Of a stretch of 57,967 nt of DNA, positions 1 through 57,967 are shown piece by piece. A model generated the notes under the pieces. That model was not told the origin of the DNA and did not search any database. It saw only the letters and a list, made by a program, of their open reading frames with translations. Position numbers and translations under genes: made by a program. Positions within the stretch are counted from its first letter, which is position 1. Every line of letters starts with the position of its first letter. The stretch is from NCBI GenBank assembly GCA_001783215.1, contig MFRA01000006.1:1-57967 (forward strand), read 5' to 3'. Origin of the DNA: Candidatus Magasanikbacteria bacterium RIFOXYD1_FULL_40_23 (GTDB lineage: Bacteria > Patescibacteriota > Patescibacteriia > Magasanikbacterales > GWA2-37-8).

Positions 1-222
1 TGTTTGAGAACACCTGTTATAGACAGGTGTTTGAGTTCAGGACAAAAGTGAGACAGAGCTGATGGCAGTTCGAGACATAAGTACATCCGTGAGGCAGTTT
101 TGGGGTATCACCCCGTTTTGCTGACAAAATGGGGTGATAAAGGTTTGCGAGCGATTCTTTCCGCCGCTTTCTACTAAAGAAAGCGGCAAAAGGGTTTTTG
201 CTGACAAAATGGGGTGATGAAG
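1..222 (-). repeat. Copy A of a long hairpin-rich repeat (inverted partner at 26652-26828)
   Basis: Bases 1-159 match the reverse complement of 26670-26828 with one difference that I can see (T at 90 against C in the complement of the other copy). The element folds locally into three hairpins: AACACCTGT/ACAGGTGTT (9-31), ATCACCCC.TTTTG around a CTGA loop (about 108-138), and GCCGCTTTC/GAAAGCGGC around a TACTAAA loop (163-187). A part of hairpin 2 (TTTGCTGACAAAATGGGGTG) is repeated at about 197-217. The window begins inside or at the edge of the repeat, so its outer boundary is unknown. The strand is given as that of the upstream RNase J gene. Function unknown. Confidence 0.85.
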
Positions 223-250
223 GATCGTTAGAAAAGATGTAAGACAAAAT

Positions 251-281
251 AAAAAACTTCCTATTGAGTAGGAAGTTTTTT
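251..281. terminator. Bidirectional-looking intrinsic terminator downstream of RNase J
   Basis: Perfect 13-bp stem (AAAAAACTTCCTA / TAGGAAGTTTTTT) with a TTGAG loop and a T-run on either strand. It lies 10 bp past the stop of the RNase J gene on the minus strand. Confidence 0.85.
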
Positions 282-291
282 ATTAAGTAGT

Positions 292-2148
292 TTATACTTC
301 TATAACTACCGGAAGAATCATCGGCCTCTTTTCTGTTTTGCTAAACAAGAATTGGCCAACCTGATCACGAAGCTTATTTTTTATATTATTTGTATCTGCC
401 CAAGATAATGGGTCAGAGTCAGTTACTAGCTTTTTTACTTTGTGGCGCAAATCTTCTATTAGTTCTTTGTGCTCTTTCAAAAATACAAAGCCACGAGAAA
501 TAATATCTGGATTTTGGATTAGTTTACCGGTTTTGCTATCAACAGTAGCAATAATTACCACCATACCATCTTCTGCGAGTACTTGTCTGTCGCGCAATAC
601 GATATTGGTTTCATCGCTTACACCCAAACCGTCCACAAACACATGGTCAGATGGAATTTTATTTTTGGTAAGTATGCCAGTGTTTTTGGAGAACTCCATT
701 ACCTGGCCATTGTCGGCGATAAAGATATTGGATTTTGGATAACCCATCGCTTCGGCGATTTTGCCGTTGTAGCGCAAAAGGAAGTGGTTGCCATGAATAG
801 GCACAAAATATTTTGGATTAAGCAAACGGATCATAAGTTTTACATCTTCCATTTTGGCATGTCCACCGGCGTGCACGTCCATCATTTGGTGGTGGACTAC
901 TTCGGCGCCTTTGCGGAAGATGGTATCTTTTAGGCGTTGCACCATGCGCTCATTGCCAGGGATAACAGAAGAAGAAAACACAACGGTATCACCCTCTACC
1001 AATTTTATTTCACGGTGTTCACCATTGGCAATACGCATAAGAGATGCATTTTTTTCGCCCTGCGCACCACTGCAAATAACCACAACTTTGTTGTGAGGGT
1101 AGTTTTCAATTTGTCTTAAATCTACTAAAGTCTTTGGGTTAAACTTCATATAACCCAATTCTTTGGCAATTTCTACGTTGCTTTTTATACTAAATCCGCC
1201 TAGCGCCACAACTTTACCGATTTTTTCGGAAACTTCAATAATTTGTTTGATACGAGTAAGTAGAGAAGCAAAAGTACCAATAATAATACGACCTGGTGCT
1301 TTGGTAATAAGGTCTTCTAGGTTTACACCGATTTCGGATTCGGAAATCTGGTGGCCAGGCTGAGAAGCGTTGGTGCTGTCGGATAATAGTGCTAGTACAC
1401 CTTCGCTACCAATTTTGGCGATTTTTTGTAAGTCCGCTGGTTGTTCGCCGGTAGGTTGGTAATCAAATTTCCAGTCACCAGTATGGATAACTACGCCTTC
1501 TGGAGTGCGTACTATTACACCCATAGAATCTGGAATGTTGTGGTTAAGATGGAAAAATTCTAATTCAAAACCGCCCAGTGTTAGTCTGTCATTTAGATTA
1601 ACATTGTGAATATTGAGTGGGCGTAAATTTTTGTAATCTTCTTGGCGTTTTTTGATTACGGCATTGGTAAGAGGTAGGCCATAAATAGGAGGGTATCCGA
1701 GCATTGGGATAAGGTGGGGGATGCCGCCGATATGGTCGTAGTGGCCGTGGGTTATAATAACTCCGCGAATATTTTTTTCTTTTCCTTTTAGGTACGACAT
1801 GTTTGGAATTATATAATCAATTCCAGGCATATCTTCTTCTGGGAATTGTAAGCCCATGTCTACTAAAATAATATCGTCACCATATTCAAACATGGTGCAG
1901 TTACGGCCCACTTCTTCTAATCCACCCAAAACTACGACTCGCAGTTTCTTTTCTTCTACACGGAAGCGCGCAAAAGAAGCGCCTTCTGCCGGTTTGGAAG
2001 GTTTAAGGGGTGAGGGTAGTCTATTGGTCTGGAATGTTCGTCTTTGTCTTTGCGGGTTAGGCGAGGCACCGCCGTGCATGGCACGATTATCGCCGTTAAT
2101 AGGCGGTTTCATTGGGCTTTGGGTCGGGCTGGCTGAGTATCTGATCAT
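292..2148 (-). CDS. rnj: Ribonuclease J (metallo-beta-lactamase/beta-CASP RNase)
   Basis: A 618-residue RNase J, the 5'-exo/endonuclease that matures rRNA and degrades mRNA in bacteria without RNase E. The metallo-beta-lactamase core carries the zinc motif HGHYDH at about residues 134-139. Later motifs include HTGDWKFD, SDSTN and PIHGNH, followed by the C-terminal RNase J domain. The first 60 or so residues are a low-complexity, Pro/Ser/Gln/Arg-rich extension before the conserved region (LRVVVLGGLEEVGRN). This suits an unstructured tail; a start inside it cannot be excluded. It is followed by a strong terminator. The family call is secure from the motifs; choosing between the J1 and J2 subtypes is not possible. 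Confidence 0.95.
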   Translation of the reverse strand: MIRYSASPTQSPMKPPINGDNRAMHGGASPNPQRQRRTFQTNRLPSPLKPSKPAEGASFARFRVEEKKLRVVVLGGLEEVGRNCTMFEYGDDIILVDMGLQFPEEDMPGIDYIIPNMSYLKGKEKNIRGVIITHGHYDHIGGIPHLIPMLGYPPIYGLPLTNAVIKKRQEDYKNLRPLNIHNVNLNDRLTLGGFELEFFHLNHNIPDSMGVIVRTPEGVVIHTGDWKFDYQPTGEQPADLQKIAKIGSEGVLALLSDSTNASQPGHQISESEIGVNLEDLITKAPGRIIIGTFASLLTRIKQIIEVSEKIGKVVALGGFSIKSNVEIAKELGYMKFNPKTLVDLRQIENYPHNKVVVICSGAQGEKNASLMRIANGEHREIKLVEGDTVVFSSSVIPGNERMVQRLKDTIFRKGAEVVHHQMMDVHAGGHAKMEDVKLMIRLLNPKYFVPIHGNHFLLRYNGKIAEAMGYPKSNIFIADNGQVMEFSKNTGILTKNKIPSDHVFVDGLGVSDETNIVLRDRQVLAEDGMVVIIATVDSKTGKLIQNPDIISRGFVFLKEHKELIEDLRHKVKKLVTDSDPLSWADTNNIKNKLRDQVGQFLFSKTEKRPMILPVVIEV

Positions 2149-2246
2149 ACCTTAAAAATTTAGTCCTGATTTTTGTTAAGAGAAAATCAGGGAAGTTAAT
2201 ATTTATATGTGAGCTGTTGGTTGTTCTGGCGTGATGCTTAGCGTTG

Positions 2247-2328
2247 TGGACGAGGAGGGACTCGAACCCTCAAGGATTGCTCCATACGCTTCTGAGACGT
2301 ACGCGTATACCAGTTCCGCCACTCGTCC
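2247..2328 (-). tRNA. tRNA-Leu(CAG)
   Basis: Read on the minus strand, the acceptor stem is GGACGAG/CTCGTCC with discriminator A. The anticodon stem TACGT/GCGTA encloses loop CTCAGAA, so the anticodon is CAG (Leu, CUG). A long variable arm with a GGA/TCC stem and a perfect T-arm GAGGG-TTCGAGT-CCCTC support a class II tRNA. The 3' CCA is not encoded (the next bases read CAA), so CCA must be added by nucleotidyltransferase, in contrast to the tRNA-Ile at 14061. Confidence 0.95.
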
Positions 2329-2342
2329 TTTGAATGGTTTTT

Positions 2343-4313
2343 TTAGAAACCACTCCATTGACGTTTTGTTTTTAGGTACCAGTTTCCCAGGTCGTTAAAT
2401 CTATCTGATGGAGAAAATGCTTGCTCAAGCTTGATTCCTTTAATATCCTTACTAGCTACAAAATTATAGGTAGGAGTGTAAAGAAAAATTGCCGGAATTT
2501 CTTTGGCCAAAATTTCTTGAAATTTTTCGTATTGTTCGGCGCGTACTTTTTCGGTGGTGGTTGCTCTTGCATCTTCTAGTAATTTGTCGGCTGTGCGGTT
2601 TATAAACAAAGCTAAATTTAAGCCCGGGTAAGTGATTTGGGAGGAGTGCCAAAAAGGGTACGGGTCTGGATCTGCCCCTACTATTTCTCCGTAGAGCAGA
2701 ACTTCGTAGTTTCTGTCTCTCAAAATGTCTTTTACTATCTGGTTGCTGCCTATAGTTTGAATAGTTGTTTTTATACCCATTGCACGCCACATTTTGGCAA
2801 TCGTTAGAGCTGCCTGCTGGTATTCGGAGGTGTCTACGGTGGTAATGGAAATGCTTAAAATTTCGTTGTTTTTATTTTTTCTATAGAAACTTTGATCCGG
2901 GTCCATCTCTTGGCGGATAGATTCGGCTACGTCGTCTTCTATTTTTTTAACGGCCGCAGCTATTTCTTCTTCCGGGGTAGTGGTATTTTTCTTTATAGCT
3001 TCTATGTCTGCTTGTTTAGTTTTTAGCAAAGCTTCGTATTCGGTTTTAAAATATTCTTCCGGTTGAATTTTGGACCAAGTTTTTGTAAGTATTTGGTTTG
3101 TTTTTTCTGTATCAAGGCCAGGAAAGTTTATTTCTGTATTGTATCCTAGAGCGCCTTTTAGAATAGGGGAATTGATTGTTTCTCCCTTATTTCCCAAAGC
3201 TTCTTCTAGAATTTTATTTTTATCCAGAGCTAAATTTAAAGCCAAACGAAAATCGTTATCTTTTAGCACAGACGCTGTATCGGAATTAAAGAAAAGAGCC
3301 GTGTATTGTGGTAGTTCAAATTTGTATGGGCTAAAGTTTTTACCGGCAACTTTATCTGCCAAATCGTTTGGTAGGAAGCTGGCGGCCATAACGTCTTGGC
3401 TCTTAAGAGCGGTAGCTGCTTGGGTAAAGTCTGTATAAAATTTAAAGGTTAGTGTTTTTAGGTAAGGCGCTTTTTGGTAATAAAAATTATTGCGCTCTAG
3501 AGTGTAGCTGTTTATGTTTCCGCTAGAATCTTTGGTTAATTTATCAAATTTCCAAGGACCAGAACCGACCGGCTGGATGTTTGTCTTTGCTAGTCTAATT
3601 GCAGACGGTGGAATATTAACCCAGGTATGTTGAGGTAATATACCGGCGGTAAGGCTGTTTAAAAATGGAGCGAACGGTTCTTTCAAGACAAACTTAACAG
3701 AAAAATCTCCAGTTTGTTCTATGGCAATGCCTTGGAAAGCGGAATATAACGGACTGCCAACTTCTTGATCTTGGATAGTTTGGAAAGTAAAAACTACGTC
3801 GTCGGCAGTTAGCGGCTCTCCGTCCGACCACTTTATATCTTCGCGTAATTTTATATCATAAGTCTTTCCGTCTTCTTCTATGGTATATTCACTTGCTAGG
3901 TCGGGGATTAGTTTTTGTTGATTAGTATACTTAAATAATCCAGTGTAGATTAGAGAAGTTAAATCTCCGTCTACATCGTTGGCGGAAGAAAAAAGAGGGT
4001 TGATATATTTCGGTTGTCCGATTAGAGCTTCGCTGTATTCTCCGCCATTTGCAGGCACAATTGTAAAGTTCTTTAAAAACCAAATGGTAGACCAAGTAGC
4101 GATAGTTAATAAAAATACTCCCAGCGCACCGCTAACAATCTGCTTTTCTTTTTTTGTTAAAAAACTACCCAAGTATCTAAATTGAGACCAGCTTGGGATT
4201 ACTCTCGGTTGGAGTTTTTTTATAAGTTTTTGGTCAAAATTACGAGAGGGCATGGAGACATCCAAAGAGCCCTGTTTTTTCTTAATCCAAAAAAATAGTT
4301 TGGACAAATTCAT
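2343..4313 (-). CDS. Membrane-anchored ABC-type peptide-binding protein (SBP family 5)
   Basis: About 656 residues. An N-terminal cytoplasmic stretch of about 45 residues is followed by one transmembrane helix (GALGVFLLTIATWSTIWFL) and then a family 5 solute-binding domain typical of oligopeptide/dipeptide receptors. Characteristic motifs are EALIGQPKYINPLF, YTGLFKYT, DIKWSDGEPLTADDVVFTFQ and YPFWHSSQ. No lipobox cysteine is seen, so the anchor is the helix. A charged, probably helical insertion (about residues 420-480) interrupts the second lobe. No permease or ATPase genes are nearby. I chose the ATG at 4313 because the 12 codons before it come from a palindromic repeat. The domain is clear; the substrate is not known. 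Confidence 0.85.
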   Translation of the reverse strand: MNLSKLFFWIKKKQGSLDVSMPSRNFDQKLIKKLQPRVIPSWSQFRYLGSFLTKKEKQIVSGALGVFLLTIATWSTIWFLKNFTIVPANGGEYSEALIGQPKYINPLFSSANDVDGDLTSLIYTGLFKYTNQQKLIPDLASEYTIEEDGKTYDIKLREDIKWSDGEPLTADDVVFTFQTIQDQEVGSPLYSAFQGIAIEQTGDFSVKFVLKEPFAPFLNSLTAGILPQHTWVNIPPSAIRLAKTNIQPVGSGPWKFDKLTKDSSGNINSYTLERNNFYYQKAPYLKTLTFKFYTDFTQAATALKSQDVMAASFLPNDLADKVAGKNFSPYKFELPQYTALFFNSDTASVLKDNDFRLALNLALDKNKILEEALGNKGETINSPILKGALGYNTEINFPGLDTEKTNQILTKTWSKIQPEEYFKTEYEALLKTKQADIEAIKKNTTTPEEEIAAAVKKIEDDVAESIRQEMDPDQSFYRKNKNNEILSISITTVDTSEYQQAALTIAKMWRAMGIKTTIQTIGSNQIVKDILRDRNYEVLLYGEIVGADPDPYPFWHSSQITYPGLNLALFINRTADKLLEDARATTTEKVRAEQYEKFQEILAKEIPAIFLYTPTYNFVASKDIKGIKLEQAFSPSDRFNDLGNWYLKTKRQWSGF

Positions 4314-4328
4314 GTGAGAATAAATAAT

Positions 4329-4429
4329 GAAGAATGAATTACGAAGCAAGAATTATGAATTGAGTTGTAAGTGCTATCGTAACTCGTTCGCGACCCATAA
4401 TTCTTAATTCATGATTCCTAATTCCCAGT
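4329..4429. repeat. Imperfect long palindrome of AATTAtGAATT type
   Basis: The left arm (GAATTACGAAGCAAGAATTA...) and the right arm (ATAATTCTTAATTCATGATT...) are imperfect inverted repeats around a centre containing AACTCGTTCGCGAC. The same AATTATGAATT-type sequence recurs inside prmC (about 30305-30340 and 30535-30565). It lies between secG and the solute-binding protein gene. Confidence 0.7.
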
Positions 4430-4434
4430 CTTGT

Positions 4435-4653
4435 TTATAGAACAAGTCGGATAAGAGAAGCGCTAAAAAAAACAACGGCAATAACAACAGTTGCAAGATG
4501 TAAAATTTTGTCTACGCCTCGTTTGGTGCTGTAAATATTGCTAGAACCACCAAAAACACCGCTAAGTCCTGTACCTTTTTGTTGTAAAAGGATTGCGGCC
4601 ACAAGTAAGGCGGCTAAAGTAAATTGGATGATATTAAAAATAGTAGTAGTCAT
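4435..4653 (-). CDS. secG: Preprotein translocase subunit SecG
   Basis: 72 residues with two hydrophobic helices (about 5-22 and 50-70) separated by the conserved SecG cytoplasmic loop, which is rich in Gly/Ser (QQKGTGLSGVFGGSSN). SecG is the auxiliary subunit of the SecYEG channel. The length and layout are those of a standard bacterial SecG. A consensus promoter (TTGACA, 17-bp spacer, TATACT) lies just upstream. No Shine-Dalgarno is visible before the ATG, as in most core genes here. SecE is encoded at 19264; SecY is not in the window. Confidence 0.93.
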   Translation of the reverse strand: MTTTIFNIIQFTLAALLVAAILLQQKGTGLSGVFGGSSNIYSTKRGVDKILHLATVVIAVVFFSASLIRLVL

Positions 4654-4683
4654 ATGATTTGGAGAAGTATTTAAGGTAAAGAT

Positions 4684-4712
4684 AGTATATCACTGGTGAG
4701 TAGTTTTGTCAA
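4684..4712 (-). promoter_or_regulatory. Sigma-70 type promoter of secG
   Basis: On the minus strand: TTGACA (4707-4712), 17-bp spacer, TATACT (4684-4689). The -35 box touches the first bases of the AACCCTGTTAAAT palindrome that begins at 4711. Confidence 0.85.
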
Positions 4713-4775
4713 CCCTGTTAAATGTCGCTCGGCGACAATTTTTGCTTAGGCAAAAATGATTTAATAGGGTTAACC
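4711..4775. repeat. AACCCTGTTAAAT palindromic element, copy 1
   Basis: Inverted termini AACCCTGTTAAAT (4711) and ATTTAATAGGGTT (about 4759-4771) enclose two small hairpins (GTCGCTCGGCGAC; TTTTTGCTTAGGCAAAAA). The same termini with different interiors occur at 12361 and 12419. Confidence 0.85.
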
Positions 4776-4786
4776 GGGTAAATATT

Positions 4787-4815
4787 TTGTTGTCTATGTA
4801 ATTATATAGTATAAT
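4787..4815 (+). promoter_or_regulatory. Putative promoter of the DsbA-like gene
   Basis: TTGTTG (4787-4792), 17-bp spacer, TATAAT (4810-4815). The -35 is imperfect and the -10 is perfect. The predicted start of transcription is about 35 nt before the ATG at 4858. Confidence 0.7.
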
Positions 4816-4857
4816 AGTCCTGTATTTTAGTTTGGTAAAGTTTTGAAATTTATTATT

Positions 4858-5592
4858 ATGCGTTGGTATCAGACTTCTTGGGGAGTGGCATTGCTAGGGT
4901 TGGGCGGACTACTATTGGTAGGCGGTGTAGTTTTTGCCGCTGTAACTGCTAATTTTTGGTGGCAAATTAAACAAGGTAAAGGCGATCTGTTGCAGCAAAA
5001 AATTTATAGTGGGTTTGATGAAGATTTGGAAGCAAAAAATAAAGGTGGTAAAGAGGGTAGTAATGTTTTGGAAAATAAAGGTTCTCCTTTTTTGGGTAAT
5101 CCTAGCGCTCCTATCACTATTGTGCTTTTTGGTGATTTTCGTTGCCCTAATACAAAAAATGCTTGGCCAATATTACAAAGACTGTTGGGTCAGTATGGCC
5201 ATAAAGTAAAGTTAATTTTTCGACATTTTCCAGCAGAGTCTATACCTGGTCATCAAGGAGCAAATAAGTTATCTCAGATAGCTGTTTGTGCTTATGGGCA
5301 GGGGCAAGAGAAGTATTGGGGTGTCCATAATTATTTTTTTACTAGGCAAAATGATTTACCTACCTATCTTGGAGCAGCAGATTTATCCACTTTGGCAAAC
5401 GAAGTTGGTCTAGATCTTCCGAAATTAAACGACTGTTTAGTTGGTCCTAATGCTTTGTATAAAATAAACGAAGATTATGCAGACGGATTGCGGTTTGGAG
5501 TACGCGGTACGCCTACGTTTTTTATAAATGGTCAGAAGATAGAAGGGGTCATACCATGGGAAGTGTGGGAAGGATTTGTAAAACAATTTTAA
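4858..5592 (+). CDS. Membrane-anchored DsbA/thioredoxin-fold protein with a single active-site cysteine
   Basis: About 244 residues: an N-terminal transmembrane anchor (about 8-29), then a DsbA-like thioredoxin fold (PITIVLFGDFRCPNT...), an alpha-helical insertion, and the cis-proline segment GTPTFFINGQ. Family members of this type in Patescibacteria normally carry a CxxC motif. Here Cys96-Pro-Asn-Thr replaces it, so the second cysteine is missing. Two other cysteines (in AVCAYGQ and LNDCLVG) are present. It precedes the cysteine-containing pilin-like proteins, possible folding clients (inference). The start is the ATG at 4858; a TTG at 4843 is in frame. No SD is seen. Confidence 0.85.
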   Translation: MRWYQTSWGVALLGLGGLLLVGGVVFAAVTANFWWQIKQGKGDLLQQKIYSGFDEDLEAKNKGGKEGSNVLENKGSPFLGNPSAPITIVLFGDFRCPNTKNAWPILQRLLGQYGHKVKLIFRHFPAESIPGHQGANKLSQIAVCAYGQGQEKYWGVHNYFFTRQNDLPTYLGAADLSTLANEVGLDLPKLNDCLVGPNALYKINEDYADGLRFGVRGTPTFFINGQKIEGVIPWEVWEGFVKQF

Positions 5593-5618
5593 ATTTAGCT
5601 TTAGAATAATAAGCCAAT

Positions 5619-7259
5619 ATGTTTAAGAAAATTATAGTCAGTACTTTACTATTATTTTCTTTGTTTCCATTTTCTTCGGCAAGTGCTCTGGATGCTTCTA
5701 GCCAAATTCCAGCATTAAACCCATTTTGTTGGAAAAAGAAAGATTGCTTTGAGATGAGAGCAAAATATATTACGGGCACTGCCACCAAAGAAGATTTAGA
5801 AAATGGATTTGTTTCTGGCGCTTCGGCATTTCCGTGTGTTGGTGGCGAAAAAGATAATGAGTGGGGCAGGTGTCTGCCAGCTGGTAAGAGTGTAACAGAA
5901 ATTTCATTTGGAGGACAAAATAGGTTTTCTCATATTGGTGAGTTTATTTTGTTAATGTATAAGTACACAGTGACTATCGCCAGTATTGTGGCTGTTATAG
6001 TTATAATACTTGCTGGTGTGCAATGGGTAACATCTGCTGGTAGTAGTGAAGTTATAAATGCGGCCAAAAAAAGAATCGGTGGCGCAGTGATTGGTCTTTT
6101 TATTACTTATCTGTCATATTTTATTTTAAATACAATCAATCCTGCTTTGATAAATTTGCGAATGCCTCAAGTGTGGCTTATACGGCCAATGCATTTGGTT
6201 CCAGAATTTTGCAAACAGATAGCTACTACTGATGGTGGTAAACAGGTAAAGTTTGTGTATTATGCAAATTACGATGATCAGAAATCACCTGTTAAACCAG
6301 AAAATGCTGGGAAAGATGAGTTGGTTTATGGAAACTATAAAGATGGTGCTGGTAATCCAATGTTTTATTGTGGGCGTAGGTTTTTGGCAGAAGGAAGTGG
6401 TACCCAAACTTGTTTTGGCGGCCTTTGTCCTTCGGAGCCGGGCAATAGACAATCATGTGCAAGAGACGATAATAATAGCGGTCTGCAGTGCCATAAAGGT
6501 GAATTGGCAATACATTTACGTATAGACATAGAGGCTTTTGATTTAGGGGAGCAAATAAGCCAGGCAGTAGACAAGCTTAACGATGGAATTTTTGTTACAA
6601 AGGCTATGGAAACAAAATGGGTATATAACACTCAGGTTTTTCGTGCAGTTTGTAAGAATATAATTGCTGGTGGCACAGAAGCGTTTTATTTAGCTAATAA
6701 TGGTGCCCCAAAGTCGTGGTGGTATGGAGACAAGCGATTATTTGGTCCCGGAGGTAATAGTACAGGCGGTGGTATTCCTGGCGATCCCTATTGGGAGTAT
6801 CAATTTTATTATACGGATTTGATTGATTATGAAAAAATGAATTGGGATTGTGATCATGGTGGTGAAGTGGTGGGCTATTTACTTAGAATAGAAACGCACG
6901 CTAGACAGTCAACCTGGGATAAATATAAGCCAAGCTTAACGGAGGTTCTAATACCTGGCTATGGCATAGGAAACGCTATATATAAATTTTTATTTGATGA
7001 TGGTCCGCAGCCGAATTTAAATATAGGGTATGATAGAAGTACTGGGCAGCCTGTATTTGGCACATTCCCTGATGATGTAAAAACTATTGCTAATTATATA
7101 CCTATAGATTTGCTTAAGGAAGGTTTGTCTTTAGACATCAATCTTACTATAAGTAAACTTATTAAAATGAAAGGTAAGCCCGGTAGCACTCCGATGGATA
7201 GTTTTTTAAATACAGTTCCGTTTCCAAAACCAGAAGTACAGGACCTGCCTTTGGATTAA
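5619..7259 (+). CDS. Pilin-like two-helix membrane protein with large ectodomain, paralogue 1
   Basis: 546 residues: signal peptide (about 1-24), a short Cys-containing segment (NPFCWKKKDCFE), then two hydrophobic helices at about 109-134 and 153-172 flanking a basic turn (INAAKKRIGG). This is the pattern of VirB2/TrbC-like 'T4SS pilin' domains (PF18895-type) common in Parcubacteria. About 370 residues follow, containing several cysteines and rich in Gly, Tyr and Trp, probably extracytoplasmic. It is strongly similar through its first 190 residues to the next gene and more weakly beyond. The role in secretion or attachment is inferred only from the helix-pair domain; the C-terminal region is not recognised. 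Confidence 0.75.
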   Translation: MFKKIIVSTLLLFSLFPFSSASALDASSQIPALNPFCWKKKDCFEMRAKYITGTATKEDLENGFVSGASAFPCVGGEKDNEWGRCLPAGKSVTEISFGGQNRFSHIGEFILLMYKYTVTIASIVAVIVIILAGVQWVTSAGSSEVINAAKKRIGGAVIGLFITYLSYFILNTINPALINLRMPQVWLIRPMHLVPEFCKQIATTDGGKQVKFVYYANYDDQKSPVKPENAGKDELVYGNYKDGAGNPMFYCGRRFLAEGSGTQTCFGGLCPSEPGNRQSCARDDNNSGLQCHKGELAIHLRIDIEAFDLGEQISQAVDKLNDGIFVTKAMETKWVYNTQVFRAVCKNIIAGGTEAFYLANNGAPKSWWYGDKRLFGPGGNSTGGGIPGDPYWEYQFYYTDLIDYEKMNWDCDHGGEVVGYLLRIETHARQSTWDKYKPSLTEVLIPGYGIGNAIYKFLFDDGPQPNLNIGYDRSTGQPVFGTFPDDVKTIANYIPIDLLKEGLSLDINLTISKLIKMKGKPGSTPMDSFLNTVPFPKPEVQDLPLD

Positions 7260-7289
7260 CGGCCGTTGTATTATATTAGGCAGAACATA

Positions 7290-8888
7290 ATGTCTATGTT
7301 AAAAAAAATTACAATCATTTTTTTCGCACTGTTTTTCTTTTTTGCTTCGTCTCCGGTTAGTGCGGTAGATACATCTAGTCGTATTCCAGACCTGAATCCT
7401 ATTTGCTGGAAAAGAAAGGCCTGTTTTGAGATAAGAAAGAACTTTCTACTTGGTAGTCCATCTGCAGAGCAGCTAGAAGATGGTTTCATTTCCGGTCCCG
7501 CAGCCTTTCCTTGTGTAGGTGGGCAGGATGATAATCAATGGGGTAGGTGTTTGCCAGGGGGTGCTGCAAAGACAGAGATATCTTTTGCTGGGCAAAATAA
7601 ATTTTCCAATATAGGGGATTTTCTTGTCATAATGTATAGGTATTTGGTAGGGATTGCCAGTATAGTATCCGTAATAGTTATTATAGTGGCGGGTGTGCGA
7701 TGGATTACTTCTGGTGGCAATAGCGAGGCAATAGGCAGCGCCAAAAAAAGAATAGGCGGAGCTATTATAGGTTTGTTCATTGCCTATATGTCATATTTTG
7801 TTTTAAATACAATCAATCCAGCATTGGTAAATTTACGTTTGCCGCAGAATTGGCTTGTTAGGCCGCAGCATTTACTCCCTCAATTTTGCAAAGATGTTCC
7901 TGGTGCCAAAGATGGGAAAATGGAATTTTCATATTTTGCTGGAGCGGGTGAGCAGACAACGCCAGCTAAATTGGTGGGGAATGAAAAGTTTGACTTGAAA
8001 TATGGAGAGCAAAAAGATGCAGAAGGCGAACCGGTATTTATGTGTGGACGAAGGTTCTTGGCAGATGGGGGCGGAACGCAAGCTTGCTTTGGCGACCTTT
8101 GTAGTAGAGAAGGCCAAAACATGCAAATGTGTGGCAAAGGCCTAAAAAAAGAATCTTTGACACTGTGCAGTCCAGGAGAATTACGTATACATTTTTATAT
8201 AGATTATATTGATGATATAGAAGAGCAGCTTAAATTGGCAGCTGCCAAGGTTAATAAAAGCTTGCTTATTACCGGTTCTTTGGAAAAAGAATGGTTAAAA
8301 GCGGATCAGGTTTTTTGGGGTGTTTGTGATGCCGGAGCGTATACGGTTATTCCTGTTCAGGACAGAGGGTTAATTAAACAGCCACCTTTGCGCTACTATC
8401 TTGCAGATGATGGTGCGAAAAGAACATGGGCCGATAGTAGTGATAAGGCGCATGTAGAAAGGCAAATAGATAGTGGGGGGCAGTATTATGAATATTTAAT
8501 CTCTTATACTGGTCTTGTTGATAATAACGAAAGTCAGAGTTGGAATTGTAAATATGGAGGTCAGCTTGTAGGATACTTTTTGCGCTTAGAAACAGCTGCT
8601 CAGCAATCTACCTGGTCGGATATTGGAGATGTGCTTACTCTTTCTTCTCCCTATCATTATCCAAACTTGAATGTTGGGTACGACAGCGCCACAGATCAGC
8701 CTTTATTTGGTACATTTTCACAAGATGTCGGTGCAAGTTTAAGTGATTATAGTAATTATATCCCTATAGAAAAGTTAAAAAATGGTGGTTTGCGATTTGA
8801 GGTAGGTCTTACTATGGGCAAGTATTTAAAAATGGTGAAAAACCCCGGTGAAACACCGCAAAGGTATTTAGACGACCTTCTTTTTTAA
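7290..8888 (+). CDS. Pilin-like two-helix membrane protein with large ectodomain, paralogue 2
   Basis: About 532 residues with the same architecture as its neighbour: signal peptide, NPICWKRKACFE, the FPCVGG...WGRCLPGG motif, a two-helix domain with SAKKRIGGAIIGLFIAY, and a long C-terminal region. The C-terminal motifs MCGRRFLAxGxGTQxCFG, LNVGYDSAT and NYIPIEKL are shared with paralogue 1, so the similarity spans the full length: a tandem duplication. I prefer the ATG at 7290 to an upstream in-frame TTG (7266) because it begins the signal peptide. No SD is visible. The two genes are separated by about 30 bp and are probably cotranscribed. Confidence 0.75.
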   Translation: MSMLKKITIIFFALFFFFASSPVSAVDTSSRIPDLNPICWKRKACFEIRKNFLLGSPSAEQLEDGFISGPAAFPCVGGQDDNQWGRCLPGGAAKTEISFAGQNKFSNIGDFLVIMYRYLVGIASIVSVIVIIVAGVRWITSGGNSEAIGSAKKRIGGAIIGLFIAYMSYFVLNTINPALVNLRLPQNWLVRPQHLLPQFCKDVPGAKDGKMEFSYFAGAGEQTTPAKLVGNEKFDLKYGEQKDAEGEPVFMCGRRFLADGGGTQACFGDLCSREGQNMQMCGKGLKKESLTLCSPGELRIHFYIDYIDDIEEQLKLAAAKVNKSLLITGSLEKEWLKADQVFWGVCDAGAYTVIPVQDRGLIKQPPLRYYLADDGAKRTWADSSDKAHVERQIDSGGQYYEYLISYTGLVDNNESQSWNCKYGGQLVGYFLRLETAAQQSTWSDIGDVLTLSSPYHYPNLNVGYDSATDQPLFGTFSQDVGASLSDYSNYIPIEKLKNGGLRFEVGLTMGKYLKMVKNPGETPQRYLDDLLF

Positions 8889-8928
8889 ACCTGTTTCTAT
8901 AATTGTTGTTTATTTTAGTTTTAATTTG

Positions 8929-8948
8929 GGTTAATTTTAAAATTAACC
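8929..8948. repeat. Perfect 20-bp palindrome between the pilin-like gene and uvrA
   Basis: GGTTAATTTTAAAATTAACC is its own reverse complement. It could be a weak terminator stem or a binding site; nothing else in the 150-bp gap is informative except the uvrA promoter. Confidence 0.6.
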
Positions 8949-8976
8949 ATGCTTTATGTTACTGACCCAATAGCGA

Positions 8977-9004
8977 TTGACATCTTGCCAAAACCTGCTA
9001 CAAT
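8977..9004 (+). promoter_or_regulatory. Promoter of uvrA
   Basis: TTGACA (8977-8982), 16-bp spacer, TACAAT (8999-9004), about 37 bp before the uvrA ATG. No LexA-type box is apparent to me. Confidence 0.8.
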
Positions 9005-9040
9005 ATACCACTGATTTAAGATATCAACTCTTTTCATTGT

Positions 9041-11899
9041 ATGCAGGACAAACTCATCATAAAAGGTGCTCGTGTACATAATTTAAAAAATGTATCTTTG
9101 GAAATTCCAAAGAACAAATTGGTAGTTATTACCGGCCTATCTGGTTCTGGTAAATCTAGCCTAGCTTTTGACACTATCTATGCCGAAGGCCAAAGGCGCT
9201 ATGCCGAATCGCTGTCTTCTTATGCGCGCCAGTTTATGGAAGTGCGAGACAAGCCAGATGTAGATAGTATAGAAGGTCTTTCTCCTACAATTGCTATTGA
9301 TCAAAAAAGTTATACTCAAAATCCTCGTTCTACCGTAGGCACAGTTACCGAAATTTACGACTACATGCGTTTGTTGTTCGCTAGAACTGGACAACAGTAC
9401 TGCCCGGATTGTCAGGAGCCAGTGCGCGCCTATACGCAGGGTGGAATATTAGAAGAGGTTCGTCGTCGTGCTCGTAAAAGCGGCAAGCTTTTGTTGTTGT
9501 CTCCGCTAATTAGAAATGCAAAAGTAGTTCGTGCTGATTTGGTAGAAAAAGTAGAAAAATCTGGCTACGAATCTGTGCGTGTAAACGGCGAAGTGATGAA
9601 AATAAATAGTTTGGCCAAGTACGAATTTTCTGAAAATAAACTATACAATGTAGAGTTGCTAATTGGGGAGATAGAAGACTTCCAGAAGCAAGACTTAATG
9701 AAGATGGTAGAGTCCGCTTTGGATTTGAGTGACGGGCTGCTTATTCTTGCCGAAACTTCTAAAAACTCTGGTAAGGATGAAACTTTTTCTACTTCTGGGT
9801 TGTGCCATAAGTGCGGTAAAATAATGCCGATCTTAGATATGCGTAGCTTTAGTTTCAATAGTCCATATGGTGCTTGTCCTCGTTGTACTGGTTTGGGTAT
9901 TACTCAAGAAGTGGATCCAGAATTAGTAATTCCAAATGATAGACTAACACTCGCCGAAGGCGCGGTGCAGCCATGGATGCGTATCACTGGCAACCAAAGT
10001 TGGTACCAAAAAATCATTGCCGCTGTGGCCGCTAGTCATGGTTTTTCTATTAACACTCCGGTAAAAGACTTGGGTCCAAAAATTAAAAATATTATTTTGC
10101 AGGGCACAGGTGAGCAAGAATACATGGTAGATGGTAAAAAAACAAAGTTTACCGGTGTTGTTCCAAATTTGTTGCAAAGACATCTGGAAACCGATTCCGA
10201 ATATGTGCGCCGTGAAATAGAACAGTACATGCACGAAACCGTCTGTCCTCTTTGTTCTGGCAAAAGATTGCACCGAAATTCTTTGGCTGTAAAAATTGGC
10301 GAGTTTAATATCGCCGATCTGTGCGCGCTAAATATAGAAGACAATATAGAATTTTTCAAAAAAATTAATACCAAACTGGTTGCTTCTGGAAATTTGGGTG
10401 GGTTAAGCGATACTCAAAAAGCAGCTATAGCTAAACCTATCTTGAAAGAAATTGTTCAACGATTAGAAAGCTTGTCCAAAGTAGGCTTAAGCTATTTGGC
10501 TATAGATAGATCTATGAATACGCTTTCTGGTGGCGAGGTAACCCGCACCAGATTGGCTACACAACTATCTACAGGCTTGATTGGTGTTATATATATACTT
10601 GATGAACCGTCCATCGGCCTGCATCCAAAAGACAACAAAATGCTTATAGAAAGTTTGCGATCTTTGCGCGATTTGGGTAATTCTGTAATCGTGGTAGAAC
10701 ACGACAGTGCCATGATGGAAGCAGCCGATTATATTATTGATGTGGGGCCTGGCGCTGGTGTGGGTGGAGGGCAAATTATCGCCCAAGGCACGGTAGCTCA
10801 AATTAAAAAAACCAAAAAATCTTTGACTGGGGAGTACTTATCTGGTCGTAGTAAAATTAGCTGTGAGCCAGAAAAAGGCCAAGACAAATCAAAAAAGCCA
10901 AGTGGTAAGTCTATAAAAGTTATCGGTGCCAAAGCGTTTAATTTACAAAATGTTGATGTAGAAATCCCTTTGGGCAAACTGGTTTGCGTAACGGGTGTTT
11001 CTGGATCCGGTAAATCAACCTTGGTTATAGATATTTTGGGCAAAGCTTTGTCTAAGCATTTTTATCGCGCCAAAGAAGAGCCGGCGGCTCATAAAGAAAT
11101 AAAGGGTATAGATAATATAGATAAAGTTATTGCTATTGATCAATCTCCAATTGGCCGCACTCCGCGATCTAGTCCAGCTACATATACTGGCGTATTTACT
11201 TTGATCCGGGATTTGTTTGCAGATTTGCCAGAAGCCAGAATGAACAATTACGATGCCGGCAAATTTAGCTTCAATGTAAAAGGTGGCGGTCGTTGTGAGG
11301 CCTGTGCTGGTGATGGTTATGCACGAATTCCCATGCAATTTTTGGCAGATGTATATGTACAGTGTTCCGAATGTGATGGTGCTCGATATAATAGAGAAGC
11401 TTTGGAAATTCATTATCGCAGCAAGAATATTGCCGATGTGCTAAACATGACAGTAGATGAAGCTCGCATGTTCTTTGGCGATATACCAAACATTTCTGAT
11501 AAATTAAATATCCTGCGTGAAGTTGGTTTGGGCTATATGCATTTGGGTCAGCCAGCTACCAAGTTGTCTGGCGGTGAAGCGCAGAGAGTAAAGCTGGCTA
11601 CCGAATTGTCTCGCAGCTCTACCGGCAAAACTTTATATATTTTAGATGAACCTACCACAGGTTTGCACTTCGAAGATATCCGTCATTTGTTACAAGTACT
11701 TAATCGTTTGGTGGCCAAAGGAAATACTGTGCTGATTATTGAACATAATTTAGAAATCATCGGTTGTTCCGATTGGATAATTGATATGGGTCCGGGCGGC
11801 GGTAGACACGGAGGCCAAGTAGTGGCTCAGGGCACAGCCGCAGATCTTATGAAGAATAAAAATAGTTGGACTGGTAAATACCTAAAGACATTGCCATAA
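9041..11899 (+). CDS. uvrA: Excinuclease ABC subunit A
   Basis: 952 residues, the normal length for UvrA, the damage-recognition ATPase of nucleotide excision repair. Two ABC ATPase modules are seen: Walker [10 protein letters not shown] at about 32-40 and GVSGSGKST at about 652-660, with signature motifs LSGGE in each half and DEPSIGLH / DEPTTGLH. Zinc-finger cysteines occur at CPDC (about 120), CHKCG...CPRC (about 254-281) and CEAC...CSEC in the second module. Start ATG at 9041 has no SD but follows a good promoter. It is monocistronic and shares a bidirectional terminator with convergent rplS. Confidence 0.98.
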
Positions 11900-11911
11900 G
11901 AAGTTAAGCAA

Positions 11912-11948
11912 AAATCAAAAAACCTCCACTCAGGAGGTTTTTTGATTT
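11912..11948. terminator. Bidirectional terminator between uvrA and rplS
   Basis: Perfect 16-bp stem (AAATCAAAAAACCTCC / GGAGGTTTTTTGATTT) with an ACTCA loop and T-runs on both strands, placed between convergent genes. Confidence 0.92.
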
Positions 11949-11952
11949 AAGA

Positions 11953-12294
11953 TTACTTAGTTTTCTTTTCTTCCAATTTTCTTTTGAAGTTTGTGTCGGC
12001 CAAGAAGTGTAGTTTGGCGCGTCTTACAGCGTATTCTTTTACTACTTCCACTTTGTCTATGTTAGGGGAATGTACAGGGAAGATTTTTTCTACACCTACG
12101 CCATTGGAGATTTTGCGCACTGTAAATGTGCCGCCAGCCTCTTGTCCGTGTTTGGTGGCAATAATAGTGCCCTCAAAAACCTGGATGCGGTCTTTTTCTT
12201 CTCCTTTGGTGTTGGTTTCTTTGATTTTTTGGTGAACACGCACCAGCATGCCTGGTCTGTAGATGATTGCTTTGTCTGAAGTTTGTTCTGTCAT
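11953..12294 (-). CDS. rplS: 50S ribosomal protein bL19
   Basis: 113 residues, typical bL19 (bridge B8 region of the ribosome). Recognisable segments are [57 protein letters not shown] and the basic tail [23 protein letters not shown]. It is preceded by a consensus promoter with a leader of about 30 nt. Usual neighbours trmD/rimM are absent, so it is monocistronic here. Confidence 0.97.
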
Positions 12295-12333
12295 ACAAGA
12301 ATGAATAATTTTAGCTTGGTTATTATGGGGCTT

Positions 12334-12362
12334 ATTCTAGCTGATTATTTGTTTTTTGTCAA
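12334..12362 (-). promoter_or_regulatory. Promoter of rplS
   Basis: On the minus strand: TTGACA (12357-12362), 17-bp spacer, TAGAAT (12334-12339). As at secG, the -35 hexamer abuts an AACCCTGTTAAAT palindrome. Confidence 0.85.
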
Positions 12363-12418
12363 CCCTGTTAAATAACCCCGATCAATCGGGGTTGCCACTG
12401 GGCGGCTTTAATAGGGTC
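12361..12418. repeat. AACCCTGTTAAAT palindromic element, copy 2
   Basis: Termini AACCCTGTTAAAT and TTTAATAGGGT enclose the hairpin AACCCCGATCAATCGGGGTT and a short GCCACTGGGCGGC stem. It is directly followed by copy 3. Confidence 0.85.
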
Positions 12419-12477
12419 AACCCTGTTAAATTATGCCTGCGCCAGACCGGTCTTGCCGGATTTAATAGGGTCAACCC
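12419..12477. repeat. AACCCTGTTAAAT palindromic element, copy 3
   Basis: Same termini as copy 2, with a different interior (CCGGTCTTGCCGG hairpin). Copies 2 and 3 are head to tail and share the TCAACCC junction. They fill the gap between the rplS promoter and the 3' end of gmk. Confidence 0.85.
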
Positions 12478-12484
12478 CGAATCC

Positions 12485-13066
12485 CTAATTGTTGCTTTTG
12501 AGGTGTTCCTGTACTATTTTGGCTACATTAGCTACCGTTTCGTCCAATTTACCTTCGTAGTTTGTTAGTTTATAGCCATAATCTTTGGAAGCCTCTATCT
12601 CCTGGGATACAATCTTTATTCGTTCGGCTATCTGTTCTTTGGTTAGTCCACCTCGTTTTTCTACTCGTTGTTCCAATATGGCTATGCTCTCTGGTAGAAG
12701 GAAGATAGATAAGTTCTTTATGCCTAATTTATCCATGCTATGTTTACCGTTTACATCAATATTGGAAAACACAATGCTATGTTCGGCTAGCATTTTAGCT
12801 AGGTATTCTTTGGGAGTACCGTAGTAGTTACTAGCATAATTGTTATATTCTACAAAGTATCCTTCTTTTATTTTGCTTTCAAAATCTTCTTTGGAAATAA
12901 AATTATAAGTCACCCCTTCTTGGTCTGCTGGTCTTGGAGCACGAGAGGTGGTAGTAACTAATCTGGCAGAGTTAGGGAAAATTTTTATTAATTCTTCTAT
13001 GGTAGCGTCTTTGCCACCCCCAGTAGGAGAAGAAATTATTACAAAAAGACCGGTAGTACTTTGCAT
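12485..13066 (-). CDS. gmk: Guanylate kinase
   Basis: 193 residues. It phosphorylates GMP to GDP. Conserved guanylate kinase features are TTTSRAPRPADQEGVTYNFISKEDF (GMP-binding loop), the FSNIDVNGKH segment, and the lid region EQRVEKRGGLTKEQIAERI. The phosphate-binding loop reads SPTGGGKDAT (residues 13-22), where an Asp follows the lysine in place of the usual Ser/Gly. Start ATG is 3 bp after the upstream pseudouridine synthase gene, so the two are cotranscribed, probably with tRNA-Ile. The family is certain; whether the P-loop change alters activity is unknown. Confidence 0.93.
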   Translation of the reverse strand: MQSTTGLFVIISSPTGGGKDATIEELIKIFPNSARLVTTTSRAPRPADQEGVTYNFISKEDFESKIKEGYFVEYNNYASNYYGTPKEYLAKMLAEHSIVFSNIDVNGKHSMDKLGIKNLSIFLLPESIAILEQRVEKRGGLTKEQIAERIKIVSQEIEASKDYGYKLTNYEGKLDETVANVAKIVQEHLKSNN

Positions 13067-13069
13067 ATA

Positions 13070-14038
13070 TTATCTTAATAACTTTAGAAAAGTTTCTAGT
13101 TCTTTTGGTAGGGGAAGTGTAAATGTTTGTTTTTCACCCTTTAGGTCTGTAAATCCAAGCGTGGTGGAATGCAGAAAAAGTCTGCCTAGTTTTTTGTCCC
13201 AAACACGCTTTTGTTTCTTTTGGAAGTATAGCGGGTCACCAACTAGTGGGTGGTCATAAGCAAGGAAGTGAACGCGGATTTGGTGCATGCGGCCAGTATG
13301 AATTTTTATTTTAAGCAAAGTAAAATTAACGAACTCTTTTGCAATTATAAATTCCGTTTTTGCTTCCTTGCCTTCGGTGGTTTGGTTTTCTGGCAAAGCG
13401 GCCATACGAGCTGAAGTTTTAGATCTGCCAATACGAAAATTTACTTCACCCCATTCTCGGGCAACTTTTCCGTGCACGAGGGCGGTATATTCTTTTTCAA
13501 CAGTTCGGTTTTTGAATTGTTCTTTTAGGTGGACAAACATTTTTTGTGTTTTGGCAATTACCATAAGACCCGAAGCTTCTTTGTCTAATCGGTGTACTAT
13601 GCCTGGGCGATCTGGGTCTTCGCCCACTTTTTTTATCTTCGGATATTTTTTAGTTATAAAATCAGCCAAGGTGTTGGTTTCGCCAGCCATTGTCGGGTGG
13701 GCCAAAATACCAGTAGGTTTGTTTACTACGATATAGTCTGGTGTATCGGCTATGATTTCAATTTTGGCTGCTGGTTCCAATGCTTTAGTGCTCTTGTGAG
13801 TAGCTGTTGGTTTATCTTCGGTTTGGGTTTCCGTAGCTGGGACTTTGTAACTTACCACATCGCCAATGTCTAGTCTCTGGGCGGCTTTGGTTGTTAATTT
13901 TTTATTTATAGAAAATAGTTCTTGATCTATCATTTTTTGGGCTTGCGATCTGCTAATCTTTAGTTTTTCTGATAAAAAAACATCGAGCCGTTGTCCGGCT
14001 TGTTTTTCTGTAATTTTTGTTTTGCCTGGTATTTTCAT
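13070..14038 (-). CDS. RluD-type 23S rRNA/tRNA pseudouridine synthase
   Basis: 322 residues of the RsuA/RluA family. An N-terminal S4 RNA-binding domain (QRLDVFLSEKLKISRSQAQKMI, about residues 15-70) is followed by a Thr/Pro/Lys-rich linker of about 25 residues. The catalytic domain carries VVNKPTGILAHP, GIVHRLDKEASGLMVIAKT (catalytic Asp in HRLD) and HTGRMHQIRVHF. It isomerises specific uridines in large-subunit rRNA or tRNA; the exact target cannot be told from sequence, so no gene symbol is given. It lies between tRNA-Ile and gmk on the minus strand. Confidence 0.93.
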   Translation of the reverse strand: MKIPGKTKITEKQAGQRLDVFLSEKLKISRSQAQKMIDQELFSINKKLTTKAAQRLDIGDVVSYKVPATETQTEDKPTATHKSTKALEPAAKIEIIADTPDYIVVNKPTGILAHPTMAGETNTLADFITKKYPKIKKVGEDPDRPGIVHRLDKEASGLMVIAKTQKMFVHLKEQFKNRTVEKEYTALVHGKVAREWGEVNFRIGRSKTSARMAALPENQTTEGKEAKTEFIIAKEFVNFTLLKIKIHTGRMHQIRVHFLAYDHPLVGDPLYFQKKQKRVWDKKLGRLFLHSTTLGFTDLKGEKQTFTLPLPKELETFLKLLR

Positions 14039-14060
14039 TTTATGAAGATAATGACCAAAT

Positions 14061-14136
14061 TGGTGCGCCCGGATGGACTTGAACCGTCGACCCCTGCCTT
14101 ATAAGGGCAGTGCTCTAACCACTGAGCTACGGGCGC
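14061..14136 (-). tRNA. tRNA-Ile(UAU)
   Basis: Minus strand: acceptor GCGCCCG/CGGGCGC, discriminator A and an encoded CCA. The D-stem is GCTC/GAGC and the anticodon stem CTGCC/GGCAG has loop CTTATAA, giving anticodon TAT, which reads AUA (Ile). A37, A38, A73 and the U12-A23 pair are known isoleucine identity features. The T-stem GACGG/CCATC has one mismatch (C51.A63). Most bacteria read AUA with a CAU tRNA modified to lysidine, so a genomic UAU anticodon is unusual. Confidence 0.88.
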
Positions 14137-14183
14137 GCATATAATATCTGTGTACTTGTTAGTAGGCGGACAATCACTGCCTG

Positions 14184-14265
14184 CCCGCCGAGGTATGGGT
14201 GCCGCAGAGCCGAATGGGTGCGGTGTGAACCGAGAGGCGGGAGCTATAGGTGCCTAATGTAGGCA
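14184..14265 (-). promoter_or_regulatory. Structured leader upstream of tRNA-Ile
   Basis: On the minus strand, between the promoter and the tRNA, CCCGCC (14236-14241) can pair with GGCGGG (14184-14189), enclosing CCGCA...TGCGG. A small TGCCTA-CAT-TAGGCA hairpin sits at the 5' end. GC-rich against an AT-rich background. Function unknown: it could be a processing structure or a small RNA. Confidence 0.4.
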
Positions 14266-14293
14266 AGTATAGCATTTCTCCTAATAATTTCAA
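14266..14293 (-). promoter_or_regulatory. Putative promoter of the tRNA-Ile/rluD-like/gmk unit
   Basis: On the minus strand: TTGAAA (14288-14293), 16-bp spacer, TATACT (14266-14271). Confidence 0.65.
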
Positions 14294-14336
14294 GTAGCAA
14301 ACAGCATTGCCAAAACAGCTTTAAACTGTTAAAGTT

Positions 14337-14380
14337 GATTTAACGAAATCACGTCGGGTAGCGTCCATTGAGACCCGACG
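14337..14380 (+). repeat. Two-hairpin motif, copy 1 (5' of PAP2 gene)
   Basis: GATTT-AACG-AAATC hairpin (14337-14350), then CGTCGGGT/ACCCGACG (14352-14359 with 14373-14380) around a 13-nt loop. The second copy at 17991-18035 has the same first hairpin and a second stem whose two sides have changed together. It ends 10 bp before the ATG of the PAP2 gene. Confidence 0.8.
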
Positions 14381-14390
14381 CCGTGTTTTT

Positions 14391-14921
14391 ATGGACCTAA
14401 ATTCCAAAATATTTTTCAAAATCAACGCTCTTGTAGGTAAATCCAAGTTATTGGATAGTTTTGGTCGTGCCGGCGCAGAATGGGTAATGATAGCCGTAAT
14501 TGCTTGGTATGTAGCCGCAGTTTTTGTAGAAAGAATGCCAAATATAACCGATGTGTTAATACCTCTAATATTTTTGGGGGTAGCTTGGTGTGTGGGTTGG
14601 GGCATAAATCTGCTTTTAGCTTGGTCTGTTCGCGAACATCGACCATATGTTGTTTATCCACAAGCCAAGACTTTATTTAAGCCAATGATGAGTTGGAAGT
14701 CTTTTCCTTCGGATCATAGCATGACAGCTTTCCTTGTTTTGTTTATGGCTTATATTTTTAATTTACCTGGGTCATGGGCTTTGTTTCCAATGGCTTTGTG
14801 GGTGGTTTGGGGAAGGGTATATGCAGGCGTACATTATCCGTTAGATATTTTGGGAGGAGTTGGAGTAGCTATTTTTGTTGCGGCTATTGCCAGGTTTTTG
14901 TTTGGCGTAATTCTTAATTAA
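14391..14921 (+). CDS. PAP2-family membrane phosphatase
   Basis: 176 residues with several membrane helices and the type 2 phosphatidic acid phosphatase signature in order: REHRPYV (motif 1, around residue 82), FPSDHSMTAF (motif 2, catalytic His) and GRVYAGVHYPLDILGG (motif 3, second catalytic His). Such proteins dephosphorylate lipid pyrophosphates; a likely job beside mltG is recycling undecaprenyl diphosphate for peptidoglycan synthesis (inference). It heads a probable operon with the nucleotidyltransferase (11-bp gap), mltG and queA. The two-hairpin repeat occupies its 5' leader. Confidence 0.9.
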   Translation: MDLNSKIFFKINALVGKSKLLDSFGRAGAEWVMIAVIAWYVAAVFVERMPNITDVLIPLIFLGVAWCVGWGINLLLAWSVREHRPYVVYPQAKTLFKPMMSWKSFPSDHSMTAFLVLFMAYIFNLPGSWALFPMALWVVWGRVYAGVHYPLDILGGVGVAIFVAAIARFLFGVILN

Positions 14922-14931
14922 AACATCTATT

Positions 14932-15618
14932 ATGAACGCAATTATTCTATGTGGAGGGTTGTCTACGCGTTTGGGAGAAATTACTAAATCAATTCCAAAA
15001 ATTTTGTTAGAAGTAAAAGGTAAAACAGTTTTGGATTGGCAATTAGAAAAACTAAAAAAGATTGGCATTACTGAAGTGGTTTTGGCCGCTGGCCACTTGG
15101 CCGAAATTTTGCATCAGAATATTGGTCTTCACAGAGATGGTCTAGATCTTGTCTACGCTATAGAAGAAGAAAAGTTGGGTACCGGAGGGGCAATAAAACA
15201 CGCTTGGGGTTATGTTTCAAAACCAGAGGAGCCAGTAGTAATTTTAAATGGAGATATTTTGGCGTCGGTAAATTTGGCAGATATGGTAAAGTATTTATCT
15301 CCAGCTAGTGATGGCATGATTTTGGGTGCTTTGGTAGATGATGCAGCTAGCTATGGTACATTAGAGTATGATTCAAGATTTCATCTCAAAAATTTTAAAG
15401 AAAAAGCCGGCATACATTTACCTGGCCATATAAACGGCGGTATCTATATATTTAATCCTCAAACCAAAGAATATTTCCCTGCAGAAAAATCTTTTAGTAT
15501 AGAATACGATGTCTTTCCAAAGATGAAAGATTTGTATGTTCATCAGTCTAATGACGCTTGGGTGGATATTGGTGTGCCAGAAAGATTAGAATGGGCCAGA
15601 GCCAATTGGAAAGAGTAG
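14932..15618 (+). CDS. Sugar-1-phosphate nucleotidyltransferase
   Basis: 228 residues of the NTP_transferase family. The N-terminal nucleotide-binding signature is MNAIILCGGLSTRLGEITK...PKILLEVKGKTVLDWQL. The metal-binding Asp lies in VVILNGDIL, and GHINGGIYIF plus SIEYDVFPKM match the sugar-binding half. The short length and absence of a C-terminal beta-helix fit GDP-mannose/heptose-phosphate guanylyltransferase or MurNAc-1-phosphate uridylyltransferase-like enzymes. It makes an activated sugar for the envelope, but the exact sugar is not determinable. The stop codon overlaps a GTG that could start mltG. Confidence 0.88.
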   Translation: MNAIILCGGLSTRLGEITKSIPKILLEVKGKTVLDWQLEKLKKIGITEVVLAAGHLAEILHQNIGLHRDGLDLVYAIEEEKLGTGGAIKHAWGYVSKPEEPVVILNGDILASVNLADMVKYLSPASDGMILGALVDDAASYGTLEYDSRFHLKNFKEKAGIHLPGHINGGIYIFNPQTKEYFPAEKSFSIEYDVFPKMKDLYVHQSNDAWVDIGVPERLEWARANWKE

Positions 15619-15623
15619 TGTTT

Positions 15624-16469
15624 ATGGGATCATTTAATAAAAATGTTGTAGTTTTTTCTTTAGTTATTATTTTAGCATTACCGCTGGCTGGTTTGTGGTA
15701 TTACAAAAAAACTCATCCTAGATATATTGCGCCACTTCCACCAAGACCGGAAGTTACCGTTACCATAATTCCAGGCTGGAATTTGCGGCAGGTAGCCGGT
15801 TATTTGGTTAAACTTGGGTTTGCCTCTACTACCGACGATGTGTATAGGCTAACTGGCGAGCCGGCCTATGACTATCGAAGAGTGGCATCCGTATTTCCAA
15901 AAATTGATGACTCTAGGATTGTAGCCGAGAAACCCGGTTATGATTCCTACGAAGGGTATTTGGCGCCAGAAACATTTAGAGTATTTAGAGACGCCACTCT
16001 TTTGGATGTTTTAAAAAAATTAGTTGGTCAAAGAGAAAAAGAAATAACAGAACAGATGTGGGCAGATATAGAAAAGTCTGGGCATAGTTCTTATGAAATT
16101 TTAACTATGGCTAGTATTTTGGAAAAAGAAGTGCAAACACCGCAAGATAAGGCAAAGGTGGCCGATATATTATGGCGTAGATTAGAAAAAAATTGGGCTC
16201 TTCAGGTAGACTCTAGCGTGCATTATGTGGCCGACAGAACTGGTGATGTGTTTACTACCGAAAAAGAGCGCGATATTGATTCTCCTTGGAATACATACAA
16301 ATACCCTGGATTACCGCTTGGCCCTATTGCTAATCCGGGCGTAGAATCAATTAAGGCAGCGATTTACCCAGAAAAGAACGGCTATTGGTATTTTTTAACT
16401 GGCAAAGATGGTATGGTGTATTATGGAAAAACTTTGGAGGAACATAATGCGAATAAACGAAAGTTATAA
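15624..16469 (+). CDS. mltG: Endolytic transglycosylase MltG
   Basis: About 281 residues: one N-terminal membrane helix (VVVFSLVIILALPLAGLWYY), then a YceG/MltG domain. It contains VTIIPGWNLRQVAGYLVKLG (LysM-like part), YEGYLAPETFRV, ILTMASILEKEVQ with the catalytic Glu, and the terminal SPWNTYKYPGLPLGPIANPG and YYGKTLEEHNANK segments. MltG cleaves nascent glycan strands to release peptidoglycan from the membrane. I set the start at ATG 15624; the in-frame GTG at 15618 overlapping the previous stop (TAGTG) is an alternative. Confidence 0.95.
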   Translation: MGSFNKNVVVFSLVIILALPLAGLWYYKKTHPRYIAPLPPRPEVTVTIIPGWNLRQVAGYLVKLGFASTTDDVYRLTGEPAYDYRRVASVFPKIDDSRIVAEKPGYDSYEGYLAPETFRVFRDATLLDVLKKLVGQREKEITEQMWADIEKSGHSSYEILTMASILEKEVQTPQDKAKVADILWRRLEKNWALQVDSSVHYVADRTGDVFTTEKERDIDSPWNTYKYPGLPLGPIANPGVESIKAAIYPEKNGYWYFLTGKDGMVYYGKTLEEHNANKRKL

Positions 16470-16478
16470 CTTTATACT

Positions 16479-16838
16479 ATGTTAGAAAAATTTTTTGGGA
16501 GAGGCGGAAAAGAAAATTCAAAAAACCCCGCTCAAGAGGGTGTGGAGTTGGGGGAAATGGTCGGAGAGGTTCATTCTACAGACATCAAAAAAAGATATGA
16601 CAAAGTTTGTAAAGAATCAAGACTGTATTTTAAAGATTTAGGGATTGTAGAGGGGGATAAAATTGAGTTTAGATTTGATAATGGTAATATGGCTGAGGGG
16701 GTAATTGAAAGCTTTGGTTCGTTGCATACCTATCTTTATAATCCGGAGTCTGATTTTATAGCAAGTGCACGGGTTGAGGGTCGTAGTTTTACCATATATC
16801 CTAAAGATTTAAAAACAGGTCGTGCGAAAAGAATATAA
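16479..16838 (+). CDS. Uncharacterised small protein between mltG and queA
   Basis: 119 residues, no signal peptide or membrane helix. The first 30 residues are Gly/Lys/Glu-rich and probably disordered. The remainder (DIKKRYDKVCKESRLYF through SFTIYPKDLKTGRAKRI) alternates charged and hydrophobic residues as in a small beta-rich fold, with a DKIEFRFDNGNMAEGVIESFG stretch. I do not recognise a family. It fits tightly between its neighbours (9 bp and 2 bp gaps) and shares their AT-rich codon use, which supports it being real and cotranscribed. Confidence 0.7.
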   Translation: MLEKFFGRGGKENSKNPAQEGVELGEMVGEVHSTDIKKRYDKVCKESRLYFKDLGIVEGDKIEFRFDNGNMAEGVIESFGSLHTYLYNPESDFIASARVEGRSFTIYPKDLKTGRAKRI

Positions 16839-16840
16839 AT

Positions 16841-17944
16841 ATGCTTACCTCAGATTTTGATTACAATTTGCCAGAAAATCTTATTGCCCAAGTGCCACTG
16901 GAGCCACGAGATAGCTCTAGATTGATGGTAATAGATAAAGAAAAAAATAGTGTTGAACATAAGCGCTTTTTTGATATTGTAGATTTTTTACAAAAAGGTG
17001 ATTTGCTAGTTTGGAATAACACAAAAGTTTTCAAAGCCAGACTGCGCGGATATTTGATGTTGGACGAAAATGTAATAAAGGTAAATAAAAACATCGACTC
17101 AACTGACAAAATTTTAAATTCATCACCAGTAGAAATTTTTTTGGTAAAGCCGATGGAAAATAATAAGGTTTGGAAGGTTCTGGCTAAGCCGGGAAGAAAA
17201 CTGAGGTTGGGTATGAAAGTTGTTTTTGCAGAAGATTTTTCGGCCGAAGTAATGCTCAAAGAAAACGACGGTACGTATCTAATTCAGTTTGATGAAGATG
17301 ATATGTCGGTGCGCGCCAAGGCAAATAAGTATGGCGAAGTGCCTACGCCACCATATGTGGATAATCCGGAATTAAAAATGAAGGATAAGGAATTAAGTGA
17401 GAAATACCAAACGGTTTATGCTAAAGAAGAGGGTTCGGTAGCCGCGCCCACAGCCGGGTTTCATTTTACGCCAAACTTAATAGAGAAATTAAAAGCAAAA
17501 GGTGTAGAGTTTGCCGAGGTAACTTTGCATGTGGGCCTAGGTACATTTTTGCCGGTAAAAACAGATAAGATAGAAGAGCATAAAATGCATGAGGAGTGGG
17601 TAGAAATAACTTCTAAAAATGCAGATTTAATAAATGCTGCCAAAGCAGAAGGCAGGCGAGTGGTGGCTGTAGGCACTACCACAGTGCGGGTGTTAGAGGG
17701 TGTAACAAAAACCCAAGGAAGTTTACGTCCGTATACCGGAGATATAAATATTTTTATTTATCCTGGGTTTAAATTCCAAGTTGTAGATGCGCTTATTACC
17801 AATTTTCATTTGCCAAAATCTACACTTCTTATGCTGGTATCCGCGTTTGTGGGCAATAAAGATTTTATGTTGGAATGTTACCAGAAGGCAGTAGAGGAAA
17901 AATATAGATTTTTTAGCTTTGGCGATGCGATGTTGATTAAGTAA
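16841..17944 (+). CDS. queA: S-adenosylmethionine:tRNA ribosyltransferase-isomerase
   Basis: 367 residues, typical QueA: starts FDYNLPENLIAQVPLEPRDSSRLMV. It then has GDLLVWNNTKVFKARL, EVPTPPYV, YAKEEGSVAAPTAGFHFT, VTLHVGLGTFLPVK, EEWVEI and the end LITNFHLPKSTLLMLVSAF. It transfers the ribosyl part of AdoMet onto preQ1 in the wobble position of GUN tRNAs to make epoxyqueuosine. No preQ1 synthesis genes are nearby, so precursor would be made elsewhere or taken from neighbours. Last gene of the PAP2-mltG unit; ends in a strong terminator. Confidence 0.96.
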   Translation: MLTSDFDYNLPENLIAQVPLEPRDSSRLMVIDKEKNSVEHKRFFDIVDFLQKGDLLVWNNTKVFKARLRGYLMLDENVIKVNKNIDSTDKILNSSPVEIFLVKPMENNKVWKVLAKPGRKLRLGMKVVFAEDFSAEVMLKENDGTYLIQFDEDDMSVRAKANKYGEVPTPPYVDNPELKMKDKELSEKYQTVYAKEEGSVAAPTAGFHFTPNLIEKLKAKGVEFAEVTLHVGLGTFLPVKTDKIEEHKMHEEWVEITSKNADLINAAKAEGRRVVAVGTTTVRVLEGVTKTQGSLRPYTGDINIFIYPGFKFQVVDALITNFHLPKSTLLMLVSAFVGNKDFMLECYQKAVEEKYRFFSFGDAMLIK

Positions 17945-17950
17945 ATAAAC

Positions 17951-17989
17951 AAACAAAAAAGACACCACAGTCCGGTGTCTTTTTTGTTT
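17951..17989 (+). terminator. Terminator after queA
   Basis: Perfect 16-bp stem (AAACAAAAAAGACACC / GGTGTCTTTTTTGTTT) with loop ACAGTCC. Its T-rich end runs directly into the second copy of the two-hairpin motif. Confidence 0.92.
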
Positions 17990-17990
17990 T

Positions 17991-18035
17991 GATTTAACGA
18001 AATCACGTCGCGCAATCGTCATTTGAAGCGCGACG
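17991..18035. repeat. Two-hairpin motif, copy 2 (between queA and rplK)
   Basis: GATTT-AACG-AAATC (17991-18004), then CGTCGCGC/GCGCGACG (18006-18013 with 18028-18035). The loop keeps CGTC.ATT.GA as in copy 1, while the inner stem changed on both sides (GGGT/ACCC to GCGC/GCGC). It sits between the queA terminator and the 3' end of rplK. Confidence 0.8.
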
Positions 18036-18047
18036 CTGTAAATTTGT

Positions 18048-18473
18048 TTATCCTTCAACAGTTACACCCATATTTCTAGCTGTGCCTTCTACCATACTCA
18101 TGGCAGCTTCTACTGTGTGGCAGTTTAAGTCAGGCATTTTCTTTTCAGCGATTTGGCGTACTTGAGCTTTGGTTATTTTACCAACTTTTTCTTGTAGTGG
18201 TTTACCAGAACCTTTTGATATGCCAGCAGCTTTTTTGATAAGCTCTGGAACCGGTGGAGTTTTCATTATGAAATCAAAACTGCGGTCGGCGTATACAGAA
18301 ATGATTATTGGAACTACTTCACCTTTTTTATCTTGAGTTTTGTCGTTGAATTCTTTACAGAAACTTTGGATATTCAAACCATGCTGACCCAAAGCTGGAC
18401 CAATAGGTGGTGCTGGGTTGGCAGCTCCGCCAACAATTTGTAATTTGATTTGCGCTATTAATTTTTTTGCCAT
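18048..18473 (-). CDS. rplK: 50S ribosomal protein uL11
   Basis: About 141 residues from [34 protein letters not shown], the classic uL11 N-terminus. The RNA-binding C-terminal half contains [19 protein letters not shown] and [26 protein letters not shown]. It forms the base of the ribosomal L7/L12 stalk. I take the ATG at 18473; the ten codons before it in frame are not conserved. It follows secE and nusG as in most bacteria, but rplA, which normally comes next, is missing: convergent queA lies there instead. Confidence 0.96.
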
Positions 18474-18520
18474 AAATAGTGTGTTATTTTTTAAATTATT
18501 CACGATCGAGAAGCCGGTTT

Positions 18521-18588
18521 GTCATCCCGACCGTAGTGGAGGGATCCCTTAAACCTTGAGAGGGATTCTTCACTCTGTTCAGAATGAC
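18521..18588. repeat. GTCATyCCGA palindromic repeat, copy 1 (nusG-rplK gap)
   Basis: Inverted ends GTCATCCCGA and AGAATGAC with internal GGGATCCCTT and AGGGATTCTTCACT segments. Related copies are at 19171-19256, 56220-56291 and 57921 onward. Flanked by GATCG motifs. Confidence 0.85.
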
Positions 18589-18612
18589 ATTCCGCGATCG
18601 CTTTAATCTTTA

Positions 18613-19158
18613 TTAACCTTTTTTAACTTGCATTGCATCTAGTTCTACCGGTGTTTCACGTCCAAACATTGTGATAAGAACCTTTACCTTGCCTCTTTCT
18701 TGATCAACATTGCTAATCTTACCTTCAAAGTTTTTGAACGGTCCGTCGGTAATAGATACTGTTTCGCCAACTTCGAAATCAATCTTGTGTTGAGGTTCGG
18801 AAGCGGACATGCGTTTGAGCAATGAATCAACTTCGGATTGATCTATTGGGGTAGGGGTAGTACCAGAACCTACGAAGCCAGTAACGTTCGGGGTGTTGCG
18901 TACAACGTACCAAGAGTCATCGGTTACAATCATTTCTACTAGCACATAGCCAGGGAAGATTTTTTCTTCGACTACGGAACGTTTGCTGTTTTTGATTTTT
19001 ATTTTCTTTTCTTTCGGAACCAAAATATTAAAAATTTTGTCTTGCATGGCAAAAGACTCTATGCGTTGCGCTAAGTTGCTTTTTACATTTTCTTCGTAGC
19101 CGCTGTAGGTGTGTAATACGTACCAGCGTCGTCCGAGATTAAGGGTTTGTTTTGCCAT
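18613..19158 (-). CDS. nusG: Transcription termination/antitermination factor NusG
   Basis: 181 residues. The N-terminal NGN domain (RRWYVLHTYSGYEENVKSNLAQRI ... FPGYVLVEMIVTDDSWYVVRNTPNVTGFVG) is followed by a C-terminal KOW domain (FEVGETVSITDGPFKNFEGKISNVDQERGKVKVLITMFGRETPVELD). NusG binds RNA polymerase, couples it to the ribosome and modulates pausing and Rho. It lies between secE and rplK, the universal order, but both gaps contain a copy of the GTCATyCCGA palindrome. Confidence 0.97.
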   Translation of the reverse strand: MAKQTLNLGRRWYVLHTYSGYEENVKSNLAQRIESFAMQDKIFNILVPKEKKIKIKNSKRSVVEEKIFPGYVLVEMIVTDDSWYVVRNTPNVTGFVGSGTTPTPIDQSEVDSLLKRMSASEPQHKIDFEVGETVSITDGPFKNFEGKISNVDQERGKVKVLITMFGRETPVELDAMQVKKG

Positions 19159-19170
19159 ATGAATGATTTT

Positions 19171-19256
19171 GTCATCCCGAGCGAGGCCGTAGCCGACGAG
19201 GGATCTTTATTTTAATGAATAGATTTCTCACCCCCATAAAGGGGATTCGGAATGAC
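19171..19256. repeat. GTCATyCCGA palindromic repeat, copy 2 (secE-nusG gap)
   Basis: Starts GTCATCCCGAGCGAGGCCGT and ends GGATTCGGAATGAC, so its termini are inverted repeats. The internal GAGGGATC segment matches the family. It fills most of the secE-nusG spacer. Confidence 0.85.
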
Positions 19257-19263
19257 AGTTAAA

Positions 19264-19452
19264 TTATTTTAAAAACAAAGCAGTTACAGCACTTTCAAAT
19301 ACATAGTCTAGCAGGCCCAAAAATAGAGCCATACCAATACTAAGACCAATTACCACCAAGCTATAGTTTATAGTTTGGCTTTTGGTAGGCCAGGTTACCT
19401 TTTTCATTTCGTGGAAAGCTCCAACGAAGTAGTCTTTTATAGCTGTGAACAT
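19264..19452 (-). CDS. secE: Preprotein translocase subunit SecE
   Basis: 62 residues, the short single-span form of SecE. The amphipathic stretch FHEMKKVTWPTKSQTINYS is the family signature, followed by one transmembrane helix (LVVIGLSIGMALFLGLLDYVF). It holds the two halves of SecY together. First gene of the secE-nusG-rplK unit, with its own promoter. Confidence 0.95.
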   Translation of the reverse strand: MFTAIKDYFVGAFHEMKKVTWPTKSQTINYSLVVIGLSIGMALFLGLLDYVFESAVTALFLK

Positions 19453-19502
19453 ATTTTTGGTTTTTTAAAACAGCCTTTCGGCTGCCTTTATTTGATGAGT
19501 TA

Positions 19503-19531
19503 ATAATACCTTATTATAGGGAAAATGTCAA
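19503..19531 (-). promoter_or_regulatory. Promoter of secE-nusG-rplK
   Basis: On the minus strand: TTGACA (19526-19531), 17-bp spacer, TATTAT (19503-19508), about 50 bp before the secE start. Confidence 0.85.
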
Positions 19532-19549
19532 TACCCCAAAATTATAATG

Positions 19550-19582
19550 AGCATACCCGCACAGAACGGACATGCTCATACC
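19550..19582 (-). terminator. Hairpin after the small membrane protein gene
   Basis: On the minus strand, ATGAGCATGTCCG pairs with CGGGTATGCTCAT (two internal mismatches), followed by a short T-rich stretch (TATAATTTT) that leads into the secE promoter. Confidence 0.65.
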
Positions 19583-19601
19583 AACCCTACCTTATCTTTA
19601 C

Positions 19602-19841
19602 CTAGGAAATATGTATAACCAGAGCGGTGACAAAAAGAGCTATAGTAAAGGAGCAAATGAATGCACAGATAATCATCGTGCCAATTCCGCTGCTGTTGCC
19701 GGGGCTACCACTCTTCATTAGTATGGCAGACATCACCAAACCGGCGCCTAGTAGAATTGCGGCTAAGACTATGGGTAAGAAAAGGCCGGTAACTACACCT
19801 GCTGCTGCGCAAATAACCGAAACAGTGATTGTCCAAAGCAT
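19602..19841 (-). CDS. Small orphan membrane protein with strong SD
   Basis: 79 residues from the ATG at 19841, which has GGAGG 8 nt upstream (ATGGAGGATGCGATC then ATG). It has three hydrophobic segments: LWTITVSVICAAAGVVTGLF, a second Ala/Leu/Gly-rich helix (PIVLAAILLGAGLVMSAILM) and a third (GTMIICAFICSFTIALFVTA). The loop between helices 2 and 3 is GSPGNSSG. No family recognised. It sits between gyrB and secE with its own 3' hairpin. The clear SD sets it apart from the flanking core genes, which have none; the same arrangement precedes the gene at 22347. Confidence 0.7.
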   Translation of the reverse strand: MLWTITVSVICAAAGVVTGLFLPIVLAAILLGAGLVMSAILMKSGSPGNSSGIGTMIICAFICSFTIALFVTALVIHIS

Positions 19842-19884
19842 GATCGCATCCTCCATTGTGTTTGTTGGAGACAATTAACATAAC

Positions 19885-19924
19885 AAAAAAACATCCTACT
19901 GTAAATACAGTAGGATGTTTTTTT
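19885..19924 (-). terminator. Terminator after gyrB
   Basis: Perfect 19-bp stem with a 2-nt loop (arms AAAAAAACATCCTACTGTA and its complement) ending in seven Ts; works on either strand. Confidence 0.93.
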
Positions 19925-19933
19925 AATTAAAAT

Positions 19934-22141
19934 TTATATATCCAAATTAGCCACACTCTTAGCATGAGTCTGGATAAAGTTCTTGCGAGGGCCTACTTCG
20001 TCGCCCATAAGTATTTCAAATACTTCGTTGGCCAAAGCAGCGTCTTCTACAGTCACGCGTTTCATCATGCGGTTTTTTGGGTTCATGGTAGTTTCCCAAA
20101 GCTGTTCTGGGTTCATTTCTCCCAAACCTTTGTAGCGCTGGATGTTTACTTTAATTCCGTTCACTTCTAATCCTTGAACTTCATTTTCTTCTCCTTCTTT
20201 TGCCTCTGCTTCAGCAGGCTCTTCATTTTTTTCTTCTTTGGATTTTTTAGTCGCTGCAGCTTTGGCACCGGCTGTTGGTCCAACTATTTCTGCAAGTATC
20301 TTTTCTTTCTCTTCGTCATTATATGCATAGCGCATGTTTTTGCCATACTTCAAACTATATAGTGGCGGCTGGGCAATAAGAATATGTCCGCCAGAAATAA
20401 GAGTAGGGTAGTAGCGATAGAAAAATGTAAGAAGAAGTGTGCGGATATGGGCGCCATCCACATCGGCATCGGTCATGATTACCAGTCTGTGATAGCGCAG
20501 TTTGGTAATATCAAACTGTTCGCCGATGTTTGTGCCCATGGCGATAATAAGAGATTTTAATTCGTTGTTGGTAAGAATTTTATCTAGGCGAGCGCGTTCT
20601 ACATTTAGCACTTTACCACGCAATGGCAAGATAGCTTGGTGTTCGCGGTCGCGCCCTTGTTTGGCACTACCACCGGCAGAGTCTCCCTCTACTATAAATA
20701 GTTCGGATTCTTCGGCATGGCGACTACTGCAGTCGGCCAATTTACCAGGCAAAGTAAATCCTTCCAAAGCGCCTTTGCGTAGAATGGTATCGCGAGCCAT
20801 TTTGGCAGCGTTGCGTGCACGAGCGGAAAGTAAACATTTTTCTACAATTCCTTCGGCATCCTTCGGGTGTTCTTCCAAGAAAATTAAGAAAGCGTCGTTC
20901 ATTACTGCTTCTACCGCGGCCTTTACTTCGGTGTTTCCAAGTTTGGCTTTGGTCTGGCCTTCAAATTGAGGTTCAGTAACTTTTATAGAGACTATACAGG
21001 TTAAGCCTTCACGGACGTCTTCGCCGGTAAGGTTGGAATCTTTTTCTTTTAGGAAGCCTTTGTTGCGAGCGTAACTGTTTAGACTTCGAGTAAGAGCGGT
21101 GCGGAAACCAGCAACGTGTGTACCACCTTCTGGATTGTAAATATTATTTGTGAAAGCAGAAAGCAATTCGTTGAATTCGTTGTTATATTGCAAAGCAACT
21201 TCTACTTTTACATCGTCTTGTTCTTTTTCTATATAAAAAACATTTTCGTTTTTTACTTCGTTGTTTTGGTTTAGGTGACGTACATAAGAAGCGATACCGC
21301 CTTCGAAATAAAATCCGTAAGTTGGGCTAGGGGAGGAAATAGCGGTTTTGTCGTCTGCTTTTTCTTGGCCTTCGCGCTTGTCGGTAATAGAAATACGAAT
21401 ACCTTTGGACAAGTATGCTTGTTGACGAATATGATCTACGATTGTTTTCCATTCGTAGTCTATAGTTTCAAAAATAGTATCGTCGGCGCGGAATGTAATG
21501 GTAGTACCGCGATCTTTGCAATTGCCAATTTCTCTAGCTTTTTTTACAGGCTTACCACCATCTCTAAATTCTTGTAACCAAACTTTGCCATCACGGTGAA
21601 CTTCGGCTTTGGTATGAGTAGATAGGGCGTTTACTACAGACACACCCACACCGTGCAAACCACCGGAAACTTTATAACTTCCAGCATCAAATTTACCACC
21701 AGCGTGTAGTTTGGTCATTACAACCTCCAGTGCGCTAACACCCATTTGCGGATGAATATCTACAGGAATACCGCGGCCGTTGTCTCTTACTTCTATATAA
21801 TGATCTGGTAAAAGAGCTATATCTATTTGGTCACAAAAACCAGCCATAGATTCGTCTATGGAGTTGTCTACCACTTCCCAGATAAGGTGGTGAAGACCAA
21901 CCGGACCGGTGGAGCCAATATACATGCCCGGGCGACGACGTACGGCTTCTAGTCCTTCTAAGACAGTAATATTTGAAGCGCTATAATTGGCATCGGCTTT
22001 GTCGGAAACTTTGGCCTTTGCTTTGCCGGCAGCTTTTGCTTTGGCGAAAGCTGGATTTATTTTTGGAGCTTCTGTTTCTATTGGTTTTTCTTCTTCTTTT
22101 TTTGGAGAGATTCTTCCCTTTTCTACTTTTTTGATTGGCAT
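19934..22141 (-). CDS. gyrB: DNA gyrase subunit B
   Basis: 735 residues. About 45 residues of Lys/Glu/Ala-rich N-terminal extension precede the GHKL ATPase domain ([48 protein letters not shown]). Then come the transducer domain, TOPRIM ([36 protein letters not shown]) and the C-terminal [19 protein letters not shown]. An acidic, Lys/Glu-rich insertion of about 45 residues lies between TOPRIM and that terminal motif. With GyrA it introduces negative supercoils. A ParE identity cannot be fully excluded without gyrA context, but the [10 protein letters not shown] ending favours GyrB. Start ATG lacks an SD. Confidence 0.94.
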
Positions 22142-22217
22142 ACAATTTGATGATACATGATATACACATCAGGATACACTTGGATCGTGTATGTGAATAG
22201 TGAATTTTGATACAAAT

Positions 22218-22246
22218 ATTTTATCATATATATGTACAACGAGCAA
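22218..22246 (-). promoter_or_regulatory. Putative promoter of gyrB
   Basis: On the minus strand: TTGCTC (22241-22246), 17-bp spacer, TAAAAT (22218-22223), giving a leader of about 70 nt. Confidence 0.6.
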
Positions 22247-22346
22247 GAGTCTTATTTTGATTAATTTTATATATTTTGGTAGCCTGTAGATAAGAGAAAC
22301 CTAGCCTCGAGGGAGCGGGTAAAAAATTTCACGATGGAGGATGCTC

Positions 22347-22832
22347 ATGTCAGCAGACTATCTACGGGAAGTGTTTTATGCATTCATGCTTTTAACACCA
22401 TGGCTCGGTGCACTTTTCTTTGTCTTACCCACACTGTTGTTTTTCCTTATTAGATTGAAGCAGAAAAGAAGGGAAGAGAGGGTGTGTGAGACTCAAGGTC
22501 TGGTGACCTGGATGACAACAGAAACACATACAAATGATGTTGCGAAGACTGCGATAACTCTACAAGATCATAGAAAGAACCAGATGAAATGGGTCTTTGT
22601 GGGGAAGTACGACAAACTTCCTGTTTCGGTCAAGGTGGGTAGTGTGGTGCGAATCAAGTATTTGCTTCCCCCTGATAGTAAAGGCTTGTATTTGCAAGTG
22701 GAAGCCTTGGAAGTAACAGACTTGGATATGAAGGTTTTTGAAACGGAGCAGAAGCTTTTGAGTCTTCGGGTGTTGACCCGCGATATTCGTGGCGGTGAGT
22801 TGCCCGAGGGTACTAGGGACGAGTTGGGCTAG
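22347..22832 (+). CDS. Orphan membrane protein with one N-terminal helix region
   Basis: 161 residues from the ATG at 22347, chosen because GGAGG lies 6 nt upstream (GATGGAGG-ATGCTC-ATG). A long hydrophobic region (about 8-38, YAFMLLTPWLGALFFVLPTLLFFLI) is followed by a basic stop-transfer (RLKQKRREER). A soluble beta-rich domain follows (WVFVGKYDKLPVSVKVGSVVRIKYLLPP, then LYLQVEALEVTDLDM), vaguely like small OB or DUF3592-type modules, though I cannot assign it. First of three orphan genes in a row between gyrB and rodA. It ends with its own terminator. Confidence 0.75.
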   Translation: MSADYLREVFYAFMLLTPWLGALFFVLPTLLFFLIRLKQKRREERVCETQGLVTWMTTETHTNDVAKTAITLQDHRKNQMKWVFVGKYDKLPVSVKVGSVVRIKYLLPPDSKGLYLQVEALEVTDLDMKVFETEQKLLSLRVLTRDIRGGELPEGTRDELG

Positions 22833-22861
22833 GAATATTTAGAAGTTTCTAAGGGGTTGGC

Positions 22862-22897
22862 GCCGGCACATGTGTGTATGTGTCGGCTTTATTTTTT
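22862..22897 (+). terminator. Terminator after the 22347 gene
   Basis: GCCGGCACAT pairs with ATGTGTCGGC (one G.T pair), followed by TTTATTTTTT. Confidence 0.88.
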
Positions 22898-22977
22898 ATG
22901 CAAAGCGAGAGAAGTGAAAGTTTATTTTCATTTCCGAGCGTGCATGAATAAATGCCTTATTATTTTTTTAACAGATA

Positions 22978-23006
22978 TTGACAATTTGCCCCTTTTGTGC
23001 TATACT
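22978..23006 (+). promoter_or_regulatory. Near-consensus promoter of the 23185 gene
   Basis: TTGACA (22978-22983), 17-bp spacer, TATACT (23001-23006). Transcription would start near 23013 and leave a structured leader of about 170 nt. Confidence 0.88.
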
Positions 23007-23086
23007 GATTTAGTTAGTGTAAAAGCTAACTTTGCTCTTTTTAAAATGAAAGGAAATTGAAGAAACCATAAAGAACCTCGGACCCA

Positions 23087-23157
23087 TATTGGTCGAGACG
23101 TCATTGCCCTTAGTGAGGGTAAAAATGTCTCGATCAGCCGGTGATAATCATCGGTCT
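23087..23157 (+). promoter_or_regulatory. Two-hairpin leader before the 23185 gene
   Basis: TCGAGAC (about 23092-23098) can pair with GTCTCGA (about 23127-23133). A second hairpin, CCGGTGAT with ATCATCGG, follows at about 23141-23157. An upstream ATG (23125) is buried in the first stem. The gap 22898-23184 otherwise holds only the promoter. Confidence 0.5.
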
Positions 23158-23184
23158 GGTCCAACTTCTTACATGGGGGAACAC

Positions 23185-23352
23185 ATGCGCGCTTTCGACA
23201 ACGACTACATCACCTCTCTCAAGCTCCGGGTTGTCTCTCTGCCCAAGGTCGACTTCGACCATCCCAAGTTCCTGATCGCGATGCAGATCTTCGTCTACTG
23301 CCTGGCATACCTGCCGGCGGTGGGGATCGTTCTGCTGACCCTTCTCGCCTAG
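23185..23352 (+). CDS. Orphan 55-residue membrane protein with C/G-ending codons
   Basis: 55 residues beginning MRAFDNDYITSLKLRV and ending in one transmembrane helix (FVYCLAYLPAVGIVLLTLLA). From the ATG at 23185 nearly every codon ends in C or G, while upstream in-frame codons mostly end in A or T. Together with GGGGGA 4 nt upstream this decides the start against the ATG at 23125. Codon use is very unlike the surrounding core genes, suggesting transfer or selection for strong expression. No family recognised. It has its own promoter and is followed by hairpins. Confidence 0.75.
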   Translation: MRAFDNDYITSLKLRVVSLPKVDFDHPKFLIAMQIFVYCLAYLPAVGIVLLTLLA

Positions 23353-23390
23353 TACTTGTACTAGGATCACTCTCTTCACCATTCCTTCCA

Positions 23391-23433
23391 TTCCAGATCG
23401 GCCGTCTGGTAGTCCCTTCGCGGACACGGCCAC
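23391..23433 (+). other. Hairpin downstream of the 23185 gene
   Basis: GGCCGT and ACGGCC enclose a GTCCC-TTCG-CGGAC-like centre. There is no clear T-run. The 315-bp gap 23353-23667 contains this stem and the three hairpins listed next, and no gene that I can support. Confidence 0.5.
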
Positions 23434-23470
23434 ATTCCATTGTTTTTGATTTATTTCAAAGGCAGCGGGA

Positions 23471-23505
23471 AAAATACAACTCCAATTATTCTGGAGTTGT
23501 ATTTT
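23471..23505. terminator. Bidirectional-type terminator hairpin
   Basis: Perfect 14-bp stem AAAATACAACTCCA / TGGAGTTGTATTTT with a 7-nt loop. Confidence 0.85.
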
Positions 23506-23512
23506 ATTAGCG

Positions 23513-23534
23513 GCTCACAATTTTTATTGTGAGC
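23513..23534. other. Small perfect hairpin in the 23.5-kb gap
   Basis: GCTCACAAT / ATTGTGAGC, 9-bp perfect stem, 4-nt loop. Reminiscent in form of an operator palindrome, but no regulator is nearby. Confidence 0.5.
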
Positions 23535-23571
23535 AATAGTGGTATATATCGGCGGAGCCGATACTGCTTCT

Positions 23572-23629
23572 AAAAAACCCGCCCAGGCACCCCATTCGTT
23601 TTAGGCGAATGGGGTCGGGTTTATTTTTG
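23572..23629 (+). terminator. Terminator just upstream of the metalloprotease gene
   Basis: Inner stem ACCCCATTCG/CGAATGGGGT (23589-23598 with 23606-23615) is extended by AAACCCG/CGGGTTT across an 7-nt bulge, followed by ATTTTTG. It shields the next gene from read-through. Confidence 0.85.
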
Positions 23630-23642
23630 CGTCCATTACATA

Positions 23643-23648
23643 TATAAT
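23643..23648 (+). promoter_or_regulatory. -10 element of the metalloprotease gene
   Basis: Perfect TATAAT with only a weak TTTATT 17 bp upstream, inside the preceding terminator. It would give a leader of only about 13 nt consisting mostly of the SD (ATGGAGGTAGTACC). Confidence 0.55.
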
Positions 23649-23667
23649 AAATTATGGAGGTAGTACC

Positions 23668-24414
23668 ATGCGCGTTCATTTCATTTTCGCCTTGGCTTTG
23701 AGCCTTGGTGCTTGCGGGAGCAATTCCCATAATATCAATGATTCCTCGGTTACCGGTGCAAACGTAGGAACATCAGACAAAGATAATCATAAGACCGACG
23801 CGCCAGTGGATTTTCGTTTCCCTATCTATCTTGTTCCAGACGATAACTTCTGGTCGGGATGTTCGGATCCGTCTACCATTTTTGGCGAATCGTGTCGTGC
23901 AGATAGGGTGTCTGAGTTGGAGAGCGGAGTAGAGCAATGGCTTGCTTATTTCCCTCTGGCCGATAGGCCGGTAATTATGGTGGTAGAAAAAGAAAATCTA
24001 CCGGCCGACGTAACCAATCTTCAGATTATTGATCTCTATCTGGATGATAGTCGTTGCAAGGGGGTAGATATTCCGCCCTGCTTTACCCTTTGGGCTTGCT
24101 ATGAACATTCTCCAGAAGATATTGTGTTTATGAAGGATGAGTACATTACGTCTCAAGTTGTGGCTCATGAGTTAGGGCACGCTTTTGGATTGCCGCACAC
24201 TGAATGGCTAAACGAGGGTTGTGCTTCGCCCATTATGACTACGCCGGTGCAATCCAAGTTTGTTACAGATTTAGATATGCAGTTGCTCTGTCGGAAACAT
24301 CCGGAAATATCTTGTCCGATAAGTCCGGGAAGTTGGCAGGGAACTCTAATTGATACGGTATCGTGTGTTAAGTACCGGGAGCCGAAACAGGAGTCAGAAA
24401 ACACATGCAAATAG
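23668..24414 (+). CDS. Metzincin-like zinc metalloprotease lipoprotein (orphan)
   Basis: 248 residues. The N-terminus is a lipoprotein signal (FIFALALSLGAC, lipobox LGAC with Cys16). An Asn/Ser/Asp-rich linker precedes a catalytic domain with HELGHAFGLPH at residues 167-177. This is the extended metzincin zinc motif HExxHxxGxxH, and a Met-turn candidate (SPIM, Met190) lies 13 residues later. This fits a matrixin-like endopeptidase anchored outside the cell. Ten or so other cysteines suggest disulfides. Strong SD (GGAGG) 8 nt before the ATG. Flanked by terminators on both sides, so it is a self-contained unit. Substrate unknown; a role on host or neighbour surfaces is inference. Confidence 0.85.
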   Translation: MRVHFIFALALSLGACGSNSHNINDSSVTGANVGTSDKDNHKTDAPVDFRFPIYLVPDDNFWSGCSDPSTIFGESCRADRVSELESGVEQWLAYFPLADRPVIMVVEKENLPADVTNLQIIDLYLDDSRCKGVDIPPCFTLWACYEHSPEDIVFMKDEYITSQVVAHELGHAFGLPHTEWLNEGCASPIMTTPVQSKFVTDLDMQLLCRKHPEISCPISPGSWQGTLIDTVSCVKYREPKQESENTCK

Positions 24415-24433
24415 TTTTGAAAAACCTAGACTA

Positions 24434-24467
24434 CCCACCTCTCAAAAAAGAAAGGTGGGATTTTTTT
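24434..24467 (+). terminator. Terminator after the metalloprotease gene
   Basis: CCCACCT/AGGTGGG stem followed by ATTTTTTT. Confidence 0.88.
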
Positions 24468-24516
24468 ACTTGGGTGTTTAAGAAAAGAGTTTTTTGGGGT
24501 ATACTAATAAATAGTT

Positions 24517-25509
24517 ATGCTCAACATATATAATCCGAACAACCACGATGGAGATAAAACCGCCGAATTAATATCCGCTAAAAGCGGATCTGCTTTGGAT
24601 GGGAAAAATGGCGTGCCAAATGTTCAGACTGCACCTGTTGGAAAAATAAGTTTTACCAAATATAAAGACCCGACCCAAGAGTTTACTTCTCAAGAATTAA
24701 AGTGGAGTTTTTGGTACATGCGATACAAAGCCGTGCTTTATAAAGTAGTGTTATCTATTTTGTTTCTTATTAATGCCGGTTTTGTAATTTTTAATGTGCC
24801 TCGCTGGGCAAGTTATTTGGTAGGTATTCCCGAACATCAAAGAGTAGTCCAAAGCCTTACCGCTTCAGTGAATTATACTGGTATACATGCGCATTTTGCT
24901 GCCCAGCCTATACAGGTAGTAAATACTCAAGTATTTCCTAGTAGAGAGAATAAATATGACGCAGTGGCCGAGCTTACTAATCCAAATAGCAGGTTTTTAA
25001 TTTGGTTTGATTATTATTTTGTAGTAAATGGTGCTAAAACGCCAACGCAGAGAAGCTTTCTTCTTCCGGGAGAAAGCAGGCTTATTACCAATTTGGGGTT
25101 AACTGACGGTGTAGGCGGCTTGCCGATGATTGTGTTAGAAAATATAAAAAACGAGCGCATAGATAATCGTAAAGTGGCCGACACTGCCAGTTGGCAATCG
25201 TATAGATTAAACTTTCAATTAAGTGATTTTGTTTTCTCCAAATCATTGGCTCAAGAGGGTAACAATGCAGATGCGGTTCAGTTTAAATTAACCAATGGCA
25301 GTCCGTATAATTATAAAAATGTGGATTTCTATGTAGCCTTGTTGCAAAATGGCCAAATGGTTGGTATTCTGCCTTTGCGTCTAGACTCCATAGGTTCTTT
25401 GGAGACAAAAAACATTGATATTCGGAGCTTTGTTCCAAACTTTAATATTACGGAAATTGCGATTTATCCGATTATAAATGTTTACGATGATGCAGTGTAT
25501 TCTTCGTAA
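24517..25509 (+). CDS. Uncharacterised membrane protein upstream of rodA
   Basis: 330 residues: a cytoplasmic N-terminus of about 70 residues, one transmembrane helix (about 73-95, VLYKVVLSILFLINAGFVIF), and an extracytoplasmic region of about 230 residues with two apparent beta-rich repeats (NKYDAVAELTNPNSRFLIWFDYYF; VQFKLTNGSPYNYKNVDFYVALL). These resemble Ig-like or FxLYD-type modules that bind envelope components. I do not recognise a named family. Eight bases before rodA, so probably cotranscribed and perhaps working in envelope growth (inference from position). Confidence 0.75.
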   Translation: MLNIYNPNNHDGDKTAELISAKSGSALDGKNGVPNVQTAPVGKISFTKYKDPTQEFTSQELKWSFWYMRYKAVLYKVVLSILFLINAGFVIFNVPRWASYLVGIPEHQRVVQSLTASVNYTGIHAHFAAQPIQVVNTQVFPSRENKYDAVAELTNPNSRFLIWFDYYFVVNGAKTPTQRSFLLPGESRLITNLGLTDGVGGLPMIVLENIKNERIDNRKVADTASWQSYRLNFQLSDFVFSKSLAQEGNNADAVQFKLTNGSPYNYKNVDFYVALLQNGQMVGILPLRLDSIGSLETKNIDIRSFVPNFNITEIAIYPIINVYDDAVYSS

Positions 25510-25517
25510 ATTAAATT

Positions 25518-26612
25518 ATGCTGGATCTGCAAAAACTATCACCGCGCAGTTTTGATTGGCAGCTTTTTGTTTGTGTAGTTTTTTTGGTAATGATGGGGCT
25601 CGCTTCTGTCTATAGCGTAGATTTATCTCGTGGCGCAGAATTATTTTATTTTAAAAAACAACTTTTAGCTTTCGGTATCGGGCTATTTTTTTTATTTTTG
25701 GCCAGCATTAGCCAGCATATTCTTTGGCGTTATTTGGCAAAGTGGTGGTATCTTTTTTCTCTGGCTTTACTTGCGGGAGTGCTTATTTTTGGACAAACAA
25801 TTCGTGGCACCAAAGGCTGGTTTTCTATTATGGGGCTTTCTTTCCAGCCTGTAGAAATGGCAAAGATTAGTTTGATTTTAATTATAGCTTATATAGTTTC
25901 TCGGTTTGGGCGCAGGTTTGATCGGCCCTTATTTTTCTTTGGTACAGGTATAGTCACTTTTTTATTTATCGGTCTTATTATGTTGCAGCCCGATTTGGGT
26001 TCGGCATTACTTTTGGGTTCTGTTTGGTTTGGTATGATTTGGGCAGTGGGGGCGCGCCGTTTATTTTTGGCTGGATTTGTGGGTATGGTGGCGGTGCTTG
26101 CGATTGCTAGTTGGTTTTTATTTTTAAAACCTTATCAAAAAGATCGCGTTGCCAATTTTGTTAATCCTGGAAGAGATCCGTTGGGGAGTGGTTATAATAT
26201 TGCTCAATCCAATATTGCAATCGGTGCCGGTCAATTTTTTGGCCGAGGTTTGGGATTTGGATCTCAGAGTCAGTTGCGATTTTTACCAGAAGCCCAGACC
26301 GACTTTGTGTTTTCGGTGATCGGCGAAGAGCTAGGTTTGGCGGGAGTATCGGCTATGCTTGCTCTTTTTGCTGTGCTTTTTTGGCGGCTTATTGTTATAA
26401 TTCGCCAATCCAATGATGATTTTGTGGCTACTACCGCCACAGGTATTCTTATTTTATTTTTTGTGCAATTAATCACCAATATAGGAGCTAATCTGGGACT
26501 TCTTCCTATTACTGGTGTTACTTTGCCGTTTGTGAGCTACGGAGGTTCTTCTTTAGTAATAAACCTGCTGCTTGTGGGTATTTTGGAGAGTATGATGGTG
26601 AGGAAGTATTAG
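25518..26612 (+). CDS. rodA: RodA/FtsW-family peptidoglycan polymerase
   Basis: 364 residues with about ten membrane helices. SEDS-family motifs: RGTKGWF (after helix 3), QPVEMAKISLIL, MLQPDLGSALLL (conserved Asp for glycosyltransferase activity), NPGRDPLGSGYNIAQSNIAIGAGQFFGRGLGFGSQSQLRFLPEAQTDFVFSVIGEELG, and GVTLPFVSYGGSSL. RodA polymerises glycan strands from lipid II during elongation. FtsW is the alternative; the RFLPEAQTDFVFSVIGEELG segment fits RodA slightly better. No penicillin-binding partner is adjacent. Confidence 0.92.
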   Translation: MLDLQKLSPRSFDWQLFVCVVFLVMMGLASVYSVDLSRGAELFYFKKQLLAFGIGLFFLFLASISQHILWRYLAKWWYLFSLALLAGVLIFGQTIRGTKGWFSIMGLSFQPVEMAKISLILIIAYIVSRFGRRFDRPLFFFGTGIVTFLFIGLIMLQPDLGSALLLGSVWFGMIWAVGARRLFLAGFVGMVAVLAIASWFLFLKPYQKDRVANFVNPGRDPLGSGYNIAQSNIAIGAGQFFGRGLGFGSQSQLRFLPEAQTDFVFSVIGEELGLAGVSAMLALFAVLFWRLIVIIRQSNDDFVATTATGILILFFVQLITNIGANLGLLPITGVTLPFVSYGGSSLVINLLLVGILESMMVRKY

Positions 26613-26651
26613 CTTTTTAAAAAAGTATACAAAAAATCCTTTTCTCTCACT

Positions 26652-26828
26652 TCTTTAGTAGAAGTGAGCAAGAATCGCTCGCAAACCTTTATCACCCCAT
26701 TTTGTCAGCAAAACGGGGTGATACCCCAAAACTGCCTCGCGGATGTACTTATGTCTCGAACTGCCATCAGCTCTGTCTCACTTTTGTCCTGAACTCAAAC
26801 ACCTGTCTATAACAGGTGTTCTCAAACA
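26652..26828 (+). repeat. Copy B of the long hairpin-rich repeat
   Basis: 26670-26828 is the inverted counterpart of bases 1-159. The terminal hairpin differs: CTCACTTCT-TTAGT-AGAAGTGAG here, against a GCCGCTTTC/GAAAGCGGC stem in copy A, with the same TTTAGTA/TACTAAA centre. AGGACAAA at 26831 can pair with TTTTGTCCTG at about 26782-26791, so the fold extends past the repeated segment. It begins about 40 bp after the rodA stop and relates to rodA as copy A relates to RNase J. The 616-bp gap 26613-27228 is this repeat plus the region below. Confidence 0.85.
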
Positions 26829-27141
26829 GCAGGACAAATTCTTTTTGCTCAAAAGCAAAAAGCAACCGTTCGCCATCACTGTGGCCAGTTCGGCCAAAGT
26901 CCATATGCTCGGTTATCGACCGGACACAGTTGGACAACGTTTCGATATCCGAGCATATACGAAGCTGTGTGTACTTGCCACGGTAAAATGGAGTGGTCCA
27001 GACTTTTTAGTCTGGATTGGCGGTCATGCGACCATACTCTTTGACCACCAAAATGACATGAGCCGATGGAAGTACCGTCAGGTGAGTATCAGCTCGGAAA
27101 CTTTTCCCTCCAGCTTTTGGTTCCAAAAGGTGGAAAGCTGA
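26743..27141 (+). CDS. Doubtful orphan reading frame in a hairpin-rich region
   Basis: An open frame of 132 codons whose first third lies inside repeat copy B and cannot be taken at face value. The rest (about 26857-27141) encodes a plausible small beta-rich sequence (KVHMLGYRPDTVGQRFDIRA; VKWSGPDFLVWIGGHATILF) with GC content and codons like the orphan genes nearby. However, no start codon has a good SD; a TTG near 26857 with AGGA about 10 nt upstream is the best. The same segment has strong inverted repeats (ATATGCTCGG/CCGAGCATAT; CCAGACT-TTTT-AGTCTGG), so it may instead be a structured RNA or decayed gene. Confidence 0.25.
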   Translation: MYLCLELPSALSHFCPELKHLSITGVLKQQDKFFLLKSKKQPFAITVASSAKVHMLGYRPDTVGQRFDIRAYTKLCVLATVKWSGPDFLVWIGGHATILFDHQNDMSRWKYRQVSISSETFPSSFWFQKVES

Positions 27142-27174
27142 ATTGTTCTACTAAAGAAAGCGGCTATATGTTTT

Positions 27175-27204
27175 TTGACAAAAATGCTCGCAGTTGTATA
27201 TAAT
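27175..27204 (+). promoter_or_regulatory. Near-consensus promoter of the 27229 gene
   Basis: TTGACA (27175-27180), 18-bp spacer, TATAAT (27199-27204), followed by a leader of about 20 nt with SD AAGGAG (27217-27222). It lies just after a partial copy of the TACTAAAGAAAGCGGC hairpin arm (27149-27164). Confidence 0.9.
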
Positions 27205-27228
27205 TATTTACCAACCAAGGAGATGTCT

Positions 27229-27495
27229 ATGCTGTCGTTCATTTCTAATCTGTCTGGGGTGGAGATTGCCCTTATCGTAGTTTCCTCTTGTCTCTACCTG
27301 CTTATCGGTTTTCTCTTCCAACAGAGGGAAGGGCACCACTGCAGTACGCCTAAGTGTGGCCGCTGGGAGAACGTGGCCTTGTGTTTGGGGTGGCTTTTGC
27401 TGTTGCCTCTTGGTCTGGCCTTTAACACATATCAGAATTTCAAAGCAAATCAACGAGCTCCGCTGCCTGTTGCAGAGACGCTACCGCCTTGCTAG
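27229..27495 (+). CDS. Orphan two-helix membrane protein
   Basis: 88 residues from the ATG at 27229, fixed by SD AAGGAG 6 nt upstream and by the promoter. Two transmembrane helices (about 12-30, IALIVVSSCLYLLIGFLF; about 50-66, ALCLGWLLLLPLGLAF) are separated by a short loop with two His and two Cys (HHCSTPKCGRW), which could bind a metal or form a disulfide. The tail is Pro-rich and ends in Cys. No family recognised. Its own consensus promoter and strong SD make it one of the self-contained orphan units of this window. Confidence 0.75.
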   Translation: MLSFISNLSGVEIALIVVSSCLYLLIGFLFQQREGHHCSTPKCGRWENVALCLGWLLLLPLGLAFNTYQNFKANQRAPLPVAETLPPC

Positions 27496-27612
27496 CTGTA
27501 TTTTAATACCTGGAAGAGCGGACAAAACCCTCTATTTCACTATGGTATATGTAGCCAAAGTGGGGTAGGGGGTGTTATTATTTAACAGCCAGTCTATTCT
27601 AGGCTAAACCGC

Positions 27613-27641
27613 TTGACATTTTCTCTAAAATCCTTTAGTAT
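27613..27641 (+). promoter_or_regulatory. Promoter of the zinc-ribbon/bL25 unit
   Basis: TTGACA (27613-27618), 17-bp spacer, TAGTAT (27636-27641). The leader of about 85 nt contains the palindrome at 27661-27726. Confidence 0.8.
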
Positions 27642-27660
27642 TAGTCCATATATTAGTTCC

Positions 27661-27726
27661 TATATATACCAAACTCGTTCGAAAAAGAGTATAAATACTC
27701 TTTTTACTCACTTCGTTTAGTATATA
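27661..27726. repeat. CTCGTTCG/CTTCG palindromic element, copy 1
   Basis: TATATATACCAAAC...GTTTAGTATATA outer arms enclose CTCGTTCG and CTCACTTCG and the perfect inner hairpin AAAAAGAGTA-TAAA-TACTCTTTTT. A related element is at 33812-33875. Confidence 0.7.
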
Positions 27727-27733
27727 AAAATAT

Positions 27734-28087
27734 ATGTTGCCAAACAACGGCAAGCCAGATTCCTGGCGCAAAACCTTAAAATTAATCAGTCGTTGCCCAG
27801 TTTGCAACCATGATTACCAGTCCGAAGCGGCAAAATTGTTCGCTAGCGGAGGTGAGGCTAAATTTGTGCACTTTACTTGCGGTAATTGCAGTAGTCACTT
27901 TATGGCTATGGTAATGACCGTCGCAAAAGGTGTTAGTACGGTAGGAATGATTACAGATTTAAGCTTTGATGATTTACAAAAATTACATAAAATTTCGCCT
28001 CTTTCTATAGATGAAGCTATAGAAGGGCACCAATTTATAAATAGCTCAGATTTTCATCTCGGTCTAACCGGGAAAAAGTCCGTTTAA
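27734..28087 (+). CDS. Zinc-ribbon protein upstream of bL25
   Basis: 117 residues. The N-terminal half has a four-cysteine zinc ribbon (CPVCNHDYQSEAAKLF...FTCGNCSSHF), the rest is helical (DLSFDDLQKLHKISPLSIDEAI). It is soluble, lacks an SD, and is 10 bp before the bL25 gene. Proteins like this are found in Parcubacteria without a known role; the zinc ribbon and the ribosomal neighbour suggest nucleic-acid or ribosome contact (inference). No symbol assigned. Confidence 0.75.
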   Translation: MLPNNGKPDSWRKTLKLISRCPVCNHDYQSEAAKLFASGGEAKFVHFTCGNCSSHFMAMVMTVAKGVSTVGMITDLSFDDLQKLHKISPLSIDEAIEGHQFINSSDFHLGLTGKKSV

Positions 28088-28097
28088 CCAAAACATT

Positions 28098-28793
28098 ATG
28101 TCGCTAAAATTATCTGCCGCAGTTCGTGAAATCAAAGGAGAAAAAGCTCGTACCAAAACCGTTCTTCCAGCGGTAGTTTATGGTATGGGAGGAGAAGCAA
28201 CTTCTCTTACTATAAATTATGACGAATTTGTAAAATTATACGCCGAGGCTGGTGAAGCTAGTTTGATTGATTTATTTTTGGGAGAAAAATCAGACGGCAA
28301 AGTTTTGATTCAAGATATTGCTTATGATCCAGTTACCGATCGCGTGGTACATGTAGATTTGCGCCGTATTGATATGAACAAAGAAATGACTGCTACTGTA
28401 GAACTACGTTTTGTAGGAGAAGCTCCAGTAATCAAAGAACAAGGCGGAACTCTTATGCATGCTATTAGTGAAGTAGAAGTAAAATGTTTGCCAAAAGATT
28501 TGGTTTCTCATATTGATGTAGACGTGGCTGTTCTAAAAACTTTTGATGATGTTGTTAAGGTTAAAGACTTGGCAGTTCCAGCCGGCATTACTATCACTAG
28601 TCCAAATGAGGAAGATTTGGTTGCCAAAGCTACTCCTGCTATGACCGAAGAAGAAATCAAAGCTATGGAAGCTGTATCTGCTCCAGTTGATTTGAGTAAG
28701 ATTGAAAGTGCTGGCAAGAAGAAAGAAGAAGGTGAAGAAGCTGCTGAAGGTGCAGAAGCTGGCGCTGGCAAAGAAGAAGCCAAAAAAGAATAA
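28098..28793 (+). CDS. rplY: 50S ribosomal protein bL25 (CTC/general stress form)
   Basis: 231 residues: the N-terminal 5S rRNA-binding bL25 domain (residues 1-90, SLKLSAAVREIKGEKARTKT...LPAVVYGMGGE, VLIQDIAYDPVTDRVVHVDL) is followed by the beta-rich TL5/CTC domain (EAPVIKEQGGTLMHAISEVEVKCLPKDL). A Glu/Ala/Lys-rich tail of about 45 residues (KKKEEGEEAAEGAEAGAGKE) completes it. It binds 5S rRNA in the large subunit. It is the long form found in most bacteria outside gamma-proteobacteria, with a strong downstream terminator. Confidence 0.96.
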   Translation: MSLKLSAAVREIKGEKARTKTVLPAVVYGMGGEATSLTINYDEFVKLYAEAGEASLIDLFLGEKSDGKVLIQDIAYDPVTDRVVHVDLRRIDMNKEMTATVELRFVGEAPVIKEQGGTLMHAISEVEVKCLPKDLVSHIDVDVAVLKTFDDVVKVKDLAVPAGITITSPNEEDLVAKATPAMTEEEIKAMEAVSAPVDLSKIESAGKKKEEGEEAAEGAEAGAGKEEAKKE

Positions 28794-28809
28794 CAATAAA
28801 AATCTATCC

Positions 28810-28841
28810 AAAAACCCGCCTTTAAATATGGGCGGGTTTTT
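28810..28841 (+). terminator. Terminator after rplY
   Basis: AAAAACCCGCC / GGGCGGGTTTTT with a 9-nt loop. Confidence 0.93.
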
Positions 28842-28855
28842 GTTATGATAGGTGG

Positions 28856-29920
28856 GTGAAAATACTAAAGCATGTACTAAAATTTAGGCCGTACTTTTTG
28901 CCAGCCGCTGCAGCGCTGGTAGTTATTTTGATTATTTCTATTTGGTATATTATTTTTAACGGGTTTCCTTCATTTACAAAAGATATCAGCTTTAATTTCT
29001 TTAGCCACAAAGTGGAATATACAAATCCCTTAGATGGCGAAGTTGTAGAATCTCGGGAAGGCACGGAGGTGCAGGTAGTAGGTATTATGATAGATAATCA
29101 TCCAGACGCTTGGCCGCAATCTGGTGTTTCGGCTGCCAAAATAGTCTATGAAGTTTTGGTAGAGGGCGGCTTAACAAGATATTTTGCGATTTACGACAGT
29201 AAGCAAGTCGTGCCAGAAGTTGGACCGGTGCGTAGCGCTCGTACATATTTTTTGGATTGGATCCAAGAATATGGCAATGGGCTATATGTTCATTCCGGAG
29301 GTTCGCCGGCAGCGCTAGCGGCCATTAAGCCAAGAAAAGTTTTTGATGCCAACGAATTCTTTTGGGGTGAATATTTTTGGCGAGCCACGGATCATTTTGC
29401 CCCGCATAATTTATATATTAGCAGCGAAAATTGGCAGAAAATGTTGGAAGTTCGTGGAAATACTACTTCTATTTTCGCCAGTGATAAGGCTTGGAAATAT
29501 TCGCAATCAGTTGGTGTTACTTTAGCGAGCAGTAGCCAGCTTAAAATTAACTTTAATTTGTATTATAAAGTGGCGTGGAATTACGACAAAGACAAATTGC
29601 AGTACTTGCGCAGTATAAATAGAGATGTTGAAAAGGATAAAGACGGCTCCGAAATTTGGGCACGCAATATTGTGGTGCAATTTACAGATGTGGCAGATAT
29701 AACCAATGATGACAAAGGCCGTCAGGAAATAAAAACTACAGGCAGTGGTGATGCGATAATTTTGAAAAAAGGTTCAGTAGTTTATGGCACTTGGAAGAAA
29801 AATAACATCAAAGATCGCACGCGTTTTTATGATTCAAATAATCAAGAAGTTTTGTTCGTCCCCGGCAATACATGGATAGAAGTGTTGCCAAAGGGTTTGG
29901 ATGTAGAAATAACAGATTAA
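28856..29920 (+). CDS. DUF3048 (YerB-like) lipoprotein/membrane-anchored protein
   Basis: 354 residues starting with GTG. One N-terminal membrane helix (FLPAAAALVVILIISIWYIIF) is followed by the two-part DUF3048 domain: VGIMIDNHPDAWPQSGVSAAKIVYEVLVEGGLTRY and VGPVRSARTYFLDWI in the first half, then WNYDKDKLQYLRSINR and the terminal GNTWIEVLPKG. Homologues such as B. subtilis YerB are extracytoplasmic and of unknown function. No lipobox Cys is evident. The last 4 bp overlap the convergent prmC. Confidence 0.9.
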   Translation: MKILKHVLKFRPYFLPAAAALVVILIISIWYIIFNGFPSFTKDISFNFFSHKVEYTNPLDGEVVESREGTEVQVVGIMIDNHPDAWPQSGVSAAKIVYEVLVEGGLTRYFAIYDSKQVVPEVGPVRSARTYFLDWIQEYGNGLYVHSGGSPAALAAIKPRKVFDANEFFWGEYFWRATDHFAPHNLYISSENWQKMLEVRGNTTSIFASDKAWKYSQSVGVTLASSSQLKINFNLYYKVAWNYDKDKLQYLRSINRDVEKDKDGSEIWARNIVVQFTDVADITNDDKGRQEIKTTGSGDAIILKKGSVVYGTWKKNNIKDRTRFYDSNNQEVLFVPGNTWIEVLPKGLDVEITD

Positions 29921-30867
29921 AAAGATAGGGATTTTATTATTACAAGACGGTCTAGTCCAGACAAGTCTTTTTTAATTTCCAAGTTGAATGAGCGGGAAGA
30001 AAATTCTTTTTTCTTCCCCGAATGAACGCCGGAAATATGCGGTGAAGCCCCTATCTCTGTTTTTGCTACAGGTAAATATTTTTGTATCAGTTTTATAACT
30101 GATTCGGACTGTGACGGGTCAATTTCTAGTAGCAGAAATAATTGGCAATAATCGGGTAGGGTCCGCACTTGTTTTAAGAGTTCTTCGTATAAAGCTAAGC
30201 CCTGTTTGTCGGCAACTAAGGCATTTTTTGGTTCGCGTTGGATTGATTCTTCGTTTTGGAATTGGAACTCTGTTAGGTACGGTAGATTGGCTGTGATAAC
30301 GAGTGTTGAATCATGAATAATGAATTTTGAATTATGGATGATAGGCTCGAGTAAGTTTCCATTAAGAAATTTTATATTAATATTATATTCTTGTGCATTT
30401 TTTTGGGCGACTCGTAAAGCTGATCTGGATATATCAATTGCAACCGCTTTTATATTTTTATGTGTAACTGTTTTTAATATAGAAATAGGTATGCATCCGC
30501 TTCCAGTACCTACATCAATGTATGTTATATCTGTATTCTTAATTCTTAATTCATCATTCATAATTCTGGTTGCTTCCTCTACCATTATTTCTGTGTCTGG
30601 GCGGGGGATAAGCACGTGTTTGTTTACAAAAAAATCCAAGTTATAGAATTCTTTGTGGCCAACAATGGCTGCTACCGAGTATCCTTGTTTTCTTTTTTTT
30701 ATAAAGTAAAGAAGTTTTAAGTATTGAAATAAAGACAATTTATGTTCTGGATAAGTTATGGCAAAGGATTTGTCTTTATCCAAAATTTCAGAAATAAAAA
30801 TTTCCAAATCTCTTTGGTCAATATTTTTAAATTTGTTTAAGATTTCTTTAATTTTTTTCGTACACAT
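29917..30867 (-). CDS. prmC: Peptide chain release factor N5-glutamine methyltransferase PrmC
   Basis: 316 residues. The N-terminal helical release-factor-binding part contains SLFQYLKLLYFIKKRKQGYSVAAIVGHKEFYN, followed by VLIPRPDTEIMVEEA and the AdoMet site DVGTGSGCIPISIL. The catalytic (N/D)PPY motif appears as NLPY. It methylates the GGQ glutamine of RF1 (encoded upstream, 32318) and RF2. About 14 residues near 101-114 (RIMNDELRIKNTDI) and 14 near 174-187 (IIHNSKFIIHDST) are translations of an AATTATGAATT-type palindromic repeat. It overlaps the glycosyltransferase gene by 20 bp, so it is cotranscribed with it and prfA. Confidence 0.92.
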   Translation of the reverse strand: MCTKKIKEILNKFKNIDQRDLEIFISEILDKDKSFAITYPEHKLSLFQYLKLLYFIKKRKQGYSVAAIVGHKEFYNLDFFVNKHVLIPRPDTEIMVEEATRIMNDELRIKNTDITYIDVGTGSGCIPISILKTVTHKNIKAVAIDISRSALRVAQKNAQEYNINIKFLNGNLLEPIIHNSKFIIHDSTLVITANLPYLTEFQFQNEESIQREPKNALVADKQGLALYEELLKQVRTLPDYCQLFLLLEIDPSQSESVIKLIQKYLPVAKTEIGASPHISGVHSGKKKEFSSRSFNLEIKKDLSGLDRLVIIKSLSF

Positions 30868-32308
30868 ACAATTTATATAGACCTACAATTTCGGCCCGGC
30901 GCGGCTCTTGTTTTAATTTCCAGCCATGCTTGGCAAACAAATCGTCTAGTCTAGTTACGGTAGGGAATTCATTTTGCAGTAAAGCCACAGTCGAATAATT
31001 ATCCAAATTACTTTCTTTGTACCATTGCTCTTTTTCTTCTTCAGATAGCTTGAGTGGAATATAGTTTTTTTGAACCACCATATCGTCCCAACTCATATCT
31101 TTATATAAAATAAGCGTCTTGGAATTTTGAGCAACCGATTTTGGTAAATAGCGATCTACCTGCGATTTTAAAACAAAATGGTTGTAAACAAATACAAACT
31201 TATCGCTATTTTCATAGGTTTTAAAATTAGACTCTATTTTATTCCAATCCGTAATTGGTAGCGTGTGCCACAAGCTTTGCAAGCCGGTCAAACAAACCCC
31301 AGCTATCACTATGGCGGCCAAAGAAGTGTGAAAAGTATCGGAGAGTGAATATGCAATTGCCAAAACAAGTAGTGGCAAAATTGCGATTATAAATTTGATA
31401 TGCCAGACTCCCAGTGTTATAGAGAGCATGATTGGTATGGCGATAAGAGTCATTAAAAAAAGCAGGCTAATTGATTTTGTTTTATATATTTTATGTAGTA
31501 TCAGTGCGCACAGCAGGGCAATTAGCATTAGTCCGGTAATAGTCTCAAATTGTCCGACCACAACATTAAGTAGGGGGCTCAATGACTCCTTTAGATTATT
31601 GCTAAGATTTAGGAACCAAGATTTTTCCATACTGTTGTCTCTTTTTATATATATAGACAACGCTACCCACCCAGCTCCAAGCACAAATGGAATAAAGTTA
31701 TATTTTATCCAATTTATAACGGCTGTTTTGCCCTTAAAAATAGCTAGAACAAAGAACTGGCCAGTTAAAAAGAAAAGAGAGCTTAGGTGAGAAAAAATAA
31801 GCAGGCCATTTATAATGGCGCCAGCTATTTTGATTTTGCGCGAATTATTGCCCAAAAAAAATTGTTTATAAAGTATGTGAGTAGATAAAATGGCTAGGAG
31901 CATGAAGAAAACATATATTCTGGCAGTGGCTGACCAAAAAATATTGTATGGATGAATGGCCAGATAAAAAGCTGCCAGAAGAGCTGTTTTTTCGTCAAAG
32001 AGTTCTTTGCCAAGTTTGTAAATAAAATAAATCGAAGCGCATCCGGCAGCTACGCTTGGTAGTCTGGCAAATAGTTCGTTGGCTGGGAATACAAAAAACC
32101 ATATTTTCAAAATCAGCATGTGTAAGGGAGGGTTGGTTTCCCAAAGCCAATAGATTAGTCCTTGCGGCCAAGCTTTCTGGCTATAAACAAAATTAAATAT
32201 TTCGTCATCCCAAAAATTTCCAGACTTAAAAAGAGCCACCAGCCGTAAAATTAAGCCCAAAATTATTATGGAGCCTAAGGCTATGTGGTTTTTGTTGTTT
32301 AGTTTCAT
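30848..32308 (-). CDS. GT39-like polyprenyl-phosphate glycosyltransferase (ArnT/PMT type)
   Basis: 486 residues with about 11 membrane helices. The first extracytoplasmic loop carries the acidic motif FWDDEIFNF, then ETNPPLHMLILKIWF and LFARLPSVAAGCASIYFIYKLGKELF, the layout of dolichyl/polyprenyl-phosphate-sugar transferases (GT39/GT83, PMT_2). Such enzymes move a sugar from a lipid carrier to protein or glycan outside the membrane. The C-terminal 130 residues form a soluble domain (YKDMSWDDMVVQKNYIPLKL). Acceptor unknown. Sits between prfA and prmC, an unusual neighbour for a translation operon. Confidence 0.85.
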   Translation of the reverse strand: MKLNNKNHIALGSIIILGLILRLVALFKSGNFWDDEIFNFVYSQKAWPQGLIYWLWETNPPLHMLILKIWFFVFPANELFARLPSVAAGCASIYFIYKLGKELFDEKTALLAAFYLAIHPYNIFWSATARIYVFFMLLAILSTHILYKQFFLGNNSRKIKIAGAIINGLLIFSHLSSLFFLTGQFFVLAIFKGKTAVINWIKYNFIPFVLGAGWVALSIYIKRDNSMEKSWFLNLSNNLKESLSPLLNVVVGQFETITGLMLIALLCALILHKIYKTKSISLLFLMTLIAIPIMLSITLGVWHIKFIIAILPLLVLAIAYSLSDTFHTSLAAIVIAGVCLTGLQSLWHTLPITDWNKIESNFKTYENSDKFVFVYNHFVLKSQVDRYLPKSVAQNSKTLILYKDMSWDDMVVQKNYIPLKLSEEEKEQWYKESNLDNYSTVALLQNEFPTVTRLDDLFAKHGWKLKQEPRRAEIVGLYKLYVYEKN

Positions 32309-32317
32309 GAGAGAAAA

Positions 32318-33400
32318 TTAATCCCCGTCTTCTTCTGTAGGAGTATAGTCTAAGCCGGCGTAATCAGCGTCACGTACAGCGTTGATTATCGGTCCGATAT
32401 CGCCATCTATAATTTTGGGAATATTATTCCAATTTTGATGTATACGATGATCGGTAATACGATCTTGAGGAAAGTTATAAGTGCGGATTTTTTCACTGCG
32501 GTCGCCGCTGCCAATTTGTGATCGGCGTTTTTCGGTAATGGCTTTCATTTTTTCTTCTCGTTCGGCAGCGTAAATTCTAGAACGTAGAACAGTCATAGCT
32601 TTGTCTTTGTTGGCAGCCTGCGATCGTTCATCTTGGCATTGCACCATAATTCCGGTTGGAATATGGATAATACGCACAGCTGAATAAGTGGTGTTTACGC
32701 TTTGTCCGCCGGCACCTCCTGCACAAAAAGTATCTATACGAAGATCTTTGGCTTCAATTTTTATTTCTGTTTCTTCTATCTCTGGGAGCACTGCTACAGT
32801 AACGGTAGAAGTATGAATACGTCCGGCTTTTTCGGTGTCGGGCACTCGTTGTACACGGTGTACGCCCATTTCGTATTTTAGGTCTTTGTAAACATTTTTA
32901 CCCTTGATAGAAAAAATAACTTCTTTAAATCCGCCAATACCAATACGGTTGGCATCTAGCATGTTGGTTTTCCAACCCTGGCCATCGGCGTAGCGGGTGT
33001 ACATACGGTATAACTCGGCGGTAAATAGGGCGGATTCGTCTCCGCCCACACCGGCGCGGATTTCCATGATTACACTTTTTTTATCAAATGGATCTTGGGG
33101 TCTAGTCATTTCATCTAGTTCTTTTTCTAGGTTGGCTTTTTTTGTTTCCAAATCGGGCAATTCAGCTGTGGCCATTTCTTTCATCTGCTCATCTTTTTCG
33201 TTGTCTATAATAGATTGAGTTTCGGACACACTTTTTTCTATAGCGGCTAGTTCTCGGATTTTTTCGATAGTTGGTTTTAGTTCGGTATATTCTTGGGATA
33301 TCTCTTTTATTTTTTGAGGGTCACTAAGAACGGCCGGGTTTTGTAGGTCGGTTTCTAGTTGCTGAAATTTGTTTTCTAGGTCAAAATATTTTTTTTGCAT
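32318..33400 (-). CDS. prfA: Peptide chain release factor 1
   Basis: 360 residues, the standard RF1 length. N-terminal coiled-coil domain, then the catalytic GAGGQSVN (GGQ at about 230-233). It contains [27 protein letters not shown], the RDERSQ-like [23 protein letters not shown] and the terminal [21 protein letters not shown]1 reads UAA and UAG; the recognition segment lies in the middle domain. Upstream of the prmC that would methylate it. ATG has no SD. The gene order prfA, glycosyltransferase, prmC implies one transcript. Confidence 0.97.
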
Positions 33401-33454
33401 GTAATTATTTAGTATAGTTGTAGCCTTGGGTGGAGTTGAGAGGTCTATTTATTA

Positions 33455-33496
33455 AAAAAACAGACTAAACTATTGAAGTATTGTAGTCTGTTTTTT
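33455..33496 (-). terminator. Terminator after rpmE
   Basis: AAAAAACAGACTA / TAGTCTGTTTTTT with a 16-nt loop and T-runs on both strands, between rpmE and prfA. Confidence 0.9.
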
Positions 33497-33509
33497 AAAA
33501 ATATTAAAG

Positions 33510-33794
33510 CTAAGCCTTTTTTGCAACGGCGGTTTTTGCTTTCTTCTTTTCTGCATTCTTTACTTTTTTGCCCTTTGCTTTTGGTACAGCGGCTTGTTTA
33601 GCTGCCTTTTCTTGGAATTTCTCTACGCGGCGAGCGGTATCAACAAATTTCTGTTTGCCGGTATAAAAAGGATGGCACTTATTGCAAAGTTCCACGCGGA
33701 TAGATTTTAGGACGCTGCCAGTAGTAAATTTGTTGCCACAAGCGCAGGCTACCTCGGCATCATTGTGATATTCTGGATGAATTTCTTTCTTCAT
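33510..33794 (-). CDS. rpmE: 50S ribosomal protein bL31 with lysine-rich tail
   Basis: 94 residues from [20 protein letters not shown]. This is the zinc-binding (C+) form with Cys17, Cys19, Cys37 and Cys40. The core ends around residue 70 ([18 protein letters not shown]). A Lys/Ala-rich tail of about 25 residues ([20 protein letters not shown]) extends it, probably to contact rRNA. I take the ATG at 33794; another ATG at 33812 is in frame. Both start codons lie in the two arms of a perfect palindrome (33793-33814). Confidence 0.95.
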
Positions 33795-33814
33795 ATGAAA
33801 TTTATATTTCATAT
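33793..33814 (-). promoter_or_regulatory. Palindrome covering the rpmE start codon
   Basis: ATATGAAAT-TTAT-ATTTCATAT, a perfect 9-bp stem that would hide the ATG at 33794 and the alternative at 33812 in the mRNA. Confidence 0.55.
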
Positions 33815-33875
33815 AATTGCAGTTCGTTCGGAAAAGATCGCAAGCGAACTTTTCTCTCTCTTCACTACAATTATA
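33812..33875. repeat. CTCGTTCG/CTTCG-type palindromic element, copy 2
   Basis: TATAATTG (33812-33819) and CAATTATA (33868-33875) are the outer arms. Inside are GTTCGTTCG and the near-perfect GAAAAGaTCGC-AA-GCGAaCTTTTC. It resembles the element at 27661 and lies in the rpmE leader. Confidence 0.65.
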
Positions 33876-34074
33876 GGAATAAGAATGTTTTATTTAAAGG
33901 TGTTCACATATTAGCATTAAGACTTGGGTTTGTCAAGCGAAAGGGGTTGACAAATGGCTTAGATTGGAGTAGGGTAATCAATCCTCTCGTTGGGACGTAT
34001 GTCTGGTAGGGCGATAAGGCGATAGGCGCTTTGTGGCAAAATTGGCGCAGTCAAACGGTGAGGTGAGGTTAATC

Positions 34075-34401
34075 ATGTCGCATTTTTTTCTCCCCGAGAG
34101 CTTGGTAGATTCTTATGGCGCTCGTTTCCCTTCGGCTTCGGAGTTGGACCACATGATGGCCATCCGAGGCGTGTTGGTTCGTTGGGTTAAATCGCCGAAG
34201 ATTTCATTGCATGCCCGCGAACAATTGAGCAGGGCTGGTGATTGGGTAAAGGAACAGGTCGAGACATATACCGGCAAGGAGTTCAAAGATATCCCACTTG
34301 CCCCCGAATCTTTGGTGGATCACTATCGCGACTTCGTTTCGCAGAGCCTGGATTGGCTCTATGTCATCTGGACGCTGCTTCCTCTTGATTCTGGTAACTA
34401 G
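34075..34401 (+). CDS. Orphan soluble protein
   Basis: 108 residues from the ATG at 34075, which has GAGGTGAGGT 6-15 nt upstream; an in-frame GTG at 34033 has none. It is soluble and rich in helix-forming and Trp residues (ELDHMMAIRGVLVRWVKSPK, GDWVKEQVETYTGKEF, SLDWLYVIWTLLPLD), probably a small helical bundle. No family recognised. TTGACA at about 33948 with TAGGGT 17 bp downstream could be its promoter. A GC-rich hairpin follows. Codons are richer in C/G than those of adjacent rpsB. Confidence 0.7.
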   Translation: MSHFFLPESLVDSYGARFPSASELDHMMAIRGVLVRWVKSPKISLHAREQLSRAGDWVKEQVETYTGKEFKDIPLAPESLVDHYRDFVSQSLDWLYVIWTLLPLDSGN

Positions 34402-34406
34402 GACAC

Positions 34407-34443
34407 GGCGAGGGTGTGGTCGGTTTTCCGACCCGCTCTCGCC
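34407..34443 (+). terminator. GC-rich hairpin after the 34075 gene
   Basis: GGCGAGGGTGTGGTCGG pairs with CCGACCCGCTCTCGCC around TTTT. There is no T-run, so termination efficiency is uncertain. Confidence 0.6.
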
Positions 34444-34460
34444 AACAATTATCCCAAATC

Positions 34461-34489
34461 TTGACTAAATTTACTTATTCCTATATACT
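34461..34489 (+). promoter_or_regulatory. Promoter of rpsB-tsf
   Basis: TTGACT (34461-34466), 17-bp spacer, TATACT (34484-34489). Confidence 0.88.
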
Positions 34490-34512
34490 CACCACATCTT
34501 AATTAATTCTCG

Positions 34513-34562
34513 CTAGCCAATTTTTTCCTCCCTACGGACCATTCCGGGGCAAGGCTAGGAGG
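34513..34562 (+). promoter_or_regulatory. Possible structured (pseudoknot-like) leader of rpsB
   Basis: CTAGCC (34513-34518) can pair with GGCTAG (34553-34558), and CCTCC (34527-34531) with GGAGG (34558-34562). The order 5'-A-B-A'-B'-3' is that of a pseudoknot, with a CGGA-CCAT-TCCG hairpin between. A site for feedback by uS2 is plausible by analogy with other rpsB leaders (inference). Confidence 0.45.
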
Positions 34563-34578
34563 CAATAATAAGGAAAAT

Positions 34579-35400
34579 ATGTCAAAGAAAATGCCAACAT
34601 TGTTGGAAATGTTGAAGGCCGGGGTACACTTCGGTCATCAAAAATCACGCTGGCACCCGAAGATGGAGCAATTCATTTTTGGTGTTCGTAATGGCGTTCA
34701 CATTATCGATCTAGAGAAAACTCAGGCTCAGCTTGAGAAAGCTCTTGATTACACCAAAAACTTGGCCGCAAAGGGTCATGTTATTTTATTTGTGGGCACA
34801 AAACGCCAAGCTCGCGAAGCTATCAAAGCAGCCGCCCTTTCTTGTGAAATGCCTTATTTGGTAGAACGCTGGATTGGTGGACTCTTAACCAACTTCGAAG
34901 AAGTAAAACGCCGCTTAAAGAAATATAGAAATTTGAAAGAACAATTTGCTACTGGCGAAATTGAAAAATATACCAAAAAAGAACAAGTTGTAATGAAAAA
35001 GCAATTAGAAAAATTAGATAAATATCTAATCGGTTTGACTGCTTTGGATAAATTACCAGATGCAGTATATATTGCTGACATGAGAACAGAAAAAACCGCT
35101 TTGGCAGAAACCGAAAGAACCGAAGTGCCAACCGTAGCTGTTTGTGATACTAACGTTAATCCAAATCAAGTTACTCATCCAATTCCTGCCAATGATGACG
35201 CTGTGAACTCAATCAAAATGATTGCAGATATGATGGCTGAAGCTGTAAACGAAGGCAGAAAAGAATTTGAAAAGAAAAAACTTGAAAAAGTGGCGACCGC
35301 TAAAGCCGCTCCAGTAGCAGAAGAAGCGCCTGCAAAACATCGCGCCGAAAAACCAGAAAAAACAGAAAGACGAGCTTTGAAAAAAGAAGAGTCCGTCTAG
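34579..35400 (+). CDS. rpsB: 30S ribosomal protein uS2
   Basis: 273 residues. uS2 landmarks: TLLEMLKAGVHFGHQKSRWHPKM, FIFGVRNGVHIIDLEKT, LFVGTKRQA, YLVERWIGGLLTNFEEVKRRL, LPDAVYIADMRTEKTAL and VCDTNVNPNQVTHPIPANDDA. A Glu/Lys/Ala-rich C-terminal tail of about 35 residues is added. It binds the 30S head-body hinge. Unusually among core genes here there is a recognisable AAGGA 4 nt before the ATG. First gene of rpsB-tsf. Confidence 0.97.
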   Translation: MSKKMPTLLEMLKAGVHFGHQKSRWHPKMEQFIFGVRNGVHIIDLEKTQAQLEKALDYTKNLAAKGHVILFVGTKRQAREAIKAAALSCEMPYLVERWIGGLLTNFEEVKRRLKKYRNLKEQFATGEIEKYTKKEQVVMKKQLEKLDKYLIGLTALDKLPDAVYIADMRTEKTALAETERTEVPTVAVCDTNVNPNQVTHPIPANDDAVNSIKMIADMMAEAVNEGRKEFEKKKLEKVATAKAAPVAEEAPAKHRAEKPEKTERRALKKEESV

Positions 35401-35467
35401 AACTTCTAAAATATCGGATTTAATGTTAAACTTATATAAAAGTTTAATCATCTTAATTTTTTAGTGT

Positions 35468-36340
35468 ATGTCAGTCACAGCATCAGACGTTGCCAAGTTA
35501 CGATCTCTTACCGGCGCTGGTATGATGGATTGTAAGAAAGCCTTAGACGAAGCCGAAGGGGATATGGAAAAGGCTGGAGAAATTCTTCGTAAAAAAGGTA
35601 TTGTTAAGGCTGCCAAACGCACAGACAAAATTGCTGCTGAAGGCACAACTCAAGTAAAAGCAAGCGGTGATACAGCTGTAGTAATGGAACTAAATTCCGA
35701 AACAGACTTTGTTTCCGGAAGCCCAGATTTTCAGAATTTAGCTACTAGTCTTACCGACGCTTTATTGCAAAACAAGCCAGCCGACTTGGAGCAGGCTATG
35801 TCTGTAAAAGTTGGTGGAGAAACAGTGCAAGAAGTTCTAAATAATTTTACAGCCAAAATTGGTGAAAAGATCTCTTTACGCCGATTTGCCGTAGTAGAAA
35901 AAACTTCCGCCGATGTTTATGGCGCCTATTCACACTTGGGCGGTAGAATGTCCGTGTTGGTAGTATTAAAAAATTCCTCCGATTCTGCTTTGGCCACAGA
36001 CATTGCTATGCATGCTGCTGCCAGCAATCCAAAATATATTAGTCGCGATCAAGTACCGGCTGAATTGGTAGAAAAAGAAAAAGAAATTTACACCGATCAA
36101 TTGCGCCAGCAAGGTAAGCCGGAAGCCGCAATGGCAAATATCTTGAAAGGTAAACTGGATAAATTTTATAGTGAAATTTGTTTGTTAGAACAATCATTTA
36201 TAAAAGATGAAGAGAAAACCGTGCAAAAACTATTGGGAGAAAATGTATCTATAGAAAAAATGGTAAGATTTGAAGTGGGAGAAGGTATAGAAAAAGAAGC
36301 TACCGATTTTGCTGCCGAGGTAGAGGCTCAGATTAAATAA
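35468..36340 (+). CDS. tsf: Elongation factor Ts
   Basis: 290 residues, normal length. The N-terminal UBA-like domain VTASDVAKLRSLTGAGMMDCKKALDEAEGDMEKA, the core MELNSETDFVSGSPDFQNLA, and the second subdomain with AMHAAASNPKYISRDQVPAELVEKEKEIY and LLEQSFIKDEEKTVQKLL are all standard. EF-Ts exchanges GDP for GTP on EF-Tu. No SD (TTTTTAGTGT-ATG); 67 bp after rpsB, followed by a terminator. Confidence 0.97.
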   Translation: MSVTASDVAKLRSLTGAGMMDCKKALDEAEGDMEKAGEILRKKGIVKAAKRTDKIAAEGTTQVKASGDTAVVMELNSETDFVSGSPDFQNLATSLTDALLQNKPADLEQAMSVKVGGETVQEVLNNFTAKIGEKISLRRFAVVEKTSADVYGAYSHLGGRMSVLVVLKNSSDSALATDIAMHAAASNPKYISRDQVPAELVEKEKEIYTDQLRQQGKPEAAMANILKGKLDKFYSEICLLEQSFIKDEEKTVQKLLGENVSIEKMVRFEVGEGIEKEATDFAAEVEAQIK

Positions 36341-36357
36341 GTTTTTAAAGTTTAAGT

Positions 36358-36391
36358 AAAGACAACCGCCTACTTGGTGGTTGTCTTTATT
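36358..36391 (+). terminator. Terminator after tsf
   Basis: AAAGACAACCGCC / GGTGGTTGTCTTT with one G.T pair and a trailing T-rich stretch. Confidence 0.9.
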
Positions 36392-36504
36392 TTTGAAAAG
36401 TTATCCACCTTAGTCTTTAGGAATAAGATTAAGTAAGGTGTATAATATTATGCATATTTAGTTTTCCTTAAATTCCTAGGCTTAACTAGGATTAAATTTA
36501 ATTT

Positions 36505-37863
36505 ATGTTTGCGTCTTTTTTAGAGAAAAAGATGAATATAACCAAAAGGTTAGCATTCGTCTTTTTAGTTGGGCTATTAAGCTTAACATTTTTAATTTTT
36601 AAAATTAATAATGTTTACGCAGCTGGTGCGTTGCCGCCATTAGGTTCTACTGTAACCACCACAGTTTTGTCCGCTCAAAGTATTCGGGTGACTTTGGTGC
36701 CCGATCCAGCCAGCACCTCTACGGTCTGGTCTTTTGCATACTCTACCAATAATGTAGCAAGAACAGTTGTAAATGTTACTACTGCCACAACAACACTCAC
36801 ATATGATTTTACAGGGCTAGCAACCAACACGGCATATTATTTGGCTGTTGCTTCTGGTGATGGCATGACTACCTCGAGCTATGTTACTTCTAGTGCGGTT
36901 TATACTTTAGCGGCAGCTGGAGTTGCTCCAACTGTAGATACCCCAGCAGCAACTTCGCTTTATTTAACTATTAATGCGGGCTCAAACCCAGCGAGTACTA
37001 GTTATGCTATTTTTAACACCACTACAGGAGCGTTTGTAGGTCTAACAGATACAGCTACAGGGGCTGCTACTAGCAGTGTGGATTGGCAACTTGCCAGTAC
37101 CTGGAACCCAGGCGGTGGATTACAAATTACAGGTTTAACTGCAAATACTTCTTATCAGTTTGTGGTAATTCCTCGAAACGGAGATGGTGTTGCTGCCGCA
37201 ACTTCTACTGCTAGCACCGCTACAACTACTCTTGCCAGCACTCCTTCTTCCGCGTCTGTCACGGGCGTGGCTAATGGATTCAATTTTAGTTGGAGCGGAG
37301 ACTCTACAAGTTATTATGCTGAAGATATTACCGTAAGCATTAATTCTGGATGGACAACGGATACAACTCTTTCCGTTGGCGGCATTAATTGTGGCACAAC
37401 CCATTCTTTCCGCGTTAAGGGACGCAACGGTGCCTTGGTAGAAACAGACTGGTCTTCCACTGTTAGTGCTACCACTGGCGCTTGTGGTTCGGCTATACTT
37501 GTAAATACTACACCAGCCGTTCCAGCTATTCCGGCAGTTCCTGGTGTTTCTCCTGCTGTGCCTGCTATCCCAGCTGTTCCTGGTAATCAAGCTTCTTCTG
37601 GAAGTTGGGATGTGCCTGGAGCATCAAAAGCTTCTCCGGTAGCTGTGTTTGTGCACACTCTGCGTGTGGGATCAAAAGGTGAAGAAGTTAGGGCGTTGCA
37701 AGCAAAACTACGAGAATTGGGTTATTTTAAATATCCTACAGACACAGGTTATTTTGGTGGTGTTACCAGAGCTGCGGTTGTAGCTTTCCAAAAAGCCCAA
37801 GGATTAAAACCTTTCCCAGGTTGGGTTGGCCCTGCTACCCGTTCTACCCTAAATAGCCTATAG
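36505..37863 (+). CDS. Secreted protein with Ig/Fn3-like repeats and a peptidoglycan-binding domain
   Basis: 452 residues. A signal peptide (RLAFVFLVGLLSLTFLIF...VYA) is followed by two or three Thr/Ser/Ala-rich beta-sandwich modules of Fn3-like type (SIRVTLVPDPASTSTVWSFA; GLTANTSYQFVVIPRNGDG). Then comes a Pro/Ala/Val hinge with repeated PAIPAVPG and a C-terminal PG_binding_1 domain (LRVGSKGEEVRALQAKLREL, GYFGGVTRAAVVAFQKAQGL, GWVGPATRSTL). It is probably wall-attached by the last domain and displays the Fn3-like part outside. Start at 36505 gives a 9-residue extension; ATG 36532 would suit the signal peptide better. Confidence 0.88.
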   Translation: MFASFLEKKMNITKRLAFVFLVGLLSLTFLIFKINNVYAAGALPPLGSTVTTTVLSAQSIRVTLVPDPASTSTVWSFAYSTNNVARTVVNVTTATTTLTYDFTGLATNTAYYLAVASGDGMTTSSYVTSSAVYTLAAAGVAPTVDTPAATSLYLTINAGSNPASTSYAIFNTTTGAFVGLTDTATGAATSSVDWQLASTWNPGGGLQITGLTANTSYQFVVIPRNGDGVAAATSTASTATTTLASTPSSASVTGVANGFNFSWSGDSTSYYAEDITVSINSGWTTDTTLSVGGINCGTTHSFRVKGRNGALVETDWSSTVSATTGACGSAILVNTTPAVPAIPAVPGVSPAVPAIPAVPGNQASSGSWDVPGASKASPVAVFVHTLRVGSKGEEVRALQAKLRELGYFKYPTDTGYFGGVTRAAVVAFQKAQGLKPFPGWVGPATRSTLNSL

Positions 37864-37891
37864 AATAAATTCACTAAATACTCCAGCAAAT

Positions 37892-37923
37892 AAACCCCAC
37901 CCCTCTAAAATGGTGGGGTTTTT
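37892..37923 (+). terminator. Terminator after the peptidoglycan-binding protein gene
   Basis: AAACCCCACC / GGTGGGGTTT with a 10-nt loop and T-run. Confidence 0.9.
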
Positions 37924-37983
37924 CGTTGGGTTGTAATTAAAAGTATTTTAATGTAAGATACGCGTGTTTAAGATAATTTACTT

Positions 37984-39168
37984 ATGTTAAAATTAATCGT
38001 TCACAAACAAAGAATAGGACCAATTCTTGGCCGTCATCCATGGGTATTTTCGGGTGCGCTTAAGGTTATCCCAGAAGGATTAAAAAGCGGCGATCCGGTA
38101 ATGCTAGTAAACGAAGAGGGTAATTTCTTGGCTCAAGGATATTTTAATTCTTATTCACAAATAGCAGTGCGTCTTTGGAGTTGGGACGAGCATGAAGTGG
38201 TGGATGATAAATTTTTTGAGAAACGTATTAGTGCTGCGTATGAATTAAGAAAGAATCTTGTTGCTAGTAAGCAGACTGATTCTTATCGTTTAGTTCATAG
38301 TGAGAATGATTTATTACCAGGACTGATTGTAGATAAATATGCAGATTGTTTAGTTTTACAATTTCACACTCCGGGAATAGAATTTTGGAAAGAGAGTATT
38401 GTAAAAGCTTTAAAAAAAGTTGTTAAACCAGACGGTATCTATGAAAGATCCGATGTGCGCACTCGCGGTATAGAGGGTGCAGAAAAACAAGCTGGTTTGT
38501 TATATGGCAAAGTTCCGGAGCGTATAAAAATTTCCGAAAATGGTTACAAGTTTTGGGTAGACGTAATCGGCGGACAAAAAACTGGTTTCTTTTTGGATCA
38601 GCGCGACAAACGACAGGCGCTTACAAAGTATGTGGATAAAAAAAGTGTTCTAAACTGTTTTTCTTATTCCGGCGGTTTTAGTATTTATGCTTTGGGAGCT
38701 GGCGCCAAACATGTGGTAAGTGTAGACGCCTCCGAGAGTGCGATGGAGCTGGCCGTAGAAAATGTAAAACTAAATAAATTTGATGTAAAAAAGTGCGAAT
38801 TTATTTGTGCAGATGTAAAACAATATTTATTTAACGCGCAAGAAGAAAAGAAAAAATTTGATGCAATAATTTTGGATCCACCGGCTTTTGTAAAAGATAG
38901 GCACAAAGTAAAAGAAGGGCTAATGGGTTATAAAAAAATAAACGAAATGGCTTTGCGAGTGTTGGATTCCGAAGGTGTTTTGGTTTCGGCTTCTTGTTCT
39001 GCTCATGTTACTTTGTCGGATTTCAGATATATGTTGTCCGAATCCGCTGGCAGATCACGCCGTACTTTGCAGGTTTTAGAGACCTATACCCATGGTATAG
39101 ATCACCCGGAACTAGTGTCATTTACCGAGGGGGAATACCTAAAATGCGTGTTTGCTAGAGTGATGTAA
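37984..39168 (+). CDS. RlmI-like 23S rRNA (cytosine-C5) methyltransferase
   Basis: 394 residues: an N-terminal PUA domain (RIGPILGRHPWVFSGALKVIPEGLKSGDPVMLVNEEGNFLAQGYFN) and a Rossmann-fold AdoMet methyltransferase with QKTGFFLDQRDKRQAL, VLNCFSYSGGFSIYALGAGA, DAIILDPPAFVKDR (DPPAF motif) and LVSASCSAHV (catalytic Cys region). E. coli RlmI modifies C1962 of 23S rRNA. The assignment to the RlmI/YccW family is firm; the exact target is inferred. SD-less start. Monocistronic, or cotranscribed with gap 49 bp later. Confidence 0.92.
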   Translation: MLKLIVHKQRIGPILGRHPWVFSGALKVIPEGLKSGDPVMLVNEEGNFLAQGYFNSYSQIAVRLWSWDEHEVVDDKFFEKRISAAYELRKNLVASKQTDSYRLVHSENDLLPGLIVDKYADCLVLQFHTPGIEFWKESIVKALKKVVKPDGIYERSDVRTRGIEGAEKQAGLLYGKVPERIKISENGYKFWVDVIGGQKTGFFLDQRDKRQALTKYVDKKSVLNCFSYSGGFSIYALGAGAKHVVSVDASESAMELAVENVKLNKFDVKKCEFICADVKQYLFNAQEEKKKFDAIILDPPAFVKDRHKVKEGLMGYKKINEMALRVLDSEGVLVSASCSAHVTLSDFRYMLSESAGRSRRTLQVLETYTHGIDHPELVSFTEGEYLKCVFARVM

Positions 39169-39217
39169 AAAGGATATAATAATTATACTTTTTGTTTTAG
39201 TTATTTAACTACTTAGT

Positions 39218-40219
39218 ATGCTTAATTTAGCAATCAATGGATTTGGTAGAATTGGCCGACAAGCTTTCAAAGTCGCCTTTGGCAGGAAAGGTGCAAAAGT
39301 TATTGGTATCAATGATTTGACCGATACCAAAACTTTGGCGCATTTACTTAAATACGACACAGCTTACGGTAAATACGATAAGCAAGTTAGTTTTGATGAA
39401 AAAAATATTATTGTAGATGGTGAAAAAATTCCGGTGTTTGCCGAGAAGGATCCTAGTGCTTTGCCGTGGGCAAAATTAAAAGTAGATGTAGTGTTAGAGT
39501 GTACTGGCAGATTTACAGACAAAACTGGAGCAGAGCTGCACCTAAAAGCTGGTGCTAAAAAAGTAGTAATTAGTGCTCCGGCCAAAGGTGGCGATGTGCC
39601 TACCTATGTTCGCGCAGTAAATTGTGCTAAATGCAAAACAGAAGAATCTACCGTGATAAACAATGCATCGTGTACTACCAATAGTATTGGTCCGGTAATG
39701 GCTGTACTAAACGAAAAGTTTGGAATAGAAAAAGCAATGATGACCACTGCTCATGGGTATACTGCCGACCAGAATTTGCAAGATGGTCCACACAGAGACT
39801 TGCGCCGAGCTAGAGCAGCTGCCGAAAATATTGTACCAACTACTACTGGTGCGGCTATTGCTGTTACCGAAGTTATCCCGGCAATTTCTGGAGTATTTGA
39901 TGGTTTGGCTTTGCGTGTGCCAGTGCCAACAGTTTCTGTATCGGACATGACAGTGTTGTTAAAAAAAGATGTTACAAAAGAAGAAATTAACCAGGCCATG
40001 ATAGATGCAAGCAAGACAGATAGGTTTGCCGGCGTACTTACAACCACTACCGAACAATTAGTATCATCCGATTTTATCGGCGATACGCATTCTGCGATTG
40101 TGGATCTAAGTCTTACAAACGTAGTTGGTGGAAATTTGGTAAAAGTGGTCGCTTGGTATGATAACGAAACTGGTTATGCAAATAGGTTGGTAGAGATTGC
40201 GGAATTGTACACTTCCTAA
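39218..40219 (+). CDS. gap: Glyceraldehyde-3-phosphate dehydrogenase, type I
   Basis: 333 residues. The NAD-binding N-terminus is LNLAINGFGRIGRQAFKVAF; the catalytic motif NASCTTNSIGPV contains the active-site Cys; the usual HGYTADQNLQDGPHRDLRRARAAAENIVPTTTGAA and WYDNETGYANRLVEI follow. It oxidises glyceraldehyde-3-phosphate to 1,3-bisphosphoglycerate, the step before pgk, which is encoded 5 kb downstream. No SD (ACTTAGT-ATG). Confidence 0.97.
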   Translation: MLNLAINGFGRIGRQAFKVAFGRKGAKVIGINDLTDTKTLAHLLKYDTAYGKYDKQVSFDEKNIIVDGEKIPVFAEKDPSALPWAKLKVDVVLECTGRFTDKTGAELHLKAGAKKVVISAPAKGGDVPTYVRAVNCAKCKTEESTVINNASCTTNSIGPVMAVLNEKFGIEKAMMTTAHGYTADQNLQDGPHRDLRRARAAAENIVPTTTGAAIAVTEVIPAISGVFDGLALRVPVPTVSVSDMTVLLKKDVTKEEINQAMIDASKTDRFAGVLTTTTEQLVSSDFIGDTHSAIVDLSLTNVVGGNLVKVVAWYDNETGYANRLVEIAELYTS

Positions 40220-40227
40220 TTAATTTT

Positions 40228-40650
40228 ATGGATCAAGAGCTCGGTCAAAAAAAGTTTTTTATTCCCAGTAAAAAATGGTGGTTTATTCTGCAATGCGGGA
40301 TGATTTTGGTTTTATTTATAGTAGGCTTGATCAGAGGAGGAGATATTATCATTCTATCTCACCGAATAGCTGAAGCCCTGCTTGGTTTAGCCGTGCTTAT
40401 AATTGGTTATCCGTGGGGCGTTTATTTTTTGTTTTTTCCCGATCGCCATAACATTGGGAGTGTCGGCTCACGTTTTTATATTTTAATAGCTTTAAGCATT
40501 GTTTATTATATATCATTTTTTGTTATTATTAATTATGTTTACAAATACAAAAAGTTTGCAAGATTGCTTGCCTTAGCGTTACTATTAGCAATGTTACTCA
40601 ATTTTGCAGGCTGTGTCAGAGTTGTTGATATTCCTTTAATTATTACATAA
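40228..40650 (+). CDS. Uncharacterised four-helix membrane protein
   Basis: 140 residues. A short polar N-terminus (MDQELGQKKFFIPSKKWW) is followed by four hydrophobic helices (about 19-36, 43-70, 85-104 and 108-128) and a C-terminal FAGCVRVVDIPLIIT. It lies tightly between gap (8 bp) and aspS (1 bp) in the same orientation, with AT-rich core-type codons, so it is probably a genuine member of that transcript. The family is not recognised and no function is proposed. Confidence 0.7.
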   Translation: MDQELGQKKFFIPSKKWWFILQCGMILVLFIVGLIRGGDIIILSHRIAEALLGLAVLIIGYPWGVYFLFFPDRHNIGSVGSRFYILIALSIVYYISFFVIINYVYKYKKFARLLALALLLAMLLNFAGCVRVVDIPLIIT

Positions 40651-40651
40651 T

Positions 40652-42040
40652 ATGAATCGTATTCTAACAGCTGAAACAACAGACAAGGTGGGGCAGGAGG
40701 TAGTTCTCAAAGGTTGGGTCAACGCTCGCCGTAACATGGGCAAGATAGTCTTTTTGGATTTACGTGATCGTGGCGGAATTGTGCAGGTAGTAGGTGTGCC
40801 AAGCGAATTAGATGAGGCATCAAACGAAAGTTTGGGAGCAGTTCGTCCGGAGTGGGTGTTACAAATCAAAGGCATCGTAAAAGAGCGTGGTGAAAAACAA
40901 AAAAATCCAGATATGCCAACTGGTACGATAGAAATCTTGATGAAGGAATTGGTAGTGCTCAACACCGCCGAAACTCCGCCGTTTGAAATAGATAAAGATA
41001 CCAGAATAATAAACGAAGAATTGCGCCTGAAGTATCGCTATTTGGATTTGCGCTCAGAGCGAATGTTAAAAAATTTAATTTTGCGCGATAAAGTAGAAGC
41101 TTTTTTTCGTGAATATTTGCACGCCAAAAATTTTATTGAAGTAGAAACTCCAAATTTAACCAAAGGTACCCCAGAAGGCTCGCGTGAATTTTTGGTTCCA
41201 TCTCGTGTGCACTCTGGCAAAATGTATGTACTTCCACAGTCACCACAGCAATTTAAACAATTGCTTATGGTGGGTGGTGTAGAAAAGTATTTCCAAGTAG
41301 CCAGATGTTTCCGAGACGAAGATCAGCGCGGAGACAGACAACCGGAATTTACCCAACTTGATTTGGAGATGAGTTTTGTAGAGCAAGAAGATGTTTTAAA
41401 TTTGGTAGAAGGTATGATGGTAGAGCTGGTTGCCAAAGTAGCTCCAGAAAAAAAGATTCAAACTGTTCCGTTCCCACGCATTAGTTATAAAGAAGCAATG
41501 GAAAAATATAACAGCGACAAGCCGGATTTGCGCGAAGACAAAAATGATCCAAATTTATTTGCTTTTGAATGGGTAGTAGATTTTCCAATGTTTGAAAAAG
41601 CAGATGATGGTTCGGTGCAAGCAGTGCACCATCCGTTTACTTCTCCGCGCGCAGAGGATATGGGCAAGCTTGAATCCGATCCGTTTAGTGTTCGTGCCAA
41701 CGCCTATGATTTGGTTCTTAACGGCAACGAAATTTTTGGCGGCAGTATTCGTATCCATAAACGTGAATTACAAAATAAAGTATTTGAATTGCTTGGGTTG
41801 GATGAAAAAACAATCCAAGAACGTTTTGGTCATATGCTAGAAGCGTTTACTTTTGGCGCGCCTCCACATGGCGGTATTGCTTCCGGCATAGATCGTATCC
41901 TGATGATTCTTGCCAACGAAGAAAATATTCGTGAAGTAATTCCATTTCCAAAGACTGGTGATGCTCGCGATCTTATGATGAATGCGCCATCGGAAATGCC
42001 AGACAAAGCCCTAAAAGATGTACATATACGATTAGATTAA
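40652..42040 (+). CDS. aspS: Aspartyl-tRNA synthetase lacking the GAD insertion
   Basis: 462 residues. The N-terminal OB anticodon-binding domain (VLKGWVNARRNMGKIVFLDLRDRGGIVQVV) and the class II core are of bacterial type: motif 2 FRDEDQRGDRQPEFTQLDLEMSF, then HHPFTSPR and motif 3 GIASGIDRILMIL. In ordinary bacterial AspRS (about 590 residues) roughly 130 residues of GAD domain follow the SDKPDLR segment. Here SDKPDLR (about residue 284) is followed after about 10 residues by FAFEWVVDFPMFE, so the GAD domain is absent. Whether the enzyme also charges tRNA-Asn cannot be told from this window. Confidence 0.95.
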   Translation: MNRILTAETTDKVGQEVVLKGWVNARRNMGKIVFLDLRDRGGIVQVVGVPSELDEASNESLGAVRPEWVLQIKGIVKERGEKQKNPDMPTGTIEILMKELVVLNTAETPPFEIDKDTRIINEELRLKYRYLDLRSERMLKNLILRDKVEAFFREYLHAKNFIEVETPNLTKGTPEGSREFLVPSRVHSGKMYVLPQSPQQFKQLLMVGGVEKYFQVARCFRDEDQRGDRQPEFTQLDLEMSFVEQEDVLNLVEGMMVELVAKVAPEKKIQTVPFPRISYKEAMEKYNSDKPDLREDKNDPNLFAFEWVVDFPMFEKADDGSVQAVHHPFTSPRAEDMGKLESDPFSVRANAYDLVLNGNEIFGGSIRIHKRELQNKVFELLGLDEKTIQERFGHMLEAFTFGAPPHGGIASGIDRILMILANEENIREVIPFPKTGDARDLMMNAPSEMPDKALKDVHIRLD

Positions 42041-42048
42041 ATTAAAAA

Positions 42049-42078
42049 ACGACTAATGATCAAAGGATCATTAGTCGT
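42049..42078. terminator. Perfect hairpin between aspS and a convergent orphan gene
   Basis: ACGACTAATGATC-AAAG-GATCATTAGTCGT, 13-bp perfect stem. There is no long T-run on the plus side; it may serve both convergent genes. Confidence 0.7.
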
Positions 42079-42097
42079 TGCGCGGTTGTTGTATATG

Positions 42098-42487
42098 TTA
42101 CAATTTAAGCACTATTCCGAAAAAAAGGCGTAGAATAAGAAATGGTACGATCATCATGATTGCTCGATTGAACAGGATTTGTCCAACGGGCACAGAAGAT
42201 CCCTTGAATATTTTTTTACTGTCAGTATATGACCAGACAAACGGAGCGAGCAGGGCGATACAACTAGCATCGGCCAAATTTTCCGGCAAGTCTAGTAAGT
42301 GGATTACTAGTGTGTAAACTGCCATAATTACACCGAAAGTAATCCATGAGAAATCTATCCAAAAATTAAGTGAGCGGTGGCGCTTATAGGTTTCTGCGTT
42401 GTATGCCGTTTTTTCCAGACGGGAAATGAACCAGCAGAAACCCAGTGCCATTAAGCCTAATGTGCAGGTTGCAACTAAAAAGAGCAT
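42098..42487 (-). CDS. Orphan four-helix membrane protein with strong SD
   Basis: 129 residues. Start ATG at 42487 with GAGGAGG 5-6 nt upstream and a promoter 40 bp before. Hydrophobic segments lie at about 2-20 (LFLVATCTLGLMALGFCWF), 44-67, 76-88 and 104-126. Charged loops are RLEKTAYNAETYKRHRS and TDSKKIFKGSSVP. No family recognised. It is a single gene between aspS and scpA, transcribed against them. The strong SD and promoter mark it as one of the orphan units. Confidence 0.72.
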   Translation of the reverse strand: MLFLVATCTLGLMALGFCWFISRLEKTAYNAETYKRHRSLNFWIDFSWITFGVIMAVYTLVIHLLDLPENLADASCIALLAPFVWSYTDSKKIFKGSSVPVGQILFNRAIMMIVPFLILRLFFGIVLKL

Positions 42488-42527
42488 GCCTTCCTCCTCG
42501 AGGGGTTAGTCGATATCGAGCAAAATA

Positions 42528-42555
42528 ATCCTATCAATTATATCACTTTTGTCAA
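42528..42555 (-). promoter_or_regulatory. Promoter of the 42098 gene, abutting scpA
   Basis: On the minus strand: TTGACA (42550-42555), 16-bp spacer, TAGGAT (42528-42533). The -35 box is only 8 bp from the scpA start codon on the other strand. Confidence 0.8.
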
Positions 42556-42563
42556 GCACTAAC

Positions 42564-43259
42564 ATGTCTACAGAATTAAAACTGGAAAAATTTGAAGGTC
42601 CGCTGGATTTGCTTTTACAACTGATTGATCAGGAAAAGATGGATATCAGCGAAATTGCCCTGTCCAAAATAACAGAGCAGTTTTTTTCTTATTTAGATAC
42701 GCTCGAGAAAAATAGACCAGAAGAATTAGCAGATTTTTTGGTGGTAGCAGCCAGACTCATCTTCCTAAAATCTCATAATTTGCTACAATATGTAAATCCG
42801 CAAGAAGAAGATAATGGTCCGGCGCTCGCAGATCAACTAAAGTTGTATAAGCAGTATGTAGAAGCTAGTAAAACTATAAATATTTTATGGCAAGCTGGCA
42901 GAGTTGCTTATGGCAGAATAGAGCCGCCAATAAAAAATAAAGAGTTTGTAATGCCAGCCAACGCAGACAAAAATAGTCTGTATAATTCCATAATGTTTTT
43001 GCTCGCTCGTTTGAAGCCGGTTGAGCCATTGCCAAAAGTAAGCATAGACCACTCGGTATCAGTAAAACAAAAAATAGATAGTATTCGTCATTTTTTGAAA
43101 AGTAATAAAGAATTTAGCTTTAAACATTTATTATCTTCGGCCAAAAATAAAACAGAAGTAATAGTAAATTTTTTGGCGGTGCTGGAACTAGTAAAAGAAA
43201 AATCAATAATGGTAAAGCAAACATTGGCTTTTGAAGATATGTTAATTGTGAAGAGATAA
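42564..43259 (+). CDS. scpA: Segregation and condensation protein A
   Basis: 231 residues from ATG 42564 (a TTG at 42549 is in frame but lies in the divergent promoter). ScpA kleisin signature: LEKFEGPLDLLLQLIDQEKMDISEIALSKITEQFFSYL, then DFLVVAARLIFLKSHNLL. The C-terminal winged-helix half (VSVKQKIDSIRHFL...FLAVLELVKEKSIMVKQ) binds the SMC head. With ScpB and SMC it organises the chromosome. Followed after 4 bp by scpB. Confidence 0.95.
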   Translation: MSTELKLEKFEGPLDLLLQLIDQEKMDISEIALSKITEQFFSYLDTLEKNRPEELADFLVVAARLIFLKSHNLLQYVNPQEEDNGPALADQLKLYKQYVEASKTINILWQAGRVAYGRIEPPIKNKEFVMPANADKNSLYNSIMFLLARLKPVEPLPKVSIDHSVSVKQKIDSIRHFLKSNKEFSFKHLLSSAKNKTEVIVNFLAVLELVKEKSIMVKQTLAFEDMLIVKR

Positions 43260-43263
43260 ATAT

Positions 43264-43797
43264 ATGTCTATCCAATCCAAAATCGAATCAATTTTATTTG
43301 TAGCTTCCAAGCCTCTTCAGGCCAAAAAAATCGCCTCTATTTTGAAATCCAAAGAAGTAGAAGTAAATGATGCTTTGCAAGCGTTGCAATCAAAATATAA
43401 CGGAGAAGATTCCGGAGTAGTTTTGATAAAAAATAATGATGAGTGGCAAATGGCAGCCAATCCAGATAACAGGCAAGAGGCAGAAAATTTTATGAAGGCC
43501 GAAGTATCTGGAGAACTTACTAGGCCACAGCTAGAAACACTGACAGTTGTTTCTTATTGCGGACCAATTACCAAGCCAGAGTTGGAGCAAATCAGAGGTG
43601 TAAATTGCAGTCTTATTTTACGCAACCTAATGCTTCGAGGTTTGGTAAAAGAAAACGAAGACGTAACTAATTTGTTGCCTACGTACGAAACTACTATGGA
43701 GTACCTCCGCCATATGGGTATAAATAGTCTAGAAGAATTGCCAAACTACAGCGAACTTCATGCTCATCCGTATATAACTAGTATTAATCAAGAGTAA
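43264..43797 (+). CDS. scpB: Segregation and condensation protein B
   Basis: 177 residues with two winged-helix domains: SIQSKIESILFVASKPLQAKKIASILK at the start, GVVLIKNNDEWQMAANPD, then RPQLETLTVVSYCGPITKPELEQIRGVNCSLILRNLMLRGLVKE. This is the ScpB consensus for binding the ScpA centre. Directly downstream of scpA and 13 bp before the carboxypeptidase gene, implying one transcript. SD-less. Confidence 0.95.
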   Translation: MSIQSKIESILFVASKPLQAKKIASILKSKEVEVNDALQALQSKYNGEDSGVVLIKNNDEWQMAANPDNRQEAENFMKAEVSGELTRPQLETLTVVSYCGPITKPELEQIRGVNCSLILRNLMLRGLVKENEDVTNLLPTYETTMEYLRHMGINSLEELPNYSELHAHPYITSINQE

Positions 43798-43810
43798 TCA
43801 GTTTTTGCTT

Positions 43811-44824
43811 ATGCCTAGCAAGTTATCAGATTTTTTATCGTCTTTCGGCATGATGCTTGCCGGTGTTTTATTGTTATTTTTTTCTACCGTATATTTTTCT
43901 CCAGAGAGAAATTTTTCTTTTCTTAAGTTTCCGGCCAGTGGTAATAGAACCCAAATTGGCGGGGATATTTCTCTCGAAAGTTTGCCGGTAAGCAAACCAA
44001 CCATTCCGCTTATTAAAGATGGGCAGGCTAAATTTTCTGGCACTCTCACAGCTGTCTCGGCCATAGTAGTTGATTCCAAAACCAAGACTGTTTTATTTAA
44101 TAAAAACTCCAACGAAATTAGATCTCTTGCCAGCATTACCAAACTAATGACGGCCATGGTGTTGCTTGATCTTCCGATAGACTGGAGTTCTACAGCGGTG
44201 ATTTCTAGTGAAGATATGGCTGGTGATCATCATGTAGAAGTGGGGGAAAAGTATACTTTAGAGGACCTTTGGCATGTGGCGCTTATCGGATCTTCCAATA
44301 CTGCCATCAATGCTTTGGTGCGAAGTAGTGGTCTAAAAGAGGAGCAATTTGTGGCGTTGATGAATAAAAAAGCGCAAGACCTACGTATTTCTTCTGCGCG
44401 TTTTATCGAACCGACTGGTTTGTCGGAAAGAAATATGGCTAGCGGACTCGATACAGCCAGACTTCTTATAGATGCTTTAAAATTTGATAAAATTTATTCT
44501 ACAGTGCAAGTTGCCGAGTATTATGCTCATCCATTTGGTAGTAAAGCCAAAAGAGTTTGGACAACCAATTGGCTGCTCACCGATTGGATTCCAAATAATT
44601 TTAAAATGGAAAATATAGCAGGTAAGACTGGGTATATAGATAGTTCCGGGTACAATTTTGCCGTAAGTTTAAGTAATGAAAAAAAACATGTTATTACAGT
44701 TGTGGTATTGGGTGCTAGCACAAATGAAGGTAGATTTGGAGAGGCGAGAGATTTGGCAGAGTGGACATTTAAAAATTATCTGTGGCCGGACGATTCTGGG
44801 TACAACGACTTAACTTCAAATTAA
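43811..44824 (+). CDS. Serine-type D-Ala-D-Ala carboxypeptidase (peptidase S11)
   Basis: About 337 residues. An N-terminal membrane helix (MMLAGVLLLFFSTVYF) is followed by the penicilloyl-serine transferase domain. Active-site motifs: SITKLMTAMVL (SxxK), SSNTAINAL (SxN) and KTGYIDSSGYNF (KTG). The sequence VVDSKTKTVLFNKNSNEIRSLASITKLM is typical of DacA/DacF/DacB-like enzymes, which trim the terminal D-Ala of stem peptides. No separate C-terminal PBP5 domain is present. Start chosen at ATG 43811 rather than TTG 43805. Confidence 0.92.
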   Translation: MPSKLSDFLSSFGMMLAGVLLLFFSTVYFSPERNFSFLKFPASGNRTQIGGDISLESLPVSKPTIPLIKDGQAKFSGTLTAVSAIVVDSKTKTVLFNKNSNEIRSLASITKLMTAMVLLDLPIDWSSTAVISSEDMAGDHHVEVGEKYTLEDLWHVALIGSSNTAINALVRSSGLKEEQFVALMNKKAQDLRISSARFIEPTGLSERNMASGLDTARLLIDALKFDKIYSTVQVAEYYAHPFGSKAKRVWTTNWLLTDWIPNNFKMENIAGKTGYIDSSGYNFAVSLSNEKKHVITVVVLGASTNEGRFGEARDLAEWTFKNYLWPDDSGYNDLTSN

Positions 44825-44836
44825 TTTTTGAAAATT

Positions 44837-44870
44837 AAAAAAGAAATACTAAATAAAGTATTTCTTTTTT
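44837..44870. terminator. Terminator after scpAB-carboxypeptidase unit
   Basis: AAAAAAGAAATACT / AGTATTTCTTTTTT, perfect 14-bp stem. A GC-rich inverted repeat AGGCGC.GCC...GGC.GCGCCT follows at 44903-44928. Confidence 0.88.
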
Positions 44871-44960
44871 GTTTAAAAATTTAAATTATGATATAATATT
44901 TAGGCGCAGCCTTGTTTGGCCGCGCCTGTCTTGGTTCCGAGTTTCGAGCCTTGCTGATGG

Positions 44961-45080
44961 CTAGGAGTCGTTGAGCTTAGCCCAGAAGTTGGTGATTTTG
45001 TCCATCGACTGGTCGATCAGTTGATCGCAACGATTGTTGATCCACTCGATCGCCAGCAGAATGCTTTTCAGAATCTGCAT
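44961..45080 (-). CDS. 39-residue amphipathic orphan peptide
   Basis: A short frame on the minus strand: ATG at 45080 with AGGAGG 5 nt upstream, stop TAG at 44961-44963. It encodes 39 residues starting MQILKSILLAIEWINN and ending TNFWAKLNDS, with a hydrophobic/charged pattern of one amphipathic helix and one Cys. Codons mostly end in C/G. The consensus promoter, strong SD and GC-rich 3' inverted repeat argue that it is expressed. It fills the otherwise geneless interval 44825-45174. Whether it acts at a membrane, as a toxin, or as a small regulator cannot be said. Confidence 0.7.
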   Translation of the reverse strand: MQILKSILLAIEWINNRCDQLIDQSMDKITNFWAKLNDS

Positions 45081-45140
45081 CGGAACCTCCTGTCTAGAGT
45101 GGAGCGCCAACATAGCGCCCAAATTCATAGGTTAGCTACC

Positions 45141-45169
45141 AGTTTACTCCAATTTTGGTCTTTTGTCAA
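45141..45169 (-). promoter_or_regulatory. Promoter of the 39-residue peptide gene, abutting pgk
   Basis: On the minus strand: TTGACA (45164-45169), 17-bp spacer, TAAACT (45141-45146). The -35 box is 5 bp from the pgk ATG. Confidence 0.88.
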
Positions 45170-45174
45170 CGGTT

Positions 45175-46347
45175 ATGAATTTTAGATACGTTAAACAAAT
45201 TAGTGATTTATTTAAAAAAAACGTATTGGTACGTGTGGATTTTAATGTCCCTATAAAGAGCAAAACAGTTTTGGATAACTATAAAATAAAAAAGAGTTTA
45301 GCCACCATAAAATTTTTGGTAGAAAAAGGCGCTAAAGTTATCCTTGTTAGCCATCTAGGGCGTCCGGCGGGTACAGACAAAAAATTTAGCTTAAAACCTG
45401 TGGCCATAGAGTTGGGTAAATTTTTACAAAAAAAGATTCCTTTACTGGGTGTGACAGATTTAGCAAAAGTTAAAGTACAGGTTGCCAAATTATTGCCTGG
45501 TGCTGTGGTAATGTTAGAAAACATTCGTTTTGTTAAAGGAGAGATAGAAAATTCAGAAAAATTATCTAAAGACCTGGCCAATTTGGCGGACATATTTGTG
45601 CTAGATGGGTTTGCGGTTGCGCATAGGTCTGCGTCCTCTGTATCTGGGGTAGCCAAATATTTGCCAGCGTATGCGGGTTTATTACTGCAAGAAGAAATAG
45701 AAGGTCTGGACCAGGTGGTTAAAAAACCAAAAAAACCACTGGTCGCCGTGCTTGGCGGAATCAAAATGGAAACTAAAATTCCCGTATTAAAAAATTTATT
45801 ATCAAAAGCAAATTATATTTTGGTGGGTGGCGGAATAGTTAATACGTATTTGTGGGCGAAAGGTTATAAAGTTGGAAGTTCAATTGTAGATAAAAATTTT
45901 AAAAAAGAAATATTGCGATATTGTTCAAATAAAAAAGTTATTTTGCCGGTAGATGTAATTGTTGGGTCAAGTAATGGAAAAAAAGCCCAAGTGATTGATG
46001 TTAAAAAACTTAATTTAAAAAAAGATGTTGGAATTTTTGATATAGGTCCAAAAACTATCAGGTTGTTTGCCGGTTATATAAAAAAATCCAAAACGGTAGT
46101 TTGGAATGGTGCTATGGGTAATTTTGAACAGCATCCGTATGAGTATGGTACGCATTCTGTGGCGCATTTGGTAGCTTCTGTATCCAAGAGAAAAGCGTTC
46201 GGTGTGGCCGGTGGCGGAGAGACTGTTGAAGCATTAAAAAAATTACATTTACTAAGCGATGTTGATTTGGCTTCAACTGGAGGCGGATCTATGCTAGAAT
46301 ATCTAGGGGGGAATAAATTGCCAGGACTTGAAGTGTTAAAAAAGTAG
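45175..46347 (+). CDS. pgk: Phosphoglycerate kinase
   Basis: 390 residues from ATG 45175 (a TTG at 45163 is in frame but lies within the divergent -35 box). Standard PGK features: KNVLVRVDFNVPI, ILVSHLGRPAG, LLPGAVVMLENIRF, VLDGFAVAHRSASSVSG, LVAVLGGIKMETKIPVL, and the C-terminal FGVAGGGETVEALKKL...STGGGSMLEYLGGNKLPGLEVL. It makes ATP from 1,3-bisphosphoglycerate. Begins a run of lower-glycolysis genes. Confidence 0.96.
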   Translation: MNFRYVKQISDLFKKNVLVRVDFNVPIKSKTVLDNYKIKKSLATIKFLVEKGAKVILVSHLGRPAGTDKKFSLKPVAIELGKFLQKKIPLLGVTDLAKVKVQVAKLLPGAVVMLENIRFVKGEIENSEKLSKDLANLADIFVLDGFAVAHRSASSVSGVAKYLPAYAGLLLQEEIEGLDQVVKKPKKPLVAVLGGIKMETKIPVLKNLLSKANYILVGGGIVNTYLWAKGYKVGSSIVDKNFKKEILRYCSNKKVILPVDVIVGSSNGKKAQVIDVKKLNLKKDVGIFDIGPKTIRLFAGYIKKSKTVVWNGAMGNFEQHPYEYGTHSVAHLVASVSKRKAFGVAGGGETVEALKKLHLLSDVDLASTGGGSMLEYLGGNKLPGLEVLKK

Positions 46348-46385
46348 GTTAATATAATTAAATTAATTTTATTAAATCAAACCAT

Positions 46386-47219
46386 ATGGCTTTACCAACA
46401 GGCGGCAGTAAATTAGAACAAATGATAAAAGGTAATGTGGGCGCAGAACATGCTGGGCACCATTTTGGTAAGAAACTTACCATGACTTTGGTAGGTATCT
46501 TATTGGCATATTTAGTTGTTTATGTTGGCACTCTTATTCATAAAAACATGAAAGAGTACCAGTTTATTGGTAGGGCAGATCGTATGGAAAGAACAGTGGC
46601 AATAAATGGTTTTGGTAAAGTAAGTGGTAAAAATGATATTGCAGTTACAACAATTGGTTTTTCCAACACAGACAAAGATGTTTCCAAAGCTCAAGCAGAC
46701 AACAAAAAAGTAATGGATCAAATCTATATGGATTTGAAAGCTATGGGTATAGAAGAAAAAGATTTGCAAGGCAACTACAATATTTATCCAGATTATAATT
46801 ATACACAAGATAAGGGTCAGGAGTTAAAGGGCTATAGAGTATCCAATAGTCTAACTATTAAAATTAGAGATTTAAGCAAAGTAAGCGGCGTGTTGTCTTT
46901 GGCTGGAAAACATGGTGCCACCGAAGTAAACGGCCTAAGCTTCACTGTAGATGAACCAGAAAATTTAAAAGCCCAAGCTAGAGAAAAGGCTTTATCCGAC
47001 GCACAAGCAAAAGCTGCCAGCTTAGCTCAGAAGTTAGGCGTGCGTTTGGGTTCTATAATTAATTATAATGAATACGAAGGTCCAGATTATTCTTACCAAG
47101 CCAAGAATTTAGATTACGCTATGGGTATGGGTGGTGCTGGGTCGGCTCCGGCAGCAGTTCCAGGAGGCAGTATGGATATGAGTATGAATGTAAATATTAT
47201 CTACGAAATATTGCAGTAA
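46386..47219 (+). CDS. Membrane-anchored SIMPL (DUF541) domain protein
   Basis: 277 residues: a cytoplasmic N-terminus, one transmembrane helix (about 29-50, KLTMTLVGILLAYLVVYVGTL), then the SIMPL/DUF541 domain (RTVAINGFGKVSGKNDIAVTTIGFSN..., DLKAMGIEEKDLQGNYNIYPDY, YRVSNSLTIKIRDLSKVSGVL, EKALSDAQAKAASLAQKLGVRLG). SIMPL proteins form oligomeric rings in the envelope; function is poorly known. A Gly/Met/Ala-rich loop precedes the end. Placed between pgk and eno without an obvious metabolic link; a terminator follows. Confidence 0.88.
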   Translation: MALPTGGSKLEQMIKGNVGAEHAGHHFGKKLTMTLVGILLAYLVVYVGTLIHKNMKEYQFIGRADRMERTVAINGFGKVSGKNDIAVTTIGFSNTDKDVSKAQADNKKVMDQIYMDLKAMGIEEKDLQGNYNIYPDYNYTQDKGQELKGYRVSNSLTIKIRDLSKVSGVLSLAGKHGATEVNGLSFTVDEPENLKAQAREKALSDAQAKAASLAQKLGVRLGSIINYNEYEGPDYSYQAKNLDYAMGMGGAGSAPAAVPGGSMDMSMNVNIIYEILQ

Positions 47220-47229
47220 AAAAACATCT

Positions 47230-47269
47230 AAAAGAGCCCTATAAATCGTCAAGAAGGGGGCTCTTTTTT
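47230..47269 (+). terminator. Terminator after the SIMPL gene
   Basis: AAAAGAGCCC / GGGCTCTTTTTT with an 18-nt loop. Confidence 0.88.
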
Positions 47270-47316
47270 GTTTAAAGAGTATATGATATAATTGTTAAGA
47301 ATAAACTAACGTCCAT

Positions 47317-48561
47317 ATGAAAATACAAAAAATATCAGCTCGAGAAATTCTTGATTCACGCGGCAATCCAACTGTAGAGGCAAAAGTTGTTTTGGAAAAT
47401 GGTTTAAGTGCTGTAGCCAAGGTGCCTTCGGGGGCATCTACCGGCACACACGAAGCTTTGGAATTGCGGGATGGTGGAAAGCGCTATGGTGGTAAAGGTG
47501 TGTTGCGGGCTGTAAAAAATGTAAATACCGAAATTGCTAAAGCTGTGCAGGGGATGGAAGTAACTGAAATGGAAAAAATAGATGCAAAAATGCTGGGCTT
47601 AGATGGGACAGCAAATAAATCCAAGTTAGGAGCTAATGCTATTTTGGCGGTATCTTTGGCTGTGGCTCGCGCTGGTGCGATGTCGTTAAATTTACCTTTG
47701 TACAAATATATTAGGCAGGTTTATAAAGTTGCCGAAAGTAGTTATCGCATGCCTGTCTTGGGTATGAATATTATAAACGGTGGACGACATGCAGATAACG
47801 GTCTTTCAATTCAAGAATTTATGATTATGCCTCGTCACAAATTGTTGCGTGAACGAGTTCGTATGGGCTCTCAAATTTTTCATGCTTTGGCTGGCCTGCT
47901 TAGTCAAAAAGGGTTTTCCACCGGAGTGGGAGATGAGGGTGGTTTTGCGCCAGAGCTTGTAAGTAATGAGCGCGGCATCCAATTTATTTTGCAAGCAATC
48001 AAATTGGCCGGATGGCAGCCTGGTAAGGATGTTTTTTTGGGGCTAGACATTGCCGCTTCCGAATTCTATCGTCATGGCAGTTATTATTTTATGAGCAAAA
48101 AACAAGGATGGACTGGCGCAAAATTGATGGACACTTTGAAGCAGTGGGTAAAGAAATATCCAATTATTTCTATTGAAGATGCTTTGGCCGAGGATGACTG
48201 GGCTAATTGGAAAATTTTAACAAAAGAATTAGGCAAAAAAATAGTTTTGGTTGGAGACGATTTGTTTGTTACTAATCCCGAAAGAATAGCTCGTGGTATA
48301 AAAGAACAAGTAGCAAATTCTGTGCTTATAAAAGTAAATCAAATTGGAACTTTGTCCGAAACTATGGCCGCCATAAAGTTGGCACGTCAAAACAAGTATC
48401 AGATTTTTATATCTCATCGCAGTGGAGAAACTGCCGATACCTTTATTGCCGATTTGGCGGTGGCGGTAAACTCTGAATTTATAAAAACAGGTTCTATGTC
48501 ACGCTCAGAAAGAATAGAAAAATATAATCGCTTAATGGAGATTGAGGCGGAATTGGAATAG
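47317..48561 (+). CDS. eno: Enolase
   Basis: 414 residues. It contains SAREILDSRGNPTVEAKVVLENG, VPSGASTGTHEALELRDG, GANAILAVSLAVARAGA, GVGDEGGFAPELVSNE (catalytic Glu) and PIISIEDALAEDDW (metal Asp/Glu). LVGDDLFVTN and VLIKVNQIGTLSETMAAI (catalytic Lys) follow, with FISHRSGETADTFIADLAV. It converts 2-phosphoglycerate to phosphoenolpyruvate. A TATAAT at 47286 may be its -10. Ends 18 bp before the first gpmI, so eno-gpmI-gpmI form an operon. Confidence 0.97.
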   Translation: MKIQKISAREILDSRGNPTVEAKVVLENGLSAVAKVPSGASTGTHEALELRDGGKRYGGKGVLRAVKNVNTEIAKAVQGMEVTEMEKIDAKMLGLDGTANKSKLGANAILAVSLAVARAGAMSLNLPLYKYIRQVYKVAESSYRMPVLGMNIINGGRHADNGLSIQEFMIMPRHKLLRERVRMGSQIFHALAGLLSQKGFSTGVGDEGGFAPELVSNERGIQFILQAIKLAGWQPGKDVFLGLDIAASEFYRHGSYYFMSKKQGWTGAKLMDTLKQWVKKYPIISIEDALAEDDWANWKILTKELGKKIVLVGDDLFVTNPERIARGIKEQVANSVLIKVNQIGTLSETMAAIKLARQNKYQIFISHRSGETADTFIADLAVAVNSEFIKTGSMSRSERIEKYNRLMEIEAELE

Positions 48562-48579
48562 AATTAAGATAAGAAATGT

Positions 48580-50130
48580 ATGTCAAAGATTACAACGACT
48601 CTTTTAGTCATCGTGGACGGATGGGGTGTGGGCGATCCCAAAGACCCTAACAATCCAGTTACACCAGAAACTGCACCCAACTATTTTTCATTTTTAAAAA
48701 AATATCCAAATTCTAAATTAGAAGCCAGTGGCGAAAGCGTTGGTTTGTTTAAAGGACAAGAGGGTAATAGTGAAGCTGGCCATTTGAATTTGGGAGCAGG
48801 CAGGGTTGTAAAACAAGATGCGTTGTTTATATCAGATTCTATAAAAGATGGTACGTTCTACAAAAATCCCGCCTTCCACGAAGCCTTTCAGCATGTTAGA
48901 AAAAATAAATCCGCAGTACATTTAATGGGATTGTTATCAAATCATAGTAGCGCTCATTCATACCCAGAGCATTTGTATGCTTTGCTTAACCTGCTCAATA
49001 CGGAAAATATAAAAAAAGTGTATCTGCATCTTTTTACTGACGGCAGAGACTCTGGTCGTTATGAGGCGCACAGACATTTCAATATTCTAGAAAAATTTTT
49101 TCATGGTAATGAAAAAGTAGCCACAATAATGGGTCGTTATTATGCAATGGACAGAAACAAGAATTGGGAGCGTACAAAATTAGCCTACGAAGCTATGGTT
49201 TTGGGTAAAGGAGAAAAATTTACTAGCACCGCAGAAGTTCTTCGAGATAGTTATAACAAAGGAGAGTCAGATGAGTTTTTATTGCCATGCGTTATTACCG
49301 AAAAAGGGAAGCCAGTAGGCACAATTAAAAACAACGATGCTATAATTTTTTTCAACTTACGTAGTGACCGCGCTCGTCAGCTTACCAAAGCGTTTGTGCA
49401 GCCAGATTTTGCAAAAGTTAATCCGGGTTCATTTAGGCGTTCTAAATATTTAAAAAATATAAGTTTTGTCGGTCTGACAGATTTTGGTCCGGATCTGCCA
49501 AATGTAGTCAGTGCTTTTCCAAGCCGCGATGTAAAAAATAGCTTGGTACAAGTTTTGTGTCCAAGAAAACAAATGTATATAGCTGAATCAGAAAAATTTG
49601 CTCATATTACTTATTTTTTAAATGGTGGCTATGCGCAGCATTTTTGTGATGAAAATTGGATAAAGATAGATTCTACCAATGTAAAGAATTATGCCGATAA
49701 TCCAGAAATGAGCGCAGAAAAGTTAGCCGACTATGTAATTGGGGCCGTAGAGTCTGGTCAGCACGAGTTTATTGCGGTAAATTTTGCCAATATGGATATG
49801 GTTGGCCATACCGGTAATTTGCACGCTGCCCAAAAAGCAGTGCGTGTAGTAGACTCTGCCATAGCTCGTATAATGAAAGTTTTAATAAAAAATAATGGTC
49901 AAGGAATTATTACTGCCGACCATGGAAATATAGAAGAGATAGTAAAACCAATAAGTGGCGAACCAGATACGGAACATTCTACCAATCCTGTACCATTTAT
50001 TTTGATAAATTGCCCGATAAAAACTCCGAAAAAATTACCAGATGGTAAATTAGCAAACGTAGCGCCCACTATTTTAAAGATGATGGGAATAAACAAGCCA
50101 GTAGAGATGACGGCTAAAAGTTTGATTTAG
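48580..50130 (+). CDS. gpmI: 2,3-bisphosphoglycerate-independent phosphoglycerate mutase, copy 1
   Basis: 516 residues, alkaline phosphatase superfamily. Metal and catalytic residues are kept: VDGWGVGD, GNSEAGHLNLGAGR (nucleophile Ser), NFANMDMVGHTGN, ITADHGNIEE and DTEHSTNPVPF. The substrate loops deviate from the usual pattern: NHSSAHSYPEHLYAL where DGGVHSHxxHL is common, DGRDSGRYEAHRHF instead of DGRDTPP-type, FFNLRSDRARQL with Ser for Pro. It interconverts 3- and 2-phosphoglycerate. Tandem with copy 2 and clearly diverged from it. Confidence 0.93.
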   Translation: MSKITTTLLVIVDGWGVGDPKDPNNPVTPETAPNYFSFLKKYPNSKLEASGESVGLFKGQEGNSEAGHLNLGAGRVVKQDALFISDSIKDGTFYKNPAFHEAFQHVRKNKSAVHLMGLLSNHSSAHSYPEHLYALLNLLNTENIKKVYLHLFTDGRDSGRYEAHRHFNILEKFFHGNEKVATIMGRYYAMDRNKNWERTKLAYEAMVLGKGEKFTSTAEVLRDSYNKGESDEFLLPCVITEKGKPVGTIKNNDAIIFFNLRSDRARQLTKAFVQPDFAKVNPGSFRRSKYLKNISFVGLTDFGPDLPNVVSAFPSRDVKNSLVQVLCPRKQMYIAESEKFAHITYFLNGGYAQHFCDENWIKIDSTNVKNYADNPEMSAEKLADYVIGAVESGQHEFIAVNFANMDMVGHTGNLHAAQKAVRVVDSAIARIMKVLIKNNGQGIITADHGNIEEIVKPISGEPDTEHSTNPVPFILINCPIKTPKKLPDGKLANVAPTILKMMGINKPVEMTAKSLI

Positions 50131-50136
50131 AATATA

Positions 50137-51720
50137 TTGAGTATGAGTTACAAACCAGTGGTTTTAGTTATTATGGATGGGTGGGGTGTTGCTCCAAATG
50201 TTGATGGTAATGCCATTACCAAAGCAAACACACCCAATCTCACAAAATTTCTAAAAAATTATCCTACCATGACTATTCATGCTTCTGGAAACGAAGTAGG
50301 TTTAATGTTTGGTGAAATGGGAAATTCGGAAGTTGGGCACTTAAACATTGGCGCTGGCAGAGTTTATTACCAAAGCTGCCCTAGAATAAATAAGTCTATA
50401 GAAGAAGGGGAGTTTTTTGAAAATCCTGCATTTTTATCTGCGTTAGACAAAGTAAAAGAAAAAAATTCCAAATTACATTTAATCGGGTTGGTAAGTTCTG
50501 GCAATGTTCATTCTAGCAACCAACACTTATATGCGCTTTTGGAATTGTGCAAAAAGAAAAAGTTAACCAAAAATGTATTTATACATGCAATTCTAGATGG
50601 GCGCGATGCTTTGTATAATTCAGGCCATGAATTTGTCCAAGAATTGCAAGAAAAAATATCTGAAATAAAAGTAGGAAAGATTGCTACTATATCCGGACGC
50701 TATTTTGCTATGGATAGAGACAATCGTTGGGATAGATGTGAGAAGGCTTACCGGGCTATGGCTGAAGGTGTGGCCGATAGATTTAGTGAGGATCCACTTC
50801 AGGCAATAGAAGAGGCGTATGCTCAAAAAAACTACGACGAAGAATTTATTCCTACTGTCCTAACTTCTCGGGGTAAACCTCTTACCACCATAGACAAAGA
50901 CGATGCAATAATTTTTTTCAATTTTAGACCAGACAGAGCGCGTCAACTTGCCGAAGCTTTTGCTTTGCCTTCTTTTAATAAATTTACCAAAGAATATTTT
51001 AGGGAGTTAACAGTTGTAACAATGACTGAATACGAAAGAGATTTGCCGGTAGCCGTGGCTTTTGCGCCTACGGTTGTGCACAATTCTTTGGCCGAAGTAA
51101 TTAGTAAAGCCGGTTTAAAACAAATGCATGTAGCCGAGACCGAAAAGTATGCTCACGTTACCTTCTTTTTAAATGGTACTGTAGAAGAGGTATTCCCAGG
51201 AGAAGAAAGATTGCTTATACCGTCAGCTCGCGTGGCTAGTTATGACCAAAAACCGGAGATGTCCGCTTTAGAAATTACCAAAGAGTTAGGCAAAATTATA
51301 GATTCTGGTAAGTTTGATTTTATAGTTGTAAATATTGCCAATGCTGATATGGTGGGCCATACGGGCAATCTGGCAGCGGGAATAGAAGCTTGCGAAGTAA
51401 ATGATAAATGTTTAGGCGAAATTGTGAGTCATACTTTGGCCCAAAATGGGGTAGTGGTAATTACAGCTGACCATGGCAATGCCGAAGAAATGACGAATTT
51501 GCAAACAAGCGAAATAGACAAAGAGCATTCCACCAATCCAGTGCCACTTATTATTATTGGCAAGGACTTTTTGGGGCAAGCTGGTGCTGCCGGGGATCCG
51601 CCCGAAGGAGATCTTAGCTTAATGCAGCCAGTAGGTGTGCTCGCAGATGTGGCGCCTACAGTGCTTAAGTTGCTCGGCATAGATCAGCCGGAAGAAATGA
51701 CAGGACAGGCGCTAATTTAG
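50137..51720 (+). CDS. gpmI: 2,3-bisphosphoglycerate-independent phosphoglycerate mutase, copy 2
   Basis: 527 residues. All expected motifs: IMDGWGVAPN, GEMGNSEVGHLNIGAGR, LDGRDALYNSGHEF, SGRYFAMDRDNRWDR, FFNFRPDRARQLAEAF, AETEKYAHVTFFLNG, NIANADMVGHTGN, ITADHGNAEEM and DKEHSTNPVPLI. It is closer to the canonical enzyme than copy 1. The gap to copy 1 is 6 bp, so the two are coexpressed. Near its C-terminus is an Asp/Gly/Pro-rich insertion (GQAGAAGDPPEGDLSLMQP). Two complete copies in such a compact genome are unexpected. Confidence 0.95.
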   Translation: MSMSYKPVVLVIMDGWGVAPNVDGNAITKANTPNLTKFLKNYPTMTIHASGNEVGLMFGEMGNSEVGHLNIGAGRVYYQSCPRINKSIEEGEFFENPAFLSALDKVKEKNSKLHLIGLVSSGNVHSSNQHLYALLELCKKKKLTKNVFIHAILDGRDALYNSGHEFVQELQEKISEIKVGKIATISGRYFAMDRDNRWDRCEKAYRAMAEGVADRFSEDPLQAIEEAYAQKNYDEEFIPTVLTSRGKPLTTIDKDDAIIFFNFRPDRARQLAEAFALPSFNKFTKEYFRELTVVTMTEYERDLPVAVAFAPTVVHNSLAEVISKAGLKQMHVAETEKYAHVTFFLNGTVEEVFPGEERLLIPSARVASYDQKPEMSALEITKELGKIIDSGKFDFIVVNIANADMVGHTGNLAAGIEACEVNDKCLGEIVSHTLAQNGVVVITADHGNAEEMTNLQTSEIDKEHSTNPVPLIIIGKDFLGQAGAAGDPPEGDLSLMQPVGVLADVAPTVLKLLGIDQPEEMTGQALI

Positions 51721-51729
51721 CTTAAAATA

Positions 51730-51757
51730 TTGACAAGAGCATTATTTTGTGTAATTA
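51730..51757 (+). promoter_or_regulatory. Putative promoter of the 51819 gene
   Basis: TTGACA (51730-51735), 16-bp spacer, TAATTA (51752-51757). Confidence 0.65.
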
Positions 51758-51818
51758 TAAGGTTAGAAACGGTTTCTAATCTATCTCTTAACCCAATTAA
51801 TCCTGCAAGGAGGATTTT

Positions 51819-52076
51819 GTGAAGTCAGAAAATGCGACCGATCGTAAACTTCAGACGCTGCTTTGGAATGTGCTTGAAAAGGCTAAGAGGCACGGCTCGA
51901 GGAGTGATCAAGTGAAGAATTTCATACAGATGCGTGAAGATGATAAGGAGTTCGTGGAGCTTGCCGCAACTTTGATAATCCTTTTCGAGACAAAGCGACA
52001 GGAATTGAATGCTCTTATGGGTGAGGACGGTCTCGTATATGTGCCGGATTTGCGCAAGGAAGTTACGACAACCTAA
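51819..52076 (+). CDS. Orphan small helical protein, GTG start with strong SD
   Basis: 85 residues from GTG 51819, preceded by AAGGAGG (51807-51813) at ideal spacing. It is soluble, highly charged and mostly helical (DRKLQTLLWNVLEKAKRHGS, QVKNFIQMREDDKEFVELAA, LIILFETKRQELNALMG) with a short extended tail. It could be a small helical bundle or an interaction partner. No family recognised. It has its own putative promoter and a terminator, and codons with more C/G than gpmI upstream. Confidence 0.72.
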   Translation: MKSENATDRKLQTLLWNVLEKAKRHGSRSDQVKNFIQMREDDKEFVELAATLIILFETKRQELNALMGEDGLVYVPDLRKEVTTT

Positions 52077-52107
52077 CCACTCGTCATTTTTTAGAACAGT
52101 GCAGTGT

Positions 52108-52138
52108 CCGTCCGAGAAAATTTGGGCGGATTTTTTTA
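52108..52138 (+). terminator. Terminator after the 51819 gene
   Basis: TCCGTCC / GGGCGGA (one G.T pair) followed by seven Ts; it overlaps the 3' end of the convergent DHH gene. Confidence 0.88.
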
Positions 52139-53284
52139 AGCGGATGGCAGAAGTATTTTCTTAATTTTTTCTATAACTTCAAGCTCTACTTCTTTAATAG
52201 TTTTTCCGCTTACCGAAAAAGTGGCAGTTCTTTTGTTGCCTTCTGGTTGGTAGCTTTGCAAAAGTGTTTTGGCATCATGGTGTTTATCTGCGCAAAGAAA
52301 GCCATGCACTTTATTTTCTCCGCTAATATTTTCATTAAGAAGTAGAATTATTTTGGCTTCGGGAGAGTTGTTTACTAGTTCATCAGAAAGTCCTTTTAAT
52401 TCTTCTTCTGTAGCTCCAGCTCGAGCAAAATCTTCTTTGGTAATAGTGGTCCATACTAACCCAAGTTTTGAGTCGCTTTGCATATGGGTAAGGGCTGTGC
52501 CCCAAATACGAAGAGAGGCCATAGATTTGGTGCGGTAAAGATTTTTTACAATTTTTTCTCTGTCTGCGCCCATAGTTATCAGCTGGCTAGCATTGGCCAG
52601 GGTGGCTGGGCTAACGTTGGCAGTTTTGAAGCTTTGAGTTTGGCTTATCATGCCGGTAAGCAAAAAGGTGGCAATGTCTGCATCGATATCGTGAGAAGAT
52701 ATCTGCATTAAAGTTTTGTAAATATTTTCCGAAACAGAAGTGGCGGTTAGGTCAACAAAATTAATTTGCCCAAAATGTTCGTTGCCAGGATGGTTGTCAA
52801 AATTAATTATTGGTACTTTATAAAACAAATCAGTGTTATTAAAAAACACGCTTCCAAGCGATTCCAAATCTTGGGAGTTAAGAGTTATAATTAAATCATA
52901 TTTTAATCCGGATTGAGCGGTGCGCAGTTCGTTTTTGGTTAGAGTTCCTTGCTTTGGTGTTAAATAAATAGAAAGCCAGTTGTCTTTGATATCGTAACTC
53001 AATGTATCAATTTTGACATTGCTAATATCTACTTTCAAAATAAATTTTTGCAGATGAGATATCTGTGGTTGGATTTCTTCTATACCCTTTAGGAAATTTA
53101 AGTTTTTTGGCGCCACAAAATTGTCGACAATTATGTCGGCTTGCTTATGGTGCTTTTCCAAGAATTTTTTCCAAGCCACGCCTCCGCAAATGGAGTCGGT
53201 GCTTTGGCTGGCACTAGTAACTATCAAAATATGCTGGCTCTTTTCTAGGATTTGGCGTAGTTGTTCTATTTCACTAAGGGCCAT
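52136..53284 (-). CDS. DHH-family phosphoesterase-like protein with degenerate active site
   Basis: 382 residues with the layout of NrnA-type oligoribonuclease/pAp phosphatases (DHH domain, then DHHA1-like domain). Key motifs are altered. The first metal motif reads ASQSTDSICGG (usually HxxPDxDAxGS). The Asp of the second is in TLNSQD, and the eponymous DHH is DNH (Asp163-Asn164-His165, in NFDNHPGN). The terminal GGHxxA is not recognisable (PEGNKRTATFSVSG). Other fold residues (LTATSVSENIYKTLMQI, ATFLLTGMISQTQSF) are kept. It may be inactive as a nuclease or use changed chemistry. Consensus promoter upstream. Confidence 0.8.
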   Translation of the reverse strand: MALSEIEQLRQILEKSQHILIVTSASQSTDSICGGVAWKKFLEKHHKQADIIVDNFVAPKNLNFLKGIEEIQPQISHLQKFILKVDISNVKIDTLSYDIKDNWLSIYLTPKQGTLTKNELRTAQSGLKYDLIITLNSQDLESLGSVFFNNTDLFYKVPIINFDNHPGNEHFGQINFVDLTATSVSENIYKTLMQISSHDIDADIATFLLTGMISQTQSFKTANVSPATLANASQLITMGADREKIVKNLYRTKSMASLRIWGTALTHMQSDSKLGLVWTTITKEDFARAGATEEELKGLSDELVNNSPEAKIILLLNENISGENKVHGFLCADKHHDAKTLLQSYQPEGNKRTATFSVSGKTIKEVELEVIEKIKKILLPSA

Positions 53285-53328
53285 GTTTTGGTTTAATTAA
53301 GAAAGGTGTTATTTACGAATAACAGGCT

Positions 53329-53357
53329 ATTCTAGCAGGGTTTTTGGGGGTTGTCAA
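53329..53357 (-). promoter_or_regulatory. Promoter of the DHH-like gene
   Basis: On the minus strand: TTGACA (53352-53357), 17-bp spacer, TAGAAT (53329-53334). Confidence 0.88.
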
Positions 53358-53398
53358 TTCTAGATAGTCGCACATGTATTTTTCATTTATAATATAGA

Positions 53399-53419
53399 AC
53401 CTCGGTGGTTAGCCGAGGT
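53399..53419 (-). terminator. Hairpin after the 53444 gene
   Basis: ACCTCGG / CCGAGGT with a 7-nt loop. On the minus strand it is followed by an AT-rich stretch (TCTATATTATAAATG) rather than a clean T-run. Confidence 0.55.
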
Positions 53420-53443
53420 CTGCCTGTCTTGTATTAGTAGAAC

Positions 53444-53836
53444 CTACCCTAGGATCAATTTTCTGAGTAGTACCAGCAATTCCATCGACATCAACACCAT
53501 CTGTCCGATAGATAGAAAGTAGAAGGTTCTGTGGAACACAAGGTTCACTGTGTCTGCTTCCGTATTTTCCGCCACCTTTTTGAAATAGAGGCGGAGAATG
53601 ATAATTTGTAATACCAACACCATTACGAATGCAAGCAGGCCAACCGCCTCTTCCAGCCCTTTGTTCGCATTTTCGTAAGTTGTGAAGATAAAGTAGGCGA
53701 TACCATCGCCCACTAGAAACAGCAATCCGAGCTTGAAATAGCGGCGTTCTGAAGTCTCGTTTTGGAGATCTGCTAGAAGCATTATTAATGAGTATGCTAG
53801 AGGCAAAAGAACAAAGATGGCGGCTGTTTGGGACAT
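53444..53836 (-). CDS. Orphan four-helix membrane protein
   Basis: 130 residues. Four hydrophobic segments: about 4-22 (TAAIFVLLPLAYSLIMLLA), 36-54 (LGLLFLVGDGIAYFIFTTY), 63-87 and 104-128. Loops are short and charged (QNETSERRYFK, KKVAENTEADTVN). No family recognised. The SD is AAGAGGG, close to the ATG, weaker than in the other orphans. A consensus promoter lies about 100 bp upstream with small hairpins in the leader (CTACAC-AATC-GTGTAG). Single gene between the DHH-like gene and valS. Confidence 0.7.
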   Translation of the reverse strand: MSQTAAIFVLLPLAYSLIMLLADLQNETSERRYFKLGLLFLVGDGIAYFIFTTYENANKGLEEAVGLLAFVMVLVLQIIILRLYFKKVAENTEADTVNLVFHRTFYFLSIGQMVLMSMELLVLLRKLILG

Positions 53837-53938
53837 CTACCCTCTTCTTTCGGCTGTTCGCTAAGGCCAGCTGTTTGGCTGCTCAAAGGAGCTTTTTTGT
53901 GGGCGGTAATTTGACTACACGATTGTGTAGAATCAAGA

Positions 53939-53967
53939 ATTCTACGTGGAATTTAATGATTTGTCAA
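53939..53967 (-). promoter_or_regulatory. Promoter of the 53444 gene
   Basis: On the minus strand: TTGACA (53962-53967), 17-bp spacer, TAGAAT (53939-53944). It lies 42 bp from the valS start on the opposite strand. Confidence 0.88.
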
Positions 53968-54008
53968 GTATCGAAATATTTGGTACTCTTATTAAGAGTC
54001 AATCATTT

Positions 54009-56723
54009 ATGAAAGAACTGCCAAAGGTTTACGAACCGAAAAATTACGAAGATGAAATCTATAAAAAATGGGAAGAATCAGGGTTATTTAACCCTGATGT
54101 TTGTGTTGAAAAAGGCGTAACAGAGCCAAAAGCTGAGCATTTCTCTATTGTCTTGCCTCCGCCTAATGTTACCGGCACTCTGCATATGGGTCATGCCGCC
54201 ATGCTTGCTATAGAAGACGTAATGGTGCGCTATCACCGGATGAAGGGCGACCGTACGCTCTGGGTGCCTGGCACAGACCATGCAGCTATTGCTACCCAAG
54301 CCAAGGTAGAAAAGTTGGTAATGGAGAAAGAGGGCAAGACAAAATACGACTTAGGAAGACCGGAATTTCTCAAACGCGTAGAACAGTTTGCGCAAGAAAG
54401 CCACGACACTATTGTAAATCAAGCTCGTAAAATGGGTGCATCGCTTGATTGGAATAGAGAGGCCTATACTCTGGATGAAAAAAGAAATTTGGCAGTGCGT
54501 ACAGTATTTAAAAAAATGTATGATGATGGGTTAATTTACCGAGGTTATAGAGTAATCAATTGGTCGGTAAAAGGCCAATCTACAGTTAGTGATGATGAAA
54601 TGGTGCATGTAGAACGCCCAGCCAAATTATATTATTTTAAATATTCCAAAGATTTTCCAATTACAATTGCCACCACCAGGCCAGAGACCAAATTGGGCGA
54701 TACTGCTGTGGCTGTAAATCCAAAAGATAAAAGATACAAACAATATATTGGCCAGGAATTTACAGTAGATGTCGGCGCTGCAGATCCGCTCAAGATAAAA
54801 ATAATTGGTGTAGACAGCGTTGAATCAGAGTTTGGTACTGGTGCTCTTGGGGTTACCCCCGCACATAGCGCTGTAGACTTTGAGATGTATCAAAAACAAA
54901 AATCCGCAGGTAATGATATTGGTATAATCCAAGTGCTTGGTGAAGATGGAAAAATGACTTCTGCTGCCGGAAATTACGCTGGCATGTCTGTGTTAGAAGC
55001 CAGAGAAAAATTTGTAGAATATTTAAAGAAAAATAATCTATTAGAAAAAGAAGAAGACATTGTTCAGAACGTCGGTACTTCCGATAGGTTTGGCGATGTA
55101 ATAGAGCCGCTGCCAAAGCTGCAATGGTTTGTTGGGGTAGAGAAGCCGTTTAAAATTGGAGAAAATGAATTGGGAATAAAAAAAGGTACAGAAGTTACGC
55201 TAAAAGAATTGATGCAAAAGGTAGTAAAGAAAAAACAGATAGAAATAATCCCAGATCATTTTGAAAAAACCTATTTCCACTGGATAGATAATTTGCGCGA
55301 CTGGTGTATTTCTCGTCAGATTTGGTATGGGCACAGAATTCCAGTTTGGTATCCGCCCGAGGCGGACCAGCCTGGGGCTGGCAAAAAAAATGAATGCTTT
55401 GTGGGAGTTAATCCGCCAGACGGTAATGGTTGGCAACAAGATTCAGATACGTTAGATACCTGGTTTTCTTCTGGTCTTTGGACTTTTTCCACATTGGGCT
55501 ATCCAGATTTGGACGCCAAGGATTTGCAAGCATTCCACCCAACATCCGTAATGGAAACCGGCTATGATATTTTGTTTTTCTGGGTGGCGCGCATGATACT
55601 TATGACCACGTATGTTTTAGGTGGTGTGCCTTTTAAAACGGTATATTTGCATGGTTTAGTGCGCGATGAACAAGGCAGAAAGATGAGTAAGTCCTTGGGT
55701 AATGTTATCAATCCACTAGATATGATCGCCAAGTATGGCACAGATGCCACACGCTTGTCTTTGTTGCTGGGTAATACACCTGGTAATGACATGAAGTTAT
55801 CCGAAGAAAAAATTGCTGGCTTCCGTAATTTTACCAACAAGCTTTGGAATATTTCTCGGTTTATGTTGCTAAATATTGAAGAACCGAAGGCAGATATTAA
55901 AGAACCGAAGGCAAAGACCTTAGCAGACGAGTGGATTTTGGAAAAATTAAACACAATCGTAAATAAGACTTCCGAAAACATAGAGAAGTATAATTTTTCT
56001 ATGGCCGGTGAAGAGTTGCGAGATTTTACCTGGGGAGATTTGGCCGATTGGTATTTGGAAATTGCCAAGGTAGAAGGTGATAAATCAGAAATTTTAAACT
56101 ATATTTTAAATAGTATTTTGAAACTTTGGCATCCGTATATGCCATTTGTAACAGAAACTATCTGGCAAGAAGTTTATGGTGCAGACAAAATGTTAATGGT
56201 AGAGTCGTGGCCTTCAATTGTCATTCTGAACGGAGTGAAGAATCCCTTAACATCTAAACGAGAGGGATCCTTCGCTAAAGCTCAGGATGACAAATTTGCA
56301 GAAGGTTTTGAAATCATTAAAAATTTAATATCCGGTATTCGTTCCTTGCGTGCTGAATTTAAAATTGAACCTGCAAAAAAGATAGGCGCCAATATTAATG
56401 TTGGCAAAAGAAAAGGTTTAGTAAAAGAAAACGAAGAAATTGTTAAAGCGTTGGCTAGGTTAGAAAAATTAGAATTTGTAGAATCGGGCGCAGAAATATC
56501 TTTGGATTTGGTTGGAGCAGTGGACATAGAAAAAGAAAAACCAAGATTAGAAAAAGAAATAGCAGAAATAAAAAAGTATGTGGTTGGTTTGGAAAATAAA
56601 TTATCCAATAAAGAATTTGTAGATAATGCGCCAAAAGCAGTGGTAGAAAAAGAGCAGGACAAGCTAAGTGAAGCTAAAAGCAAATTAGAAAAATTAGAAG
56701 AACAACTTAAAAATTTAGTATGA
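54009..56723 (+). CDS. valS: Valyl-tRNA synthetase with an in-frame palindromic repeat
   Basis: 904 residues from ATG 54009 (MKELPKVYEPKNYEDEIYKKW, the usual ValRS start; the in-frame upstream codons are not conserved). Class I motifs: PPPNVTGTLHMGHA (HIGH-type), the CP1 editing domain with TTRPETKLGDTAVAVNP, the WCISRQIWYGHRIPVWYP region, and KMSKSLGNVINPLD. A C-terminal coiled coil (LEKEIAEIKKYVVGLENKLS...) ends it. Residues 738-761 (VILNGVKNP...FAKAQDD) are exactly the translation of a GTCATyCCGA-family palindrome inserted in the anticodon-binding region without breaking the frame. Its stop overlaps the tyrS start (ATGA). Confidence 0.96.
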   Translation: MKELPKVYEPKNYEDEIYKKWEESGLFNPDVCVEKGVTEPKAEHFSIVLPPPNVTGTLHMGHAAMLAIEDVMVRYHRMKGDRTLWVPGTDHAAIATQAKVEKLVMEKEGKTKYDLGRPEFLKRVEQFAQESHDTIVNQARKMGASLDWNREAYTLDEKRNLAVRTVFKKMYDDGLIYRGYRVINWSVKGQSTVSDDEMVHVERPAKLYYFKYSKDFPITIATTRPETKLGDTAVAVNPKDKRYKQYIGQEFTVDVGAADPLKIKIIGVDSVESEFGTGALGVTPAHSAVDFEMYQKQKSAGNDIGIIQVLGEDGKMTSAAGNYAGMSVLEAREKFVEYLKKNNLLEKEEDIVQNVGTSDRFGDVIEPLPKLQWFVGVEKPFKIGENELGIKKGTEVTLKELMQKVVKKKQIEIIPDHFEKTYFHWIDNLRDWCISRQIWYGHRIPVWYPPEADQPGAGKKNECFVGVNPPDGNGWQQDSDTLDTWFSSGLWTFSTLGYPDLDAKDLQAFHPTSVMETGYDILFFWVARMILMTTYVLGGVPFKTVYLHGLVRDEQGRKMSKSLGNVINPLDMIAKYGTDATRLSLLLGNTPGNDMKLSEEKIAGFRNFTNKLWNISRFMLLNIEEPKADIKEPKAKTLADEWILEKLNTIVNKTSENIEKYNFSMAGEELRDFTWGDLADWYLEIAKVEGDKSEILNYILNSILKLWHPYMPFVTETIWQEVYGADKMLMVESWPSIVILNGVKNPLTSKREGSFAKAQDDKFAEGFEIIKNLISGIRSLRAEFKIEPAKKIGANINVGKRKGLVKENEEIVKALARLEKLEFVESGAEISLDLVGAVDIEKEKPRLEKEIAEIKKYVVGLENKLSNKEFVDNAPKAVVEKEQDKLSEAKSKLEKLEEQLKNLV
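56220..56291 (+). repeat. GTCATyCCGA palindromic repeat, copy 3, inside valS
   Basis: Exactly 72 nt (24 codons), beginning GTCATTCTGAACGGAGTGAA and ending GCTCAGGATGAC; termini are inverted. It is the same family as 18521, 19171 and 57921. Confidence 0.9.
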
Positions 56724-57907
56724 CCAAAATCAACACTGACATACAAAAAATTGAAGAGCTATTATCTAGAGGTGTAGAAAACACCTATCCCAAAAAAGAA
56801 TTTTTGGAAGCTAGGTTGAAATCTGGTGAGCAGCTTACTTTTTATACTGGTTATGATCCAACTGGGGCATCTCTTCATATTGGCCACGGTATTACCATGC
56901 TCAAACTGCGCCAATTTCAAGATTTGGGACACAAAATCATCATGCTTATCGGAGATTTCACCGGTATGATTGGTGATCCTACAGACAAAACTTCTGCCAG
57001 ACAAAAATTAACCCGCAAACAAGTTTTGGAAAATTGTAAAAATTATAAAAAACAATCCGAAGCTATCTTGAATTTTAAAGGTTCAAATAAAGTGGAGGTA
57101 AAGTACAATAGTAAATGGCTTGGCAAAATGAGTTTTGAAGATGTGGTAGAGCTATCTTCGCATTTTACTGTGCAGCGAATGATGGAGAGAGATATGTTTG
57201 AAAGCAGAATGAAAGAAGAAAAGCCTATTTACCTTCATGAATTTTTGTATCCGCTTATGCAAGGCTATGACAGCGTGGCTATGGATGTGGATGGAGAAGT
57301 AGGTGGTAATGACCAGACATTTAATATGTTGGCTGGCCGAACGTTAATGAAAGATTTAAAAAATAAAGAAAAGTTTGTTTTGACCACTAAATTGTTGGTG
57401 GACGCTAGTGGTAAAAAGATGGGTAAAACCGAAGGAAATATGGTGTCTTTGTCCGATAAGCCAGAAGACATGTTTGGTAAGGTGATGAGTTGGACAGATG
57501 AAATGATGGATAAAGGTTTTGAGCTTTGTACTACGTTGCCAATGAATGAGGTAAAAAAACTAGAAGCAATAATGCCAAATCCACGTGATCGTAAATTAAA
57601 ATTGGCTTATGAGGTTGTAAAAACATTCTTGGGAGAAAAATTTGCCAAGGCCGCTCAAGAAAATTTCCATAGAGTATTCCAAGAAAAATCTAAACCCCAA
57701 GAAATCCCAGAACTAAAACCAAGCGCAACGGACATTATTACTGTGCTCGCAGAATCTGGTATTTGCAAAAGCAAATCCGAAGCGCGCCAGGTAATAGCCC
57801 AAGGCGGAGTAAAAATAAATGATAAAAAAGTGGAAGGTATAGATGAGCAAGTTAAATCTGGAGATGTGGTGCAAAAAGGTAGTAGGTTTTTTGTGAAAAT
57901 AATTTAG
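56720..57907 (+). CDS. tyrS: Tyrosyl-tRNA synthetase
   Basis: 395 residues. Class I core: FYTGYDPTGASLHIGHGITMLKLRQFQDLGH (HIGH), MIGDPTDKTSAR, FLYPLMQGYDSVAMDVDGEVGGNDQTFNMLAGR and KKMGKTEGNMVSL in place of KMSKS. A C-terminal S4 RNA-binding domain (GICKSKSEARQVIAQGGVKINDKKV) ends it. This is the TyrRS form with the longer GHxxGYD-like active-site loop seen in many bacteria. Start codon overlaps the valS stop by 4 bp, indicating translational coupling. Confidence 0.96.
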   Translation: MTKINTDIQKIEELLSRGVENTYPKKEFLEARLKSGEQLTFYTGYDPTGASLHIGHGITMLKLRQFQDLGHKIIMLIGDFTGMIGDPTDKTSARQKLTRKQVLENCKNYKKQSEAILNFKGSNKVEVKYNSKWLGKMSFEDVVELSSHFTVQRMMERDMFESRMKEEKPIYLHEFLYPLMQGYDSVAMDVDGEVGGNDQTFNMLAGRTLMKDLKNKEKFVLTTKLLVDASGKKMGKTEGNMVSLSDKPEDMFGKVMSWTDEMMDKGFELCTTLPMNEVKKLEAIMPNPRDRKLKLAYEVVKTFLGEKFAKAAQENFHRVFQEKSKPQEIPELKPSATDIITVLAESGICKSKSEARQVIAQGGVKINDKKVEGIDEQVKSGDVVQKGSRFFVKII

Positions 57908-57920
57908 GGAGCAGTTATCT

Positions 57921-57967
57921 GTCATTCCGACCGAAGAAGCCGTAGCGACTGAGTGGAGGAATCCCTT
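57921..57967. repeat. GTCATyCCGA palindromic repeat, copy 4 (cut by window end)
   Basis: GTCATTCCGACCGAAGAAGC... GAGGAATCCCTT matches the left half of the family. It begins 14 bp after the tyrS stop and runs off the window. Confidence 0.85.

Follow-up and report, generated by a model that had tools for sequence, protein, structure and literature searches.

What is the inverted repeat found at the very start of contig MFRA01000006.1: a structured RNA, a mobile palindromic element, or a recombination site able to invert the 26 kb between its two copies? These three readings were offered by the earlier note on this DNA. The window, meaning the whole stretch of 57,967 nucleotides analysed here, comprises bases 1–57967 of the contig (C6 in our numbering) and belongs to a 1.07-Mb genome of the Candidatus Magasanikbacteria type (G000). 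The repeat itself is real: positions 1–159 and 26670–26828 are reverse complements with 158/159 bases matching, the sole mismatch being position 90. Both copies run on into a hairpin with a common TTTAGTA loop and different stems, as had been described. The hairpin at 163–187 has the stem GCCGCTTTC/GAAAGCGGC given for it, with the TTTAGTA loop on the minus strand and GCCGCTTTC-TACTAAA-GAAAGCGGC on the plus strand; the second, at 26646–26668 on the plus strand, has the stem CTCACTTC/GAAGTGAG, which is 8 bp long and not 9 when registered on the 7-nt loop. The neighbouring genes had been named as those for RNase J and RodA, and profile matches agree. The first product matches TIGR00649 and the RNase J Pfam domains above cut-off, and the second is a RodA/FtsW-family protein (PF01098 far above cut-off; TIGR02210 rodA_shape score 331, cut-off 336.7).

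The 159 bp make up only a piece of a longer element that occurs in multiple copies. The 13-mer TTCTTTAGTAGAA, a motif at the tip of the element, occurs three times in the window (0.17 expected at one mismatch) and 15 times in the 1.07-Mb genome, against one control match. Position 1 of the window is an assembled contig end that falls inside an element copy (copy K, 1–222, minus strand), of which one arm and the outer end are present 3′ of the RNase J gene. Copy K contains an incomplete conserved core at 1–46 on the minus strand, found as a truncated match (23.9 bits, E 0.0047) to R1, a covariance model of the core made from ten seed sequences, and an outer end module, ATCACCCCATTTTGTCAG, at 201–218 on the same strand, which is common to other copies. 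Copy I, 3′ of rodA, is a complete two-armed element on the plus strand with approximate ends at 26636 and 27165. Its left arm includes the end hairpin at 26646–26668, the second arm of the 159-bp inverted repeat at 26670–26828 and a core at 26783–26838 that reads TTTGTCCTG-AACTC-hairpin-CTCAAACAG-CAGGACAAA (R1 36.5 bits, E 3.5e-6). At its right are an end module with the hairpin CCAGCTTTTG-GTTC-CAAAAGGTGG (27110–27133, plus strand) and the third TTCTTTAGTAGAA tip (27146–27158, minus strand).

About 12 copies or fragments are present in the genome, as counted from 14 and 27 genome matches to the window copies, at scattered intergenic sites on contigs C1, C5, C6 and C8; all copies whose flanks were examined lie between genes. 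Five contig ends fall inside element copies, and the elements seem to break metagenome assemblies. A full copy measures about 420–520 bp (for example window positions 26636–27165, approximately) and, read by eye, is laid out as an arm, a palindromic centre and an inverted arm, and has a hairpin at either end. The arms fall into at least seven distinguishable classes (a–g), and these swap place and orientation, so that the left arm of one copy recurs inverted at the right of another. The end modules are hairpins of three types, carrying (i) TTTAGTA, (ii) ATCACCCC...GGGGTGAT or (iii) CCACCTTTTG...CAAAAGGTGG; the ends in G000 are inverted, of several types, and diverged. Folding z-scores of five copies range from −7.5 to −11.2 against dinucleotide shuffles, with copy I at −10.2. 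The one open reading frame tested, inside copy I, has no match in Pfam or NCBIfam.

The sister species show that the element moves, since seven orthologous sites, located by their flanking genes, are empty in sisters and two are occupied. The same-genus sister (G021) has several element copies, and in the second sister species (G022) no element copy is detectable. One or both sisters lack the element at sites A, B, E, F, G, H and I, where their sequence continues between the flanks with no copy in it; the site of copy I is empty in both. Sites D and K are occupied in G021, and the picture at site C, which holds a one-armed copy, is less clear than at the others. The copy at the RNase J site (K) is probably older than the split between G000 and G021, because the same site is occupied in G021, with 81% identity over an alignment of about 400 bases including flank. 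To the right of copy I, positions 27183–27720 are also absent from the rodA site of G022; a possible 89-aa open reading frame in this part (27226–27495) has no family matches.

The same comparison bears on whether the 159-bp pair is a recombination site that inverts the RNase J–rodA segment. Two inverted copies at 99% identity could recombine homologously, and in a more distant relative (G054, from a different family within the order) two element copies carry their outer part flipped with respect to the core hairpin, so that small inversions at such stems do occur. In G021, however, the RNase J copy and rodA are also about 26 kb apart in the same arrangement, the rodA copy is absent from the sisters, and about ten further copies are scattered elsewhere. 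A 26-kb inversion switch, as the earlier note had proposed, is therefore extremely improbable.

The position of the copies invites a further reading, in which REP-like or terminator-like hairpins are retained on the 3′ side of genes to set transcript ends or stabilise the mRNA. Many copies lie directly after stop codons, and several end hairpins are followed by T-rich runs. Yet at site A the upstream gene already ends in a separate hairpin and T run in all three species, with the element lying beyond it; a multi-arm structure of 400–500 bp far exceeds what a terminator needs, and most sites in the sisters do without the element. We regard this reading as very unlikely.

A signature of transposition is found in G054. 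Its genome contains 89 ends matching GAACTSAYAGYGAGTT with at most two mismatches, against one for a reversed-pattern control, and these occur mostly as inverted pairs about 156 bp apart, giving about 37 elements by our own count. This 156-bp version has 16-bp terminal inverted repeats. Exact 3-bp target duplications flank 12 of the 15 fully read copies (chance P about 1e-19), and in the remaining three the 3-bp flanks differ by one base. These ends and duplications are the strongest indication that the core is carried in a transposon-like unit. In G000 and G310, by-eye inspection made out no target duplications. The G000 end sequence has no match in viral contigs; a single viral-contig match to the G054 end was dismissed as chance, as it lies inside a coding frame and has no partner end. 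At C9:6361–6680, G054 also has a 320-bp form of the element whose interior differs; it carries an exact 3-bp duplication and adjoins a tRNA gene.

The part that identifies the family across genomes is the core. The arms used for the model have in common a stem, an unpaired AACTC, a variable hairpin, an unpaired (C)TCAAACA and the closing strand of the stem. In the seed (n = 10 sequences), both partners have changed in 14/14 pairs, and covariation scores 0.902, compared with 0.275 after shuffling. Of 86 genomes of the order, 12 have R1 matches. With R2, a rebuilt model based on 32 examples, matches appear in 35 of 381 genomes of the class, which belongs to the Patescibacteria, from 28 genera (E ≤ 0.005 per genome; about two expected by chance), with up to 16 matches in a single genome. 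Among 66 aligned examples there are 41 different 9-bp stems around loop letters that are nearly invariant, a constancy partly imposed in distant matches by their selection with models that demand the loop. The stem pairs comprise 354 Watson–Crick, one G.T, nine A.C and one other among 365 cells, which are not independent, since copies within one element family are related. In 58 distinct sequences 94.4% of cells are paired, compared with 54.1% when shuffled and at most 53.5% when slid. Just beyond the modelled 9 bp, pairing amounts to 60/144 (42%) against 23% for shuffled partners, and differs greatly between lineages: some pair very strongly there, others, in which an internal loop comes next, only weakly. 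The claim that a conserved loop sits on freely changing stems is borne out more strongly than had been proposed, but its clearest case is the inner AACTC/TCAAACA core and not the TTTAGTA hairpin.

For the loop on the complementary strand, a k-turn with tandem G.A by the hairpin was considered and discarded because the outer closing pair does not fit. In G010, from another genus of the family, contig C44 carries at about 1150–1340 a shorter element-like sequence of about 200 bp, with similar end hairpins and without an R1 match. A pattern scan of genome contigs gave single matches outside Magasanikbacteria (Altererythrobacter, Acidobacteria, Kiritimatiellae, Armatimonadetes) that may be chance.

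Is the fold one of RNA or of DNA? RNA helices usually contain several per cent G.U pairs. Here G.U is nearly absent on the AACTC strand (1/365 stem pairs) and makes up about 2.5% on the complementary strand. Because G.U pairs are nearly absent, the pairing pattern argues for a DNA-level structure or palindrome correction and not for an ordinary structured RNA. Most imperfect pairs are A.C, equivalent to G.T when read on the complement: they outnumber G.T by 9 to 1 in the stems and by 26 to 8 once the inner hairpin is counted (sign tests 0.02 and 0.003, respectively, uncorrected for relatedness). This gives a hint that the complementary strand may be the folded one; in G054, many of whose copies look to be in decay, the two kinds are about equally frequent (G.T 11, A.C 8).

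A structured non-coding RNA on a mobile carrier would explain part of this pattern: the DNA unit would be a mere vehicle, and selection would act on a transcript with the AACTC/TCAAACA loop or the complementary one. Strong compensatory covariation around a near-invariant internal loop in many genera is what such an RNA would show, and the A.C-biased imperfect pairs would be G.U on the complementary strand. We nevertheless hold an RNA to be improbable: the scarcity of G.U applies to both strands, G054 lacks the A.C bias, and arms face both ways within an element and between copies, so that no one strand has all of them in the same sense. A search of Rfam 15 at gathering and permissive thresholds returned tRNAs only and no family for the element.

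Palindrome correction leads to a different account, in which stem perfection is neutral: intrastrand template switching (quasipalindrome correction) copies arm onto arm, the fold has no function, and the element still moves as a miniature inverted-repeat transposable element (MITE). Stem changes are almost always two-sided and one-sided intermediates are rare, with one-sided changes in 0/9 stem pairs of the seed and of the later alignment and in one cell of the 58-sequence set. What this account leaves unexplained is an unpaired AACTC/TCAAACA that stays near-constant while every stem position varies, though this constancy is in part imposed by the search model. It is possible that stem perfection is neutral in this way, but we would not expect it.

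Taken with the empty orthologous sites, the dozen or so copies and the target duplications in the relative, the mobile palindromic element among the three initial options is the one that is supported. The family is, with good confidence, a new one of non-autonomous mobile elements of the foldback or MITE type, with no recognisable gene and with a core conserved as structure. In the mechanism that we propose, a transposase supplied in trans would recognise the folded arm, as a cruciform or single-stranded, and insert the element; recognition would proceed through the unpaired AACTC/TCAAACA loop together with the element ends. The stems may stay paired because the fold matters for recognition, because template switching in replication copies one side onto the other, or both. 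The conservation pattern suggests that the mobilising enzyme would read shape as well as sequence. More tentatively, and with the odds against it, this may be a transposition system new to Patescibacteria, in which the internal loop (AACTC/TCAAACA) of a folded DNA hairpin is what an enzyme recognises, while the sequence drifts and the shape and loop are kept.

The mobilising enzyme was sought among the genes of these genomes. The assembled contigs of G000, G021, G022 and G054 contain no match to Y1_Tnp (PF01797), rve or DDE_Tnp_1, and among these families no autonomous relative of the element turned up. For G000 this negative is weak, because an IS30-like element appears collapsed at its contig ends. 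Four of these ends (C1, C2, C4, C6) break off within one common sequence, where a reading frame opens (the longest reads MSNDLTNY). The end of C3 and the start of C8 encode a C-terminus; among its best matches in plasmids are IS30-family transposases, at 61–65% over 23–26 residues and E 0.01 at best, and this short piece has no match in Pfam or NCBIfam. Joined by eye via a common CTGGAACCAC end, the two sets of contig ends probably represent a multi-copy IS30-like insertion sequence collapsed in the assembly. IS30-family elements make target duplications of 2–3 bp. The IS30-like ends that were seen have no obvious match to the ends of the foldback element, and as a mobiliser the IS30-like element is only a lead. 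A reverse transcriptase was also considered and set aside: it is present in 5 of 11 genomes and absent from the core-bearing G021, G310, G262, G053 and G014, and so has no association with the core. The window genome encodes a 386-aa reverse transcriptase (C5:107574–108257), whose best NCBIfam match, a group II intron reverse transcriptase, is far below cut-off; it lies about 0.5 kb upstream of a one-armed element copy.

Among known systems, eukaryotic foldback transposons have long, internally structured inverted repeats around a short centre. The present element resembles them in this layout and differs in that its two arms are often distant structural homologues of different classes and not sequence copies. 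Integron attC sites have the R-box consensus RYYYAAC/GTTRRRY, which AACTC/TCAAACA does not fit. Their likeness to the element would be functional only, consisting in recognition of a folded strand with unpaired positions and a strand preference (PMC8946536).

Bacterial MITEs (NEMIS/Correia, ERIC, RUP and the Rickettsia palindromic elements; reviewed in PMC2229807) are likewise small, multi-copy, intergenic, foldable and presumably moved in trans, and the G054 version shares with them its terminal inverted repeats and short target duplication. The element is short, occurs in multiple copies (about 12 in G000, about 37 in G054), has no coding match (copy I reading frame) and is present or absent at orthologous sites; terminal inverted repeats are clear in G054, and 3-bp target duplications (12/15) are seen in G054 only. 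In contrast with those MITEs, what many genera keep of its core is the structure, in which the internal loop hardly varies and the stems are replaced freely, and the G000 element is built of exchangeable structured arms. REP/BIME sequences and their RAYTs (PMC3733652) also have intergenic hairpins that face opposite ways and carry a fixed unpaired motif. Their unit is 20–40 bp, whereas the element spans 156–520 bp, the assembled G000, G021 and G022 contain no Y1 transposase, and the G054 version has terminal inverted repeats and 3-bp duplications. Neither a 20–40 bp unit with a GTAG or CGTC tag at one end nor a Y1 (RAYT) transposase was found in the assembled genome; the end hairpin does have GTAG in its loop region.

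Little seems to have been written on small mobile DNA in Patescibacteria, and a narrow term search of open papers found nothing on such elements in this group. The MITE/foldback kind is itself already known; what is new is a family of this kind in which a structure with an unchanging loop is the recognisable unit. If the conservation of loop and structure reflects recognition of folded DNA, the family is a natural series of compensatory variants, in which structure-guided transposition is directly testable.

Elsewhere in the window, positions 5895–6194 and 7572–7871 form a 300-nt direct repeat (72% identical) within two adjacent large open reading frames of 546 and 540 aa, which are probably paralogous genes.

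Follow-up and report, generated by a model that had tools for sequence, protein, structure and literature searches.

The window analyzed here, a stretch of 57,967 nucleotides from Candidatus Magasanikbacteria bacterium RIFOXYD1_FULL_40_23, raises the question of why ten short genes (c1–c10), scattered among core genes, carry Shine–Dalgarno (SD) sequences that the core genes around them lack. The reading that we favor, at a probability of roughly 60%, is that these are mostly acquired single-gene units that keep SD-led initiation, with resident genes starting by an SD-less route marked by U at position −1; we infer that acquisition is the main origin of the units and that their SDs are functional. 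Patescibacteria account for a large share of bacterial diversity and their translation is little known; a literature search for this phylum found no report of two start-signal classes with SD-led accessory genes.

Two start-signal classes in one genome

SD energies were computed against the tail of the genome's own 16S rRNA (GGATCACCTCCTTTCT), in which the anti-SD is intact. All ten genes lie between −8.3 and −13.7 kcal/mol, bearing out the SD-like sequences named in the preliminary description. Among the other 50 called ORFs in the window, one (a 42-codon call) reaches −6, and 3.5% of window ATGs (n = 1,645) are at or below −8. Over 343 kb, comprising the window and 27% of the genome, with genes called by our own codon-based caller and core starts taken as predicted, 2 of 260 core genes are at or below −8, and their median of −0.5, compared with −2.2 at all window ATGs, shows a core depleted of SDs, as had been claimed.

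Core starts bear a different mark. T precedes the start codon at 219 of 260 (84%), as against 34% at internal ATGs, 17 of 47 SD-led genes (all of at least 75 aa) and two of the ten window genes. A 140-aa gene at 40228..40650 (+), of intermediate codon score, starts as core genes do, with T at −1 and without an SD, even though it has no match in the corresponding stretches of seven relatives. Leaderless core mRNAs were considered and rejected, because core starts show no distinct −10 peak close upstream.

Resident genes of this lineage thus start without an SD, and what marks their start is a U immediately 5' of the AUG, within a leader rich in A and U and poor in G. A U at −1 is known to extend codon–anticodon pairing by way of A37 of the initiator tRNA, and would probably aid the start here in the same manner. 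The UAUG context is common to both; the difference is that 84% of core starts in this genome have it in place of an SD, with a mechanism that is presumed. Nakagawa et al. (2017, PMC5397173), who surveyed how non-SD genes begin in 260 prokaryotes, likewise describe base biases upstream of SD-less starts; their phylum table is without Patescibacteria, and the start-adjacent bias that they name is C rather than T.

The SD-led class is broader than the ten genes first described. Gaps between core genes in the 343 kb hold 50 SD-led ORFs of at least 80 aa versus 1.8 expected from shuffled gaps (s.d. 1.6), or 36 versus 2.4 when the gene model is trained on each stretch alone. Dividing core from SD class by codon score is partly circular, which was addressed by counting gap ORFs of at least 130 aa (46 versus 3.5 expected) and by an SD-independent test, in which the first ATG of ORFs of at least 120 aa was scored after division by codon score: an SD of −8 or below precedes 12 of 37 ORFs with atypical codons and 3 of 230 typical ones (p = 3e-9). 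A looser version admitting any start gave 21 of 42 low-scoring and 55 of 231 typical ORFs (p = 0.001); the first-ATG version is cleaner because long ORFs hold many inner starts. SD strength is thus not continuous over the sequence covered, and the separate class that had been proposed does exist; a single cell may therefore initiate translation in two ways. The ten genes would belong to a large accessory class, largely specific to the species, of compact units that for the most part consist of one short gene, led by an SD of its own and in many cases followed by a terminator. Several of those in the window were passed over by the codon-based gene model, and a start signal that separates resident from accessory genes would be a simple tool for finding such missed genes.

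It might be argued that the class consists of chance ORFs, or of false starts chosen for an SD-like upstream string. Across the whole genome the bare GGAGG-N4-9-ATG pattern is only mildly enriched (114 versus 79 in reversed controls), c3 and c8 are short, and several gap ORFs are antisense shadows. The excess over shuffles in both gap counts nevertheless refutes this account for the class, which also includes recognizable domains and has relatives in a genus mate (G002); we regard it as highly improbable overall, with c3 and c8 remaining candidates for it.

The ten units and their junctions

The ten genes were sought in two genus mates, G001 and G002, within the stretches that correspond to the window and whose core genes are collinear with it. 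Eight of the ten have no match in these stretches of both mates. The corresponding junctions are near-empty (9–146 nt) in both mates for c1 and c7, in G001 for c5, c8 and c9, and in G002 for c10; those of c2–c4 (985 and 2,917 nt) and c6 (1,458 and 792 nt) are not.

c1 and c7, whose junctions are near-empty in both mates, each have three hydrophobic segments. c1 (19602..19841, −; 79 aa) has the SD GGAGG (−9.3 kcal/mol) and a terminator-like hairpin at 19579-19547, in a junction of 481 nt (G001, 127 nt; G002, 145 nt). c7 (42098..42487, −; 129 aa) has the SD AGGAGG (−11.6), a promoter-like site at 42555-42528 and a terminator-like hairpin at 42079-42048; its junction is 523 nt long (G001, 9 nt; G002, 145 nt). 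c9 (51819..52076, +; 85 aa, no transmembrane segment; SD AAGGAGG, −11.2) lies between a promoter-like site at 51730-51758, followed by the palindrome TTAGAAACGGTTTCTAA, and a terminator-like hairpin at 52106-52131. Its junction measures 415 nt, compared with 17 nt in G001 and 931 nt in G002, where an SD-led gene of 166 aa stands instead, its similarity to c9 not significant. c10 (53444..53836, −; 130 aa, three hydrophobic segments; SD GAAGAGGG, −10.2) has a promoter-like site at 53967-53939 and a terminator-like hairpin at 53420-53398, in a junction of 724 nt (667 nt in G001, 146 nt in G002). c8 (44961..45080, −; 39 aa; SD AGGAGG, −13.7; promoter-like site at 45169-45141) has no match in the stretches of seven relatives, and its junction measures 350 nt, against 102 nt in G001 and 588 nt in G002.

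Three units share one junction. c2 (22347..22832, +; 161 aa, one N-terminal transmembrane segment; SD GGAGG, −9.7; hairpin at 22862-22887) has no tblastn match in the relatives' matching stretches; G002 has at this place a 159-aa SD-led ORF whose leader is similar by eye and whose protein gives no significant match. c3 (23185..23352, +; 55 aa, one transmembrane segment; SD GGGGG, −8.4) has an 11/12 promoter match 179 nt upstream (22978-23006) and a GC3 of 0.85. c3 and c8 are the least certain genes of the ten, and both are outside the 47-gene set used for the −1T count and the 46-protein set used below. c4 (23668..24414, +; 248 aa; SD GGAGG, −10.7) has a lipobox and the sequence HELGHAFGLPH, which we take to be a metzincin-like motif; Reprolysin profiles match below cut-off. 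Its copy at the same place in G002 has 47% identity, an SD of −10.7 and a stop within the frame. At the place of c5 (27229..27495, +; 88 aa, two hydrophobic segments; SD AAGGAG, −8.3; promoter TTGACA-18-TATAAT at 27175-27204, a 12/12 match), G002 has two related SD-led genes, and G001 a junction of 67 nt. c6 (34075..34401, +; 108 aa, no transmembrane segment) has the SD GAGGTGAGG (−10.8); its junction contains other SD-led ORFs in G001, whereas that of G002 has only one of 37 codons.

Two further candidates were rejected. In five window units, the folds that would hide the SD in a leader structure are no better than those of shuffles, and a common motif of c1 and c2, GGAGGATGC, occurs at 26 sites in the window where 30 are expected.

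Presence or absence at collinear junctions thus gives part support to the proposal that the genes were dropped singly into gaps: the junctions of c1, c7 and c9 fit it, but c4 and c5 have same-place relatives in G002. Some units, these two among them, must therefore date back to the divergence from G002 or earlier, and change rapidly where they stand. In distant relatives, the units were not found conserved at their loci. Most units would have been gained or replaced singly, at the junctions of conserved genes.

Relatives differ in how clearly they show the class: SD-led ORFs of at least 80 aa number six in G001 (0.8 expected), six in G002 (0.6), three in G008 (0.1), three in G004 (0.0), two in G014 (0.5) and none in G010 and G015. 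For ORFs of at least 110 aa, the counts are 20 versus 0.2 expected in the stretches of this genome and 15 versus 1.2 in 40 stretches from across the phylum; the excess is weak in stretches of Magasanikbacteria (8 versus 4.0) and Uhrbacteria (10 versus 3.8). Short loci are a poor training set for the gene model.

Composition and origin of the accessory class

SD-led ORFs have 48.3% GC, compared with 38.1% in the residual gaps (spacers) and 38.9% in the core, and GC3 is 0.44–0.85 in the ten window genes versus 0.317 (s.d. 0.045) in 263 core genes, in agreement with the C/G-ending codons first noted. De novo birth from spacers is made unlikely by this difference in GC (38% versus 48%).

Promoters distinguish the class less well. 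The preliminary description gave most of the ten genes their own promoter, and a match of at least 10/12 does precede c3, c5, c7, c8, c9 and c10; yet promoter-like sites in two scanned regions are not in excess of shuffles (43 versus 35.0 and 36 versus 33.9), and near-consensus promoters are not class-specific (15% of 122 first core genes, 13% of 46 SD-class genes). Terminator-like hairpins follow c1, c2, c7, c9 and c10.

None of the ten proteins passes Pfam or NCBIfam profile cut-offs; seven are predicted to be membrane or lipoprotein-like, as first described. The surface or host-interaction role built on this is not supported for the class. For class-wide comparison, we took the 47 genes, left out one that contains N, a TTG-start ORF in L015 and one antisense to c3, and added two of 64 and 71 aa, giving 46 proteins, some of which may be false. 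Transmembrane proteins make up 12 of these 46 and 96 of 263 in the core (p = 0.18), which shows no significant membrane or surface specialization, and the Pfam functions are mixed: kinase, TruD, IS1595 transposase, LAGLIDADG nuclease, isochorismatase, DUF454, DUF378 and others. The transposase, the homing endonuclease, a phage GP30.3 family protein and the Ser/Thr kinase, one member each of the 46, suggest acquisition.

Other observations would count against acquisition. Searches for a donor, with c2 against plasmids, c4 and c9 against phages, and c4, c6, an L004 protein and an L011 protein against viral contigs, gave no match, and direct or inverted insertion repeats at both ends were not found for the units of c1, c7, c9 and c10, where the two inverted repeats detected are hairpins. 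The same-place relatives of c4 and c5 may also point away from it, as may the L004/L006 family, with four copies here (two of which reach −8 kcal/mol) and one in G002, the only two among 57 genomes to have it. Phage morons and single-gene cassettes of genomic islands consist of one short gene of foreign composition, present or absent at a given junction. The units resemble them in all three respects and in the terminator of five of the ten, but lie between conserved chromosomal genes, have no recognized ends and show no class-specific promoters.

Alternatively, these may be native, fast-evolving genes in turnover hot spots, in which SD-led translation serves as a regulated mode and is not a remnant of acquisition. 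The SDs kept in place at c4 and at the two c5 relatives in G002, the c2 leaders that look similar by eye, the L004/L006 copies and the recurrence of the unit form with other genes in G001 and G002 all accord with this. A GC of 48% against 38% in spacers would be unexpected for long residents without codon selection, however, and neither the mixed functions, transposase and homing endonuclease included, nor the eight window units without a match in the mates' stretches sit easily with it; we consider it rather unlikely, if the strongest of the alternatives. Under the favored reading of acquisition, genes that are foreign in composition and lack the −1U signal of the residents would rely on SD:anti-SD pairing. 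Such pairing would still work, given an unaltered 16S tail and the extended SDs with which the cell itself starts rpsU, HU and pilins.

Extended SDs on resident genes

Those resident genes qualify the claim that the features of the ten are absent from the core: the split in SD strength stands (10 of 10 versus 2 of 260), but rpsU, HU, a type IV pilin, a T4SS pilin and DUF378 carry even longer SDs. The genome's own rpsU scores −16.7 kcal/mol and its HU, T4SS pilin and DUF378 −19.0 to −19.6, energies for rpsU, T4SS pilin and DUF378 being the best over nearby in-frame starts; the type IV pilin carries the same AAGGGGGTGA as HU, T4SS pilin and DUF378. HU and two pilins have an extended SD in each of the three genus genomes compared. 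The pattern is not above reversed controls (4 versus 8 here, 3 versus 9 in G002, 9 versus 7 in G001), and its weight comes from the genes that it precedes, not from counts.

An extended SD of −13.7 to −19.0 precedes rpsU at all 24 true loci (23 genomes of the order). At named rpsU loci, scored at the best in-frame start, 68 of 79 are at or below −8 and 60 of 79 at or below −13. L190 and L191 (rpsU), L249 (T4SS pilin), L251, L263, L265 and L270 were left out of scoring, L111 has no motif, and L174, L185 and L224 have no scorable start.

A similar combination marks Bacteroidota, for which McNutt et al. (2023, PMC9976891) describe SD-poor translation with an intact anti-SD, an extended rpsU SD and autoregulation by bS21, the anti-SD pocket comprising bS21 (Tyr54), bS18 and bS6. 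The intact anti-SD, the SD-depleted core and an rpsU SD stronger than about −13 kcal/mol recur here, in another phylum and with T at −1 as the core signal. In Flavobacteriales, rpsU is typically the sole strong-SD gene according to the same text, whereas in this genome SDs also lead HU, pilins, DUF378 and a large class of accessory genes. Long pairing with the 16S tail is also found in Staphylococcus aureus, which is reported to rely on it (PMC13009471); here, it marks a few resident genes.

By analogy, bS21-bearing ribosomes could hide the anti-SD and read SD-less −1U mRNAs, leaving rpsU and the other SD-led mRNAs to bS21-short ones. The rpsU SDs of the order and of most named loci, the SD depletion of the core and the Bacteroidota precedent (PMC9976891) are consistent with such a switch; the further strong SDs on HU, pilins and many other genes depart from the Flavobacteriales pattern described there. 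As for rpsU itself, several Uhrbacteria have no strong SD before it, and of the phylum-wide stretches scored, 18 of 39 are weaker than −8. Moreover, HU and pilins are usually abundant proteins, which is awkward if only a minority of ribosomes makes them. We think a bS21 switch unlikely. Doubtful, too, is its fuller form, with two physically distinct start systems, bS21-bearing ribosomes for −1U mRNAs and SD-reading ribosomes under rpsU feedback that serve pilins, HU, DUF378 and the accessory pool; if true, the level of bS21 would switch accessory expression on or off. A bS21 switch is compatible with either origin of the accessory genes.

In bS21, all 16 relatives in the alignment share Tyr63; the PDB matches, on which Bacteroidota Tyr54 would be placed, carry no organism names. 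That rpsU, HU and pilins keep an extended SD suggests that a control of translation similar to the bS21 loop exists outside Bacteroidota.

SD-led and SD-less genes

The genome under study (1.07 Mb, 8 contigs), whose contig C6 contains the window as positions 1–57967, has a 16S rRNA 3′ tail reading GGATCACCTCCTTTCT, and its anti-Shine–Dalgarno (anti-SD) sequence is therefore intact. Starts were scored as the duplex energy of the leader with this tail (kcal/mol) in the window plus 15 further stretches (285 kb, 27% of the genome), core genes being called by a codon model. The ten short genes of the preliminary description (c1–c10) all score −8.3 to −13.7, whereas one of the window's 50 other called ORFs reaches −6; equally in line with that description, only 2 of 260 core genes reach −8 (median −0.5), one being the T4SS pilin gene. 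SD-led ORFs at least 80 aa long number 50 in the gaps between core genes, compared with 1.8 (s.d. 1.6) in shuffled gaps. Because this core/SD split rests on codon scores, the comparison was repeated without SD as a criterion, using ORFs of ≥120 aa read from their first ATG and grouped by codon typicality. The proposed two populations reappeared: an SD of ≤−8 precedes 12 of 37 atypical-codon ORFs versus 3 of 230 typical ones (p = 3 × 10−9), and T occupies position −1 in 15 of 37 versus 194 of 230. There are 46 gap ORFs of ≥130 aa, where 3.5 would be expected; a strong SD precedes 26 of them, and several others run antisense to these 26. Enrichment of the bare pattern GGAGG-N4–9-ATG across the whole genome is mild (114 versus 79 in reversed controls). 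The start-signal split is confirmed as genuine and unusual, is linked to codon use and conservation, and extends past the ten genes first described.

Core starts carry T at −1 in 219 of 260 cases, compared with 34% of internal in-frame ATGs (n = 1571) and 17 of 47 SD-class starts; the core start signal is UAUG within an AU-rich leader. The frequency is 77–85% in stretches of seven relatives. Models trained on short loci give lower values at greater distance: 67% in Magasanikbacteria (232 core starts), 56% in Uhrbacteria (218) and 11–69% per stretch across the phylum. We therefore restrict the −1T rule to this genus and family. It has been proposed elsewhere that −1U pairs with A37 of the initiator tRNA; such pairing would probably operate at these core starts too, with −1U active in initiation.

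Collinear junctions in two genus mates

Two genus mates, G001 and G002 (gyrB 92% and 89% identical to that of our genome), are collinear across the window, with most core genes 60–95% identical. Eight of the ten are unmatched in the corresponding stretches of the two mates; c4 and c5 have relatives in G002. Gap lengths (own/G001/G002) are 481/127/145 for c1, 2375/985/2917 for c2–c4, 1121/67/1005 for c5, 778/1458/792 for c6, 523/9/145 for c7, 350/102/588 for c8, 415/17/931 for c9 and 724/667/146 for c10. The c9 junction of G002 is occupied by an SD-led gene of 166 aa that shows no significant similarity to c9, and different SD-led ORFs occupy the c6 junction of G001. Presence and absence of units at collinear junctions is observed. 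The G002 relatives, one of c4 (47%, with a stop in frame) and two of c5, are SD-led and lie at the same places, and some families therefore predate that split and change fast. Genes missing from relatives are not all SD-led: 40228–40650 is unmatched in the stretches of seven relatives, and 36505–37863 has no match in the G001 stretch and a 44% match in G002, yet both start without an SD and with T at −1.

Content and flanks of the SD-led class

GC content is 48.3% in SD-led ORFs, 38.1% in spacers and 38.9% in core genes. In line with the description of the ten as lacking familiar families apart from a metalloprotease, none exceeds a Pfam or NCBIfam cut-off, the metzincin matches of c4 being sub-threshold. 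When the 46 proteins of the SD class were compared with Pfam (E up to 0.01), the 25 of 27 families listed included Ser/Thr kinase, TruD, IS1595 transposase, DUF454, DUF378, phage GP30.3, isochorismatase, ASCH and LAGLIDADG nuclease families, with one member each; of ten PHROGs families, nine have a single member and one has two. Membrane character did not survive as a class trait (transmembrane segments in 12 of 46 versus 96 of 263 core proteins, p = 0.18); lipobox-like motifs, by a crude pattern, are commoner (6 of 46 versus 4 of 263).

Donor searches in phages (c4, c9), plasmids (c2) and viral contigs (c4, c6 and proteins of two other families) gave no match. In tblastn against 3.1 Mb of DNA, only three of the 46 matched outside their own genome: c4, DUF378 and the ASCH protein, the last of these at an Uhrbacteria locus. 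The relatives of c5 in G002 were missed, the match being too short. A four-copy family (SDs of −9.3, −9.1, −7.4 and −7.2) has one relative in G002 (−6.6) and none in 55 other genomes. A 9.2-kb contig with masked bases (C4) carries short SD-led genes in a run, three of them with similar, MKVLKDGKF-like N termini.

Promoters were a further proposed hallmark. Matches of at least 10/12 lie upstream of six of the ten, that of c5 being perfect, but totals in two scanned regions do not exceed shuffles; nor are promoters peculiar to the class, as near-consensus sites precede 15% of first core genes (3% in shuffles) and 13% of SD-class genes (1%). Private 3′ hairpins were borne out for c1, c2, c7, c9 and c10, which are followed by terminator-like hairpins; hairpins of this kind exceed shuffles in both regions (29 versus 16.3; 17 versus 9.9). 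End repeats were absent from the four units examined. A palindrome, TTAGAAACGGTTTCTAA (51763–51779), directly follows the promoter-like site of c9 and may serve as an operator for a repressor.

These genes most likely form an accessory class, largely acquired, which retains SD initiation within an SD-less, −1U lineage; its SDs would be active in initiation, and most of its members were probably acquired.

Resident genes with extended SDs

Besides its intact anti-SD, the genome has a small number of resident genes whose extended SDs are conserved. Long SDs (AAGGGGGTGA) precede genes for HU (C5:278163), a type IV pilin (C1:223989), the T4SS pilin (C3:40825) and DUF378 (C8:13901). The pattern AAGGRGGTG-N2–9-RTG has four sites genome-wide, one before each of these genes (eight for the reversed pattern), and precedes the HU and both pilin genes in all three genus genomes. 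An SD of ≤−12 is found in 19 of 25 scored T4SS pilin orthologues and in 13 of 30 DUF378 loci, where it tracks sequence (11 of 11 loci at least 58% identical to our protein, 1 of 18 below 58%). For HU and DUF378 the long SD is mostly all-or-none across relatives. HU illustrates the −1T rule well: all 30 loci in relatives have T at −1, 15 have an SD of ≤−12 as well, and most of the rest lack any SD.

The rpsU gene (bS21; C6:98799) has AAGTGAGGTGA upstream of its GTG, an extended SD in an otherwise SD-avoiding genome. Pfam located 24 true rpsU loci in 23 genomes within the order, one false match having been dropped, and in all 24 the SD scores −13.7 to −19.0. A bS21 search of named genomes gave mostly Candidatus Magasanikbacteria and Uhrbacteria, the nearest with a 97% identical bS21, and the genome under study is accordingly regarded as a relative of Magasanikbacteria. 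Among 79 loci of named genomes, 68 reach −8 and 60 reach −13 from the best in-frame start, or 66 and 57 from the start nearest the conserved motif; the strong SD is missing in several Uhrbacteria. In a phylum sample, bS21 occurs in 139 of 192 genomes; 39 of 40 rpsU stretches could be scored (18 at ≤−12, 3 between −12 and −8, 18 weaker), as could 24 of a further 28 loci (21 at ≤−12). In at least 10 of the 79 leaders, judged by eye, the SD forms part of a short inverted repeat (for example CACCTGAGGAGGTG), which would be consistent with masking by a strand resembling the anti-SD.

Flavobacterium johnsoniae ribosomes without bS21 prefer rpsU and other strong-SD mRNAs (PMC9976891). By analogy, bS21 may be linked to the SD-led class here. 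Two points speak against complete equivalence: rpsU is not the sole strong-SD gene in this genome, and proteins such as HU and pilins tend to be abundant. Term searches found Patescibacteria, CPR and Saccharibacteria unmentioned in the main text of PMC9976891 and Patescibacteria unnamed in PMC10783764; among the openly licensed PMC papers listed, titles and abstract openings showed no report of such a start-signal split in Patescibacteria or CPR.

T4SS-pilin-like stretches in many relatives lie in frames of ~640 to 4,400 aa, some close to rpsU; that of G002 (C8:141876–142238) falls within an open frame with a reported length of 26,099 aa. In order relatives, the match to GyrB is interrupted inside frames of ~1,070–1,930 aa (for example G034:C5, G029:C3, G035:C16 and G048:C3), which suggests putative inteins in gyrB.
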